DNA of 64,000 nucleotides from positions 4,753,834-4,817,833 of the forward strand of contig OU452213.1 in the NCBI GenBank assembly GCA_911728435.2, written 5' to 3'. Both the position numbers and the translations under genes were made by a program. This DNA comes from Apoderus coryli (lineage: Eukaryota; Arthropoda; Insecta; Coleoptera; Attelabidae). The notes below the pieces were generated by a model. The model ran no database searches and was not told the DNA's origin. It saw only the letters and a list, made by a program, of their open reading frames with translations. Below are positions 1 through 64,000 of the stretch, piece by piece (within the stretch, counting starts at the first letter, position 1; every line of letters begins with the position of its first letter).

Positions 1-975
1 GAACGAATTCGATGAACACAATGTTCGAGCACTTTTTCCACTAAATCAAGTCGTATGTCATGAATGGCACGTTCAATATTGACTTGTAAAGCTTGAAGGG
101 AGTCTGGTTTATTTTGAAAGATCAATGACTTCAAATAACCCCACAAGAAATAGTCTAATGGTGTTAAATCACAACTTCGTGGAGGCCATTCAATATCACA
201 ATTTTTTGAAATAATCGAATCTCTTTTTCACGCAATAATTCAATTTTTGCATTTGCTGTGTGGCACGTAGCCCCGTCTTGCTGGAACCAAATGTTGTCAA
301 GATCAACTTCTTCCAAAATCGGCCATAAAAAGTTGGTTATCATCGATCTATACCACTCTCCATTTACAGTAACGGTGTTACCAGCATCATTTCGAAAGAA
401 ATACGGACCGATGATTCCACCAGACCAAAAACCACACCAAACTGTCAATTCAGGTGAATGTAATGGTTTTTCATGAATAATTTGTGGATTTTCTTTGCAC
501 CAGAATCGACAGTTTTGTTTATTTACCGCACCACTCAGATGAAAATGTGCCTCATCGGAGAAGACGATTTTCTTAAAAAAATTGTTATTGTTTTCAAGTT
601 GTTCCAAGGCAAAATCAGCAAATTCACGACGCGACGTTTACGGTGGTCCAATGGCTTCAGTTCTTGAGTGAGAACAATTTTACATGGATGCAAACCCAAA
701 TGCTTTCTCAAAATCCGCCAGGTTGTGCTTTGAGACAGTCCCAGTTGTTGAGAACATCTTGGAATCGACAAATTGCGGTCTTCAGCAACACTTGCCTGAA
801 CGGCAGCAATATTTGCATTACCTCGGGCGGTTCTACGACGCATATCGAGCACACTTGGACGATTATTACGACCATAAAATGGCAAAAGCGCACGAAAAGT
901 TGCAATTGGAGAAGGATTATTTTGATAATAAAACTGAATAATTTGTAAACTTTGTTCTTGCGTATATCTCTCCAT
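1..975 (-). pseudogene. mariner-like (DUF4817 + DDE) transposase, frameshifted
   Basis: DNA cut-and-paste transposase. On the minus strand, ATG at 975 starts MERYTQEQ, followed by a helix-turn-helix region (IPRCSQQLGLSQSTTWRILR) and then the DDE catalytic domain. The catalytic blocks are FSDEAHFHLSG (first Asp near 554-556), WFQQDGATCHT (second Asp near 275-277) and DLTPLDYFLWG (third Asp near 168-170, about 34-35 residues on). Two single-base frameshifts break it, near 624 (after KRR) and near 200-206 (after LFQKI). The frame then resumes as DIEWPPRSCDLTPLD and runs off the left edge. Family features are those of insect Tc1/mariner superfamily proteins with an N-terminal DUF4817 domain. All three acidic positions survive, so it is a fairly young dead copy. 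The 5' end of the element probably lies within 975-1190. Confidence 0.9.
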
Positions 976-2011
976 GATGAAATTGTAAAGACTACTGAAT
1001 ACAATGACAAACAAATGACAGATCATGACATATTACAAATAGCCGCAACTTCGCTTCAAAATCATATCCCTATTGGAAAACCTTTTATATAGAGTGTTCT
1101 ATTTGAAAAAGAAACTTGGTATCCTAACTTTTCCCAAAACTTCTAATGTAACATCGACCAGCAATCACCCTGTATATTCAATAAAAAAAATTGCGGTACG
1201 CCACTGTTGTCTGTGTAAGGTTTATTTTTTTTTCCAACCTATATTTATTAACTTTTTGTTGGACGATTTAGGACAGTGTTAAAAATAGAATATCAATAGT
1301 TCCTTGACCTTCTATACAATACAGAAAGGGCATTGGGTACTATGGATGGGCAGGTAGTGGGACACCGACCTTTACAATGCACTTGGAAGGGTATTCACCC
1401 TAAAAAGATAGATGTAGATTTAGGCTCTGGAAATTTCCACTCAAAATGTTGAAAACAATTTTGATTCGTTTGAAACGTGCTTTAGATATTTTGTATTCGA
1501 ATAATACACTTTGTCAGCACTATTCAAAATGTAATAATAAACAGGGTGCCACATTTAAAATTTCGAAGGTAGTAAGGTTTTGGTATAGATTCGTAGATAT
1601 TATCTATTTCAACTTTATTTAATTTATTTTAGAAACAAAACACGTAAAACAGCAGGAACTAGTTTCGTCTATACAACCATCATCAAATAAATAAATAAAA
1701 TACGTAAACGTCAGCCTAAAGGCAGAAGAGTAATACTCACACAATTTCTGAATAAATCAATTAGCAAATTAATAATTATGTAAAGGTAAAATCGGTAATT
1801 GAACAGTCCATTAAAACTGAACCATAACTTGTTTATTAATAAGTGAAAAACAAAAGTGTCAATTACTTTATTTAATTAAAAAAAAATGCATTTCGATGCA
1901 TTCTTGAAATGCTTGTAGTAAATAATTCGCAGAAATTACAAACAACAACAATAACAATATTATGTGTCTTATTTACATGAAGATACAACGGAAATTTGAT
2001 AAATAGGTAGG
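976..2011. other. non-coding; probable 5' end of the mariner-like element, then AT-rich filler
   Basis: 976-1190 should hold the leader and terminal repeat of the transposase element. The sequence caccctgtat near 1168 looks like the end of an insect DNA element, but the partner end is outside the window. 1200-2011 has no supportable gene. 1615-1700, read on the minus strand, has a Penelope-tail look (TTGATGA followed by GAAAC) but no closing helix. Confidence 0.4.
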
Positions 2012-4035
2012 TTCAGTAGCGTGCCGTGGGTGAAAGAGCGGCGGGCGAGCTATATTGAGGGGCGACAAAGATTTGTATGCAAAATGACCAGAAATTTTTT
2101 AGACAGAATTGAAAGGAAACCATTAAAAGTAAAAAAATTTAAAATAAACTTAAGCAGAACTTTATTTATTACAAAAAACCAATATATCCATGTGCAATGT
2201 GCAATTACAAATAAACAAAATTAATTACAATACTTCAAAACCTAACTAAAGCTAAAACTGTAACAAATGTCATTTTTTTTTTGATTCAGCATTGCTTTTT
2301 GATGAAAAATAAACTGTTGCTCTCGAGGAACGGATAGCTCTCCATATTTAAGTGTAAAAGTAATAATTTTATGAACTTTTTGTCATTTATCTAAAATTTG
2401 TATATATTTTTTTAAATATTGTTGAAATAAAAGTCGACGTCCACACAATAACTTTTTAATAAATTTCTCCAAGTGGCTATCAAAGGTTCTTACGAAAAGC
2501 TATATTTTTTTTATATTATTATTAGTACATATTTTTATTATTTATGGGAAACATTTTTTTTATTAAGTCATTGTGTGAAAAAAGTTTATCATTATTTTGT
2601 CATAAAAAAATTTTGTTTAAAATTAAGTATCGTATGCTAAGGCCTTAATTTTTTTTTTTAAAAGATCAAAACTCATATTTTTCACAATATAAGCTTTCAT
2701 AATAATAATTTTCTTTTTGTAAATCATCGAAAACTTTAAATTTACGTCAGTTAATGTTAACGGATTGCACTCTCACACAGCAAAAAATATATTTTTTTGT
2801 TTTAGACATCAGCTATTGTATCGGGTTTGGTTCCTTTTTCTTCTCTTTGGAGGCAATATTTATACGTACATATTTTATATTTCAGATCTTCTGGGCGAAG
2901 TTCTTGTACGCAAAATAGTTGATTTTTTTTAAGAAATACGTTTTTTTTCTAACCTTTTTACCCAATTTTACACTTTTTTTGAATGTCAATGTGGTCTAAT
3001 TGTTTAGGTTAAATATTTTAGGATATATTTAATTAAACGCACAAAAAATTATTCAAAATTTCGGATAAGTTTAAGAACTATGATTTTTTTAATTATTAAA
3101 CCCTCTTTTAAACCCCTTGCCTACGCTCAATAATAATCACCACCCAAATGTGGATAAAATCCGTTAAGTGGTTTTTGAGTTATCACGGATACAAACTTTT
3201 TCTGACCCTTTTATAGTACATTAATTTTTGACGTGTATTTTTAACACCAATTCAACTAGTTAAATATAAAAATTTTTACATCTATTTTTTTTTATTTTAC
3301 CCCATTTTCTGTAAATTAAAATGTTATGCTGCATTTTGTAGGTGATCTTATATCAAAGCTATATATATAATTAGCCAATTTTTCTGGTATATTTGGGAAA
3401 CATTTTTTTTCGTTTTTGAACCTTTTTTTAGACTATTTTCGAACGCCTGTGTGAACCAATTCTTTTATGGAATATTTTTTAGCTTATATTGTATCACAAC
3501 TATGAAAAATTATGCGATATTTCGAATAAGGTTAGGAAATATATATTTTTTATGTTTTGACCCCTTTTCCACTATTTACGAACGCCTATGAAAGTAAGGT
3601 ATTTATGACACATTTTATAGGTTATATTCTATCAAAGCTATAAATAACAAGTAAATATTTCTGCTATGTTTAAGAAATACGTTTTTTTTCAATCTTTTTT
3701 ACCACATTTTACACTATTTTCGAACGCCAATGTGGTCTAATACTTTATGTTTAATATTTTAGGTTATATTCAATTACCTGCGTAAAAAATTATGCAGTAT
3801 TCCGGATAAGTTTATGAGCTATGAATTTTTTTAATTTTTGAACCCTCTTTTAAACCAATAGTATTTTTGTACCAAATTTGGTTAAAATCTGTTAATTGGT
3901 TTTTGTGTTTTCGTGGATACAGACTAACGAAATTACACTGATCTGGTGCGAAGTATCAAATCTAAAATTATTTTTTCTACTTCATTTTTTAAGTAGGGCA
4001 CGTGCCCACGTGCCCTTATGGACCAACCGCCACTG
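2012..4035. mobile_element. AT-rich non-autonomous element with an hAT-like right end
   Basis: The right edge ends in ccgccactg at 4027-4035, the CAGTGGCGG-type terminus seen on several other elements in this window. The left edge may be the cagtagcgtgccgtggg at 2012. There is no coding capacity, and the interior is filled with degenerate repeats. A GGGCACGTGCCC-type palindrome lies at 3994-4016. I could not find a matching 8-bp target duplication, so the left edge is uncertain. Confidence 0.4.
2925..3860. repeat. degenerate tandem repeat, period about 140 bp
   Basis: The landmark gaacgcc recurs at 3441, 3580 and 3722, spacings of 139 and 142 bp. It is followed each time by similar text (a t/g-rich stretch, then ttttatgg/ttaatattttag and a tatattXXatcaaagctat segment). 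A larger block at 2925-3110 recurs at 3665-3855, including ggataagttta and accctcttttaaacc. Copies are diverged by tens of percent. This fits an old satellite-like core inside a DNA element. Confidence 0.65.
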
Positions 4036-4600
4036 TTAATTATAAATAAAGAGTAAAATTCAGAATAAAATATAAAACATGTATCATCCGCGTATAGAAC
4101 AAAATCTGCTTCTGATGTAACTGTCTCCAGTTCATTCATATACAAAATAAACAAGACCGGACTCAAAACGGATCCTTGGGGTACGCCTACATTAATTGTC
4201 AGTAAATCTGATTCAAATGATTTCCTGATTCCATTACAGATACATACTGAACACGATCTTCAAGAAATTACCTTATCCAATCAAGAGGTACATCAGCAGT
4301 ACCTAATTTTTGTAATCTCTCATATAGAATATGATGATCTATGCAGTCGAATGCTTTACTCAGATCACAAAAGACAGCCGTGGGACATTCAGCTGCCTCT
4401 ATAAGTCGAACAATCCTATCATACACGGAATGCAGTACAGTAATAGTGGATCTGCCTTCGCAAAAACCTTGCTGTATTTTCTATACCAACGAGTTATCCT
4501 GCAAGAATCTCAACAGTCTATCAATAAAACAGTATTCCATTCTTGCGTTAATTTTGGGACAACCTTTATAAACTTTTGAACTGAGGTCATATTTAGGGTT
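4036..4600 (-). pseudogene. Jockey-type LINE reverse transcriptase fragment
   Basis: Minus-strand reading gives AVFCDLSKAFDCIDHHILYE (RT motif A with its Asp) around 4325-4385, then a damaged stretch, then SPVLFILYMNELETV and FVLYADDTC (motif C, YADD) near 4080-4165. Several stops and frameshifts lie between the motifs. It is truncated at 4036, where the AT-rich element abuts it. Motif order and spacing are those of non-LTR retrotransposons of the Jockey superfamily. Confidence 0.8.
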
Positions 4601-4894
4601 CAAAATTTCGATTGTGTCGATCAATTAAATCTACTATAAGGTTCATTTTATTTAAATAAAAAAGTTGATGCCTATTTCCGGTAAAATGAAAAATGTTACT
4701 TTAATGTAGGCCCCCTTAATAACGGCGATAACTAGAATTTCAAAGTGATACCTCGAGTAAGTACTTCCTGAGCTACTTTCTATATAGATGTTTTTGTTTT
4801 ACATTTTTGCAATATAAGCAATAAGTTTAAAAGGCAATGATCTCGAAATTAAATAAGTGAATATTTCCAGAAATTAGCAATAACTCTTTGCAGA

Positions 4895-5080
4895 TTTGTC
4901 TGTTTTAATTTCAAATAAAGGTCACTAAACTTGTAGTTCCTGCTGAGAAGGCATCTCTTATAATCTAAACAAGTGTTTTCACTATTAAATCATAAGTACG
5001 ATGTAAGTATGTTTTGTACTGGGTGCGAAAACGATACACTTTTTATTTCAGTAAAGTTCCCGAACTGTCCTACTACTTTG
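4895..5080 (+). repeat. dispersed repeat, inverted copy at 30655-30835
   Basis: The segment running from the oligo-rich aaataaaggtcactaaact to gttcccgaactgtcc reappears reverse-complemented at 30655-30835 with only small differences. It has no coding content. It is part of an unidentified interspersed element whose ends I could not define. Confidence 0.7.
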
Positions 5081-5470
5081 CTCAACAATTAGATATAAAA
5101 GAAACATTGCAAGAGCAGGAATCGAACCCAGGACACTCCGGATCCAAAGCCACGCCGATTACCACTGGTCAAAACATTTTTAAGAAACACTATGAGCCAG
5201 AAAAGGTTGTCCGCGTTAGCAATGCTATCTATTGAAAAAAAACTTGTGAAGTCCTGTTCAGAAATCTAGGAGGATACACAGTTTTAATGGCCATCGTGAG
5301 TTTAGCAAAATGTTATTATCTAGCTACTCTAACTACTTCATTCTTCCACCTTGTTGTGCCCCACCTCTTTCAGACCTCACGAGCCGCCACTGATAATTAA
5401 GGGTACGTATTACCAGGTCACGCCCTAAGATGCTGTTTTTTTTATTAATTAAAATTGAATATATTTTTAT

Positions 5471-5805
5471 ATAGGAAATGAAACGTCTACTCCACAAAAT
5501 TCTTTATATATATGTTTTCATCATTGCATCTCAATGATGAAAACTTTTGATACAAATTAATGTCTCAGTCATAGTGTTAATTATATTTTAAAAAATTTTC
5601 CCACGAAGTAATTATATAGATGTTTAAGTCGATGGTTTTCTTGTATTAAGTCACTGATGATGAGACTTAAAGTCTTGAAACATGTATGACACTTATAGTG
5701 TTCTGAGTTGAACATATATACAAAGAATTTTGTGGAGTAGACGACATTTCATTTCCTATATATATATATATATATCACTCCTCTCTAATGGATTACTTCA
5801 ACAAT
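5471..5805 (+). mobile_element. 335-bp fold-back insertion with hammerhead motif (Penelope-type architecture)
   Basis: It is flanked by a 13-bp target duplication, aatatatttttat (5458-5470) and aatatgtttttat (5806-5818), with 12 of 13 positions identical. Unit copies 2, 3 and 4 show the empty site with a single copy of this sequence. Inverted arms of ~45 bp (5471-5518 and 5710-5758) carry cgtctactccacaaaat. A hammerhead motif lies just inside the right arm, and an unpaired tail (~5777-5805, cactcctctctaatgg) follows it. It has no coding capacity. Sense is taken as plus, from the ribozyme and the tail. It is related to the insertion at 20701-21271. Confidence 0.85.
5650..5690 (+). ncRNA. type-I hammerhead ribozyme motif (H1)
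   Basis: Helix I is GTCA/TGAC (5650-5653 with 5687-5690). The core CTGATGA is at 5654-5660 and one extra T at 5661. Helix II is built from AGACTT and AAGTCT, closed by a G-T pair. GAAA is at 5677-5680, followed by the minimal helix III ACATGT and the cleavage triplet GTA. All invariant core bases are present. The extra base after A9 is non-canonical but shared with three other motifs in this window. Confidence 0.75.
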
Positions 5806-5859
5806 AATATGTTTTTATTATAAATGGTTTGAATTGTTTTAAGTCATTACAATTATTAT

Positions 5860-5955
5860 TCGTCTCGAAGGATTTTATCTCGTCTCGTAATTCGAGACAA
5901 AATGTCCTCGAGACGAGACAAAATGGCTTCGAGACGAGACGTCTTGTGTCTCACA
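5860..5955. repeat. GAGACGAGAC/GTCTCGTCTC motif cluster, copy 1
   Basis: Multiple direct and inverted copies of gtctcgtctc, gagacgagac and related half-sites, ending gtctcacagcaactctag. The same cluster recurs at 8478-8585, 9787-9872, 11938-12045 and, outside the array, at 25845-25945. The arrangement resembles subterminal transposase-binding repeats of a DNA element; that role is an inference. Confidence 0.7.
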
Positions 5956-6117
5956 GCAACTCTAGGTATATGATATGTAGAGATAAAAAAACTAGGTATC
6001 TCTTTAAAATGTTGTAGAAAATTTAAATTAATTAAAAAGCACGTGATGTGTAAGAAATTTATTTATGAACGAAAATTTACAAAAAGAAATTCAACTATTA
6101 TTAACATAATATTTATA

Positions 6118-6611
6118 AATTAAAAGGATTTCATGTCCGTAAATATAAAAAATGAAAAATAACTTAATGGCAAAGCGGACTAAAATGCTGGTTTTACATA
6201 CACAAGGAATTTTGTTTAATTTAGCAGGGCCCCAGTCTAATTCACTCGGAACTAGACCGAGGCATGGGTCGACAGATACTGACGAATTCGTTTCGCTCTT
6301 GTTATGAGCTCGTCAGAGTACCATAGTCGTTGCCCATCTACAAATATCAGCCTGCATTTAAGCACAATAGGATACATAACAGTAGACACATGTAAACACG
6401 CATCATCTACATATACATAGTAATGCATATCCTATACCATGCAGAGGCCGAAAAAATTCAATGTATAGGTAAAACCAGTCGTATAAATAGAAATAAATAT
6501 AAATAAAAATAGTATGAACACAAAACGCTAGCAGGAGACCATTTTATCCTTTTATTTATATTTATATATTTTTATTTTATAATTCTGCCGCTTTGCCATT
6601 AAGTTATTTTT
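6118..6611 (-). mobile_element. 494-bp fold-back insertion with canonical hammerhead
   Basis: It is flanked by a perfect 13-bp duplication, cataatatttata (6105-6117 and 6612-6624). The empty site is present once in unit copy 3 and in copy 5. Inverted arms of ~27 bp (6149-6178 and 6585-6611) carry aacttaatggcaaagcgg. A ~30-bp unpaired tail sits outside the left arm (6118-6148). Taking minus as sense puts the tail 3' of the ribozyme, as in the other members. No ORF. Confidence 0.85.
6275..6322 (-). ncRNA. canonical type-I hammerhead ribozyme motif (H2)
   Basis: On the minus strand: helix I GGTACT/AGTATC (six pairs, one G-T), core CTGACGA (6310-6316), helix II GCTC-loop-GAGC with the preferred G10.1-C11.1 closing pair, GAAA (6291-6294), helix III from the self-complementary ACGAATTCGT, and cleavage triplet GTC. 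Every conserved core position is correct. This is the strongest ribozyme call in the window, and self-cleavage would be expected. Confidence 0.88.
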
Positions 6612-6684
6612 CATAATATTTATAATAAGATAAATATATTTCTAGAAAAAATATTAATTATAAATGGAAATCAATATTCAAACA

Positions 6685-7113
6685 TTAACATTTACATACA
6701 ATTTTTCTGGAACAAATACACTCAACACATTTAAATTGACACTCTAAATGATGTAGTTTGATATGAGTCTTGAGCACGATTTCTGATACCGCAGCAAAAT
6801 TACACGTGGGCACTTGACATTTCAATAATTTCAAGGTTTCTTTCACTGCTAAATCACATTTTATATCGTTCAAGTTTTCACTAGCTTTATCAAATATCCA
6901 CTGACTATATTTGGGTTGTTTCTTGATTTTAACTTGTTTCGAATCCAGTGGTTTTTTTTGAGTTTGAGACTTCATCTCGTTTTTTACCGTTGTCTTTAAT
7001 ATATTGCAGTTTCTTTCGAAACTACGTTCACTACAATTTGGAGTTTTTTCCCTTGGCTCGCTGTGACGCTTCTGCTTGAAACTGTGGATAGTTCTTAAGG
7101 ATTTTATTGTTTG
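6685..7113 (-). pseudogene. C2H2-finger ORF, copy 1 (start codon lost)
   Basis: The frame is open through the ~140 codons that the other copies encode, but the initiator reads ATA instead of ATG near 7111-7113. The next ATG gives a 96-residue product from 6975. The basic N-terminal half ends in KSQTQKKPLDSKQVK. A single classical finger follows, CQVPTCNFAAVSEIVLKTH then IKLHH (C-x4-C-x12-H-x3-H). A truncated second Cys pair, CVEC, closes the C-terminus. One finger is too little for known sequence-specific factors, so function is unknown. It may be a captured fragment of a host zinc-finger gene or an element-encoded accessory protein. Confidence 0.65.
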
Positions 7114-8035
7114 TAATTACTGTTTTACTTTTTGTATATTTATAAGACAAAATTTTTAGTTTACTATACACATTCAAGACCTGGACTCAACTAAATATAA
7201 AAATTTAGGGATTATAATAATCAGAAAAAAAAATGTACCTGCTTGTAGGTAGTTAAGTGACCTTTAACAAATATCCTATGAATATCTATTTTATATTCTA
7301 CCTAAACCCACAAAGTTTCCAACTGTTATTATTTGGCCAAACGAAACCTATCTACAGGGTGAATATTTCTAAAACGCCTGTGATTCGAATTTTCAAAATT
7401 TCGATAGCAGATAAGTTAGTGGCATCTGAGTATTATTTCCGGTTTTACACATCAACTTCATTATTTTAAATGAAACACTACGTATATTATTTAATTTTCT
7501 GATTATACAGCGTGAGTCATCGTAGATGCTGTGGCAAAACTATTCATATTTTCAAAATTCTTTCATTGTCTGATTTTGTAGACCCATTAGTACTACATTT
7601 TAAAATAGGTGCCATTTATACAGGGTGTTACATTATCCCGTAGCATGGTACGTTTTAAATTGAGCGTTTAATTATTTTCATTATAAACAATTATTTGCGA
7701 GATATTGCATTTGATTAAATTAAAAATATACATATCATTTGTTTTGAAGTCCATTGTATATTCCTAATTTCTTCTAAAACTAAATTTGTTATAATCAAAA
7801 ATAGTTTTCTTATGCGTTTCTCCTTTCTCTCTTTGATAAATAATAAAATATATTCTGATACTCTCTCATATTCATAGGTCTAAATAATTGTTAATAGATT
7901 GGTTGCTGTCTCTCACGCACATATTTATTGTTTATTTATTTATTTAATAATTTATTTGATGAAATATTTTCCCGGCAATGACTTACGATTAACTTTTCAG
8001 ATTTTCTATGTAGTACCTATATTTTAATCAAAATA

Positions 8036-8100
8036 CACTGCTCAAAAAAATTAAAGGAACACTTTTGGATAACCCTGGAATTTTTTGGCTTGCTGTTGAA
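8036..8100. repeat. Tc1-type terminal repeat remnant
   Basis: cactgctcaaaaaaattaaa followed by ggaacacttttggataaccctg is a typical Tc1-family end. It recurs at 11497-11560, inverted at 14585-14650, and next to a real Tc1 transposase scrap at 34490-34545. No transposase accompanies it here. Confidence 0.7.
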
Positions 8101-8314
8101 TGAAAATTATATATTCATAATGGATTTACATTTTATATTTGTGATTTGTTAAAAAATTAACGTGATAATGCTCATTTATTCGAGAGAAGTTTAATATTCC
8201 ACAGCAAGTACAAAAAATGAAGTGATTATGAAAATATTCACATTTAGATTTTATGTCGCGGCAGGCTTAGAGAGCGTAAAAAATTTTATTTTTATTATTA
8301 TTTATTTCCTTATG

Positions 8315-9722
8315 TTGTGCCCCACCTCTTTCAGACCTCACGAGCCGCCACTGATAATTAAGGGTACGTATTACCAGATCACGCCCTAAGATGCTGTTTT
8401 TTTTTATTAATTAAAATTTAATATATTTTTATTATAAATGGTTTAAATTGTTTTAAGTCATTACAATTTTTCGCGATGTCTCGTCTCGAAGGATTTTATC
8501 TCATCTGGTAATTCGAGACAAAATGCTCTCGAGACGAGACAAAACGGCTTCGAGACGAGACGTCTTGTGTTTCCTGTCTCACAGCAACTCTAGGTACATG
8601 ATATGTAGAGATGAAAAACTAGGTATCTCTTTAAAATGTTGTAGAAAATTTAAATTAATTAAAAAGCACGTGAGGTCTAATAAATAAAATAAAATTTCGG
8701 ACTGCTCTGTAAATACACTTTTATGAACGAAAATTTACAAAAAGAAATTCAACCATAATATTTATAATAAGATAAATATATTTCTAGAAAAAATATTAAT
8801 AATTATAAATCGAAATCAACATTAACATACAAATTTTCTGGAACAAACACACTCAACACATTTAAATTTACACTCTAAATGATGCAGTTTGATATGAGTC
8901 TTGAGCACGATTTCTGATACCGCAGCAAAATTACACGTGGGCACTTGACATTTTAATAATTTCAAGTTTTCTTTCACTGCTAAATCACATTTCATATCGT
9001 TCACGTTTTCACTAGTTTTGCCAAATATCCACTGACTATATTTGGGTTGTTTCTTGATTTTAACTTGTTTCGATGCCAGTGGGTTTTTTTGAGTTTGACT
9101 CTTCATCTTGTTTTTTACCGTTGTCTTTAATATATTGCAGTTTCTTTCGAAACTACGTTCACTACATTTTAGAGTTTTTTTTCTTTGGCTCGCTGTGACA
9201 GTTCTGCTTTAAACTATGCATAGTTCTTAAGGATTTCATTGTTTGCAATTACTGTTTTACTTTTTGTATATTTATAAAACAAAATTTTTAGTTTACTATA
9301 CACATTCAAGACCTGGACTCAACTAAATATAAAAATTTAGGGATTATAATAATCAGAAAATAAAATGTACCTGCTTGTAGGTAGTTAAGTGACCTTTAAC
9401 AAATATCCTATGCATATCTATTTTATTGTCTACCTAAAGCCACAAAGTTTCCAACTGTTATTATTTGGCCAAACGAAACCTATCTACAGGATGTCCCATG
9501 GTGAATATTTCTAAAACGACTGCGATTTGAATTTTCAAAATTTCGATAGCAGATAGCAAATAAGTTAGTGGCATCTGAGTATTATTTCCGGTTTTACACA
9601 TCAACTTCGTTATTTTAAATGAAACACTACGTATATTATTTAATTTTCTGATTATACAGCGTGAGTCACCGTAGGCGCTGTCGCAAAACTACTCAGATTT
9701 TCAAAATTCTTTCAACGTCTGA
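8315..9722. repeat. composite repeat unit, copy 2
   Basis: Same order as copy 1 but without the two ribozyme insertions. It ends abruptly inside the cagggtg-bounded segment (caacgtctgattt at ~9712-9724), where it is fused to the AT-rich start of copy 3. Copy 3 therefore lacks its hAT-type terminus. The junction suggests unequal exchange between copies. Confidence 0.8.
8822..9239 (-). pseudogene. C2H2-finger ORF, copy 2 (frameshifted)
   Basis: ATG at 9237-9239 is followed by the usual KSLRT start. One extra T in the run at 9171-9178 (eight instead of seven) shifts the frame into a stop. From 9106 the downstream 94 codons are intact, with the finger CQVPTCNFAAVSEIVLKTH. The C-terminus is two residues shorter than in copies 4 and 5 (ends FVC). 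It is the only copy with a clear internal frameshift in the N-terminal half. Confidence 0.7.
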
Positions 9723-11778
9723 TTTAAAATTTAATATATTTTTATTATAAATGGTTTGAATTGTTTGAAGTCATTACAATTTTTCGAGATGTCTCGTCTC
9801 GAAGGATTTTATCTCGTCTCGTAATTCGAGACAAAACGGCTTCGAGACGGGACGTCTTGTGTCTCTTGTCTCACAGCAACTCTAGCTACATGATATGTAG
9901 AGATAAAAAAACTAGGTATCTCTTTAAAATGTTGTAGAAAATTTAAATTAATTAAAAAGCACGTGAGGTGTAAGAAATAAAACTTCGGACTGCTCTGTAC
10001 ATACACTTTTATGAACGAAAATTTACAAAAAGAAATTCAACTATTATTAACATAATATTTATAATAAGATAAATATATTTCTAGAAAAAATATTAATAAT
10101 TATGAATTGAAATCAATATTCAAACATTAACATTCACATACAATTTTTCTGGAAAAACACACTCAACACATTTAAATTTACACTCTAAATGATGCAGTTT
10201 GATATGAGTCTTGAGCACGATTTCTGATACCGCAGCAAAATTACACATGGGCACTTGACATTTCAATAATTTCAAGTTTTCTTTCACTACTAAATCACAT
10301 TTCATATCGTTCAAGTTTTCACTAGCTTTACCAAATATCCACTGACTATATTTGGGTTGTTTCGTGATTTTAACTTGTTTCGATTCCAGTGGTTTTTTTT
10401 GAGTTTGACTCTTCATCTTGTTTTTTACCGTTGTCTTTAATATATTGCAGTTTCTTTCGAAACTACGTTCACTACATTTTAGAGTTTTTTTCCTTGGATC
10501 GCTGTGACGTTTCTGCTTTAAACAATGGATCGTTCTTAAGGATTTCATTGTTTGCAATTACTGTTTTACTTTTTGTATATTTATAAGAGAAAATTTTTAG
10601 TTTACTATACACATTCAAGACCTGGACTCAACTAAATATAAAAATTTAGGGATTATAATAATCAGAAAATAAAATTTACCTGCTTGTAGGTAGTTAAGTG
10701 ACCTTTAACAAATATCCTATGCATATATATTTTATTGTCTACCTAAAGCCACAAAGTTTCCAACTGTTATTATTTGGCCAAACGAAACCTATCTACAGGG
10801 TGTCCCATGGTGAATATTTCTAAAACGCCTGTGATTCGAATTTTCAAAATTTCGATAGCAGATAGCAAATAAGTTAGTGGCATCTGAGTATTATTTCCGG
10901 GTTTACACATCAAGTTCGTTATTTTACATGAAACACTACGTATATTATTTAATTTTCTTATTATACAGCGTGAGTCACCGTAGACGCTGTGGCAAAACTA
11001 TTCAGATTTTCAAAATTCTTTCAACGTCTGATTTTATAGAACCATTAGAACTACATTTTAAAATAGGTGCCATTTATACAGGGTGTTACATTATCCCGTA
11101 GCATGATACGTTTAAAATTGAGCGTTTAATTATTTTCATTATAAACAATTATTTTCGAGATATTGCATTTGATTAAGTTAAAAATATACATATCATTTAT
11201 TTTGAAGTCCATTGTATATTCCTAATTTCTTCTAAAACTAAATTTGTTATAATCAAAAATAGTTTTCTTATGCGTTTCTCCTTTCTCTCTTTGAGAAATA
11301 ATAAAATATATTCTGCTACTCTCTCATATTCATAGGTCTAAATAATTGTTAATAGATTGGTTGCTGTCTCTCACGCACTTATTTATTGTTTATTTATTTA
11401 TTTAATAATTTATTTGATGAAATATTTTCCCGGCAATGACTTACGATTAACTTTTCAGATTTTCTATGTAGTACCTATATTTTAATCAAAATACACTGCT
11501 CAAAAAAATTAAAGGAACACTTTTGGATAACCCTGTAATTTTTTGGCTTGCTGTTATTAACAAATGAAAATTATATATTCATAATGGATTTACATTTTAT
11601 TTTTGTGATTTGTTAAAAAATAAACGTGATTATGCTCATTTATTCGAGATAAGTTTAATATTCCACAGCAAGTACAAAAAATAAAGTGATTATGAAAATA
11701 TTCACATTTAGTTTTTATGACGCGGCAGGCTTAGAGAGCGTAAAATTTTTTATTTTTATTATTATTTATTTCCTTATA
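9723..11778. repeat. composite repeat unit, copy 3
   Basis: Starts at the tttaatatatttttattataa segment, missing the hAT-type end. It carries the motif cluster (9787-9872), the finger ORF (10120-10548), both cagggtg motifs (10797 and 11078) and a Tc1-type end (~11497). It supplies the empty target sites for the insertions in copies 1 and 5. Confidence 0.8.
10120..10548 (-). CDS. C2H2-finger protein, copy 3
   Basis: ATG at 10546-10548 in context aaacaatg gives a 142-residue frame. It is rich in Lys/Arg to residue ~75 (RHSDPRKKTLKCSERSFE and similar). The finger follows, with C-x4-C (CQVPMC; Thr to Met relative to other copies) and the KTHIKLHH histidines. After CVEC the C-terminus reads FPEKLYVNVNV instead of CSRKFVCEC, caused by a one-base change in the T/A run near 10148. 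No signal peptide or membrane segment. Upstream, a pyrimidine-poor cag precedes the ATG by ~15 bases and could be a splice acceptor. Product and function are unknown. Confidence 0.55.
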   Translation of the reverse strand: MKSLRTIHCLKQKRHSDPRKKTLKCSERSFERNCNILKTTVKNKMKSQTQKKPLESKQVKITKQPKYSQWIFGKASENLNDMKCDLVVKENLKLLKCQVPMCNFAAVSEIVLKTHIKLHHLECKFKCVECVFPEKLYVNVNV

Positions 11779-13217
11779 TTGTGCCCCACCTCTTTCAGAC
11801 CTCATGAGCCGCCACTGATAATTAAGGGTACGTATTACCAGATCACGCCCTAAGATGCTGTCTTTTTTATTAATTAAAATTTAATATATTTTTATTATAA
11901 ATGGTTTAAATTGTTTTAAGTAATTACAATTTTTCGAGGTGTCTCGTCTCGAAGAATTTCATCTCATCTCGTAATTCGAGACAAAATGCTCTCGAGACGA
12001 GACAAAACGGCTTCGAGACGAGACGAGACGTCTTGTCTTTCCTGTCTCACAGCAACTCTAGGTATATGATATGTAGAGATAAAAAAACTAGGTATCTCTT
12101 TAAAATGTTGTAGAAAATTTAAATTAATTAAAAAGCACGTGAGGTCTAATAAATAAAATAAAATTTCGGACTGCTCTGTAAATACACTTTTATGAACGAA
12201 AATTTACAAAAAGAAATTCAACCATAATATTTATAATAAGATAAATATATTTCTAGAAAAAATATGAATAATTATAAATCGAAATCAACATTCAAACATT
12301 AACATTCACATACAAATTTCCTGGAACAAATACACTCAACACATTTAAATTGACACTCTAAATGATGTAGTTTGATATGAGTCTTGAGCACGATTTCTGA
12401 TACCGCAGCAAAATTACACGTGGGCACTTGACATTTCACTAATTTCAAGGTTTCTTTCACTGCTAAATCACATTTCATATCGTTCAAGTTTTCACTAGCT
12501 TTACCAAATATCCACTGACTATATTTGGGTTGTTTCTTGATTTTAACTTGTTTCGATGCCAGTGGGTTTTTTTGAGTTTGACTCTTCATCTTGTTTTTTA
12601 CCGTTGTCTTTAATATATTGCAGTTTCTTTCGAAACTACGTTCACTACATTTTAGAGTTTTTTTCTTTGCCTCGCTGTGACAGTTCTGCTTTAAACTATG
12701 CATAGTTCTTAAGGATTTCATTGTTTGCAATTACTGTTTTACTTTTTGTATATTTATAAAACAAAATTTTTAGTTTACTATACACATTCAAGACCTGGAC
12801 TCAACTAAATATAAAAATTTAGGGATTATAATAATCAGAAAATAAAATGTACCTGCTTGTAGGTAGTTAAGTGACCTTTAACAAATATCCTATGCATATC
12901 TATTTTATTGTCTACCTAAAGCCACAAAGTTTCCAACTGTTATTATTTGGCCAAACGAAACCTATCTACAGGATGTCCCATGGTGAATATTTCTAAAACG
13001 CCTGTGATTCGAATTTTCAAAATTTCGATAGCAGATAAGTTAGTGGCATCTGAGTATTATTTCCGGTTTTACACATCAACTTCGTGATTTTAAATAAAAC
13101 ACTACGTATATTATTTAATTTTCTGATTATACAGCGTGAGTCACCGTAGACGCTGTGGCAAAACTATGCAGATTTTCAAAATTCTTTCAACGTCTGATTT
13201 TGTAGACCCATTAGTAG
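11779..13217. repeat. composite repeat unit, copy 4
   Basis: Complete from the hAT-type end (ending cgccactg at ~11817) through the motif cluster and the finger ORF. It is cut at 13217 inside the cagggtg segment (gacccattagta), where a pogo-like element begins after a TA. Confidence 0.8.
12299..12721 (-). CDS. C2H2-finger protein, copy 4
   Basis: ATG at 12719-12721 gives an intact 140-residue frame ending CSRKFVCEC. It has a basic N-terminal region, one C2H2 finger (CQVPTCNFAAVSEIVLKTH/IKLHH) at residues ~96-122, and a closing Cys cluster (CVEC, then CEC). That cluster could be half of a second finger or a short Cys knuckle. With copy 5 it is the best-preserved version. It differs from copy 5 by scattered substitutions (for example VKCQ for LKCQ, CQFKC for CKFKC). 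Same context as the other copies. Function not recognised. Confidence 0.6.
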   Translation of the reverse strand: MKSLRTMHSLKQNCHSEAKKKTLKCSERSFERNCNILKTTVKNKMKSQTQKNPLASKQVKIKKQPKYSQWIFGKASENLNDMKCDLAVKETLKLVKCQVPTCNFAAVSEIVLKTHIKLHHLECQFKCVECICSRKFVCEC

Positions 13218-14480
13218 GGTAAACCACCCAGTTATTGGACACTTAAGGAATTTTCTACGCACATATAACTGTCACGTGAGTAAACATCTCTAACAAGAGA
13301 CTAGGTCTGTGATTCTGGTATCAAATGAAGCGTATGTTTATATGACATGTATATCAACATTTAATTTGCTTGTTATTTTGACGAATTTTCGATAAAACAT
13401 GAATATATCGTTTTGTTTGGAACATCTTAGTAATTGGACATTTTTCTTAATTATTTTCTTAATTATTGAATTAAGAAAAATGTCCAATTACTAAGATTTT
13501 CCAAAAAAAACGATATATTCTCTCTGACCAATGTCAGCACAAAATTTAATTATTGGACATCAAATAGAAGTGCTTTTAAGAACTAATTTTATAAATATTA
13601 GTTAAATATTATTTTATTCTGGCAGTTCAAACAATAAAGAACCACAGTTTCTTGTAAAATATTTTATTGGGTACTACAAATTTAATACCTAATACACATA
13701 TTTGAAAGGTTCATTTTTATACATAGCAAAAAGGTCATCTCTCTTCAGTAGCACCACTAGTATATGTGTTTTCCATTTGTGTGAGTTTCGTTATTTTTAA
13801 TGTTGTCTTTAATTTATTCTTCCGGCGAATCAATGTTTGTAATTGAGCTTTAGTGAATTTTGACGTTAATATTCTTACTGTTATACACATTAATACTGAA
13901 GTATATTTCTTGACTGACAGTTCCTTCACATTCAGACTGACCATCGAACGCAGCTCTTCTTTTCACTCTCCTACTTGTAACAAATGTGACTCAAAAATAA
14001 ATCTCCATCAGCCTCATCAGGAATGTATTTTTTGGAGTGCAACGAGTGTGGAAATTGTTGTGGCATGTAATTCAAGTTCACTGTTTAGTAATTGCAATCA
14101 CTGCACTTTGATATATAAAACATGGTATCTTTTCCTTTCGTCGCTTTTCTGCGTTTTTTGTTCCTATCGCAATCTCTTTTTCTTGTTCCCTCTAGCTTTT
14201 TCTGTTCATCCTCTAATTATAGGGCACATTTTTTTTCGAAATATTCCAGATACTTTTTTAAGTTATCAACAATGAGATACGTTCTATGTGACGTTTATTT
14301 TTCCTCTCAAGCGTTGGTGGATTTGATAAGTATGCCGAAATATTTTTGACTTCTGTACTACCCATACTGCTGCTTTCTAATTACGTTATCGACCTGAAAT
14401 TCAGCTCTAAACCTAAATTTATAAACTAAACAATTATTGAGCCTAATATAACCCAAATGTGATCACATACGGTGTACACT
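13218..14480 (-). mobile_element. pogo/Tigger-like DNA element, decayed
   Basis: Begins immediately after a TA at 13216-13217 with gggtaaaccacccagttatt, and the word ttattggaca/taattggaca is repeated at its left end. The minus strand at ~13940-14360 encodes a broken lysine/glutamate-rich tail: LERKNKRHIERISFVITSKK then a KYLEYFEKKCA-type stretch and a KKRRK run. This resembles the C-terminus of pogo-type transposases that follows the DDE domain. The catalytic domain is absent. The right end could not be located. Confidence 0.5.
13401..13520. repeat. 51-bp inverted repeat around an 18-bp loop
   Basis: Arm 13401-13451 pairs with 13470-13520, with about two mismatches and a small length change. 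Both arms contain taattggaca, the same word as the element's terminus, so this may be a secondary terminal-repeat arrangement inside the pogo-like element. The transcript would form a strong hairpin. Confidence 0.75.
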
Positions 14481-14539
14481 ATTACACATTTGACACACTC
14501 TGTATATATTACCTGTAAATTGGTACATTTATTTGTTCA
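14481..14539 (+). repeat. 59-bp direct repeat flanking the inverted unit (left)
   Basis: Matches 20626-20684 with two mismatches (attacacatttgacacactc versus attacatatttggcacactc, then identical through acctgtaaattggtac). The pair brackets unit copy 5 together with its Penelope insertion. Confidence 0.85.
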
Positions 14540-15568
14540 TAAAACAATTTATTAAATTCCTTTTGTTAATTTTCATTTGTTAATAACAGCAATCCAAAAA
14601 ATTACAGGGTTATCCAAAAGTGTTCCTTTAATTTTTATGAGCAGTGTATTTTGATTAAAATATACTACATAGAAAATCTGAAAAGTTAATTGTAAGTCAG
14701 TGCCGGGAAAATATTTCATCAAATAAATTATTAAATAAATAAATAAACAATAAATAAGTGCGTGAGAGACAGCAACCAATCTATTAACAATTATTTAGAC
14801 CTATGAATATGAGAGAGTAGCAGAATATATTTTATTATTTCTCAAAGAGAGAAATGAGAAACGCATAAGAAAACTATTTTTGATTATAACAAATTTAGTT
14901 TTAGAAGAAATTAGGAATATACAGTGGACTTCAAAACAAATGATATGAATATTTTTAATTTTATCAAATGCAATATCTCGAAAATAATTGTTTATAATGA
15001 AAATAATTAAACGCTCAATTTTAAACGTAACATGCTACGGGATAATGTAACACCCTATTTTAAAATGTAGTACTAATGGGTCTACAAAATCGGACGTTGA
15101 AAGAATTTTGAAAATCTGACTAGTTTTGGCACAGCGTCTACGATGACTCACGCTGTATAATCAGAAAATTAAATAATATACGTAGTGTTTTATTTAAAAT
15201 AACGAAGTTGATGTGTAAAACCGGAAATAATACTCAGATGCCACTAACTTATCTGCTATCGAAATTTTGAAAATTCGAATCACAGGCGTTTTAGAAATAT
15301 TCACCATGGGACACCCTGTAGATAGGTTTCGTTTGGCCAAATAATAACAGTTGGAAACTTTGTGGCTGTAGGTAGACAATAAAATAGATATACATAGGAT
15401 ATTATTTGTTAAAGGTTACTTAACTACCTACAAGCAGGTACATTTTATTAACTGAATATTATAATCCCTAAATTTATATATTTAGTTGAGTCCAGGTCTT
15501 GAATGTGTATAGTAAACTAAAAATTTGCTCTTATAAATATACAAAAAGTAAAACAGTAATTACAAACA

Positions 15569-15991
15569 ATGAAATCCTTAAGAACTATCCACAGTTTAAA
15601 GCTGAAGCGTCACAGCGAGCCAAGGAAAAAAACTCTAAATTGTAGTGAACGTAGTTTCGAAAGAAACTGCAATATATTAAAGACAACGGTAAAAAACGGG
15701 ATGAAGAGTCAAACTCAAAAAAAACCACTGGATTCGAAACAAGTTAAAATCAAGAAACAACCCAAATATAGTCAGTGGATATTTGGTAAAGCTAGTGAAC
15801 ACTTGAACGATATGAAATGTGATTTAGCAGTGAAAGAAAACTTGAAATTATTGAAATGTCAAGTGCCCACGTGTAATTTTGCTGCGGTATCAGAAATCGC
15901 GCTCAAGACTCATATCAAACTGCATCATTTAGAGTGTAAATTTAAATGTGTTGAGTGTGTTTGTTCCAGAAAATTTGTATGTGAGTGTTAA
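15569..15991 (+). CDS. C2H2-finger protein, copy 5
   Basis: Intact 140-residue frame with ATG in context aaacaatg. The basic N-terminus contains HSEPRKKTLNCSERSFE. The finger is CQVPTCNFAAVSEIALKTH then IKLHH at residues ~96-122, and the end is CSRKFVCEC. Compared with copy 4 the differences are point changes only (for example EIAL for EIVL, ASEH for ASEN). It stands in the opposite orientation to the array. The PLE inserted less than 100 bp downstream of its stop. Role unknown. Confidence 0.6.
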   Translation: MKSLRTIHSLKLKRHSEPRKKTLNCSERSFERNCNILKTTVKNGMKSQTQKKPLDSKQVKIKKQPKYSQWIFGKASEHLNDMKCDLAVKENLKLLKCQVPTCNFAAVSEIALKTHIKLHHLECKFKCVECVCSRKFVCEC

Positions 15992-16175
15992 TGTTTGTAT
16001 ATTGATTTCGATTTATAATTAATATTTTTTCTAGAAATATATTTATCTTATTATAAATATTATGTTAATAATAGTATAACAGTTGAAAATCGTGTCCTCA
16101 TATAATCAAATATGTAGAAATTTTGAATTATTGGGTTATAGGACAATACTTAAGAAAAAACTCTTATTTCATAAA

Positions 16176-16219
16176 AATGCGACGTTTCGTAGTTCTTTAT
16201 TACTACTTCTTCAAGCACT
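16176..16219 (-). ncRNA. hammerhead-like motif in the Penelope arm (H3)
   Basis: Exact inverse of the motif at 20415-20458. Minus strand: helix I AGTGC/GCATT, core TTGAAGA (C3 replaced by T), one extra A, helix II GTAGT/ACTAC, GAAA, minimal helix III ACGT, cleavage triplet GTC. It lies on the strand carrying the 3' tail, so it is the sense copy. Confidence 0.6.
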
Positions 16220-16660
16220 GAAACGGTGTACAATAAGTATTAATAAACTAACAAAAAATTTTTTAATAATCATATCACCTTTTAAATCATCCAGAGTTCA
16301 TTAGAAGTATAATATGGTGTTCAAACATAACAATCAATAATACCATTGCAAAACATAATCAGTCAAAACAGAAATATAGACTATCACTATGTGTTAAAAT
16401 TTAACAATCTAAAAATTACTCAGTTGCATTGTCAATATTCATCAAAATACAACATTCTAACCATCTATCTTTATAGTCTTCAAACAACAAAAAACGAATA
16501 ACAAAACACTAAAAACGAGAAACCCACTGACATTCTTTTCAATATTCACATATATATATATATTCACTGTATGTATGCATGCATATACAGGAGGAAACAT
16601 CAAATATATCATTCGTACATTAGAATTTATAAGTTTAACTAGAATATGACAGGACTAATA

Positions 16661-18082
16661 TTAAGTATCATTCTTCTTTCTATGTTTATATAAATCAATG
16701 AGATGTAGGTATATGTTACTTAAGCCCTGTGTATCCGATCTAAGGTTGACAGTATCATTCATTTGTATGTGAATCATTTCCAATATATTTCTTTTTTGAT
16801 AATTTGATTCCTTATCCAAAATGACAGCCTCATCAAAGTTAAAATTATGACCAGTATCAAAATGGTGTTGTGCAAGTGCTGTTTTTTCCGGTTTTTGCAT
16901 GTTGATGTTTCTGCAATCAGATCTATGTTGACCAATCCTCTTTTTAAAATACTGTCTAGTTTGACCTATGTATTTCCTTTTACATTCACATTCAATGCCA
17001 TATACTAATTGAGACTGCTTAGAGGTAGGAGTGGTATCTTTAAGTTGTGTGAAAAGAGAATATCCCACTGTTGACATGTTATAAAAAGCAAATTTAACAT
17101 CAGTAGCCTTAAAACAATTTTCTATTTTATGTGAAAGACCATATATATAAGGAAACTTAAAATATTTACATTGTTGTTTTTTTTGTTGGACATTTGTTGT
17201 TATGTTTAATTTTTTCTTATTATATGCAACAATACAACGATTCACAAATGATCTAGGGTAACTATTTATTTTAAGAATGTTTTTTATTGTATCTACATTA
17301 CTATCATGGTATGTAGGATGGCTCAAATGTTCAGCTCTATACAAAAGACTGTGTATTGTAGCGACTTTCTGTTTGGTTGTGTGATGTGAATAAAAATTAA
17401 GAATTCTGTCCGAATTCATAGGTTTTCTATACCAATTTGGTTTAAGGGTACCATCATCATATCTTTGTATTTGTACATCCAAAAACGGAATTGTGCCATC
17501 CGATTCAATTTCAAGTGTAAATTGTAAATTTTCGTGGTAATTGTTGAAAAATGTCAAAATGTTTTCACATTGGTTCTTAGGAATAGCCATGATAGTATCA
17601 TCTACATAAATTTTCAGAAACTCTATTGTGAACGGCAAAGATTTTAATACAGAAGTCACAAGATCATTCATCACGATGTTGGCTAAAGTTGGACTCACTG
17701 GGTTTCCCATTGCTGTTCCGTCAAGCTGTAAATATATTACGTCCTTAAACGTGAAATAACTTGAATCAAAACTAAAGGAAACAAGGTCAAGCAAAGTTCG
17801 CTTAGGTATGTCAATGTATGCTGATATAAAAACCCAGTTTTTCTTAATTATATCTATTACCAGTTTCTTAGGTATATTAGTGAACAATGATATTACATCA
17901 ATGGACACTAAAACATAATCAGGAGGGAGAATGACATCCTGGAGGCACTTAACAAATTCAAACGAGTTTCTGACATTATATATAAAAGTAGAAGTCACAG
18001 GTGACAAAATTTCATGTAACAAGTGTGATATACTGTAGGTTGGAGAATTGATACAGCTCACAATAGGTCGCAGCGCTAATTG
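16661..18082 (-). CDS. Penelope-like RT-endonuclease, 5'-truncated copy
   Basis: Open for 474 codons from the arm edge. It lacks the DKG region and begins at LALRPIVSC. It retains RT motif A (SIDVISLFTNIP), motif B (DGTAMGNPVSPTLANI), motif C (IYVDDT) and the C-terminal GIY-YIG nuclease (VYGIECECKRKYIGQT, with R and H of KKRIGQH). It is identical in sequence to the plus-strand copy over the shared part. As it lacks the N-terminal third it is unlikely to be active alone. The frame reads on into the opposite copy as far as 18127, an artefact of the junction. Confidence 0.9.
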   Translation of the reverse strand, partial: QLALRPIVSCINSPTYSISHLLHEILSPVTSTFIYNVRNSFEFVKCLQDVILPPDYVLVSIDVISLFTNIPKKLVIDIIKKNWVFISAYIDIPKRTLLDLVSFSFDSSYFTFKDVIYLQLDGTAMGNPVSPTLANIVMNDLVTSVLKSLPFTIEFLKIYVDDTIMAIPKNQCENILTFFNNYHENLQFTLEIESDGTIPFLDVQIQRYDDGTLKPNWYRKPMNSDRILNFYSHHTTKQKVATIHSLLYRAEHLSHPTYHDSNVDTIKNILKINSYPRSFVNRCIVAYNKKKLNITTNVQQKKQQCKYFKFPYIYGLSHKIENCFKATDVKFAFYNMSTVGYSLFTQLKDTTPTSKQSQLVYGIECECKRKYIGQTRQYFKKRIGQHRSDCRNINMQKPEKTALAQHHFDTGHNFNFDEAVILDKESNYQKRNILEMIHIQMNDTVNLRSDTQGLSNIYLHLIDLYKHRKKNDT

Positions 18083-18083
18083 G

Positions 18084-19973
18084 CCTATTCCTAATATAAT
18101 AATGGATTTAGAATATTGTATTGCCAATACTATTGTGAATACCTATGATGGTAATCTCCTTAGATTGAGAGCCACAAATATAATTAATAATTTTTATAAT
18201 CACGAAAAAGTTGTCAATGACAGAGACAAATACATAAATAAATGTTTCACTAAGACAAAACATTTTCTTAAAAGCAACCCAGACATAATTATATCACGAT
18301 CAGATAAAGGCAATTCCACAGTTGTGATGAATAGAGGAGAATATGAGCAGGAAATGATTAGGATGTTATCTGATCAATCTCTTTATCAAATTTCTCCTAA
18401 AGATCCAACTACTAAGTTTCAGAATAGGGCTAATCAATTGATTGATAGTTTGAAAGTACACCTACAACTAACAAAGCAACAGGAAACTAAATTAAAAATA
18501 CATAATTCAATCCCACCTAAAATCTATGGACTTAGAAAGACACACAAAGACCAATTAGCGCTGCGACCTATTGTGAGCTGTATCAATTCTCCAACCTACA
18601 GTATATCACACTTGTTACATGAAATTTTGTCACCTGTGACTTCTACTTTTATATATAATGTCAGAAACTCGTTTGAATTTGTTAAGTGCCTCCAGGATGT
18701 CATTCTCCCTCCTGATTATGTTTTAGTGTCCATTGATGTAATATCATTGTTCACTAATATACCTAAGAAACTGGTAATAGATATAATTAAGAAAAACTGG
18801 GTTTTTATATCAGCATACATTGACATACCTAAGCGAACTTTGCTTGACCTTGTTTCCTTTAGTTTTGATTCAAGTTATTTCACGTTTAAGGACGTAATAT
18901 ATTTACAGCTTGACGGAACAGCAATGGGAAACCCAGTGAGTCCAACTTTAGCCAACATCGTGATGAATGATCTTGTGACTTCTGTATTAAAATCTTTGCC
19001 GTTCACAATAGAGTTTCTGAAAATTTATGTAGATGATACTATCATGGCTATTCCTAAGAACCAATGTGAAAACATTTTGACATTTTTCAACAATTACCAC
19101 GAAAATTTACAATTTACACTTGAAATTGAATCGGATGGCACAATTCCGTTTTTGGATGTACAAATACAAAGATATGATGATGGTACCCTTAAACCAAATT
19201 GGTATAGAAAACCTATGAATTCGGACAGAATTCTTAATTTTTATTCACATCACACAACCAAACAGAAAGTCGCTACAATACACAGTCTTTTGTATAGAGC
19301 TGAACATTTGAGCCATCCTACATACCATGATAGTAATGTAGATACAATAAAAAACATTCTTAAAATAAATAGTTACCCTAGATCATTTGTGAATCGTTGT
19401 ATTGTTGCATATAATAAGAAAAAATTAAACATAACAACAAATGTCCAACAAAAAAAACAACAATGTAAATATTTTAAGTTTCCTTATATATATGGTCTTT
19501 CACATAAAATAGAAAATTGTTTTAAGGCTACTGATGTTAAATTTGCTTTTTATAACATGTCAACAGTGGGATATTCTCTTTTCACACAACTTAAAGATAC
19601 CACTCCTACCTCTAAGCAGTCTCAATTAGTATATGGCATTGAATGTGAATGTAAAAGGAAATACATAGGTCAAACTAGACAGTATTTTAAAAAGAGGATT
19701 GGTCAACATAGATCTGATTGCAGAAACATCAACATGCAAAAACCGGAAAAAACAGCACTTGCACAACACCATTTTGATACTGGTCATAATTTTAACTTTG
19801 ATGAGGCTGTCATTTTGGATAAGGAATCAAATTATCAAAAAAGAAATATATTGGAAATGATTCACATACAAATGAATGATACTGTCAACCTTAGATCGGA
19901 TACACAGGGCTTAAGTAACATATACCTACATCTCATTGATTTATATAAACATAGAAAGAAGAATGATACTTAA
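18084..19973 (+). CDS. Penelope-like reverse transcriptase with GIY-YIG endonuclease
   Basis: Copies element RNA into DNA and nicks the target. The frame is open for ~629 codons from the junction; the first possible ATG is at ~18103. Domains in order: DKG motif (SDKGNSTVV) about 75 residues in, then PPKIYGLRKTHK (RT1), motif A with Asp (VSIDVISLFTNIP), motif B (AMGNPVSPTLAN), motif C YVDD, and a thumb with PFLDVQIQRYDDGTL. The GIY-YIG nuclease follows (LVYGIECECKRKYIGQT, catalytic Arg/His in KKRIGQH), with CxC and HHFDTGH residues that may bind zinc. Known full-length proteins are ~800 residues or more, so ~150-200 N-terminal residues are missing. No stop or frameshift. The catalytic residues are intact. 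Confidence 0.95.
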   Translation, partial: PIPNIIMDLEYCIANTIVNTYDGNLLRLRATNIINNFYNHEKVVNDRDKYINKCFTKTKHFLKSNPDIIISRSDKGNSTVVMNRGEYEQEMIRMLSDQSLYQISPKDPTTKFQNRANQLIDSLKVHLQLTKQQETKLKIHNSIPPKIYGLRKTHKDQLALRPIVSCINSPTYSISHLLHEILSPVTSTFIYNVRNSFEFVKCLQDVILPPDYVLVSIDVISLFTNIPKKLVIDIIKKNWVFISAYIDIPKRTLLDLVSFSFDSSYFTFKDVIYLQLDGTAMGNPVSPTLANIVMNDLVTSVLKSLPFTIEFLKIYVDDTIMAIPKNQCENILTFFNNYHENLQFTLEIESDGTIPFLDVQIQRYDDGTLKPNWYRKPMNSDRILNFYSHHTTKQKVATIHSLLYRAEHLSHPTYHDSNVDTIKNILKINSYPRSFVNRCIVAYNKKKLNITTNVQQKKQQCKYFKFPYIYGLSHKIENCFKATDVKFAFYNMSTVGYSLFTQLKDTTPTSKQSQLVYGIECECKRKYIGQTRQYFKKRIGQHRSDCRNINMQKPEKTALAQHHFDTGHNFNFDEAVILDKESNYQKRNILEMIHIQMNDTVNLRSDTQGLSNIYLHLIDLYKHRKKNDT

Positions 19974-20414
19974 TATTAGTCCTGTCATATTCTAGTTAAA
20001 CTTATAAATTCTAATGTACGAATGATATATTTGATGTTTCCTCCTGTATATGCATGCATACATACAGTGAATATATATATATATGTGAATATTGAAAAGA
20101 ATGTCAGTGGGTTTCTCGTTTTTAGTGTTTTGTTATTCGTTTTTTGTTGTTTGAAGACTATAAAGATAGATGGTTAAAATGTTGTATTTTGATGAATATT
20201 GACAATGCAACTGAGTAATTTTTAGATTGTTAAATTTTAACACATAGTGATAGTCTATATTTCTGTTTTGACTGATTATGTTTTGCAATGGTATTATTGA
20301 TTGTTATGTTTGAACACCATATTATACTTCTAATGAACTCTGGATGATTTAAAAGGTGATATGATTATTAAAAAATTTTTTGTTAGTTTATTAATACTTA
20401 TTGTACACCGTTTC

Positions 20415-20458
20415 AGTGCTTGAAGAAGTAGTAATAAAGAACTACGAAACGTCGCATT
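20415..20458 (+). ncRNA. hammerhead-like motif in the Penelope arm (H4)
   Basis: Same motif as H3, on the plus strand, ~440 bp downstream of the RT stop and ~65 bp from the element edge. Core TTGAAGA at 20420-20426, extra A at 20427, helix II GTAGT (20428-20432) with ACTAC (20441-20445), GAAA at 20446-20449, then CGTC and GCATT. The C3-to-T change would probably weaken cleavage. The position matches the ribozyme known from terminal repeats of Penelope-like elements. Confidence 0.6.
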
Positions 20459-20625
20459 TTTATGAAATAAGAGTTTTTTCTTAAGTATTGTCCTATAACC
20501 CAATAATTCAAAATTTCTACATAGTTAATAATAGTTGAATCTCTTTTTGTAAATTTTCGTTCATAAAAGTGTATGTACAGAGCAGTCCGAAATTTTATTT
20601 CTTACACCTCACGTGCTTTTTAATT

Positions 20626-20684
20626 ATTACATATTTGGCACACTCTGTATATATTACCTGTAAATTGGTACATTTATTTGTTCA
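20626..20684 (+). repeat. 59-bp direct repeat flanking the inverted unit (right)
   Basis: Partner of 14481-14539 with two mismatches. It is immediately followed by the target duplication of the next fold-back element. Confidence 0.85.
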
Positions 20685-20762
20685 AGCTGTAACATTTATT
20701 GATTGAATAAAACACGTCTACTCCACAAAATGATTTATATATATATGTTGAAATCTCCTACT

Positions 20763-20806
20763 TAGCCAGACATGTTTCGGATCATATGTCCATCATCAGT
20801 GGCTTA
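20763..20806 (-). ncRNA. type-I hammerhead ribozyme motif (H5)
   Basis: Minus strand: helix I AGCCA/TGGCT (five pairs), core CTGATGA, extra T, helix II built from GGACA and TGATCC with one bulged A, GAAA, helix III ACATGT, cleavage triplet GTC. All core bases are intact. It lies in the inverted (antisense) arm. Confidence 0.72.
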
Positions 20807-21125
20807 AAGAACCTTGGTTTACAATGTGAATATGAGGAATTTGTTTATGTGTGATTTAAACATCTATACACATCTGTAATTAATTGCTTATTTGAAATGT
20901 ACTTAACTACATAATTGTGTAAAATATTACCATTTTGTCGAAACAAGTTATATGTTAGTGGAATTAAACATGAAAAATTGTGATAAAATGAAATAAAAAT
21001 TAAATAAAAATTGGTTCATACTTAGAGTTTTAAATCTGTTTTTTCTTTTTTCCGCTCTTAATTTTCATAATTATTGATTTTGAAAACTAGGTGTTGTCCA
21101 TAACTTGAGCAGGTACAAATCTTTA

Positions 21126-21166
21126 AGCCACTGATGATGGTCATATGATCCAAAACATGTCTGGCT
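21126..21166 (+). ncRNA. hammerhead motif with G12 lost (H6)
   Basis: Sense-arm counterpart of H5: AGCCA, CTGATGA (21131-21137), helix II, then CAAAAC where CGAAAC is expected, ACATGT, C, TGGCT. G12 is a catalytic residue, so this copy should be inactive. A compensating base in helix II (GGTCA for GGACA) changes the stem. Confidence 0.7.
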
Positions 21167-21289
21167 AAGTAGGAGATTTCAACATATATATATAAATCAT
21201 TTTGTGGAGTAGACGTGTTTTATTCAATCAATACCAATCACTCCTCGATACATGGATTACTTCAGAAGATTCTGTAACATTTATTTAAT

Positions 21290-22069
21290 CCGACTTTATT
21301 CGCAACAAAATAATGTTTGTAAATATTTTAAATTCAACTATTAAATGCTAATTATCTAATTTTAAATATTTCATGTTTTTTTTGCGTTGATTTTTTTTTA
21401 TTATACACAGTGGCCATTAATAAAAATAAAGTGAAAAAAAGAATGAAAACAAAAACTCCAAACGGTAACAATTAAAGATCAAATTACAGCGGCGTGTTTA
21501 AAAATCCAAAGCTGATTTTCCAAAACGAAACGTCGTAGTGAAAATTTGTAAACACTATCTTATTCTCTTCAAAAAGTAACAATCATAAAATGCTTTTAAT
21601 TTTTGTACATCTGTAAAAATAATGTCAGAAATAAATAAAAACTAAAATCGAAAAATATCGTTTTTTCAAAAAATTCTCGAAAACGGCTACAGTAAGTTAA
21701 CTTTTACGTGTGATATACCACCTATTTTTGAATTGAAAATGGCGCTAAATTTAACAATGAAAAATGCAGGGCCCAATTTAAAAAAACCAATTTGATGATG
21801 GTTTTTCAAAAACGAAACATCATAGTGAATATTTGTAAACGCTATCTTATTCTCCTGAAAAAGTAACAGCGAGAAAGTGCTTTTCATTTTTTATATCTGT
21901 AAGAATAAGGTCAGAAATAAATGAAAACTAAAATAGAAAAAAATCGTTTTTTCAAAAATTATTGAAAACGGCTAACTTTTGAACAGACCATTTAAAAGGT
22001 GTTTATATTGTACAACTTTTCTCTAATTTAACAGACATTGAAACTGCTACCATTCTTATCTAGGACACA
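21290..22069. other. AT-rich, no gene; internal diverged duplication
   Basis: 21480-21680 and 21770-21975 share text in the same order (gtgaaaatttgtaaacacta/gtgaatatttgtaaacgcta, agaaataaataaaaactaaa). This is a two-copy tandem duplication of ~290 bp. Nothing else found. Confidence 0.5.
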
Positions 22070-22690
22070 TTGTATATATTTATGCAGTCAGATAATGTAA
22101 GAACAAACTAACAACAACAAAAAAACAAAATAAATTATAACAACAAAGAAAACAGATACGAACGAATGAATCCCAAAAAGACCAGGCAGTCAGACATCGG
22201 AACCCAAAGACAAATCATCCCCCATGAACTCAGCAGTGGAATAAAAACAACTCTCTAAAAGGATACCCCTTACAACATTCCCGCCAGGGAGCGCTTTAAT
22301 ATTAGACGGGAGATGATTACGAAGGTGGATCTGAGGAGAATTAGCAGAAGACCTGTGCAATGATCTCTCAACAGTTTAGCGGGCCTAGTCGGATAATCAT
22401 GGAAGGTAGAACCCACAGAAAAAAGATCCCTGTTGCCATGGACATCACTGATCTGCCGATAAATGTACATACAGGGCAACGACATTATCCCAAGAGATTT
22501 AAATAATCACCGACGATGATCACTCAGGCCAGCCCTAGCAACAATTCGAATCATCTTATTTTGTAGTCGGAAGACCCGTATAGTTGACGAAGAGTTTCTT
22601 TGCAAGCCCACTCCATAATTAATGTGAGAGAGTTCGCCAGTCAATGAGCAGAAGATTTGATTCATGTATCCGAGCTAGACGTGGTCACTT
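22070..22690 (-). pseudogene. LINE ORF2 C-terminal fragment
   Basis: Minus strand from ~22690: a FRLQNKMIRIVARAGLSDHR stretch, then LFKSLGIMSLPCMYIYRQIS and FHDYPTRPAK. This is the conserved tail downstream of the RT in Jockey-superfamily LINEs, with one stop and a frameshift near 22340. The 3' untranslated part continues to ~22070. No RT motifs remain. Confidence 0.7.
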
Positions 22691-22699
22691 TCAACTGTT

Positions 22700-23600
22700 T
22701 TGTATTTTTTTGTATTAGGTATAAATGTTAATTTTATTTATTTGTATCTTGTTTGTTAATGATATTTTTAATTGAATTATTTGCAATTATTCTTGCTATG
22801 TTGAGAAATGTTTTATGTTTTATCTCGTGAACCAAGCAACATATGAAAAAAATACTAGAGATAAATAAGTTGTAGTGTTAGTTGTTTTATCTCAAGACAA
22901 TATCGAAATTCAATTGCAGTCAGTGGCGTACATTTTTTTTCAATAATTGAGAAATCATCCGTTTAAATATCTCCGTATCTTTTCGAAACAAACAATGGTC
23001 AAAGAATGCGCACGAATGGCAACTTTCGTCAGATGTATTCCCGGCTTTAAGTGTATCTTAAACCCTGTACGCCACTGTATTTTGCGTAAATAACAATTCG
23101 CACAAAAAGTTATCATTTGTATACTTATGCGTATTTGTTTTTCACTTAGCATATCGCAAAATGTATTTTTTTTTAGATTGACCCAATTTTAGCACAATTT
23201 TATCTTACGATCACAACAAAAACAGCATTATGAAGATTTTATAATTGCACGTAATTGCATCCATTGTGTTTTTTTTTTCTTATACATATCACCACTTGTA
23301 AATCGTGTTCAAAAAAAATTTTAAATTCTACCTAATAATCATTTTTTTTATCTTTGTTCGAGATTTGAAAGGTTAATAAACTTTTCTAGGTCGAATATTT
23401 TTTTGACGATGATTATATATCGTGTGACAATTGAAATTGATGACGTGCAAATCTTTAAGCAACCATTTTGTAATTTATGATAGGTACCTAACTATGTTAT
23501 GATGAAATGCAATGGATGCTGTCGAAAATAAAAAATCGGTTGTGTCCCAAAATTTTCCCAAGAATAATATAATAGTGGGTGTCCAAAATTGAGGTGTCAT
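22700..23600. other. no recognisable feature
   Basis: AT-rich. Short frames only, with no family resemblance. Confidence 0.5.
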
Positions 23601-23613
23601 TTTAATTTTACTT

Positions 23614-23833
23614 TAGTATTGTATTTTTCTTGAACCTTGTTACAATTTTGAAATAAATTTACAATTACAATTTTGAATGAATTGTATGAATTGAAATAAT
23701 ATTTGAATTACAATTTTGAAATAAAAATATTTCAAAAAGAAAAAAAGGAAAATCGCGTATAAAATAGAACCTTAAATCCCAAGAAAAGAAAATAATTGTA
23801 ACAAAGTTCAAGAAAAACACAATACTAAAATAC
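23614..23833. repeat. inverted repeat, ~40-bp arms
   Basis: tagtattgtatttttcttga (23621-23640 region) pairs with tcaagaaaaacacaatacta near 23808-23828. The intervening sequence is full of ttacaattttgaa-type repeats. Small fold-back DNA of unknown family. Confidence 0.6.
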
Positions 23834-23879
23834 ATAGACAGCTTGCGTGTTACTTAAATTTTCATGTCCTTAGAACGGC

Positions 23880-24092
23880 TTACTTTGGGGTTTTCCATTC
23901 ACACTTGACTTACGCCATCGTGCTTTGGGGTGGTTCTTCGCACGCCTTGAGAATTTTCAGATTGCAAAAGAGGACGGTCAGAATACTGGTTGGCGTTGGG
24001 CCACTTGACCATTGCAAGCCGCATTTTGTAAACCACGGTATAATTTCATTGCTGTCTGTTTTTATCTATCATACCTTATTGGAGATCCATTC
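23880..24092 (+). pseudogene. LINE ORF2 C-terminal fragment
   Basis: Reads HLTYAIVLWGGSSHALRIF, LQKRTVRILVGVG and DHCKPHFVNHGIISLLSVFI. This is the same conserved post-RT region as at 22070-22690, in a different sequence family. It is interrupted at ~24098 by the GTATCGATAC-rich element. Confidence 0.75.
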
Positions 24093-24097
24093 AATTC

Positions 24098-24240
24098 GGG
24101 TAGGGATACGGTATCGCTTCAAAAGTATCGATACTCGATACCAAGTAAAGTATCGCATTTCGGTATCGATACACTACTTGGTATCGAAGGTCAAGTATCG
24201 ATACTTCAAAGTATCGATACTCGATACTAATAAAAAAAAG
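24098..24240. repeat. GTATCGATAC-rich terminal cluster of a DNA element
   Basis: After tagggatacggtatcg there are about eight copies of gtatcgatac/ctcgatac half-sites in both orientations within 140 bp. Such clusters are typical of subterminal regions of hAT-type elements with TAGGG-like ends. Only this end is recognisable. Confidence 0.55.
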
Positions 24241-24460
24241 TACCTATATTTAAAAATTAAAAATTAACGCGATTTTTTTTAAGTCGAACTAGGTTTACAA
24301 TGTTACAAATAAAATATTAGAAATAAAATATATATTATAATTGCAGTTGTTAATATTATTTTTAATTTTGGAGGTTGCAGTTGCAGCGAAAAATTAATTT
24401 AAACATTGCTCCGCTAGGGGGCTCAGGCGTCATGATAATTAAAATTTATACATAAAACAA

Positions 24461-24600
24461 TAATTTAATTTATCAGTTTTACGTTTAAATATTTAACTCC
24501 GCGCCATAGAAGAAGAAAACATATGTAATAATTTTGGCCTAGATTTTAGAAATCTAGATAGGAAGAGTTAAATATTTAACTGATAAATTAAATTATTTAT
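24461..24600. repeat. inverted repeat, ~35-bp arms
   Basis: aataatttaatttatcagtt at ~24461 pairs with aactgataaattaaattatt ending at ~24597. gttaaatatttaactc-like text adjoins in both arms. Probably a fold-back element; no ends or duplication found. Confidence 0.6.
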
Positions 24601-25020
24601 AGTACTCGGTCGGCTGATTTGTTGTTGTTGTGTTTGTGTAGCTACGCCACTGTTGCTTCGTATACTTGTTACAAACACGACAAATTGATATGATTTGTAA
24701 TAATAATAATGACGATCAATATTTTTCTCTTAATTATTTTTTTGGCAAATCGTGTTGTTTAATTTTCATTAGTTGTTGAAAACAACAACATTAAATTAAT
24801 AAATGAAAAAGTGTGTATAAAAATATTCCATGATATTTGGATGCGACGCAATTACATAAAATTTCGATAACCTTGGTGGATATTGTTTTTAAATATTTTT
24901 TGAAAAGTACCTACCAATACAACAGATATTTATTATTAATTAAGAATTTCGTAAATGTTATCTTATTATTTTATTAGCTCTGCATACAATACACTGTGAG
25001 GCAAAAAGTCACCTACAAGT
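24600..25020. other. no recognisable feature
   Basis: AT-rich. The stretch is followed by a short repeat (ctgttgccctgaaggcacgg) also seen near 2312. Confidence 0.5.
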
Positions 25021-25086
25021 TAAATATAAATAAACTGTTGCCCTGAAGGCACGGATAGCTCTCCATATTTAAGTGTTATTGATGAT

Positions 25087-25418
25087 ATAGTGAGAAAATA
25101 ATGGGTTTTAGGTCTTTTGTAAAAGAAACTAATGTATTTTAAATACCATCCAGATTAGACGACTAGTGATATTGTATTGTTGTTATGCTTTTATGTTATT
25201 TTATTTATACATAAGTATACATACATGTGTTCTGTTTGTGCGTGTCTCGTTTATATTAAAAAATCTTACCGACAAAAAGAAACAATGATTTGTGCCCTGA
25301 GGATGACAATAAAGATTGTCGAAACGTTGGCTTAAAATACATTAGTTTCTTTTACAAAAGACCTAAAACCCATTATTTTCTCACTATAACAATAATAGAG
25401 GTCGTAAAAATTGAAAAT
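25087..25418 (+). mobile_element. 332-bp fold-back insertion with hammerhead motif
   Basis: Flanked by a perfect 13-bp duplication tgttattgatgat (25074-25086 and 25419-25431). Inverted arms are exactly 55 bp (25088-25142 and 25332-25386) and contain gtgagaaaataatgggtttt. A hammerhead abuts the inner edge of the right arm. A 32-bp unpaired tail (25387-25418) follows. It sits in a dispersed repeat also seen at ~2306-2355 (cggatagctctccatattta). Confidence 0.87.
25294..25331 (+). ncRNA. hammerhead ribozyme motif (H7)
   Basis: Helix I GCC/GGC (three pairs), core CTGAGGA (25297-25303; N7 = G), extra T, helix II GACAAT/ATTGTC (six perfect pairs around AAAG), GAAA (25321-25324), CGTT and then GGC. 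The cleavage triplet is GTT, a weak but permitted H17. Helix I is short. Confidence 0.65.
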
Positions 25419-25431
25419 TGTTATTGATGAT

Positions 25432-25828
25432 TTTGTAATAATAATAACAATAATAATAATCTTTATTGGCCATAAATTTGAATATGCAGAATTCTCTCAA
25501 AAATTTTAGATACCGCAGGTAATATACTTATGATCCGCAAATCTGCATAAGTTTTAGGGTTACTTTTTTTGGCTAAAGGTTTTCCAATAGAAGATTTCTA
25601 TACATCAGGGAAATATCCCTGTTCCATACATGAATTAATTCTATTGGTCAAAATAGGATCAATATATGGTGAGCAATATTTTAACATAAGTGAATTAATT
25701 TCATCCACCACACAGGCTTCGGTTTTAATACTATGCAAAGCGTTATGAACTTCTTCTATAGTGGCTAATTTAAAAGAGAATTGTGAATTACGGTTAATGA
25801 TGTTGTTATTATAAAAATCAATTAGCAA
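25432..25828 (-). pseudogene. LINE RT N-terminal fragment joined to a (att)n tail
   Basis: Minus strand: FKLATIEEVHNALHSIKTEA, VVDEINSLMLKYCSPYIDPI and EQGYFPDV, then ADLRIISILPAVSKIFERIL. This is the region before RT motif A in Jockey-type LINEs. It then jumps straight to an aataaag(att)n 3' end at 25441-25475, so the rest of the RT is deleted. Confidence 0.75.
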
Positions 25829-25844
25829 TTGGGTTTACGTATTG

Positions 25845-25945
25845 TAGATGTCTCCTCTCGTCTCGAAGGATTTTATCTCGTCTCGTTTCGTCTCGAAATT
25901 CGACAGACGTCTTGTGTCTCGTGTCTAGCGGCAACTCTAGTAAAA
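25845..25945. repeat. GAGACGAGAC motif cluster outside the array
   Basis: gtctcctctcgtctcgaagg, then ctcgtctcgtttcgtctcg and a terminal gcggcaactctag. It is related to the clusters inside each unit copy but stands alone, which suggests the cluster belongs to an independent element captured by the unit. Confidence 0.65.
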
Positions 25946-26104
25946 AGAGGTTAAAAACTTAAAAAAAAACATACTTTCTAAACATAGAAGAAATATTGTT
26001 TAGATATTTATAGCTTTGATAAAATATAACCTATGAAATGTATCACAAGAAACTGAAAAGGTTTTGAGGTTAACTTTTCATAATATTTATCCCACTTTTT
26101 TATA

Positions 26105-27045
26105 TAAATAAATAAATAAAGCGTTTATTGCCCAACAGTTTCCCATTTAAAGGACAATATTACAAACTAAAAAATTAAATGCTTAAATAAATTAAAATAC
26201 TAATTTATAAATCCTAATTAATTCCGCACACAATCACACACCTAAACCACAAATGTCTCTGCAGCTACCATTTTCAAGTGATTGACTGTAGTTGTAAAAA
26301 TGTCACACCTATCAGAAACTCTATTAAAATTAGAACACATGACATGAACAGGCGATCTTAACAGTACATTGGTCCTAGCTCTGTGTAAGTGAAATGTTAA
26401 ATTGGATTTGGTATTTAACCTAGGAACTAACAAATTCAAGCAAGATAGCAGAAAAGAGCAGTAGATTTTTTCTCTAAGCAATTCTGAATTCTTCGGTACT
26501 CCAGACTCTGAACGTCAAAACGTGATAGTAACAATTCATGATCGAAACCTCTTACTGGATAAGCACCATCGGTTCTAAAAACTAAATATTTCAAAAATCT
26601 ACGTTGAATTTGCTCGACCTCTAGTTTATGAATATTATACTGAGGATACCAGATGATGGAATAATACTCCAATTTCGACCTCACATAGCCATTGAACAAG
26701 GTGATAAGGGCAGAGGTATTATTGAAGCCTTTGCAGTTACGCATTATAAAGCCATACATGCGAGATGCCTCACCAACCATTCTTTCCATATGCTCCAAAA
26801 ACTGGAACCTCTGATCGAAGGTAACACCAAGATCCGTGAATACCCGACATCGTTCAAGTTTATTTGTGGAGATTGCATACGGATAGTCAATAAACGTTGT
26901 TTTACGTGTAAAACTCAGACATGTGCATTTACGAATGTTAAGAGACAATTTGTTACTGTCGCACCACCTTTCTAGAGCATACAGATCATGCTGCAGGTTT
27001 ATGCAATCTGCTACTGAATCTATGGAGGTGAAGATTTATATCATA
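26105..27045 (-). pseudogene. CR1/Jockey-like LINE, C-terminal part
   Basis: Minus strand from ~27045: ALERWCDSNKLSLNIRKCTC, LTFTRK-type block, DLGVTFDQRFQFLEHMERM, then YVRSKLEYYSIIWYPQYNIH, QRRFLKYLVFRTDGAYPVRG. A frameshift near 26450-26480 separates this from RTNVLLRSPVHVMCSNFNRV and the stop near 26242. The 3' end is a (tttta)n-like tail at 26099-26125, preceded by the shared gggcaataaacgctttattt. RT motifs A-C are lost by 5' truncation. Same family as 35498-37800. Confidence 0.85.
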
Positions 27046-27364
27046 TTCACGTAAAATAACGTTCTCATGCACCAGCCGGCCCTGATTTGGACTATTTTTA
27101 TGTATATAATTTTTTAGTGAAAATCTACAATTCTATATTGTAATATAACATAAATCTTAATTAACAAGTATTGTGCTGGCAGATTTATTGCATGCTTATT
27201 AGTTTTCCTAATCATAAAACAGTATAAGTTACGAAAACATGTTAAACAATTTATTCATTTTTAACTTTTAAAAACACAATTTTGCACATTCAGTTTGAAT
27301 CCTTTGATTAATACAAGGTAAGAAAATATTTTCTTAAATTAGAATAAAAACATCGACTTTGTTA

Positions 27365-29640
27365 AACTAATAGCCTTTATTGCTCAACAAATTTCTCCCG
27401 TAACAGAGCAAAGTTATCATACAATAGGTAATTTCACAAAAAAAAAAAGCAAAATGTGTCATAGTCATGTCATGTCATAGTCAGCACAAATCAAATTAAA
27501 ATTATTACACATGACATATACGGGCGATTATGTAAAGAGGTTAGTGCAAGGCCACTGAGAGTAGAAGCTTAAAGGATTGCGAGCGGAGTTCAGAACTGTC
27601 GATTCTATTATGTAAAAGATCATAGAAAAATTTTAGAGAAAAAATATTCTTCTAAACTGCAAACTCTTGAATTCGAACCGTCAAAACAACTAATTTAATA
27701 ATTAAAATTAATAACAACAAAAAAATAAATATTTATAAATAAAAAAAAATAATAAAACAATTAAACGAGAATGAAAATTAATATAATTACGAATAATTAT
27801 ATTAATTTCCATACGAAACTTTTAATTATCATTGAAAACTGAATATATAATCAGAGATTAAATTCTACTATTCGAAATATAACTCCTTTACGTTAAGAAC
27901 AAACTTTAATCTTTATTAAAAACTTATTAGAAAACAAAAAGGCATTCATTAAAAGAATTAACAAAGAACTTACTGAAAGTTTAACTTCGATTATTATTAA
28001 GGAACTTTATAAAGATTCACTACTTCAGAATAAAATGAAATGGACTTAGTCTTTATACTGGTATACTTTAAAACGAAAAAAAAACTAGAAAATAATTCTT
28101 AACTGTGAAAAGTCCAAAAACAAATTTAAAATATTTATTTTAACTTTATAAAACGAATCTAAACTCGAAAATCCGATTGTATTTCTAAAACACTTAGCAT
28201 ACATGAGAAGTAGGTACTAGATTGAAAAAAGCCAATCAGAAAAAATGTTGAATGGTTTGACCATCCTATAAATGAAACATCTGGTTATCTTTTCTAATAT
28301 ATGCATTTATCTTTGGACTAACTCATAAACAAACACAATATTTTCGACAAGAAAAAGGTCCTTCTTTTAGGTAACAATTCTTTTAGGAACATTTGTTAAA
28401 GGCACCAAAGATAATAAATTTAATACTTACAGATGTATAATATTTACGAAAATATTAGACTTTCAGACATGCTAGGTATAAAACTAAGAGAAAATATCCA
28501 AAACTACCCAAATATGTATACAGGGTAGGACAAAAGTAAATTCTATTGCCAGTGTGTCTTTGTTTTGTTACAGCAACAACGAATATTCAATCCCTCTGTC
28601 GGGATAAATACCGTCTGCCTTAAATGAAAGGTATTTCAAAAACTTCCTTTGGACGCACTCTCAATATTCCGCACATGAATCTGAAAGATCGGATACCAAA
28701 TCAAGGAACAATATTCGAGCTTCGAACGCACAAAAGAGATATATAAAACTTTCAACGCATCAATACTATGAAATCTCCTACAGCTTCTCACGATAAATCC
28801 GTAGGATTTCATAGCTTCACCAGTCCTAGCAGCCACATGGGGCACAAATGATAGACTAGAGTCGCCCAGGTCAGCAGCAGTCAGACACCTAGACAGTGCG
28901 GTCCCACCAACCGTGTAGCGAAAATTTATAATATTCTTCCTTCTAGTGAATGTCATACATTTGCATTTATTCTCGTTCAGCAATAGTTTGTTCACGTTAC
29001 ACCAATGTTCCACAGCTCTCAGATCGTCTTGCAACCGAAGGCAGCCTACGTGAGAAGAAATAGGGGCGAACAACTTAAGATCGTCGGCAAAAAAGCCGCT
29101 TTACACATAGACAATTATTTAGGTCGTTTATAAAAATAGAAAAAAGGAGTGGATCCAAATTGGATCCATGCGGAACGCCTGAGCAAGCTCTCTGACGTAT
29201 AGCCGTTATAATACACATAATTAATGACTTCAAACCATCATCAAATCCGAATCGATCGAGCTTTTGAACAAGTATTCGGTGATCCAGACGATCGAATGAT
29301 TTAGCAAAGTCTGTATACAACACAGCAAATTGACCACCTCGTTCACTTGTTGAGTAAAAGGTGCAAGGTACTAACATTGCCACTAGGCAGTGGATCTCCA
29401 GGTGAAAAACACATGCTGATTCAGGGAAACTTGCCCATGCACGGAATAACATATTCTGTTATACAGCACAGCTTCAAATAATTTAGAGAAATTGGATAAT
29501 ATAGAAATGGGTCGATAGTGATTGATGAGCGATCTGTCGCCTGCTTTATAAACAGGCACAACTCTTGCCTCTCGTCACCGATCTGGAAATTTGCCTTCCT
29601 TGAGAAGACAAGAACAATGACATAAGGCTTTATAAGCCTA
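27365..29640 (-). pseudogene. CR1/Jockey-like LINE, multiply broken and split
   Basis: RT block at 29100-29452: VLYTDFAKSFDRLDHRILVQ (motif A Asp present), then SGVPHGSNLDPLLFSIFIND. The next block, 28636-29073, contains LNENKCKCMTFTRRKNIINF and FVRSKLEYCSLIWYPIFQI. The frame proceeds to EYSLLL near 28570. The tail resumes only at ~27690 (FSLKFFYDLLHNRIDSSE), so ~870 bp of unrelated AT-rich DNA has been inserted. The 3' end with tttattgctcaaca is at ~27368-27385. Several stops and frameshifts; a dead copy. Confidence 0.82.
27695..28565. other. AT-rich insert inside the LINE, no gene
   Basis: The LINE coding line breaks at ~28570 and resumes at ~27690. The DNA between has no coding potential. 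Its right edge contains cagggtaggacaaaagtaaa, a possible DNA-element end. No matching left end was found. Confidence 0.5.
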
Positions 29641-30190
29641 GGTTCAGTAGTTTATAGATCTTGAGATATCTTCCGCCCACACACTAATGGCATAAAGAAG
29701 CAAATAAAGAATTATTTATTTAAGTCTATTCTATTCTTTTAATGCCACAAGTTAAAAAAAAATGTTTGTCTCCTCATATACCATACAGTCCATGGCATGC
29801 AAGTATTTGCCTTGCACCGATGACGTCACTGCGCGAACTTGACTTATTGAACCGGCCGATATCATACCTAGAGAGTTATTGTACCATTGGGTTTAGCCAA
29901 AGCGTTGAAAAACTACTCACTAAGCAGAAGTCTGCGTCATGAGACAGAAGTCTCCTAAATGAAATAGGGCTGTATAACGGGGACCTGCGCAATATCTCTC
30001 TAAATTTGACTAAAACTTCAATTACGTACCTACCTTTTTTAAAATAAATTGCAATACATCAAAAACCCAATTTAGCTAAAAAATTTTATCCTGGTAAACA
30101 AAATCAACGTGGCCATGAATTTCTCTTCTCTTCACCTTTCCCTTGGCTGGTTCATTTTCACCTGTGGGAGGGAACTATGCACTTTCCTCC
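29641..30190. other. no gene; upstream region of the secreted-peptide ORF
   Basis: Apart from the LINE edge at 29640 no element could be recognised. 30115-30190 is pyrimidine-rich (ctcttctcttcacctttccc) and may be a promoter or intron tract. Confidence 0.45.
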
Positions 30191-30196
30191 CTTGGT

Positions 30197-30204
30197 ATAT
30201 AAAT
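30197..30204 (+). promoter_or_regulatory. possible TATA box of the secreted-peptide gene
   Basis: tatataaat lies ~45 bp before the start codon, which would place a start site around 30225-30232. The sequence tttattttttttcag immediately before gccATG is also a good splice acceptor. The two readings (short leader, or second exon) are alternatives. Confidence 0.35.
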
Positions 30205-30243
30205 AACTATTACTCACCTTAAATATTTATTTTTTTTCAGGCC

Positions 30244-30477
30244 ATGAACGTAAGAATATTAATTTTTTTCTACAGTATGCTACTGATTGTATCTCTCGCA
30301 ACGGCTAGCGTTATCAGCAATACGAGAGATGCAAAAAGAAGGTTAAATGCAAGGAAAAAGCTGCAAATCAAATCACCAGGTAGACATGGCTTTCGTGGTC
30401 TGGATACCAATTGTACTGATATGGGAGATGGTAGCTGTGGAAATGGTAATACCACAGTTAAAATAATATACAGTTAG
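30244..30477 (+). CDS. putative small secreted peptide precursor
   Basis: 77 residues. The N-terminal MNVRILIFFYSMLLIVSLAT is a textbook signal peptide, with cleavage likely after ATA or TAS at ~21-23. The mature part is basic, with dibasic or tribasic sites (KRR, RKK), then a GRHGFRG segment. A short two-cysteine loop follows (CTDMGDGSC), with two N-glycosylation sequons (NCT, NTT) beside it. The product would be secreted, possibly processed like a neuropeptide or defence peptide. The ATG has a good context (gccATGa) directly after a tttttttcag acceptor-like tract. No TE homology is visible, unlike nearly everything else here, so this is the best host-gene candidate. I do not recognise the family. 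Confidence 0.6.
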   Translation: MNVRILIFFYSMLLIVSLATASVISNTRDAKRRLNARKKLQIKSPGRHGFRGLDTNCTDMGDGSCGNGNTTVKIIYS

Positions 30478-30654
30478 TTCCCATCGTGTTGGAACGTTTC
30501 ATCATCATGTCTATAAATCAATTCAATTCAATAATATAGTAGCGGGCCAGAAATGTAGCTGGAGTCTAGTGGACCTTCTTGTCTATAGTTATTATTCTAT
30601 GATCAAAGTAGTTAGGTTAATGCCCTCCGCTTATACCAGTAGTATTAATTAAGG

Positions 30655-30835
30655 ACAGTTCGGGAACTTTACTGAAATAAAAAGTGGATCGTTTTCGCAC
30701 CCAGTACAAAACATACTTACATCGTACTTATGAGATAATAGTGAAAACACTTGTTTGGATTATAAGAGATGCCTTCTCAGCAGGAACTACAAGTTTAGTG
30801 ACCTTTATTTCAAAATAAAACAGACAAATCTATCT
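30655..30835 (-). repeat. inverted copy of the 4895-5080 dispersed repeat
   Basis: Begins ggacagttcgggaactttac and ends in aaaataaaacagacaaat. It is the reverse complement of the earlier copy and lies immediately against the hAT terminus at 30837. Confidence 0.7.
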
Positions 30836-30836
30836 G

Positions 30837-31423
30837 CAGTGGCGGCCGTGAGTCCTGAGGGTTGTGAGGCAGTACAAAGATTTTTATAAGAAAAATGTTC
30901 ATTACCAATATTATAATATTATGTATATTCTTTGCTGATTATTTGGAAACTATCAATAACGGATGATAAGTAATTTATATTTACATGCAATATGTGCAGC
31001 ACTTTTTTCGGGAATAGAGAGACTACGAGCTAAATTTTTTATATCAGAATACCGAGTATTATTAGATACTGAAAACATGACACAAGGTCAACAAAATATT
31101 TTTTTTAAGCTAACCAATCAAACTTTTTGTACCAGTCATTATTAAAACCCCTAGTTTTTCCCGCGGAGCAAATATTTATTAAATATTTACTTAAATCTGG
31201 AATAGGCCTCGCTAATTCTTGAACGACGTATAGTTTATCGTCGTATCGCTTTGAAAATGACCGTCGATATATTAAATAATTGATTATATCCCCAGAATTT
31301 CGCATTTCTAAATCTACGTTTACTTGTACTACTGTCGGCGTTAGTGCACTGCAGCCTGGACCTAGAACATCCATATTTTCTATACTATTAAAACCCTTTG
31401 TGGCCCAACTTAATTTTTTGTTT
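30837..31423 (-). pseudogene. hAT-type transposase N-terminal (TTF finger) remnant
   Basis: Minus strand 31374-31105 encodes VQVNVDLEMRNSGDIINYLI, then RPIPDLSKYLIN and RGFNNDWYKKFDWLA, the start of a TTF-type zinc finger found before hAT/ZMYM-like transposases. A further frame at ~30960-31060 reads DIKNLARSLSIPEKSAAHIA, the KNL...H.SS.H part of the same finger. The CFCFxC block between them is deleted. The terminal repeat cagtggcggccgtgag starts at 30837. Heavily decayed. Confidence 0.7.
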
Positions 31424-31426
31424 TAA

Positions 31427-32331
31427 CACGTTGAGTGCCACAATGGAAGCAAAAAATTTGGCTCCAATGGCCATTTTTTTTTTGAATTTTCAAATAAAAT
31501 ACTATTTTGTTAAAGTCAAAATACAACAAAAATATTTAGTTTTGAAACTTCTTGGGATGAGGCTCACAAATTAGACAACAGGTTAAATAACGACCTGTTA
31601 TTTATTGAAGAACTAAGGCTCAAGAAAAGAAAACTAAATACAACAAAAATGATGTAAGAAATATTTAGATGCTCTAGAAACATGGTTTTGAAAATGCATC
31701 CACGTTGGATACTCGAGACCAATTTGCATATTATAACCACGTGCATCCAACGCAGATACAGATGAGAGCATATGGAACATCGTTGAGATGAGGACCAAAA
31801 ATGGTACCGAAAATTGGTAATGAAACTGCTAGCGGGTGGGTACTGCAGTTCTAAAAAAATTACACCAGGAAACCAAAATCCAAACAAAAAATATTTAGAA
31901 GAAATGCTACGTATTCCATCTACTATTATTTAGAAGAAAGTCAAGGTTCTGGCAGAAAAAGTGGTCGATATTGAAACTGTTACAAAAAAAAAGTGATGGA
32001 AATTAAATTTAGATCACGTCCCGTGTGAAAGATATTATTGCTTATAGTGTTTTTTTGAAGTCTACGAATGTTTTGGTACTTGAAATATTACTCCTAACTT
32101 AGGACTACGTGTTCCTTTTTATTTTCATCGTTTTGCAATAAACTATTTTTTTAAATAAACTACGTATAAAGTCCACTCTAGCAAAAAAAAAATAAACAGA
32201 AACAAAATCCGCAAGCCTGCATCTAACACGGATACATACGGCTAGAAATATAAAAACCAAGGTGGATACGTGTAGTCCTTGAAACATTCTGCCTTATGTA
32301 TCCATGTTGAATACATACGGCATTCAACGTG
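31427..32331. mobile_element. TTAA-flanked piggyBac-like non-autonomous element
   Basis: ttaa at 31423-31426 and 32332-32335 flank termini cacgttgagtgcc and (inverse) cacgttgaatgcc. The interior contains a second inverted word, gaatacatacggcattc, near the right end. There is no transposase. Exact TTAA duplication plus inverted ends is the piggyBac signature. Confidence 0.7.
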
Positions 32332-32374
32332 TTAAACAAAGTATTTACTTACATCAATTAAAACTATGAGGTTT

Positions 32375-33581
32375 ATTAAGTGTACTAATATACAAAATTG
32401 ATTGAAAAAAGGGATAGTTTTTTCCACTGCGGAACCACTAGGAAAATAAGAACTAGTATGAACAGATTTTGAAAAATACATTTATTGCCTAGTGAACAAA
32501 ATTTTAAAAACTAACTACTTTATAATTCATTAAATTCACATTAATGTTTATGAAATTGAAGGAAACATTTTTTTTTATTGGTAAGGCAGAGTCCAACGTT
32601 GTATGATGAGCAGTGCCATCTGGTTCTATGTGGCTCTTTTTTGGTACTGCAGTGCGTGCATCATCCTAAACTGGTACATGCATGATGCTATAAAATTATA
32701 CTGAATCTCATCTCTTGAGGACCAATAATCCTTGTAACTCGGTAAATAATTTATTCCCATAGACAAATTTATTCCCAGAAATCATTTTAATTGATCTGCC
32801 GGTGTGGGTGTAATTTTCGACTTTTTTTTGAACAACGTAAAGGTGTGTTTCAAAAACAATTGGTTCTAAAAGGTCATCCGAAAATAAAAGTCTAGAAATG
32901 TCTGTTGGGGTCTCAATATGATCCGGAATGTGTGGTCCTGAATTTTCGAGAAATGGTTGAGGTTGACAATATTAGTCCAAGTTTTTGACCACTGACACAG
33001 GAACAGGCAGCTTTGATATTTCCTGTTCGTCTTGTGCTTCTTCAATTGGGTCCTGTTCCATAACATAATTTGCCTCATCACTCAGTTCAACGTCATCAAA
33101 GTTTATGGGGGTCATTGTCCGATGGAATTTCTTCCAAAATGTCGAACAGAGCTTTTGCAGACAATTTTTCTAAATCAGAAAACTTCTAATTAAATTGTAC
33201 TAAACGTACTAGAGGTTCCATATGGAACCACCAAATATAACAATCAAAAATCAGTTGCAATTTTTGAAATTTGCCTATTCTATAAATCAAATAGTAAGAT
33301 CACATTTCAACAAAGTAAAATAACAATAACCCCAACTGACATATTCCGACCACAAAAGCGTTTTAGCAATCACGTACACCCCATATTTTGTAAAAGACAT
33401 ACGATATGTAACGTCTCTACTGTATGACACAAGATAATGCCGATGGTTAAGCGCACATCGCATCACATACCCCCACTTAACCACAGATAAAGGTGGTTCC
33501 GGCCAACGGTTACTAGTCTACTAGGAAAATATTTTTTGATTAGTGGTTCTGCAATGGGACCACCGGCAAACAAAGGGTTAA
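32375..33581 (-). pseudogene. piggyBac-like transposase remnant with one terminal repeat
   Basis: Minus strand 33130-32880: VELSDEANYVMEQDPIEEAQ, then a stop, SGPHIPDHIETPTDISRLLF, SDDLLEPIVFETHLYVVQKK. After a one-base shift: ADQLK, FLGI, SMGINYLPSYKDYWSSRDEI, YNFIASCM. This is the N-terminal part of a piggyBac transposase (DDE_Tnp_1_7). The catalytic Asp region is missing. The right end is TTAA (33578-33581) followed inward by ccctttgtttgccgg. The left end was not resolved. Confidence 0.78.
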
Positions 33582-33589
33582 CCATTCAC

Positions 33590-34240
33590 TATTTATTTAT
33601 TGTATTTATTGCCTGTCCCTAGTGTCCCTTAATTTATTACGATTATTATAAAGGAAAACCAGAAAGAAATAATGATAATTTACAAAATCGGTAGCTACTA
33701 CCTAAAATAATATTGATCCAAACATAAGAAAACAGAAAGATGAATTGAACAAAGATCAAAGATAATGTGTAATCAATAGGTCAAAGCGAGAGAACGCTAA
33801 GTAGTAAGTGAAGGGGTATAAGACAGACGTGGATGTTTTGTTTCAGTCACTCAATTTGCTGTATATCTAAAAACGCAAGAAGAGGCACAGCCTCACTTTC
33901 CATCTTTGTTTCACACATTAATGTATTGCTGCAGTAATACCTACTATGCTAGACAGAATTGTGCAACTCCAATTGATATTAATGTGTTTCAAGTTTAACG
34001 TTGATAGAGCTAAAGGCAATGTGTACTCTTATAATAAATACTTTGAAAATAAAATACGTACATGAGTACATGCCTGCGATGAATGAATATGCAATTTATA
34101 GCAATACAATATATTATTATCAACTCAGCTCACATAAATTATTAAATTAAAAAAAAAGCTTTGTATACAACACATAAAAATGTTAGCTGATCAATGTGGT
34201 AGTAGATAACAATAATTAAAAGTGGCAACTCGCCTTGCAT
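33590..34240. other. no recognisable feature
   Basis: AT-rich stretch between the piggyBac terminus and the Tc1 fragment. Confidence 0.5.
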
Positions 34241-34245
34241 AGGGA

Positions 34246-34545
34246 CTAGAGGCACTGCCTCTGACTTAAAATTATGTAATTACGGCCAGTATGTTCACGA
34301 GCAAAGTTTAATCGCATAGTTTTATGGTGTCGAGTGAAAACAGGCTTTCGTACCGGTCTTCCTGATTTTAAATCTCCTTCCCGTAACCTGTTTCTAACAG
34401 TCTGATTAGAAATGGTTACCTGATGCGCCATCCTAAGTGTACTTTGAAGGTCTTTTGCTGTCGCTATTCGTTTTCGCAAAGAAGAAACTACTAAAAATTA
34501 CAGGGTTTTCCAAAAGTGTTCCTTTAATTTTTTTGAGCAGTGTCT
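34246..34545 (-). pseudogene. Tc1-like transposase N-terminal fragment with terminal repeat
   Basis: Terminal repeat cactgctcaaaaaaattaaa (inverse at 34520-34545), then a paired-like HTH: RKRIATAKDLQSTLRMAHQV, ISNQTVRNRLREGDLKSGRP and HKTMRLNFAREHTGRN. It ends before the catalytic DDE domain. The repeat is the same as the orphan ends in the composite units. Confidence 0.85.
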
Positions 34546-34549
34546 GCTT

Positions 34550-35270
34550 TAGGTGAGCCGTACTTTTATGAAAGTTAGGTTTATTTTGAACGGGGAATCT
34601 AAAAATATATTCATATACAGGGCATGCTTTTTAAAAAAACACAACGATGGTTCATTTCTTATATTTGGGACACCCTTTATAAATTCACAATATTTTTAAA
34701 ATGTAGCCATACATTTTTTTTATCGAACCCATGAATAAAACTTTCAGGAAATTAAATAGTTTAGCCATACTATTCCGTATCGTATGGCGTGAATAAGCCT
34801 GTATATTTGATTTTTGATTCTACTCAATAATGCAATTCGTTTTGTAGAAAACTGCAACATCATGGATATCCTTAAAAAGGGACCATTTAAAGACTGCAAA
34901 AACGAAACAAAAACATTAGGTATAGTAAAACCAAACCTCTAAACCTTTGTGACGAAAAAAGGAGGATCAATAAAATTTAATTTTTAATGAAATGTGTTTG
35001 AATTTACACCAATATTTGTGTGATTTACATAAATCACAAAAATTGAACCACTTAAGGAGGCGAAGTCTAACTTATAGCTACTCTACTTAACCTCCAAAAG
35101 CAGCGCAATGAACAAGTAGTATACAAACTAAAACATTTTCATTAAGAATTTAAATAGTTTTGTATACATGGACATCTCATGACTATCCTAAAAAATATTA
35201 TTAATCATCGGGATTGTTTTTTCACTTACCATTATTGCAAATTTAGAAAAAATCAGAAAAGAAAACAATT
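34550..35270. other. no recognisable feature
   Basis: AT-rich, with no coding or repeat signal I can support. Confidence 0.5.
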
Positions 35271-35276
35271 ACATCG

Positions 35277-35503
35277 CTATTGAGTTTCTAAAAGGTACTG
35301 TTTGCATAAAATTTTAAATCTTTTACGATGAGGATTACTACCGGCTGAGCTTGCCGGTAGGCTGTTAAAACACTCTATAGCATTATAAGTAAAACTTCTT
35401 TGAAAAAGGGCGGTACGATGATGTGGCATAGTTATCTTGTTTTGTTGTCTAATGTTAATCAGATGGATCGAATTTCTTGGAATTAGTTTTTCTTTAATTG
35501 ACA
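35277..35503 (-). pseudogene. C-terminal end of the split Jockey-type LINE
   Basis: SIKEKLIPRNSIHLINIRQQ, then PHHRTALFQRSFTYNAIECF and LPASS. It matches the end of ORF2 in the related plus-strand element (54947-55125: SPRSSIHSVNVRSRN, HRTTMFKKCFTYNAVKLYN). The rest of this LINE lies at 37800-39260, on the other side of a newer LINE insertion. Confidence 0.85.
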
Positions 35504-37570
35504 ATGGAGCATTTACATTATGATTGGAGCGAGGTATCCTTGTCTATTACTGTTGGTTCTTCGTGCTCGGCCTTTTACAGCATTCTCGAGAACATTTTTG
35601 AACAGTGCGTTCCTTATAAATCCAAACGGCATATGCGATTTCCAGTCTGGTACTCTGCTGAGTTAATTGTGAATATTTTTAATAAAGAAAACACTTATAG
35701 AAACTATAGAAAGCTTGGGTCTGATTATTACAGGTTTAAATACGTTGAGTTGAGGCGCTTGATCAAGTCTCAGATAACGACTGATTTTAGCACATATCTG
35801 TCAACTATCGAGAGAGATTTGCAACGCGATCCGGCTGGATTTTGGTCTTATATAAATAACAAACGTGGTAATTCCAGAATTCCGGGTGTAATCAGGGATG
35901 ACGCTTCAGAGTATGATGATCCGCGGCAAATTGTTGACGCTTTTGCTAATTACTTTCAGAGTGTTTATGTGAAATCAAACCCTCAGCATACTGAGACTTT
36001 GCCGGATGCCATTAGCAGTAATTGTGATCCGGGGTGTATTCATCGAGCGACGGCTGAGGACATTATCAATGCAAGTAAAAAACTGAAGCCTAAACCTACG
36101 TCTGGAGCGGACGGTGTGCCCAGTTTTGTTGTAAAGGACTGTATTTATCCTTTATCTAATCCCTTGTGTCATATTTTTAATTTAATTCTACGAACTAGCA
36201 CATTTCCGGACTTGTGGAAAACTGCAAGAGTAATTCCAATTCTGAAGAAGGGAGACTCTAGTATCATTACTAATTATAGACCTATTTCAATTTTGTGTAA
36301 TTTTTCTAAATTGTTTGAAATAGTATTGTATCAATATATATTCTCCACTGTTAAAAATTCTATTACAACTAAACAACATGGCTTTTTCTCAGGCAGATCA
36401 TGCGCGACAAACTTGGCTTGCTTTTCACAGCATGTTTGTGAAGTCTTGGACGCGCGTGGTCAAATTGATGTAGTGTATACGGATTTCAGAAAAGCCTTTG
36501 ATCAGATCGACCACTATGTTCTATTGAGAAAGCTTGAAAATTTCGGTTTTTCGTCGGGGTTGGTCGGCCTACTTAAATCTTATCTATTGGACCGTCGCCA
36601 GTTTGTGAAATATGAAGAGTATGAGTCATTCAAGTTTGTACCTACATCAGGCGTACCACAGGGATCCAACTTAGGTCCATTGCTGTTTATTATTTTTATT
36701 AACGACATTTTCGATTGTGTGTTATGCAATGGGCTACTGTTTGCCGACGACTTAAAACTTTTTCATGAAATTCGTAGCCATGACGACTGTTTGTATCTTC
36801 AAAGATGCTTGCATTTTCTTGCAGACTGGTGTGATAGAAACAAGTTGCATCTGAATATAGACAAGTGTAATGTGGTGACCTATACGAGAAAAGACAATAG
36901 AATTAATTTTAATTATTACATTGACGGTTCTCTCTTGAATCGAGAGACTGTTCTCAGGGACTTGGGTGTTTATTTTGATGAGCGTTTCTCCTTTGTGGCT
37001 CATGTGGAGCACGTCTCGCGACATTGCACTAAGCTACTTGGTTTTATCTTAAGAACTTGTATATATTTTAATAACACCAAAACTTTTAAAATATTATTTA
37101 GTGCTTTTATAAGATCCAGACTGGAATATTGCCAAATTGTATGGCACCCTATCTATGATAGACATGCTGAGACTCTAAACGCGGTGCATCGAAGATTTCT
37201 GAAATATTTGATATTTAGGGATTATGGTGTTTATCCGCAGAGGGGAGCCGAGTATCAGATTTTACTATACGAGTGCGGGGAGGCCTCACTGGAAAGCCGT
37301 CGAAGACTACTAGCCATTAAGTTTTTGCACAGTCTATTGCATGGCTCAACAGACTGTGAGTATTTATTGTCTAAACTGAATTTTCTAATACCACGACAGG
37401 CTGGCAGGCTTAGGTTCACATTTTACGAGGACCCATGTCGTACCAACATAATGCTTCAGTCTCCTGTACACTATATTTGTGACGGTTTTAACAGAGTATC
37501 GCACTTGCTTGATATCAACCACAGCACGCTCGCGAATATTGTTGCCACAATGTCGGGCTTGTTTTGGTGA
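35504..37570 (+). CDS. CR1/Jockey-like LINE ORF2, 5'-truncated, RT intact
   Basis: Open for ~690 codons. It lacks the endonuclease except its very end. The pre-RT region has YDDPRQIVDAFANYFQSVY and SGADGVPSFVVKDC. RT: NYRPISILCNFSKLFE, motif A VVYTDFRKAFDQIDH, motif B SGVPQGSNLGPLLFIIFIND, motif C LLFADDLKLF. The post-RT conserved blocks follow (FIRSRLEYCQIVWHPIYDRH, RRFLKYLIFRDYGVYPQRG). All catalytic aspartates are present and no stop occurs. The 3' untranslated region runs to ~37795, ending ggaaataaagaac and an att-rich tail. It inserted into an older minus-strand Jockey LINE. Confidence 0.92.
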   Translation: MEHLHYDWSEVSLSITVGSSCSAFYSILENIFEQCVPYKSKRHMRFPVWYSAELIVNIFNKENTYRNYRKLGSDYYRFKYVELRRLIKSQITTDFSTYLSTIERDLQRDPAGFWSYINNKRGNSRIPGVIRDDASEYDDPRQIVDAFANYFQSVYVKSNPQHTETLPDAISSNCDPGCIHRATAEDIINASKKLKPKPTSGADGVPSFVVKDCIYPLSNPLCHIFNLILRTSTFPDLWKTARVIPILKKGDSSIITNYRPISILCNFSKLFEIVLYQYIFSTVKNSITTKQHGFFSGRSCATNLACFSQHVCEVLDARGQIDVVYTDFRKAFDQIDHYVLLRKLENFGFSSGLVGLLKSYLLDRRQFVKYEEYESFKFVPTSGVPQGSNLGPLLFIIFINDIFDCVLCNGLLFADDLKLFHEIRSHDDCLYLQRCLHFLADWCDRNKLHLNIDKCNVVTYTRKDNRINFNYYIDGSLLNRETVLRDLGVYFDERFSFVAHVEHVSRHCTKLLGFILRTCIYFNNTKTFKILFSAFIRSRLEYCQIVWHPIYDRHAETLNAVHRRFLKYLIFRDYGVYPQRGAEYQILLYECGEASLESRRRLLAIKFLHSLLHGSTDCEYLLSKLNFLIPRQAGRLRFTFYEDPCRTNIMLQSPVHYICDGFNRVSHLLDINHSTLANIVATMSGLFW

Positions 37571-37799
37571 ATTCGAGTAGATACCTACTTATTTGTAGTT
37601 TCTGTTATTATTTTGAATTATGTTTTGATGGTTTATTCTATTTTTTCTGTTCTCTTATTTCAATTTTCATTCATTCATTTTTTGTATGAAAGGATATTTT
37701 TTTTTTGATCTTTATATGGACACGGATATAATGTGATTATGTTTCCTGTAATTGGGGTTGTACCCTGTTGGAAATAAAGAACTATTAATTTATTATTAA

Positions 37800-39260
37800 G
37801 AATTTGAAATACAAAATTGCCAAAATGATGCAATCGGCGCTTCTCCATTCTCAGCCACCTCATGTCATTAAATGTGATCATCATACCTTCTCAAACCGTT
37901 AACAAATCGAGAGCAGCTATTTTGCACTTTCTGTATTCGATTTTTATCATTCACATCCAGGAGAGAGCCATAAATAAAATCACAGTAATTAAAATTTGAC
38001 AACACTAGTGATTCACACAAAATGTTCCTGTTTCCGTTACTTAAAATATGTCTCTTTGAAGATAAAACTTTTAAATTAAAAAATGTTTTCCGTAGAAGAT
38101 CACGCACATGTTCTCTACATCTTAAATCAGTATCAATTATTAAATCCAAATTTCTGGCAGAAGTAACTAATTTATGTGAATTATAAAATGTCCCTGCATA
38201 TATCTATCAATATTATGTCTACTAGTAGATGGCAATACAATTGATTTTAATGGATATAAGTTTAAATTATGTTGTTTAGAGAGTACTAAGATCTGAATTC
38301 ACGAGCTGTATTGCTCGTTCACGGTCGTTGTTGTCAAAGCTACAGTAGATTTGTGTGTCTTCAGCGTAGGCCTGGATATTACAATGTTCCAATGATTTCA
38401 GGATATCAGACGTGTATATAATAAATAATAAAGGTCCCAAAATTGATCCATGGGGCACACCAGAGACAAGACTAGCCTCACTAGAAAACTGACCTTTATA
38501 AGCAATTTGTTGCTTCCTAGATGACAGATAAGACTCTACAACACGCAATCCACAGTCATCGAGACCATAAAATTTGAGTTTTGTCAGAAGCAACTCCAAA
38601 TTTCTATCACGAGCTCGAATAATATCATCAGTCACCTTAGCCAGCGCCACTGCAGTACTGTAATTTGCTCGAAAACCATTCAGGCAATCCGGTATAATAC
38701 CCTTAGAATGCACATATTCAGAGATCTGTTTGTAAAAAACTTTCTCAAATATTTTTGGAAGAGCTGGCAAAATTCTAAGGTCACTATGGGTCATAGGCTT
38801 CGACTTTTTAGGAAGTGGCAGTCAATACGAAATCTTCCACAAATCAGGAAGGCATCCAACCTCAATGCAACAGTTAATAATATGCACAACAAATTTCTCT
38901 ATAAAAAGACTACAGTATTTAAGCATTTTTGCAGATATGCTATCAACGCCAACAGCATTGGTTTTAATATTGTGCAAGATATCACGGACCTCCAATTCTG
39001 AAGTCATCTTCAAAGAGCATTGACAATCAACATGCCAATAATTAGCTGAATAATAATTTATTTTGTTACGACAATTATTGTCTGAGTTATGCTGCAGAAA
39101 CTGAGAGAAAAAATCATTTATACCTTCAACATTCGATAGTTCTTCAGGAATATCAAAGTTTTTAACAGTTTTAACGTTCATGTCTCTGAGTGACTTCCAT
39201 ATTACTGTTCTGCCTTCTACACATGATGACAATGGTGTAATTACTGTCGATTTAGATGTG
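37800..39260 (-). pseudogene. Jockey-type LINE, interrupted, RT active site mutated
   Basis: From ~39260 downwards: ELEVRDILHNIKTNAVGVDS, ISAKMLKYC (pre-RT), a break near 38800, SDLRILPALPKIFEKVFYK, LNGFRANYSTAVALAKVTDD. A deletion removes motif A: DDIIRARDRNLELLLTKLKF runs directly on. Then SGVPHGSILGPLLFIIYTSD and YAEDTQIYC, where motif C has Glu for the second-last Asp. Post-RT block at 37868-38149 (NRIQKVQNSCSRFVNGL). The chain continues at 35503-35277. Doubly inactivated and split by a younger element. Confidence 0.85.
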
Positions 39261-39284
39261 TTCCACCGAGGAAAAAGCGCCTTG

Positions 39285-39835
39285 CTCCTCTTTTGTGGTA
39301 ATGCTTATTCACAAGATCACAAAATTTAAATATCTGGGAAGTTGGATCAGCGAGAACCTGAATCTTGAGATAGAAATTAGATCCCGCATAGAGCAAGCCA
39401 ACTTTATTAAAATGCGGAATCTATTAACTCAACATTCCACGTTACTGGTATGGAGTCGAGGCCTGGATGCCAAAAGTCAGCAGCATTAACAAGCTGGAAG
39501 CATTTGAGATGTAGGTATATCGCAGAATGCTGCGTATTCCATGGACCGATCATATCAGCAATCGAGAGGTCTTACATCGGATGAACAATTCTCGAGACCA
39601 TAAAAAAGCGAAAGACTGCTTACCTTGGCCATGTCATGATACAGGACAAGTACAGATTCCTGAAACTGATTATGGAGGGCAAGATTGAGGGAAAACGTGG
39701 TCCTGGACGTAGACAGTGCTCTTGGCTGATAAACATAAGGGATTGGACAGGCTTAGATTCAAACTCCCTGCTAAGAAGAGCCCGCGACAGAGACCAATTT
39801 GCCACAATTATTGCCGATCTTCATTGAATGGAAAA
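39285..39835 (+). pseudogene. RTE-type LINE C-terminal fragment
   Basis: KFKYLGSWISENLNLEIEIR and SRIEQA, then after a frameshift INKLEAF, RRMLRIPWTDHIS-like text, and GKIEGKRGPGRRQCSWL, IRDWTGLDSNSLLRRARDRD, ending IIADLH. This is the conserved C-terminus of RTE-clade ORFs, and the sequence after the stop (aaggcacttcaagaagag) matches the usual RTE 3' end. At least two frameshifts. The RT is lost. Confidence 0.82.
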
Positions 39836-39839
39836 GGCA

Positions 39840-40210
39840 CTTCAAGAAGAGAAGAATGCTTATTTATTCATACAATACATATTCTTTCAAGTGACGGACC
39901 GGCAGAGTCCTTTTCAATTACAACTGGCATAAAGCAGGGTTGCCGACCTTGTTTTCGATATTCAATCTCCAATATATACTAAATGCAGGAGTATCGGACT
40001 TGAATTGAATATAAAGAAAACACAGATTCCCTACCAACCTGAACCCAACACTGTGACTTCAGGACATCAAGAGTGTCCTTACCTCGGCAGCATTCTCGCG
40101 CAACCCATGAACTCGAGAGGCTTCGCCTGGTGTCAGTACATCAAAGGAACTTGTGTCAAGTTGCGCAAGTTAATGTGGAAAAATGTTGGTTTACTTTTCT
40201 AGTTGATTGT
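39840..40210 (+). pseudogene. second LINE scrap (RT motif B and post-RT region)
   Basis: ITTGIKQGCRP resembles RT motif B, followed ~60 bp later by GLELNIKKTQIPYQPEPNT and ECPYLGSILAQPM, a post-RT region. The catalytic YADD stretch between them is deleted. It starts directly after the RTE 3' end. Confidence 0.6.
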
Positions 40211-40214
40211 TTGT

Positions 40215-41003
40215 GCTCGTCGAAGATGGTGTGGACTAACGATTTAATTTTAAAATTTCGTTAAATTTATATGTTATACATTAGGAATGGAAACACTATA
40301 CAAATTTGTAATACGGCCATACTACATATTTATAACTTTTAAACTCAATTTTCTCGAGAATTATCGAGGAACATATCAAAAGTCACCTATCGCTGTCAAG
40401 AAGAGAGAAAAATGTTTTCAAATGATGTAGCACTTGACCGTATCTATGGGTCGCGAGATTGGAAATGCAAGTAGAGATATTAATTAATATGAATCAACCT
40501 GTACCTTAAATGATTCGCCAAAACCTGACCTGCGCCAACAAACGTAATCCGACAATAGTTTATTAAACTTTTATTTATGTATACTATAAAAATATTTATA
40601 GATTTATCGATTGTCTATCAAAAACAATTAATTTAAATAGTATAACATCAGATGTTACATATAGCGTTTCTATTGAAGGCCGTTTTTTTTTGTATTAAAA
40701 TAATTTCTATTGTTGTTTTGGGATATTTTGCGAAGTCAGGTAGTAGGACATTTGATGAACTGTTAGTCAGCAAATTATCAAACTAAATATTTTACGAATT
40801 TGTTTTAAAATTAGCCGATATTATGCAATTCATGAATTAGTAAACGTTCAGCAATTTCTGGTCACACTCCTTCCGCATGAATCTGTTAGAAAAATAAATA
40901 AATCCCTAACTTAGTCTTGCTAAAGTGGCCCCATATCACAGCTTATAACAAATAAGTGAGAATTAAAGTCGAACTCTACGAAATAATTGTAATAAACTAC
41001 CAC
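40215..41003. other. no recognisable feature
   Basis: AT-rich DNA between the LINE scraps and the hAT element. Confidence 0.5.
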
Positions 41004-41011
41004 CCAGGAGG

Positions 41012-41799
41012 CAGTGGCGATGCCTGACTTTTTCTAAAGTGTTACCAAAACCAGATGTAAAAAATCTTATCTTTAAAAGAAAAGTTTATTTTGAACTTCC
41101 CAAATATAATTTTTTGGTTATTTTAGATGTCTATTTTATTTAAACTTTTTTTTTAACTTATTTAAAATAGGTGTTGGTTTTCCATTTTCAATGATCTCCT
41201 TTTTTTCTTCAAAATTATACAAGGAGAAGGATTTTTCAAGTAGTTGACCGATGACGCAGCGGCACGCATCCATGTTTATTTATTTAATTACACGCACACT
41301 GTATGCCGCAGCCTATTCTGTGTAACAACTAACGAGTAACCAAAACAAAAAATGGTAACAAGCTTACATAATATGCTTTCGCGCGACATGACACGAGTCG
41401 GCCCCGACCAGGGGCCGATGGACCATCACGCGTATCCATAAACGAAAGTGGTAACATTCAATCTAGTGTAAGCGAGGCAGATTTATCGTGTTATATCAAC
41501 ATCGTCGCGAGACGGATATCTTATTAATTAATTACTGAATTATTACATATTGCTGTTATATTTATTTTCAAGATTTTTAGCTGTTACCAATGGTAACAGT
41601 GGTTACATGGACGCTTCGCCACTACCATCTTGTTAAAACGGGCTGAGGTGGAAGCGAAGTGTTTGGAAGGATTTCTTTAAAATACTACACTCGAGTAGGT
41701 GCTTTAAGAAATACAGTGGTATACACAGTGTATGTATGTGTATACACAGTGTATACAGTGGTGTGTAAAAACAGTGGTTACATGGATGTTTCGCCACTG
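41012..41799. mobile_element. hAT-type non-autonomous element with 8-bp duplication
   Basis: Perfect 8-bp duplication ccaggagg (41004-41011 and 41800-41807). Left end cagtggcgatgcctg; right end (inverse) cagtggcgaaacatcc. The right terminus is present twice, at ~41590-41628 (gttacatggacgcttcgccacta) and at 41775-41799. The outer copy is the one that matches the duplication. A tatacacagtgtatac palindromic repeat lies at ~41718-41756 between the two. No transposase. Confidence 0.85.
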
Positions 41800-41809
41800 C
41801 CAGGAGGTA

Positions 41810-42346
41810 CTATCCCGATGATATTTAACTTTTTCATTATCATTCAATTTCATGTTTATACGCAGAGTTAACCGCAATTTGAATTTTATATTCGATGAAA
41901 TGTGTTCCTGACTTTTTGAATGCCTTTCAATCCTCTTTAATAGCGTCGTAACACAGTTTACCCCAAATAGAAGAAGTTTCAGTGGAAAATAATAAAAAGT
42001 ACCAACAAAACAGTTTATTTCTTACCTGGCTTCCTGTTAACTATGGATTTTTTTCATAGTGAGTTATATTCAAACCCCTGTTTTGTCTTACCCAAGACTG
42101 CAATCATGATTTTAGAGTCGGCGTATGTCTGCCGCGTGTTTTGGTTTCCAATTTTTGTTCGTCAAATTCATTGAGGTGGGGGGAGACGCTCTAACGTGGT
42201 CAAAAGCGGGTGCAGGTACGCCATATTGGTATACGACCTCTGTCATTTGTCGTGCTTTCAAGTTAATAGTGTTATTTACGAGTATTTTACAAGTTTACTT
42301 AAGTTTTTCGTGTTTTTTTTGGACGGTTATTTGACAATATACTATA
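41810..42346. other. upstream region of the THAP-type gene
   Basis: Contains cgccatattggtatacga at 42220-42237, directly repeated at 43407-43424 downstream of the gene, with cattgaggtggggg near 42169 and an inverse cccacccaatg near 43431. These may be element ends. Nothing else seen. Confidence 0.4.
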
Positions 42347-43270
42347 ATGGTGTCCTGTGCTCTGTGTAGTTGCAGTAGTAGAAGTGAAATCGACAAGAAA
42401 ATATCAGGAATAACGTTTCATAGGTATGTACCAAATATTGTAAACATTGTACATGGCCGTATTTGGGGTTATTTTCGGCGAACTTATTAAAACACATTAT
42501 TATAGGAGTCTGGTAGCATTCTCCTTCTGCACTGAACAATTGACACGTGCATTGTAGTTTATTATATTATTCTTTTACTTGATTTCTACTCTCAAACTCT
42601 CTACTTTTGCATCACTTTCTGGCAAAAAAGATGTGTGTTAAAAACATATTCTTGTTTTTAGATTTCCTAAAGATCCTGCTCGTAGACATATCTGGATAGA
42701 ATATGTGTCTCGAATTAATTGGATACCAACGAGAAATGTAGACAAATATAATTTATCCAGATCATTATTATCTTCCTGGACCATTTTATGAATTTTCGAA
42801 ATTCATTATTGTTTATATTGCTGGATTTGTTGTTTTTAGTTTAAAGAAGCAAATTATTTGCAGAGAATGTCGAGATGCATTAATAAGTGTTATTCTTTTA
42901 TTAAAATGAAGGCAAAAAAGGATTTACAAATTCCTTCAAAAGATGTTTTAGACGTTTGCTTCCAATTCGGATTGGAAGCAAACGTCTAAAAAATCTTTTC
43001 GGAAAGATCATAAAAATTCGTGTAGTAGCTACTAATGAAAAGTTGTCCGCAGAATTCATAATAAACCTTGTTTTAATGGAATTTGTAAATAGTAATATTT
43101 TTCCTAATTTAGTTGTGCACGGTTTTGATCAATCAGTGTTTGATAACCATATACATTTACTGATCAAATCTATTGCGACTAAATATGTTAATACCAGGAT
43201 GTATTATTTAAGTAAAAATAAAGTGGATAAGCATACGGCAACATTTAACGTCTTTTATTCCTGTATTTAG
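42347..43270 (+). pseudogene. THAP/P-element-like transposase gene, broken
   Basis: Exon 1 (42347-42423): MVSCALCSCSSRSEIDKKIS and GITFHR, the first CxxC of a THAP zinc finger. It is followed by gtatgt (42424), and an acceptor ttgtttttag ends at 42661. Exon 2 (from 42662): FPKDPARRHIWIEYVSRINW, IPTRNVDKYNLS, the THAP core with Trp and Pro. The expected CSxH then fails: the Cys is lost and one extra T shifts LPGPFYEF out of frame. The C-terminal part continues at ~42835 (RECRDALISVILLL) and 43000-43270 (ATKYVNTRMYYLSKN), resembling the end of THAP-type transposases. A hairpin at 42946-42991 adds a stop. Confidence 0.75.
42946..42991. repeat. perfect 21-bp hairpin within coding remnant
   Basis: Arm 42946-42966 (ttttagacgtttgcttccaa plus t) is exactly inverted at 42971-42991 around the tetranucleotide tcgg. 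Flanking agat/atct extend the pairing after one mismatch. It falls inside the frame DVLDVC and causes the stop after FGLEANV. It looks like a replication template-switch product. Confidence 0.9.
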
Positions 43271-43429
43271 GTATCAAATATCAATAATTACCTATATTTA
43301 AGTATTTTGTACACTGCTTAACATTTCAAAATAAAGTATAAACCCAATCTGCAAATTAAAAAACAAAAACGTCAACAAAAATAGTTAGTGCGGCTCTGGA
43401 GGATCCGCCATATTGGTATACGATTACGC

Positions 43430-45230
43430 CCCACCCAATGCACCCGTTTGTGTACAATGTGAAATAAGGCTTATAGCGACTCCTTATATCTCAATGGTCA
43501 AATTTAATTTGTTAAAGTTGTTAAAAATACTTACACAAACACTTAAAATTGAAGCTATTATTTATTACACTTATTATACAGGGTGTCCCGAAGTTAACTT
43601 AAAATAATTTAATGCCCAGCTGACCAGTATAATTACAAAATCATGAATGAAAATATAAAATATTACATGTTAAAAGAATAAAATACGATAGACTAATATG
43701 TTCTAAATTTGCTACATAAATTTCAGAGAGAAATAATTAGTATTGTAAGTTTTATAAGCATTTAATTATAGACACCACAAAATTTTTACCTGTGAAACGC
43801 AATTCCTGGGTATTTTCTCTCAGATCTACTGTTGCACTTGAAAGTTGAACATCTAACCATTTTAAAATGCACTTGAGACATAGTTTTTAATTATTATTTA
43901 ACATAAAATACTTATAATAGACATCAACCAAGTTTGCCACCACTTTGCCAATTATTTTGTCTCAAAATCGTTTTATATCAGGTACATAGACCGACAACGA
44001 CCCAACAAAGCATACAAATGTGACCCAAACACTACCTAATATTTGAATTGTATATAAATATTGTCTATTGTACCTGTAACTTCTGGTCTCAATGTATTTT
44101 TTAGGCATATGTGCAGTGCATTTTTTGTTATGGACTGTCTCTTTCCTTGTCTAAGATGTTGAACAATAAAATCGAGTTTTGTCAAAATTTTGTTTTTTTA
44201 AGCAGACAAAAAATGCGTTAATATGTTTTATCACTTGACCCCTACTGCTATTTCATTTCTTTCAACCAAAAACTAATGAGTTCATCCTAGATAGAGGCAA
44301 ATGTTGGAATTCCGAAAACAGGAACTGCAAAAATCTAAAAAAAATTCAAATACAAACCGTATCTATGCATGTAAAATAATTCATGGCTATCCTGATTCAG
44401 TCTGATTCTGTGATTTTCTTATAAATTTATGAAACACGCTTATATATTTTTGGAAAGCCCGACAAAATAGAGAACAATACACCAATTTAAAAAAAAAAAC
44501 ATAAGTTTGGTTCATATCTCCGAAATATCGTTTTCCTCCTGAAAAATCTAACTACGCCACTGGATTCTATCCAACAATCTCTATCAGGACCATTTTTTAT
44601 CTTCCCGCTAAGTTAAAGGGTAACCTAGATGCGAAGGGGGTCCCAATATGCAATATATTCAATATGGTCCTATAACTCGGAAAATAGGAGAAGTAACTCA
44701 GTGAAGATCTCCAAAATGGGACACCATGTACATACATTTTTGTGCTAACTCAAGTAAAACTTCATTAGGCAGTTTATTTTTAAGATAATTAGCATGATAG
44801 CATTATCTGAGGTCAGGACGTGTTCGCATTCTTTCTCGGTTTCAATTTAATATTTAGAATTGTTATTATGTATAGTAAATATGTACAATGTATCGCAATA
44901 AGTTTTTATATAAGTATTCATTACAGCTTACGGATTGTAAAAATTTAATATGAGAAAAAAAATAATGAGGTCCTCTAGCAACAAAGTGCACGAACCTTTA
45001 TTACAAGATAAGGTTGTTCACCTCATGAAATACACAAAATTTTATCGCTTATCTTCGTTATTTTAAAAGTGCAATAATCGACAATGGATTATTATACCTA
45101 ATACAAGTGCGTTCAATTAAAATAGTAAAACACTTTTTTCTTTTATTTTTTTTTCATAGAATTTACTGCAAGAACGCTTTTTAAATATTATATTCAATAT
45201 ATATCCCAGCTTCAGATGTTATTGAGGAAG
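43430..45230. other. no recognisable feature over ~1.8 kb
   Basis: AT-rich. Isolated cagggtg and gggacacc words (43579, 44718) are typical of insect DNA-element ends but unpaired. Confidence 0.5.
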
Positions 45231-45372
45231 ACTACGCTTCAGTACGGACCACTGAATTTGACAAAAAAGGCCTGATATCAGTTCGAAGCATAACCAAAAG
45301 TTTTTTTCGGCAACCCTCTGGGATGTACCCACTTCCCGGACGCTTTTTCTTTGAGAAAATAGCATTTTCCGG

Positions 45373-45406
45373 CCTAGTCCGGGAAGTACGTACTTCCCGG
45401 ACTAGG
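45373..45406. repeat. 34-bp perfect palindrome
   Basis: cctagtccgggaagtac followed directly by its exact inverse, centred at 45389/45390 with no loop. A third copy of the core acttcccgga is at 45330-45339. GC-rich in an otherwise AT-rich stretch. The origin is not recognised. Confidence 0.9.
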
Positions 45407-45599
45407 ACGGGAAGAATCACGTCGTTGTTGTAATTCCAAACAAATTGAATCCCTTCAATATTAGCAATTGCTCGAATTTTAATATAAATTAACTATCATC
45501 CAATGCTAGCTATCTTATTCACTCTAATCTTCAACGAAAACCGGGTAAAGCCTAGGCGCGGATTTCTGACAATCAAAGTGTAAATCATAATAATGATAA

Positions 45600-46091
45600 T
45601 GTGGCGACCATTATTCTTGCGCCACACTGTATATATTGTATTTTATTCTGTAGATACTGTGGCAACCTTTTTATTGTGCCACACTGTATATATGTATTTT
45701 TAAATTTAGTTATTTCTTTGTAAAAATTTAGTATAGTAGTTGTAAATAATATTTTCTAAATTGCACCAAATGTTCAAACATCTGGCACGAATATTTCTAC
45801 TTTCTTTTTAATGTTTTTCATTTTCGGGAACAAAAGAAATCCCTAGTCCGTACCTAGAAAAAGCAGTGGTTATTGTTAAACCACGTACCGACCAGATGTG
45901 GTACTCTCTTCACAGAGATGCTTTTTCTATAATTTACCCCAGTCAGTCTTCAACATCAAAACCGTCAACATCTTTCTCGTGCCAAAACTCTCTCTCCAGA
46001 TTTTAACAACCTAACTCTCAAACACACTCTTTTCCATTTTAATAAATATTCAGTTTTGTACATACCGTCAAACAGTGTTTTAATTATTACA
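45600..46091. mobile_element. possible solo LTR
   Basis: Starts tgtggcgaccattattc and ends ttttaattattaca. It has a TATA-like tgtatatatgtat, an aataaatattcagttttgta poly(A)-like region ~40 bp before the end, and a duplicated ~63-bp 5' part (tgtggcRaccNtt recurs at ~45659). Related sequence starts at 60836. No convincing target duplication or adjacent internal region, so the call is tentative. Confidence 0.35.
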
Positions 46092-46439
46092 ACCATACTA
46101 CCCAAATTACCAAAATAATATTTATTTATCCAAAAATATTTCATACAAATTATATTTGTGATATACCTATAATTACAATTTTTTTTTTATACTAACACCC
46201 TAGTTATTAATTTTGACAAACAAATAAACATCATTCCACAGAAACCAACTGAATGATTTGTGTGTGGATGTTGATTTTTGTTCGTTTGTTCCGCATACAG
46301 TATACCCGAAAGTAATTTGTATATGATTTTATGCAATACTTGAAAAAACAAAACAAAACTCCACCCCCTGAATCAACCCCAAAATGCAACACATAATATA
46401 TACAAAAATAAAACAATCAATGGAGTAGAAGGGACGAAA

Positions 46440-47486
46440 ATCAGATATTCAGTACCTTGGCTATATTGGAATTAAAAACCTAATTAACAATATCATAATA
46501 AAATTTTCTGTGAATAGAGAACATCTACCCCTTAACACGTACTTTAAACATATTTTTGTTATTAATATGCCTGATATGTTCAGGAAGACGACAGAAAACT
46601 CGAGGGGCCAAATAAGAAAAGCATCTTTGTCTCATAGTTTTATTTTTTATGTCGAATACCTTAAAATCAGTATATACAAGATCAGTCGGATAAGTTCAAT
46701 CTTTCCCTAATATGATCTTGAGAAATGCTTTTTGGATGATTTCCAGTGGTTTGATAGGCGTTTTATACGCTGCACCCCATCCCAAAATCCCATATTGAAT
46801 AATAGATTCAACGAGTGCGTGTTACGTAATTTTTAAGCTTTTTTTAACATTTTAAATTTAAATAAAAGGACTCTTAATTTCTTAACTAAACTTCGAATGT
46901 GATTACTCCATTTCAAGTGTTTATCTATTTCTATTCCTAAATATTTTATTGAATCAGCTGAAGCTATTTTAAAATCAACATTTGATTCTAAAGCAAAATC
47001 TAGCTCTTTGAAAGGTGCTTCTTTAACTGTATTACAGCTAAAAGCCAAATATTTTGTTTTTTCAAAATTTATTGAAAGTTTCATGCTATCAGACCAATCT
47101 TTTATTTTTTTCAGTTCCAGTTCAGTAGATATTTTTAGCTCCTCCCAGCTTGATCCTGTGAACTGAATAACGATGTCGTCTGCCAAAGGCGATATAATAC
47201 CTTTTATTTCTAAAGCAAACAAACCATTGAGGTAAATTGAAAAAAGAAGAGGTCCTGTACCCTGTGGTACCCCACTCTCTACAGTCAAACATTCACTTAT
47301 AATATTTTCCAATTTAACACACTGCGTTCTTTCAGTTAAATAAGTGCGCATGAGTCTTAATGCAACTCCTCTGAATCCAATATTTTCTAGCTCTTTGATA
47401 AGGATTTTATGACTCACCGTGTCAAAAGCCTTAGCCAAGTCCAAAAAAACGCAAATTGTTTCCTCTTTTTTATCTAAACCTTCAGA
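46440..47486 (-). pseudogene. LINE RT and C-terminal region, degenerate
   Basis: FLDLAKAFDTVSHKILIKEL (motif A), VESGVPQGTGPLLFSIYLNG (motif B, two residues short at the QG/GPLL junction), SPLADDIVIQF (motif C with LADD), LKLSINFEKTKYLAFS-like block and IKYLGIEIDKHLKWSNHI. After ~46833 the frame is interrupted, then continues as QYGILGWGAAY and YLAPRVFCRLPEHI to ~46450. One continuous 203-codon frame, with stops downstream. The LINE clade is uncertain within the Jockey group. Confidence 0.8.
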
Positions 47487-47860
47487 GGCACTCTTTGATG
47501 AGGCAAACGTTCTTAATATACGAAAACTTTTTAGTTGTATGATATTGAATACTCAACATAAGAATAAACACGAATTGACTCCCATAGATCATTGTTACGG
47601 CACTCGGTTGAGGGAAACTGCGAGCAGAATACCACGCACTGTCAAGACAATAGCACAACGTAGTTATTTCTTTTTGGGTCCTAGGTTGTACTCTAAAATT
47701 CCGCTACAATATAAACTAATAAACTAAAATATTTTGTTTAAAAAAAGAATTAAAGAATGGGTAATATCTTTGGGCAGGTCTGAAATTCATCGTTTAATAG
47801 ATCTTAAAAACTATAGTTACCACAATCGTTTGGAGTGTGGTTCACTGCATTTCTGTTGAA
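47487..47860 (+). pseudogene. LINE ORF2 C-terminal fragment, head-to-head with the previous one
   Basis: FDEANVLNIRKLFSCMILNT, RIPRTVKTIAQRSYFFLGPR, LYSKIPLQYKLIN, then after a frameshift IKEWVISLGRSEIHRLID and LECGSLHFC. This is the same conserved terminus as in the minus-strand fragment but a separate copy, joined at ~47487. Confidence 0.75.
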
Positions 47861-47979
47861 TGTTTGATTGTTTGTTATTAGTGTAAGGTATATTTATATG
47901 TATTAGTTACCTCGTACTTATTATTTCCGCAATAGTGTTATTAATCCGAAATCTATTTATACTCGACAGACGGGCAGAT

Positions 47980-48480
47980 GCTTATTTTAGGTATAGGGTA
48001 GTATATATCAATTAAAAGGATATTTTTTTGTCTATCGAACGGCATAGTCGAATACGTACCATTCCATTTAAAAAAATTGACTTTTCCTAGTAAACACGTA
48101 ATTCAAGTTTAAATTCAATTAAATCTTGTTCTGCAACTGCCTGACGACCTTGGACTACATCATTTGTATACTCAGTATTCCCTCTAATGTATTCTAAAAT
48201 TTTGCCAGCTTGAATGAAATAATCATAAAAATATTGATTTTTTTTGTAGAAGTCGAAAAACGTCAACTTTTTCGCACAACAAATTTTTTGTAGGAAAAAA
48301 TCTGTTAGGATTTGGTATAGGGAATGCTTAACAAAGTGGCCTTTAAATTTTATGGGGAATCTGAAAAAAAAAATAAAAAAAAGACAAATATTTGTTTTGG
48401 CAAACATGTACACAATTATTAATAATAAAAACCAATGGTATTTCATTAAAATATATTTACCTATGACTACGAACCTGAGA
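47980..48480 (-). repeat. element fragment with exon-like ORF, shared with 59.1-60.3 kb
   Basis: The minus strand, after a polypyrimidine tract and cag at ~48365, is open for ~90 codons to a stop at 48087: IKFKGHFVKHSLYQILTDFF, then CAKKLTFFDFYKKNQYFYDY, ILEYIRGNTEYTNDVVQGRQ and AVAEQDLIEFKLELRVY. It reads like a real last exon. The same DNA recurs at 59870-60180 (minus) and 59115-59230 (plus) with stops, so it belongs to a repeat family. I do not recognise the protein. No signal peptide or metal-binding motif is visible. Confidence 0.6.
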
Positions 48481-48489
48481 CCGAAAGAA

Positions 48490-49789
48490 AAGAGTCAAAA
48501 ACAATTTTAACAAAAGGTAATTAAACTTTGGAGTAGGTATCAGTTTCTAATCTTTAATGCTCAAATATCAATTAATTACATATAACGCTTGGGTTAAAAA
48601 CCTTTATTTTTGACGAACAAATTATTACCAAATATTTATCACAATTTCGTGTCAAGTGTTATGCGATTCAACGAACCAATTTTTAATATGATAACGAGTG
48701 AAGCTGTTAAATTAGGTATAGCGGTCAAGAGAGTGCATTGAAGAAACAAAAACATAATATTTGATGATAATTAGTGTGTTTTTTGATTGATAAATAAGGT
48801 CAAACTTTAGCAATCATGCCACAAACCCATTCATATAAAATTTTTCTACTAAACATTTTTATAATCTTTTTGTTTTTTTTTTGTAATATTAATGATAATG
48901 GTATTATTGTAAATTATGACGAATAAACAATCTTAGGCAACATTTAGCGTACTTAATTATCCTTCCGCTTAGCGCAGCCCCCCAACCGCCCCCTCATAGA
49001 TCGTTTACCCAAGACAGATCTCTTACATTCGCCTCTAGGCCCTGATACATCCGTATATCCGTCAGGCGCATTTTGGACTAACAAACGTTCTATCTATATC
49101 ATAGAATTTTGACAAAAATTATTCCTCACTCTCCACAAACGTTTTTCCAGCTCACAGTGGGGTATTTGACTCAAAAAGCTGACCAAAAATATTATTTTAT
49201 TTAAAATCAAATTTTGAGGTAAAAAATATATTTTGTTTACAGAGTGATCTGTTACAAATAATAGTGTATAGATGGTGATAAAGTTTTTTTTTACTAAATA
49301 ACGGTTTTTTATAATAATATTAATAACTGTCTTTATTCGTCATGGACAATAGTAGTACAAAGAATGTGTCACAAAATAATGAATCAAATAATAGATAAAT
49401 CACAACAACCACCCATACAGGTACTAAAAAACAAACTTTACAATTACATAATTGAACAAAGAAACAAATTTTATAAACACAAATACCTTCAACTCGTCAA
49501 CAATTAATAATCATAATAAAGCCTTTATTTTTAAATGGCCAAAGCCCAATCATACTCAACCTATTACACAAAGTAAACAATAGAAAACAAAAAAAGAAAA
49601 GAAGAAAACAAACAAAATAAAACAATGTAAAGTAAACTACAAATAATTCAAAATAATACAAACATCTCAAAATAAAAATAAAATAATAATGCACTAATAA
49701 ATCTCATTGACGTGAAAGTAAATGTTCCTTTAACCAGTTCCTAAACTGATAGGGTGTTAAATTCAGTAAATCTAGCCATTGGTTACAGA
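48490..49789. other. no recognisable feature
   Basis: AT-rich with a long A/T-skewed tract at 49560-49690. No coding signal. Confidence 0.5.
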
Positions 49790-49825
49790 ATTATAAGTGG
49801 AACTTCGTAGAAACATGGCTGTCCT

Positions 49826-50524
49826 ATACAGGGGCATTGTGAGCTTATTTTCCACACATGTGTGGACTTAAGCTCCAATGAGGTGAGAGCTCTGAATGCT
49901 AATAAGGGCTATGATTGGTCTTGTGTAGCATGCCGTGCTGTGGCTGGCGATTTTAGGGGTTTGAAGGCACTCATCATTCAGCTTCAAGATGAGATCACTA
50001 ATCTGAGAGCGGAATTCTCCAGTCGCGATCAGCAACCACCTGCACCCTCTGATAAATTATTCGAGGATGTAGTACAGGAAATTCAGGAAAGAAATGCGCG
50101 TTCTGGTAATATAGTTTTTTTTAATGTTCCTGAACAAGATCAACAGCGTCCTACGCAGGAACGAGAAGCTAAAGATGTTGATGTAGTGAAGGATATAATG
50201 CAGAGCATGAGTGTTTCTATCGACCAGCAAAACTTTAAGCCTTTTCGATTGGGAAAATTTGTGCAGGGTAAGAACAGACCTTTAAAATTATCGCTGGGTA
50301 ATTCTAGGCAGGTGTCTGACGTTATCAAGAAGGCAAAGATCTTGAGGAATACACGTTATAGAATGGTCAATGTTTCTTATGATCGTACGAAAAGGCAACA
50401 GTTGTATTATAAATCTGTCAAGGACGAATTGCAGCAACGCCAGGCGAACGGTGAAGAGAATCTTAGGATACGATACGTGGGTGGGACTCCTAGAGTTGTA
50501 GTAAGTAATAATAATTTAAACTAG
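49826..50524 (+). CDS. LINE ORF1: PHD-like finger and coiled-coil protein (5'-truncated)
   Basis: Nucleic-acid-binding chaperone partner of ORF2. The reading frame extends upstream of the first GTG and shows GHCELIFHTCVDLSSNEVRA, then YDWSCVAC: Cys-His-Cys...CxxC spacing like the PHD-type finger in CR1-group ORF1 proteins. A heptad-like segment follows (LKALIIQLQDEITNLRAEF). A C-terminal RNA-binding-like domain carries VVQEIQERNARSGNIVFFNV, then KPFRLGKF and RPLKLSLGNSRQVSDVIKKA. It ends four bases into the ORF2 frame. A stop in frame just upstream of 49826 marks the truncation. Confidence 0.82.
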   Translation: MQGHCELIFHTCVDLSSNEVRALNANKGYDWSCVACRAVAGDFRGLKALIIQLQDEITNLRAEFSSRDQQPPAPSDKLFEDVVQEIQERNARSGNIVFFNVPEQDQQRPTQEREAKDVDVVKDIMQSMSVSIDQQNFKPFRLGKFVQGKNRPLKLSLGNSRQVSDVIKKAKILRNTRYRMVNVSYDRTKRQQLYYKSVKDELQQRQANGEENLRIRYVGGTPRVVVSNNNLN

Positions 50525-53394
50525 ACGGGCTCAGCAGTACCGATCGAATAGAGACTCTCACGTGTTATTATCAAAATGTTAGAGGGCTTCGTACAAAGAC
50601 TCATGATTTTTTTGCGACTGTTAGTGAATGTGAGTATGATTTTGTGGCATTAACTGAAACTTTCCTTAATTCAGGCGTGTCGAGTGGTGAAATTTTTCCG
50701 GATTATTATTGTGTTTTTCGCAAAGATAGAAAATTTGATTTAGTTAATAAGGTTGATGGGGGTGGTGTAATTTTGGCAGTTAGAAACTCAGTTAGGGTGC
50801 AGGTTGTTGATACAACCGATATTGATGAATCATTTCCAAATATTGATTTACTATGCTGTAAATGTACTTGGCCTAATGTTTGTTTGTATATATTAGTAGT
50901 TTATATTCCACCATCGGTAGCGTTTGAATCATTTGAATCATTCTTTGAGTCTCTTGAGCAGCTGCAGGATTTGCATGCAAATAAATTCTTAATTGTCGGA
51001 GACTTTAATGTTACCAATTACTCTTTATTAGACAATAATGATCGGGAGACAAACGTTATTAATGGTTTTCTAAATGTAATGAACTGTTCTCAGTTTAATA
51101 AAATCTTGAATGAAATGGGTAGATTACTAGATTTAGTATTGTCAAATGTTTGTTGTAATATTAATAGGGATAGTCAGCCGTTGATAAGAGAAGACATTTT
51201 ATATCACCCTGCACTATATATACAGCTCGATGATTTGAAATTTAATGAAAAACCATTTTTAACAAACGTTAATAGAAAACTGTACAATTTTAAAAGAGCT
51301 GATTATCCAAAATTATATAATGATTTACTTGAATTTGACTGGCAGTTTTTGAATAACTTTAGCAATACGGACGACGCTGTTGATGTATTTTATAATAGAT
51401 TGTACAATGTTATCGAGGACAGTGTGCCTCTTTGTAAAACGTTCAGGCGTCAGTACCCTCATTGGTATAGCTCCGAAATTATCACAAATATAAAATGTAA
51501 GGCTAAATTTCATAAAGCTTTCAAGCGTACCGGTTTGCAGTATTACTATGCTGAGTTTAGTAGACTGAGATGTATGATCAAACAACAAATAAAAGCTGCT
51601 TATGTTACTCATATCAGAAAGGTCGAGCAGAACATAAAATCAGACCCAAGTAAGTTTTGGTCATTTGTGGGCACTCGTAGTAAAGCTACTCGTATACCAG
51701 GGGTCATGAAGTGTGGTGATAATGATCTAAGTGATCAGCGGGCGATTGTCAACAGTTTTGCTCAGTATTTTGAGAGTGTGTTTGTGAGTCATGATGAAGA
51801 CATGATAGATTTGCTACTGCCTCGAATCGATTTTGCGTCCCAGATATTTATTGGTAATATCACTGAGGAAGATATTATTTTGGCTTCTCGAAAGCTTAAA
51901 AACAAGTTTACAGCAGGACCAGATGCTATTCCATCATTTTTGGTAAAAGATTGTGCTTATGTTTTGGCGCGACCACTATGTATGCTTTATAATCTTATTC
52001 TCAAATCAGAAGTATTCCCTACTAAATGGAGGAAGGCCAAAGTATGTCCTGTCTTTAAGAGTGGTGATCGAAACTCGGTATCGAATTATAGACCAATTTC
52101 AATATTATCTAATTTTTCAAAGCTATTTGAAATTGTTATATATAATCGCATTTTTCCTCAAGTGAGAAATCAAATAACGCACATGCAACATGGCTTTATG
52201 CCGCAGCGGTCGACTGTCACAAATTTGGCTGTATTTTCGCAGTTTGTTTGTGATGAGTTGGATAGATGTGGTCAGGTGGATGCAGTTTACACGGACTTTG
52301 CCAAGGCGTTTGATCGAATAAGTCATGTTGTGTTGCTGAAGAAGTTGGAGGGTTTTGGTTTTGGACCGAGTTTAGTATCACTTTTTTCCTCGTATTTGTC
52401 TGAAAGATATCAATATGTATCATTGTATGGTTTCGACTCATATTGTTATAAGGCTGTCTCGGGAGTACCACAGGGGTCCAATTTAGGTCCTCTTTTATTT
52501 TTAATTTTTATCAACGATTTGGCTCTGGAGTTGACATGTTCGGGTCTCTTTTTCGCCGACGATCTTAAGATTTTTAAGTCTGTAAACAGTACTGAGGACT
52601 GTGAAAGTTTACAGCTTTGTCTGGATGCCATAAGACTTTGGTGTGCTGCGAACCGTTTGTATTTGAACCCCGACAAATGTAAGGTAGTTACATATACGCG
52701 GAAGAAAACGCCTCTGCATTATGATTATTGTATTGATGACATATCGGTTACACGTTATGATTCTACGAATGACTTAGGAGTATTGTTTGATTCTAAATTT
52801 TCTTTTAATGACCATATTCGTTCAAATGTAAGCGATGCTCTAAGAATCTATGGCTTTGTTGTTAGATGCTCCAAACCCTTTGCTGACTTAAATATTTTGA
52901 TGATTTTATACTATGCCTATGTTCGCTCGAAATTGGAATATTGTTCAGTTGTATGGTGTCCCTACTATATATCTTATAAATTACTTATTGAGAGAGTCCA
53001 ACGAAGATTTTTGAAGTTTTTGTGTTTTCGGGAGGATGGAACTTATCCTGACCAAGGTGTAAATTATTCGTTGTTGACCACTCGTTTTAACGTTTCCAGT
53101 TTGGATTTGCGACGGGGCCTAGCACTAATTGTATTTTTATTCAAATTATTAAATAACAAAATCTGTTGTAGTAGTCTCCTTGAGCGGGTTAGTTTTTGGG
53201 TGCCACGTGAAAATGCCAGAAATAACTTGCTTTTTTATAACATTAGAGCTAGAACTAATATTCAATGTAGATCTCCTGTATTTAATATGTGTGATGTATT
53301 TAACCGCATATCCAGTGTTTCTGATATCAATCATGATTCACTTGGTAGTATGGTTTCGGCTGCTGTACCAATCTTGAGAAGGCATGCATTGTGA
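50521..53394 (+). CDS. LINE ORF2: endonuclease and reverse transcriptase
   Basis: Open for ~957 codons, beginning in overlap with the ORF1 stop; no ATG near the start, the first candidate being GTG. The APE-type endonuclease shows CYYQNVRGLRTK, ALTETFL (catalytic Glu), VVYIPPS and FLIVGDFNVT. The expected SDH near ILYHPALYIQL reads YHP, so the Asp is lost and nicking may fail. RT: NYRPISILSNFSKLFEIVIY, AVYTDFAKAFDRISH, SGVPQGSNLGPLLFLIFIND and LFFADDLKIF, all catalytic residues present. Post-RT: YVRSKLEYCSVVWCPYY, RRFLKFLCFREDGTYPDQG. No frameshift. Confidence 0.93.
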   Translation, partial: LDGLSSTDRIETLTCYYQNVRGLRTKTHDFFATVSECEYDFVALTETFLNSGVSSGEIFPDYYCVFRKDRKFDLVNKVDGGGVILAVRNSVRVQVVDTTDIDESFPNIDLLCCKCTWPNVCLYILVVYIPPSVAFESFESFFESLEQLQDLHANKFLIVGDFNVTNYSLLDNNDRETNVINGFLNVMNCSQFNKILNEMGRLLDLVLSNVCCNINRDSQPLIREDILYHPALYIQLDDLKFNEKPFLTNVNRKLYNFKRADYPKLYNDLLEFDWQFLNNFSNTDDAVDVFYNRLYNVIEDSVPLCKTFRRQYPHWYSSEIITNIKCKAKFHKAFKRTGLQYYYAEFSRLRCMIKQQIKAAYVTHIRKVEQNIKSDPSKFWSFVGTRSKATRIPGVMKCGDNDLSDQRAIVNSFAQYFESVFVSHDEDMIDLLLPRIDFASQIFIGNITEEDIILASRKLKNKFTAGPDAIPSFLVKDCAYVLARPLCMLYNLILKSEVFPTKWRKAKVCPVFKSGDRNSVSNYRPISILSNFSKLFEIVIYNRIFPQVRNQITHMQHGFMPQRSTVTNLAVFSQFVCDELDRCGQVDAVYTDFAKAFDRISHVVLLKKLEGFGFGPSLVSLFSSYLSERYQYVSLYGFDSYCYKAVSGVPQGSNLGPLLFLIFINDLALELTCSGLFFADDLKIFKSVNSTEDCESLQLCLDAIRLWCAANRLYLNPDKCKVVTYTRKKTPLHYDYCIDDISVTRYDSTNDLGVLFDSKFSFNDHIRSNVSDALRIYGFVVRCSKPFADLNILMILYYAYVRSKLEYCSVVWCPYYISYKLLIERVQRRFLKFLCFREDGTYPDQGVNYSLLTTRFNVSSLDLRRGLALIVFLFKLLNNKICCSSLLERVSFWVPRENARNNLLFYNIRARTNIQCRSPVFNMCDVFNRISSVSDINHDSLGSMVSAAVPILRRHAL

Positions 53395-53859
53395 GTGTGA
53401 ATTTGATTTAATTGATTATTTTTATTATTATTTTTAAGCATAAAAGTGTGAGTTTTTATTTACCTTTATTAAGGCGCTATTATATTCAGTTGGCTATGTA
53501 TTTTTCAGTGATTGTGACGCAAATGTTTGATTATGTATGTGTATGCACATTATGATTATTTAAGATATTGTTGCTCTGTAAATGGTAATACTGTTGAGCA
53601 ATAAAGCATTATTATTATTATTATTATTATTTTGTTTCCTCAGATTAGAGTGTGGATTGTCTGACGAAACGCAACAGTTAAGAGCAAAATACTCGTCCCA
53701 TGAGTAAAAGCTACTGTGGTAGCCAAAAATTTACTTTACTTTTAAGGTTTCTATAATTACTTTCAAATTTCAAATGCTGTGGCAAATGATTAAAAATTTT
53801 GATAGGCATTCCAAGTGGCCGAGAGAGAAGGTCTGTGTGCAGGCAATTTTAAGTTAAGT

Positions 53860-55127
53860 TAAGCCTTCTCAGACTTACGACCTATAATCATCTTCCAGTG
53901 TTGTCAAAGATCTTTGAAAGACCAGTTTATCGGCAGATTGTTCGGTTCGGGTTCTTCCGGATTGTCAAGCTGGGTTTCGCTCAGGATTCAGTACTTCCAC
54001 GGCTCTTAACCAACTGCGGATGACATTGTTAGAGGAATTGATGATAAACTATTGCTGTATCTTGTAACTTTAGATTTCTCGAAGGCTTGTGATACTATAA
54101 GTCATACTTTGTTGTCTGCCAAATTGAAGTTTTATGGCTTTTCTGTTGGTGCTGTGGAGTTTATTCAATTTTATCTATCCAATCGAACTCAACGTGTATA
54201 CGTAAAAGGTAAACAGTCATCCTTAAAAAATGTGAGTTCTAGAGTTCCTCAGGGATCAATTTTGGGGCCGCTTCTTTTCATATTGTACACGGCAGATATT
54301 CTTACATCTACAAAATTTTGTAAAGTCAATGCCTTTGCAGATGACACGCAGGTTTATTTATCCTTTAATAAAACAAATACTGGTGAAACTATTAAAAATA
54401 TAAATATGGATCTTCAATCCCTACAAAGCCTATCAGCAAAACATAATTTAAAACTTAATCCAGAGAAGTGTCTTGTTATGCTTTTTGGTAACAAAAACTT
54501 GCGTGCTCTAATACCAGATGGGTGTATTAAGATAGGTGATGTCCCATTGAATCTGGTTTCCAATGTGAAAAATTTGGGTGTGGTGTTTGATCCCGATTTG
54601 AAATTTAACCTACATGTTAATTATTTATTAAAGAAATTAAAGTTGTTGTTTTCATACAGACATGATGTCATGCCTTCTCTAAAAAAATGCTGTCCGACTC
54701 GTTGGTTCTCTCCAAGTTTAGTTACGCCGATACTGTTTACGGACCTTACCTCGATAAACAAAATCAAGCTAGAATACAGAGGGTACAGAACTTCTGCTGC
54801 CGGTTTGTTTTTTGCTTGAAAAAATATGATCACATATCGCATAAGATTAAAGAACTTAATTAGCTAAAGATGTCTGAAAGATGGGAACTCAGTTTTTGCT
54901 CTTTATTATTTAAAATTATTAAAACAAAAATACCGAAAGTACTGCAATGTTTGATAAGCTGAGCCCGCGTTCATCCATTCACAGCGTTAATGTAAGATCA
55001 AGAAATCTGCTACATATAGCTAGGCATAGAACAACCATGTTTAAGAAATGTTTTACTTATAACGCGGTAAAGTTGTATAACTCTTGTGTTTCCCAACATG
55101 TACAATACAGTTTAAACTCATTCAGAA
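53860..55127 (+). pseudogene. Jockey-type LINE RT, frameshifted
   Basis: ADCSVRVLPDCQAGFRSGFS-like text precedes ILVTLDFSKACDTISHTLL (motif A), then SRVPQGSILGPLLFILYTAD (motif B with R for G), NAFADDTQVYLSF (motif C intact), LNPEKCLVMLFGNKNL and NLGVVFDPDLKFNLHV. Frame breaks near 54690-54820. The C-terminus is at 54947-55125 (SPRSSIHSVNVRSRN). Cut at ~55127 by the RTE element. Same subfamily as 37800-39260. Confidence 0.85.
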
Positions 55128-56650
55128 TCTTCTCCTTCTTTTCATGCCGTCTTCTCACAGAAGGTTGGCGACCACTTTTCTAAATTCTTCTCTGTCTTTT
55201 GCAACATGGAACAGTTCTCCAACGCTGAGATTTGTCCACTCTCTAATGTTTCGGAGCCAGGATTTTCTCTTTCTGCCAATACCCTTCTTCCCCTCAATTC
55301 TGCCCTGCATAATATTTTGTAACAGTAGATATTTGTCATTGCGTAATATGTGTCCTATGTACGATGTTTTTCTTATCTTAATGATTGTGAGCAGTTTTCG
55401 TTTTCGGCCGATGCGTCGTTGGTTATCCTATCAGTCCAAGGTATCTTCAGAATGCGCCTATAGAGCCACATCTCAAATGCTTCGAGCTTTTTAATCATTT
55501 GAGTCTTTAGCGTCCAAGTTTCCACTCCGTACATTAACACTGACCACACATAACACTCCACGAATCTCAATCTGATGCCAAGATTTAGATTTCTGTTTGT
55601 AAGCATTGTGGAATATTTCATAAATGCCTTTCGAGCCATTTCAATTCTGATCTTAATTTCCTGATCAAGGTCCATTTCAGAATTTATGACAGAGCCGAGA
55701 TATTTGTATTTTTGGACCTGCTCTATTCGGTTTCCATTTACTGTGAGAATAGGGTTAATATTTTGGTTTTTGCTTATGACCATCATTTTAGTTTTCTGTG
55801 TGTTTATAGTGAGTCTTACCTCTTCACACTCTCGACTGACTCTTTCCAACAGGGTTTGAAGATCTTCTGCACTCTCCGTCATTATGGCAGTATCATCGGC
55901 GAACCTTAGGTTGTTAACCAATGTCCCTCCAATGTTTACCCCCTCAGGTCTCTCGTAAAGTGCTTTTTGAAATACAGACTGAGAGTATAGATTGAACAGT
56001 TGTGGGGATAGAACGCAGCCTTGACGAACTCCTTTTTGAATTTCGACTTCATCAGTCTCGATGTCCCCAACTCGAACTACTGCCGTTTGATTGTAGTAGA
56101 TATTTTTTATTAATTGTATATCACTTGGGTCCAATTTGATGCTCTTTAAGTTCTCTATGAGTTTGTCGTGTTGGACTTTATCGAAGGCCTTTTGGAAGTC
56201 AATGAAACAGACGTACACATCTTTATTGTATTCTCTACATTTCTGTAGCAGTACTGTGATGGCAAATAAAGCTTCCCTAGTTCCTAAACCCTCTCTAAAG
56301 CCAAACTGCGTCTCATCCAGTTGTTCTTCGCATTTTCGATATATTCTCTGTTGGATTATTTTTAAGAGTACTTTCAAGGTATGACTCATCAGACTGATTA
56401 ACCGATACTCATCACAGGACTTGGGGTTGTTCTTTTTAGGCAAAGGAATGAAGACTGATTTAAGCCAATCTTTTGGGATTTCCCCTGTTTCGTATATTTG
56501 ATTGAACATTTTTGTGATTTGAGTTAAGTTTCTATCGTCTAAGGCCTTCAAGAATTCAATTGGTATATTATCGGGTCCAGTCGCTTTTCTGCTCTTTGAT
56601 GTTTTTATAGCATACTCCACTTCTGATTTTAGAATACATTCAGAATAAAA
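55128..56650 (-). mobile_element. RTE-type LINE, 5'-truncated
   Basis: Covers the RT and C-terminal domain plus the short gaagacggcatgaaaagaag 3' end characteristic of RTE elements. It abuts and truncates the plus-strand Jockey LINE. Confidence 0.85.
55150..56620 (-). pseudogene. RTE reverse transcriptase, one frameshift near the end
   Basis: 415 codons open from the 5' truncation: KSRKATGPDNIPIEFLKALD, WLKSVFIPLPKKNNP, LISLMSHTLKVLLKII, motif A VYVCFIDFQKAFDKVQHDKL, motif B IQKGVRQGCVLSPQLFNLYS, motif C NNLRFADDTAIM, then KYKYLGSVINSEMDLDQEIK, MYGVETWTLKTQMIKKLEAF, RRILKIPWTDRITNDA. A single-base shift near 55415 separates it from the final LTIIKIRKTSYIGHILRNDK, GRIEGKKGIGRKRKSWLRNI and VANLL stop (~55150). 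The endonuclease domain is missing. The RT core is otherwise undamaged. Confidence 0.9.
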
Positions 56651-56799
56651 ATAAGAAATATGTTGTTGAGCAAACGTCAGTAGCCTTTCAGGCTATTAAA
56701 TAATATTTAATATTTCATTTATGTGTGTGTTTTGTCTTATGTATTTATACATTATTAATGTTAATAATGGTGATTTTTATCATATTTATATATTTTCTC

Positions 56800-56995
56800 C
56801 TTTATAATCATAATAATGCTAATTTAAATCTTTTTTTCTCCTTTGCAGCATATTGTAGAAGTGAATTGTCATGTCTGTGTGATTTGCAAATTAGGTTAAG
56901 TGCTTGGAGTAGCATATTGCTAAACTTCGCCTTGTTTGTAAATTTCTTCCAAATAAAGACGATTTATTATTTTTATTATTATTATTATATTTCAT
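56800..56995 (+). mobile_element. 3' end of another LINE
   Basis: Ends ccaaataaagacgatttatt followed by an att-rich microsatellite to ~56992, matching the 3' ends of the CR1/Jockey-like LINEs here. Only the untranslated part is present. Confidence 0.5.
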
Positions 56996-56999
56996 AGCA

Positions 57000-57960
57000 C
57001 CTGTCTCCATTTGAGTTTACTGCCCTCGGGTGCTACCCGCCCTCTTGCAGCAAACCTCGTATGCGGGAGGAAGCAAGTCGCTATTAGCTTAGTTAGTTCG
57101 GTCATTAGACTAGGGCTGGCGGATGAAAGAGACTTGCACCGCTGTTAAAAATTGAAATCTGACAACCCTCAACGAGGTAGATGTAACTATTAGCCATATT
57201 CCGGAAGAAATCCTGCAACTATGCCTTGTGACTTATCGGTGATTCGAGGGTTCACTTTACCAAAGATTAATTAATATTTGACTTTAATGAATTTTGGACG
57301 TGTTGATAAAAAAACATTATTTATTAGGTACCGTTACATAAAGTCGACGTGACTCTCGTTATCTAAGTATAAACAGGTGTTGAAAAGAGTAATCAGACAC
57401 GCGACACACTAAAATAGTTTAACTAGGTAAATACTTAAATACTAATTGTTGTTAAAACAACAATACAATAATGACAACTAACTAGTTATAAGCCTGTTAG
57501 TTGATTCTGTTAGTAGGTAAGTGCGTATAACAAGGAGCGTTAATGTAGCGTTAAATAATAATTTTATTAATTAAATAATAATAAAATTATGTTACGGGTC
57601 AATAACCGTGCAGCACACCGCATATTATAACATTGTATTGATGTGACAATATGACTTGGTTATATTTATGATAGTCCACAAGATATATTTTTTTTATTTG
57701 AAAAATTAGTCCATTCTTGGATTGGACCATAGTTTTTTGAAAATGAGCTTGGTCCAGCACTGACTGTTACTAGTGCTCGATATTGCGACATGATAAGACA
57801 GTTCTTTTTGCCGAAATGGGATGATATTGATGTGGCCAATATCCAATATGTCGTTTCTAAATTAATTTAATAATTTTGTTAAAATGTCTGCTACCATTTA
57901 TTCGGTCCGCTTGTATGCTATTTTAATATCACCTTTTTTGATTACATCCTTTATGAAATG
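57000..57960. other. no gene; locally GC-rich patch at 57000-57260
   Basis: 57000-57260 is unusually GC-rich for the window (gtgctacccgccctcttgca, ggctggcggatgaaagagac). It could be the 5' region of a retroelement but contains no frame or tRNA cloverleaf that I can support. The remainder is AT-rich. A taataattttattaatta hairpin lies at ~57549-57590. Confidence 0.4.
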
Positions 57961-58916
57961 TTTTTTTAAATGGAAAGACGAAAATCTAGATTGGTAGCAA
58001 GAGGTTTTAGTCAACGTCCAGGAATTGATTTCAATGAGACTTTTGCACCAGTTACAAAACTAAGTTCTATAAGACTTCTATTAGCATTAGCTGCTGAACA
58101 AAATTTCCAACTAAGTCAACTTGATATAACTACATCTTTCCTAAACGGCGACATAGATGAAGAAATCTACATGGAAATACCTAAAAATCTAGAGAAATAT
58201 CTACAAGAAATTATTTTTGAAGAAAGCATGAATATTAACCAGGAAATTTTTCAAAAAGCAACAACAATGTTAGAAGATTTACGAAAAAATAAAAGTGTGT
58301 AAACTTAAACAGGCTTTATATGGTCTAAAACAAGCAGGAAGACAATGGTTTCAAGAATTAGAAACGAAATTAAAAGAGAGATCGGTTTTAAAACATCTAG
58401 TGCAGATCCATGTATGTACATATATACAGCAAAGGGGGAGATAAAGCTATAATTGCTGTATATGTTGGTGATTTGATTCTAGCGACATCAATTCAAAAAT
58501 TTTTAAATCACGTAAAACAAATGATTATGAAATCTTTTGATATAAGAGATTTAGGTAGATTGACTTATTGCCTTGAAATGGAATTTAAACAAGAAAATGG
58601 CACTATTACAATCAATCAATAAAAATACATCAACGTATTGAAGAAATTTGGATTGCTGAATTGCAAAAGTGCAAAATTCATATGGAAGAAAATTTAAAAT
58701 TGGAAAAAGGAAATCCAGAAAATTTTCCATGTATATATCGACGGCAACTCGATCAGATATTTCTTTTGCAGTGAGTTATTTAAGCCAATTTAATAATTGC
58801 TACAATTTGGAACACTGGTCAGCTGAAAAACGCGTGCTAAGATATTTACAAAGCACGAAAAGTTACCAACTGATATTTAAACGTACAGGACAAGAAATTA
58901 CAGGATACACTGTATA
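57961..58916 (+). pseudogene. Ty1/Copia pol (RT) fragment, degenerate
   Basis: RKSRLVARGFSQRPGIDFNE, TFAPVTKLSSIRLLLALAA, QLDITTSFLNGDIDEEIYME (RT motif A), then after a ~60-bp divergent stretch VKLKQALYGLKQAGRQWFQE, a frameshift, IIAVYVGDLILATS (motif C with Gly for the first Asp of YVDD), KSFDIRDLGRLTYCLEMEF and RSDISFAVSYLSQFNNCYN, RVLRYLQSTKSY. It is interrupted at 58916 by a TA-flanked DNA element. No LTRs were seen. Inactive. Confidence 0.9.
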
Positions 58917-60347
58917 CAGGGTGATTCATCCTGAGTGGCCTATTCAAGGTTCTCGGGAACTACAAAAGATATGTTGTTGACATTTTTGGGTTCGGGAATA
59001 TCGGAAAGGCTCTATATCGATGTACTATTTCAAGGTTTATATTCCTTCCGGTTATACCGGAAGTGACCACCTATTTGGTAACTTTAAATGGAAGGACAAC
59101 ATTTTTTATTTTTTTTTTCAGATTCATTATAAAATTTAAAAACCACTTTGTTTGGCACAGTTTTTTTTTGCCAAAAAGTTGACGTGTTTCGACTTTTACA
59201 AGAAAATCAATATTTTTATGATTACCTATTTAATTATTATAAGTTTATTTGCAGTTCAAAGAAAAATAAATGGCAATACGGTACTTAATTTTATACTCGT
59301 ATTAAACACAGAACTACAAAATGGTCTGGATGGCAGTAAGACTGATTTCAAACTCTAGCCCAGAAGAAGAAAAACAAAAGTAGTTAACTTATTTTTACAA
59401 AGAATAATAAAAAAAACATATGTACTTATAATAAATATATCATTCTTAGAGCTCCCTATCACGTTTATCAGAAAAAAAAACAATTAACAATATAACAAAA
59501 TATTACAAAAATAATCATAAAAATACAAAAAAAAAACACCCACAATAATAATCAAAACAAAAATAAAAAATCAAAGCGGATTAACTATAAGATTACGGAG
59601 TTTTTTTTAAAGGAAAAGATACTTAAGCATTTCAGGTACTATGTATCCTCAATTAACGCCAATAAACCTAAAGAAATTTAGAAGGCTACAGACAAATTTG
59701 ATAAGATACTAAGAACTTGATTGTATTGATTTGAAATAAATTAAAAACATTTAAATTCGAGAGATTATGTAAACGTAATGCCTACTAGATTATGGTTTCT
59801 GCAAATTGCGGCCCATTATCACAAAAATATATAAAATTCAAAATATTGAAGAAGTTGAATATTTTAGGTATAGGGAAGTAATACATCATTAAAAAGGTTA
59901 TGTTTTATCTATTGAATAACATAGTCCATTCCAATTAAAAAAATTGACTTTTTCTAGTAAACACGTTGTTCAAGTTTAAATTCAATTAAATCTTGTTCTG
60001 CAACTGCCTGACGACCTTGGACTATATCATTTGTATACTCAGTATTCCCTCTAATGTATTCTAAAATTTTGGTTGCTTGAAGGGCATAATCATAAAAATA
60101 TTGATTTTTTTGTAGAAGGCGAAAAACGTCAACTTTAAATTTGAAGGGAATCTGAAAAAAAAAGTGGTATTTCCATTTAAAATATCAAAGTAGGTGGTTA
60201 CTTCCGGTATAACCGGGAGTAATATAAACCCGGAAATAGTACATCAATATGGAACCTTTCCGATATTATCGACCTTCAAAGTTTCAGCAACATATATTTT
60301 GTAGATACCGAGAACTTTGAATAGGCTACTCAGGATGAATCACCCTG
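58917..60347. mobile_element. 1.43-kb DNA element with long inverted repeats, TA-flanked, in Copia
   Basis: Ends are cagggtgattcatcctgagt and its inverse, flanked by TA (58915-58916 and 60348-60349). Arms of ~260-310 bp (58917-59230 and 60085-60347) match at roughly 80-85%. They include an intron-acceptor-like tttttttttcag and a piece of the exon-like sequence also seen at 48.1 kb. 59870-60120 additionally matches 47980-48240. No transposase frame. Confidence 0.8.
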
Positions 60348-60835
60348 TATATTTTTAAGAAACCTGAACAAAGCAAAATAAAAAAAAATTGCGTATTTAT
60401 GTATAAGGATAGCACAATGTACATTTTTATGAACAAATACATCTTAAGTGTTAAAATTTTAAAACTCTTTTTTTTCTAAATTAAAATTACTCATGATTAA
60501 AAAAAAATTGATTAAAATCTGATTTTAATCATCTCAACCCTGCTCTACTATAGTTTAAAATTTAAAAAAATAATAATAATAATTTACTTATGTATTTAAT
60601 TAATTTGTCTAATATAATGGATTGATCGTTAGCCTTAATTTTTATTTTTTATTTAATTTGACTCTTTCAAGGTAATCTTCAGTTGTGTTGGGTTAGGCTA
60701 TGTAATGTTCGAACTTCAATTTAAATAATACAAAATCTCGTATGTTTGGTGTATTGTAAGGTTTTTGTTGATAAATAAGCATTTACGACAGAGTTGTCTG
60801 AAAAATGTAATATTTCTCAATTTTTAATTACTTTG

Positions 60836-61080
60836 TGGCGACCATTATTTTTACGACACATGTATATATTGTAAGTTTAGTTATTGCAGTTGTAAAAGTT
60901 TAGTTATATTAGTTGTAAATAATATTCTCAAAATTTCCAATAGTAGCAACACTTTTGGTTCACTTTATTCATATTTCTGTTTTCTACATACATGTAAGAA
61001 AACAAGACATTTTTAATAACAACTTTATATTTTCCAATAAACCAGATTCATTTAATAAAATCAGAATATAATATCAATTA
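60836..61080. repeat. relative of the 45600 LTR-like sequence
   Basis: tgtggcgaccattattttta then acgacacatgtatatattgt and gttgtaaataatattctcaa parallel 45600-45755 but lack the second half. Truncated copy. Confidence 0.5.
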
Positions 61081-61339
61081 TGGCATCCGTTCTATATGCC
61101 GGCCCAAGAATAAGTGTTCCTTTCTTTTTACCAAGAGTCCTTTCTTTCCTACTCTATCATCTATAAATCTACTATAATATAAACACACAAAAGTAGAACA
61201 TGTAACTCACTTAATATAATGGAAAATATAACAAATAATTATTCCCAGCCTATAAACTAAAAATATTTGTTAGACACGTCTGGTAATAAATTGTCTTTAA
61301 GAGTCACATGAACCGTTGACACGTTAAGGTATTCTTACA

Positions 61340-61560
61340 TACATTTATATTTATCGGTACAACAAAATTCCCAAACATCTTTTAACTAATGAATTCCAAT
61401 TGTTTCCAAACAGTTGATTTAAAACTTCTATTACTTCTCTACCACGATGGGCAGGAGCTCCGTCATGTTGATACCACATGTTTTGAACAATATTCGGAGG
61501 TACATACTCAATAAATTCGAGTAGGCTGTTTTCAATTGCCTTGCGGAACAAACCTATTAG
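61340..61560 (-). pseudogene. mariner/Tc1-type transposase fragment
   Basis: FRKAIENSLLEFIEYVPPNI, NMWYQHDGAPAHRGREVIEV and LNQLFGNNW: the segment around the second catalytic Asp (QHDGAPAH) of DDE_3-type transposases. It differs from the left-edge element (FQQDGATCH), so it is a different family. No N-terminus or third Asp. Confidence 0.75.
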
Positions 61561-62231
61561 GATTGGGACAGTTGTTATTGTTTTAACTTCAAGAGAGGTT
61601 ATAAAATTAGCTAATGAAAAATATCTTTAATTTTCTTACAAAAAATATACCAACAAGAAACATTCTGCCTGCATTTTATTTGTAAAGAAAATCAAAATTT
61701 ACAAAAAGGCACCATCATCATCGGATGGAAATAGACAAATAAACGTATTTACGTACAGATTTATTGAAACTTGAAAATATTATTTTCGGTTGGGGTGCAA
61801 TGTATTTGTTTCAAAATTTCAAAATTATAATGTTTGCAATGGATACCCTCATGGAGGTAAGAATTTTTTTTGCAATTCAGCAATTGATAAATTGCAAAAA
61901 GAACTAATCATATTGCAGGGTTTTATCCTCACCACCTTAAATTAGGTGTGTTTATTTAATTGATTGCTGGAACACAAATGTATTATGTGATCTGGTCATA
62001 AAAATTTGAACTTAATAATTAATATTTGGGGTACCACATATTTCACGTTGGGTGAAATAGCAATGAATAAAAAATATCCGAAGCCTAGATTTCAATTTGA
62101 AACAGGACAGTATCATCCTTCCCTGGAAGTAGTTCGAGGACGATGGATTATCTATAAGTTACCACAGAGATTTGCGGACATGTTTATAATAGTTAATTAC
62201 TAGTAAGACATCACAATTTATGTATATAAAT
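61561..62231. other. no recognisable feature
   Basis: AT-rich. Short frames without family resemblance. Confidence 0.5.
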
Positions 62232-62645
62232 CACCTTTAAGGCGGACTTCCCTCCGAGCGACGGTATCTGGCGATAGTCGCTCAGCGATCATCGCTATGG
62301 ATATGTTTTCCTTCCAGCGTTTCCGACGATTAAATTTCCCGCGTGTTTACTTCTGTTGTTCGTTCGTTCTGTGCTGGCTGTGTCGTAGTTTTCACCAATT
62401 TTTGGGATGAGTTTAACGCGCAAATTACTTGTGGCCTATATGCTACACGAAGAGGCAGATTGAATCCACATCAATTTAATTACGTGTTAAATTTAATCAA
62501 GGATAATATCAAATGTAATTCTTCCAATAGAGTTTTGTATACAATAATGGCTGAGCAAAAACTACATTAAAATCCAAACAAAACTAACGAATAGTCGCTG
62601 GCCGCAGCGACTATTTGCACTGAGAGCAGGCGGCTTGCGACGTTT
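62232..62645. mobile_element. possible MITE with tagtcgct repeats
   Basis: GC-rich edges: gcggacttccctccgagcga with gatagtcgctcagcgat at the left. At the right is a perfect hairpin atagtcgctg-gccg-cagcgactat (62591-62614), then gcaggcggcttgcgacg. The two edges share tagtcgct words. Duplication and family are unresolved. Confidence 0.4.
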
Positions 62646-62649
62646 CAAT

Positions 62650-63965
62650 GGTAAATACCATAATCTTGGCTTATGTACTTTTTTAATAACATCTACGATC
62701 AATTTTGGTTTGGTCCTATAGGATTGGTTTTTTTTGTAATTGCTCAAAAGAGAGATACTGTAACGGTAACTTAAGTTTATTTATATTAAGTTTATTTATT
62801 TAATCGTTAATTAATAGAAGCAAATACAGACAATCAAAAAAAATATATACATCTGTGTTTTAATGTGGGGATAGTGAGAAACATCTATATTTAAAAAAAT
62901 ACTAGCTTACAGTCTATATTAGCAAATTCCCAAACTGGTTTGCTGATTGATAGTTTGGATAAGTTTCGTGGTGCCCAGTCCTGGTCTCATCAGACAACGT
63001 AGAGAAACCGGTGCAAATGGTAACCTCTAAATTTAATATTTAAAATACTCGAAAAGACGTAGTAATTTTAATTTAGAAAAAAACATTTGCAATATTAAAA
63101 GCAACTACGAAAGTTTTTTTTTGTTGTTTCGACATTCGTTTTCCATGGCAACTTTGATTTTTCATTTTTGGTTTTCTTTGTAGCTTATAAGTTGTTCTTT
63201 TTAAAAAAATAATTTAAAATAATGAAGCTGGTCAAAGCTGTCTTTAATTGATTTATGTGTAAAATTAACCCAAATTCCCACTATATCTACGCCAATGAAC
63301 AGTTAATAAAAGCCAAAATAATGCAGATTATATTAGGTTATCGCTCCCTAATTGCGTGTAAAATTTTATCAACATCGGTTAGCTAGTTTTTGAGAAATGA
63401 ACAAAAAAAGTTAATTTGACCTCTAAATTTGGACACCCTGTATCTCCATAAAGAAGCATTTGCGGACATGGGTCCAATGGCCAAAAATGTTTAAATGACT
63501 GGGAACAATCATGGTGTGAGGCAGAATATTTTAAGGGGATGTACGAATAGGGATAAATTATATTAAGCAAATGCCAGCTCGTTGCACCGACGTAAATATC
63601 CACTAGCTGTTGATCTATAATTCATTAAATACTCGATAGCAGTGACATGTAAATTGCAGCTTGTATAAGAGAAAAAAAAAGTGTCTCACTTGTATGAACA
63701 AATAAAAAAATATATAACAACGCAAGGAAAATAATGTTACATACGCGAGATTTAAAAAAAAAAAGGTGAATAACCTGACACCAAAACATTGATCAGATTT
63801 TTCACTTTGCTGAAACAGAGTGTAAGAAAAAATATTATTTGTCATGGTATATTAATTAATTGGATAACATTAGTTATGCATTTTTTCCATATTTACTATA
63901 TACTACAAAAAGCCGGAAAAATATCTTTGAATAAATTATTTATTATTTCCTAATCTATTAATTTC
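62650..63965. other. no gene
   Basis: AT-rich. 62930-63010 shows TCATCAG and GTTTC spaced like a Penelope-tail hammerhead but does not fold as one. ggacaccctgtatctcc at 63431 is a lone DNA-element-like end. Confidence 0.45.
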
Positions 63966-64000
63966 CAGTGGCGGCTTTTCATACGAGGGTTGCCTTTGTT
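63966..64000 (+). mobile_element. hAT-type terminus running off the right edge
   Basis: cagtggcggcttttcatacg resembles the other CAGTGGCGG termini in the window. Only 35 bp are visible. Confidence 0.4.

Follow-up and report, generated by a model that had tools for sequence, protein, structure and literature searches.

EN+ Penelope-like elements (PLEs), such as Penelope/Poseidon and PAc from Anolis, encode a protein with RT and GIY-YIG domains and are described with tandem pLTRs, inverted partial copies, a tail of ~30-40 bp, AT-rich targets and a minimal hammerhead (PMC11167929; PMC3846280). In vitro PAc cleaves both strands and begins extension at either of two internal start sites, adjacent to each other and separated by the tail; in the sections available to us this 2024 study leaves the subsequent steps unvalidated (PMC11167929), and a 2013 rotifer paper leaves the origin of head-to-head copies undecided (PMC3846280). 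The metazoan non-LTR retrozymes are non-coding tandem monomers of 150-450 bp with a type I hammerhead and target site duplications (TSDs) of >4 bp (PMC7229834). According to the available text of a review, no conserved motif points to an autonomous partner of the animal retrozymes (PMC7761336). Here we analysed 64,000 nucleotides of Apoderus coryli contig OU452213.1 (the window), in which five insertions, E1-E5, are in our judgement probably Penelope-type retroelement insertions, one of them coding (E3) and four non-coding (Table 1). A sequence-only reading had already placed the five insertions correctly, the duplications lying outside their coordinates. The duplication lengths it gave (13, 13, 12, 14 and 13 bp) were also confirmed, although the E1 pair matches in only 12 of 13 positions.

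Table 1. Features of the five insertions and their empty sites (window positions)
Feature	Position	Strand	Remarks
E1, non-coding; B-end arm from 5471, T end at 5805	5471-5805	+	TSD 12/13; arms 5459-5516 / 5711-5771
E1 left target duplication	5458-5470	.	right copy 5806-5818, 12/13 matching
E1 hammerhead motif	5648-5690	+	30.3 bits with model R1 (R1 includes E1 sequence); descriptor match
E1 tail, 46 bp	5760-5805	+	site B to site T
E2, copy of 537-bp tandem retrozyme-like family (M2); T end 6118, B end 6611	6118-6611	-	TSD 13/13; locus L009 typed T/B
E2 target duplications	6105-6117 / 6612-6624		13/13
E2 putative type I hammerhead	6261-6332	-	Rfam HH9 20.1 bits (below cut-off 52); descriptor match; fold z -3.09
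E2 tail, 36 bp	6118-6153	-	
E3, coding PLE, with two 5'-truncated copies arranged head to head; T end 16076, B end 20523	16076-20523	.	TSD 12/12
E3 target duplications	16064-16075 / 20524-20535		12/12
E3 PLE open frame, RT plus GIY-YIG EN	18039-19973	+	N-terminus absent
E3 second, shorter PLE open frame	16661-18142	-	in tail-bearing arm
E3 putative hammerhead, B-end arm	20414-20459	+	descriptor and model score
E3 putative hammerhead, T-end arm	16175-16220	-	descriptor and model score
E3 tail, 35 bp	16076-16110	-	
E4, non-coding; B end 20701 (long minus copy), T end 21271 (short plus copy)	20701-21271	.	TSD 14/14; arms 98%
E4 target duplications	20687-20700 / 21272-21285		14/14
E4 intact hammerhead motif, tail-less arm	20765-20805	-	30.9 bits; descriptor match
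E4 decayed hammerhead motif, tail-bearing arm	21125-21165	+	19.8 bits; no descriptor match; CAAAAC in place of GAAAC
E4 tail, 42 bp	21230-21271	+	
E5, non-coding; B end 25087, T end 25418	25087-25418	+	TSD 13/13; locus L039 typed T/B
E5 target duplications	25074-25086 / 25419-25431		13/13
E5 hammerhead motif	25291-25334	+	47 bits; descriptor match
E5 tail, 31 bp	25388-25418	+	
E1 empty sites	8313-8559 and 11779-12022		
E2 empty site	9905-10185		
E3 empty site	9949-10173		

The coding member, E3, encodes an EN+ Penelope-like protein with an RT YVDD motif and GIY-YIG motifs, as first noticed, and motifs and homologues agree on this assignment. Its RT domain matched RVT_1 (1.2e-06; 28.9 bits, slightly below the cut-off of 29.6), with YVDD invariant in nine sequences, and in the C-terminal GIY-YIG endonuclease residues Y514, Y524, G526, R535, H539, E588 and N599 are invariant with eight aligned sequences. 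The homologues carry PF01541; the E3 endonuclease gave no Pfam match of its own, and Pfam and PDB sequence searches alone fail to identify it. The E3 family has a tandem/inverted pLTR structure with a tail, its relatives showing inner full pLTR copies and the two kinds of end, T and B, defined below. The window also contains other reverse-transcriptase frames.

The four small insertions each bear a hammerhead motif and represent non-coding families that are repeated many times across the genome (at least 110 HSPs for the E4 family, 115 for E2 and 128 for E5). E1, E4 and E5 are short (332-571 bp) and overlap no frame as long as 150 aa, so that the PLE insertion signature is present and coding capacity absent, while the E2 family consists of 537-bp tandem non-coding monomers with a type I hammerhead. 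E1 and E4 have a common terminal sequence, giving three groups (E1/E4, E2 and E5), in line with the earlier estimate of at least three families.

A hammerhead descriptor, composed after the motifs had been seen, gave six matches on the two strands of the window, every one within the five insertions; E4 qualifies only through the lower limit of 3 bp set for stem II. In 1.451 Mb of Markov-shuffled sequence made from ten PLE 3' regions the descriptor matched 7 times, which corresponds to ~0.6 expected in 128 kb. Rfam found no hammerhead in the window at its gathering threshold, and at a relaxed threshold E2 alone was matched, at the score in Table 1. Across 13 motifs 149 of 153 cells are paired, compared with 114 in the best of 5000 shuffles, and motif and covariation together point to a hammerhead in the E3 pLTR. 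The motifs of L089 and L091-L093 are U3-A8 forms. The small PLE hammerhead variants that cleave as dimers (Luense et al. 2017; Cervera and de la Pena 2014) are similar in their short stem III and PLE association, as far as the description of them in PMC7761336 extends.

Each pair of inverted arms proved to be two head-to-head copies of one unit with variable truncation points, and the notion of the arms as terminal inverted repeats was dropped. Both outer ends of an insertion are unit 3' ends, lying at a fixed site T, with the tail, or at site B, 31-46 bp shorter. The insertions resemble MITEs in small size, inverted ends and flanking duplications, but we find it barely credible that they are MITE-like DNA transposons. 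The fixed inverted ends of such elements were tested for, and instead arm length varies by copy (the B arm from 27 to 1112 bp in the E2 family), the tail is at one end only, one-armed and tandem copies occur and the TSDs vary around 12-14 bp. The sequence-only reading had stressed that the tail lies 3' of the hammerhead on the same strand. Given that both outer ends are 3' ends, any tail lies 3' of a hammerhead-bearing unit. In E3 and E4 the motif is present in both arms, and the rule says nothing about these two; the telling feature is the tail at one end only.

Among loci of the five families with two resolved 3' ends (n = 75), 71 were T/B, none T/T and four B/B; were end choice independent at 50:50, the chance of four or fewer exceptions would be 3e-17. 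The coding E3 family has 13 T/B loci, and the 537-bp tandem E2 family follows the same rule. The sequenced set of 88 loci (E4 family 28, E2 and E5 families 30 each) fell to 86 once L063 and L065, second views of L043 and L054, were removed. These were drawn from the best 40 of 1353 (E4), 1712 (E2) and 178 (E5) candidates, top-scoring rather than random and with only part of the places fetched, and the 46 sequenced T/B loci include the window's own E2, E4 and E5. For the E1 and E3 families ends were counted from HSP end points and not from sequence. The E3 table holds 46 rows placed by hand into 23 groups. The E1 table uses 75 of 128 HSP rows, without the rows from E1's own short arm (query 1-56) and without two others, C7:20298365 and the left arm of E1 itself, so that E1 is tallied there as one-ended though its sequence reads T/B.

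In the 39 of 86 sequenced loci without two resolved 3' ends, a 5' end was paired with T in 19 and with B in nine, and the other 11 had an internal 3' end. A hidden second arm was sought in 29 loci with a 5' end and nothing convincing was seen, so one-sided insertions may be real, including those with B only (nine among the sequenced loci and 12 more in the E1 table). One B/B locus read directly, L100, has no tail and no TSD. At L099 two E1 ends lie 2.5 kb apart with a 16-bp TSD and a 36-bp offset; this locus was left out of the T/B count, and no PLE frame that could be an E1 coding partner was seen between its ends. A rule placing the tail on the longer copy was rejected, as it was found on the longer copy 25 times and on the shorter 14 times (n = 39).

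How do the two arms arise? Arms within one insertion are closer than the between-insertion average in 33 of 38 cases, which fits one source RNA; the nearest arm from another locus was often as close as the partner arm. This likeness also favours an origin proposed for the PLEs of Adineta vaga (PMC3846280, in the part available), in which head-to-head arms form when the first cDNA or an antisense template primes its own copying, and not through priming by both cut strands, and the near-perfect E3 arms (99.7% identical along 1986 bp) would fit one arm having been copied from the other. We nevertheless consider self-priming unlikely. Nothing would make a copied-back arm stop at a precise internal site, yet T is paired with B in nearly every two-ended copy and never with T; moreover the duplication adjoins the T and B ends in 39 of 46 sequenced cases, and the truncation points of the two arms are often unequal.

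TSDs of at least 10 bp were found in 39 of the 46 sequenced T/B loci, 32 of them at 12-14 bp, compared with the 8-10 bp given for the A. vaga cases in PMC3846280. Among shuffled flank pairs, 44 of 897 reached 9 bp and 10 of 897 had 12-14 bp. Duplications of TA or 8 bp, or none at all, had been named by the sequence-only reading as evidence against itself; this check did not overturn it, as the duplications present are mostly of 12-14 bp and not TA or 8 bp, although seven of the 46 loci had none reaching 9 bp. The window's own tandem array contains empty sites for E1, E2 and E3.

These observations bring us back to priming at two sites, which is probably the best account of all five insertions. 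A PLE protein of the E3 kind would bind the 3' region of an RNA, either its own or that of a non-coding hammerhead parasite, and make cuts ~12-14 bp apart in the two strands of AT-rich DNA. From the cut ends, reverse transcription would be primed at two adjacent internal sites of the RNA, one strand using T and the other B, which lies 31-46 nt upstream. Both cDNAs would extend towards the RNA 5' end, halt at variable points and join head to head, an outcome that accounts for the inverted arms, the single tail and the duplication of 12-14 bp. Legible in the DNA itself are the ends and duplications, the joins between head-to-head copies, the hammerhead motifs, the PLE protein and the T/B asymmetry of two-ended copies; that both strands prime in vivo, and that the same or a sibling RNA supplies both arms, we infer. 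The T/B ends match the two adjacent RT start sites of the Anolis PLE in vitro, but a tail termed optional in the accounts available (PMC11167929; PMC3846280) here becomes one per two-ended insertion. We lean slightly towards an obligately asymmetric integration, in which a two-protomer complex would use T on one cut strand and B on the other, with the same machinery integrating hammerhead retrozyme-like RNAs of the E2 family. Counting against asymmetry, the start site did not differ between strands for PAc in vitro, in the data available from PMC11167929.

Like the coding PLE, the four small insertions consist of partial copies set head to head, with a single tail, TSDs that are mostly 12-14 bp long and a hammerhead upstream of the ends. 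These features, which were the ones tested, support the first reading of the four as non-autonomous Penelope-type elements and indicate that PLE protein may mobilise them in trans. Ten PLE 3' regions were compared, and none of them revealed a PLE family sharing its terminal sequence with E1/E4, E2 or E5. In a shared-motif test of the small families against PLE 3' ends, three of 32 comparisons gave p <0.05, the lowest of which (0.007, E2-L097) is not significant given that number; the best for E1/E4/E5 was a 17-nt motif between E5 and E3 (p 0.017 among the 32). The want of an established common terminal sequence, and the other reverse-transcriptase frames of the window, would suit a LINE or similar retroelement moving the small elements by way of their hammerhead RNAs, with the PLE likeness a convergence. 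We hold this to be very improbable, as this genome's coding E3 family shows two start sites, a single tail per two-ended insertion and overlapping head-to-head arms, and a one-base bulge after A9 is common to the hammerheads of E1, E4 and E5 and all ten PLE 3' regions read, though absent from E2. LINE twin priming gives non-overlapping segments.

Two neighbouring RNA start sites, one per end, in nearly all of the two-ended copies examined suggest a clue to PLE integration and a possible mobiliser of small ribozyme repeats. The E2 family is like the retrozymes except that its 537-bp unit exceeds their monomer range and that it has head-to-head arms and a tail, features not described for retrozymes in the available text of PMC7229834. 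If PLE machinery does integrate RNAs of the E2 type, this would answer what mobilises animal retrozymes. The one-tail rule would be a genomic answer on PLE integration, testable in any PLE-bearing genome, and a sequence signature for PLE-mobilised non-coding RNAs that annotation could class as unrelated MITEs or satellites.

Two lesser observations concern the sites themselves. Around site B a 5-bp stem of any composition would often be expected by chance (null 0.92-0.99), while a GC-rich stem at site B occurs in each of the five families (E3 GTCCT, M2 GTCCG, M5 GACCT, M4 and E1 GGAGT; null 0.02-0.08 per family) and, having been chosen post hoc, is kept as a lead only. In 32 of 39 target sites the base at -2 from the B-side boundary is A, against a background of 35%; this preference, likewise seen post hoc, recurs in the E4 (6/6), E2 (15/18) and E5 (11/15) families.

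The genome (428 Mb, 129 contigs) was searched for copies of E1 to E5, the five hammerhead insertions of the window (C21:4753834-4817833). We mapped the family units of E4, E2 and E5 onto 86 loci, drawn from the best 40 of 1353, 1712 and 178 candidates respectively. These loci are head-to-head pairs with variable inner ends and outer ends formed by unit 3' ends, which fall at two fixed sites, T, carrying the tail, and B, 31-46 bp shorter. The outer ends were T/B at 46 loci, T/T at none and B/B at one diverged locus (L076); the rest combined T with a 5' end (19), B with a 5' end (9) or T with an internal 3' end (8), with three others. HSP end points of the E1 family gave 12 T/B, no T/T and two B/B among 39 clusters, the other 25 being B with a 5' end (12), T with a 5' end (8) and internal 3' ends (5). 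In the family of E3, the coding Penelope-like element (PLE), hand-grouped HSP end points gave 13 T/B including E3 itself, no T/T, one B/B and nine single-ended among 23 groups. Large copies with inner full terminal repeats (pLTRs) on both strands (C1:42344771-42354376 and C11:17312954-17321987) also carry T on one side and B on the other.

Pooling the five families, 71 of 75 loci with two resolved 3' ends were T/B, none T/T and four B/B. The probability of four or fewer exceptions is 3e-17 if ends pick T or B independently at 50:50. This near-strict T/B rule for two-ended copies, coding and non-coding alike, is what the analysis adds. Loss during assembly is an unlikely cause of the missing T/T class, since T/T would exceed T/B by only ~35 extra paired bases. 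One-ended loci exist, so the claim covers insertions with two ends; in 29 one-ended loci we looked for a concealed second arm and found nothing convincing.

For Anolis PAc, the available text of Frangieh et al. 2024 (PMC11167929) describes cutting and extension of both strands, with reverse transcription starting at two adjacent internal sites; the tail, the sequence between them, is called optional, being present in a fraction of the copies, and the strands showed no difference in start site. For the Adineta vaga PLEs (2013), the portion available (PMC3846280) describes pLTRs in inverted orientation, one of which may carry a 31-bp tail, 8-10 bp target duplications and mobilisation in trans; the origin of head-to-head forms is left undecided there, self-priming being preferred. 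The T/B rule favours dual-strand, dual-site priming over self-priming. Where arms overlapped by at least 60 bp, the two arms of a locus were closer to each other than, on average, to arms from elsewhere in 33 of 38 cases (exceptions L056, L061, L015, L022 and L078), and the nearest arm from another locus was often as close as the partner. This likeness fits either a single source RNA or subsequent conversion of one arm by the other. Arms of the E2 family can hold more than one 537-bp unit, as in L029, where two minus units plus a piece are followed by a piece and then a single plus unit; a multimeric or circular RNA is expected to give such arms. The E5 unit has a nearly fixed 5' end, eight T-end single copies beginning at unit positions 1-11, with the unit start itself defined from one of them; some (L044, L060) have 12-13 bp duplications. 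L099 (C19:5965500-5968400) has E1-type ends, one tail and a 16-bp duplication around 2.6 kb that contain a 197-aa frame not of PLE type, which suggests a nested insertion or captured DNA.

Target duplications (TSDs) of at least 10 bp, with one mismatch permitted from 11 bp upward, were present at 39 of the 46 T/B loci. Their lengths were 12 bp (16), 13 bp (7), 14 bp (9), 15 bp (2), 10 bp (2), and 11, 18 and 25 bp (one each, the last in a repetitive target). Left and right flanks taken from different loci matched over at least 9 bp in 44 of 897 controls and over 12-14 bp in 10 of 897. With T oriented right, an A lies two bases before the left duplication in 32 of 39 loci (E4 family 6/6, E2 15/18, E5 11/15; background 35%), a position chosen after inspection. 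The bias is seen in all three families and therefore points to a common target preference.

In the window, the TSDs proposed by the sequence-only reading are present at all five insertions. Uninterrupted copies of the E1, E2 and E3 targets occur in the window itself because these three sit within a tandem array. Comparison of insertion flanks found no empty site for E4, and for E5 only its own flank. The E2 and E3 targets are adjoining positions of one array unit, with duplications overlapping by one base, and a 9-bp gap is present at the E3 site in two more array copies (near 8.7 and 12.2 kb). It is possible that this marks an insertion hot spot or a scar.

Insertions, empty sites and other features of the window
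Feature	Position	Remark
E1	5471-5805	non-coding
E2	6118-6611	non-coding
E3	16076-20523	coding
E4	20701-21271	non-coding; left flank matches part of array
E5	25087-25418	non-coding
E2 TSD	6105-6117	
E3 TSD	16064-16075	
E1 empty site	8313-8559 and 11779-12022	TSD sequence once in each
E2 empty site	9905-10185	TSD sequence once
E3 empty site	9949-10173	TSD sequence once
Tandem array	5352-16064	satellite-like; landing place of E1, E2, E3; repeats ~92-95% identical (e.g. 6612-9725 vs 10051-13200)
Inverted portion of array	14567-16064	
Overlapping frames	164-1032 (-)	two, in different reading frames
Reverse transcriptase frame	49811-53394	959 aa; preceded by 237-aa frame
Reverse transcriptase frame	35498-37570	690 aa
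Histone 3' UTR stem-loop-like match	33209-33255 (+)	25.6 bits, below 34-bit cut-off
Near-perfect palindromes outside E1-E5	13401-13520, 42938-42999, 45366-45413	first two score weakly also against miRNA precursor models

We searched for hammerheads with a descriptor modelled on these same motifs (stem I at least 3 bp, core [C/U]UGAN[G/A]A with 3-8 pairing, 0-1 bulge, stem II at least 3 bp, GAAA, stem III at least 2 bp). All six matches on both strands of the window lie within insertions (E1 +, E2 -, E3 + and -, E4 -, E5 +), against 7 in PLE 3' regions after Markov shuffling (1.451 Mb in all). A hammerhead-type motif was present in 10 of 10 regions downstream of PLE frames (L089-L098, picked out of 71 PLE matches), at positions 420-665 of the retrieved sequence, though L094 and L097 do not pass the strict descriptor; a relaxed scan added one match in L090, with 3-8 unpaired. 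Across 13 motifs (the five insertions and eight PLE copies, L096 and L098 being excluded as repeats of the L095 motif) standard pairs filled 149 of 153 cells (shuffle mean 96.8, maximum 114), a count that is high in part because of how the motifs were picked. The 3-8 pair was C-G in eight, U-A in four (L089, L091, L092 and L093) and U-G in one (E3), a case of natural covariation within the core. A9 is followed by an additional A or U in all except E2 (12/13). Single-sequence folding set E2 apart from shuffles (z -3.09), the remaining motifs being only mildly better (z -0.71 to -1.79).

A covariance model built from 12 motifs, E2 omitted, ranked E5, both E3 arms, the E4 minus arm and E1 at the top, by construction. 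A stray match at the E1 left edge (22.2 bits) outscored the E4 plus copy (19.8), and E2 reached 10.7. The earlier description of the five insertions was correct in nearly all details; its rule that the hammerhead lies on the tail's strand needs qualifying at E4, where this ranking and the 19.8-bit plus copy show that the hammerhead beside the tail has decayed, while the arm lacking the tail holds the intact copy.

The E3 protein has homologues with PF00078 and, in some, PF01541, and the named relatives that match it best come from insects (Neodiprion, Coccinella; 47-48% identity). Across nine aligned sequences, the RT and GIY-YIG positions do not vary. The E3 frame lacks its N-terminus; in nearly identical genome copies the open frame reaches as much as 854 aa. 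PLEs at 40-58% identity are numerous, with at least 71 matches from the best 70 scored of 4114 candidates. The assignment of the small insertions to the Penelope type holds. For metazoan retrozymes, the available text of one paper proposes PLEs as likely helpers but finds in the repeats no conserved motif that points to the helper (PMC7761336), and that of another says they may depend on PLEs (PMC8969392). We found no account of a one-tail rule, or of a PLE insertion signature in retrozyme-like repeats, in the literature surveyed, mainly titles and abstract starts, which is not proof of absence. The T/B rule ties the hammerhead non-coding families to PLE-type integration, with trans-mobilisation and an autonomous partner for each small family putative.

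Elsewhere in the window, we take the overlapping minus-strand frames to resemble a Tc/mariner-like transposase, and the two long reverse transcriptase frames are presumably LINE-type.
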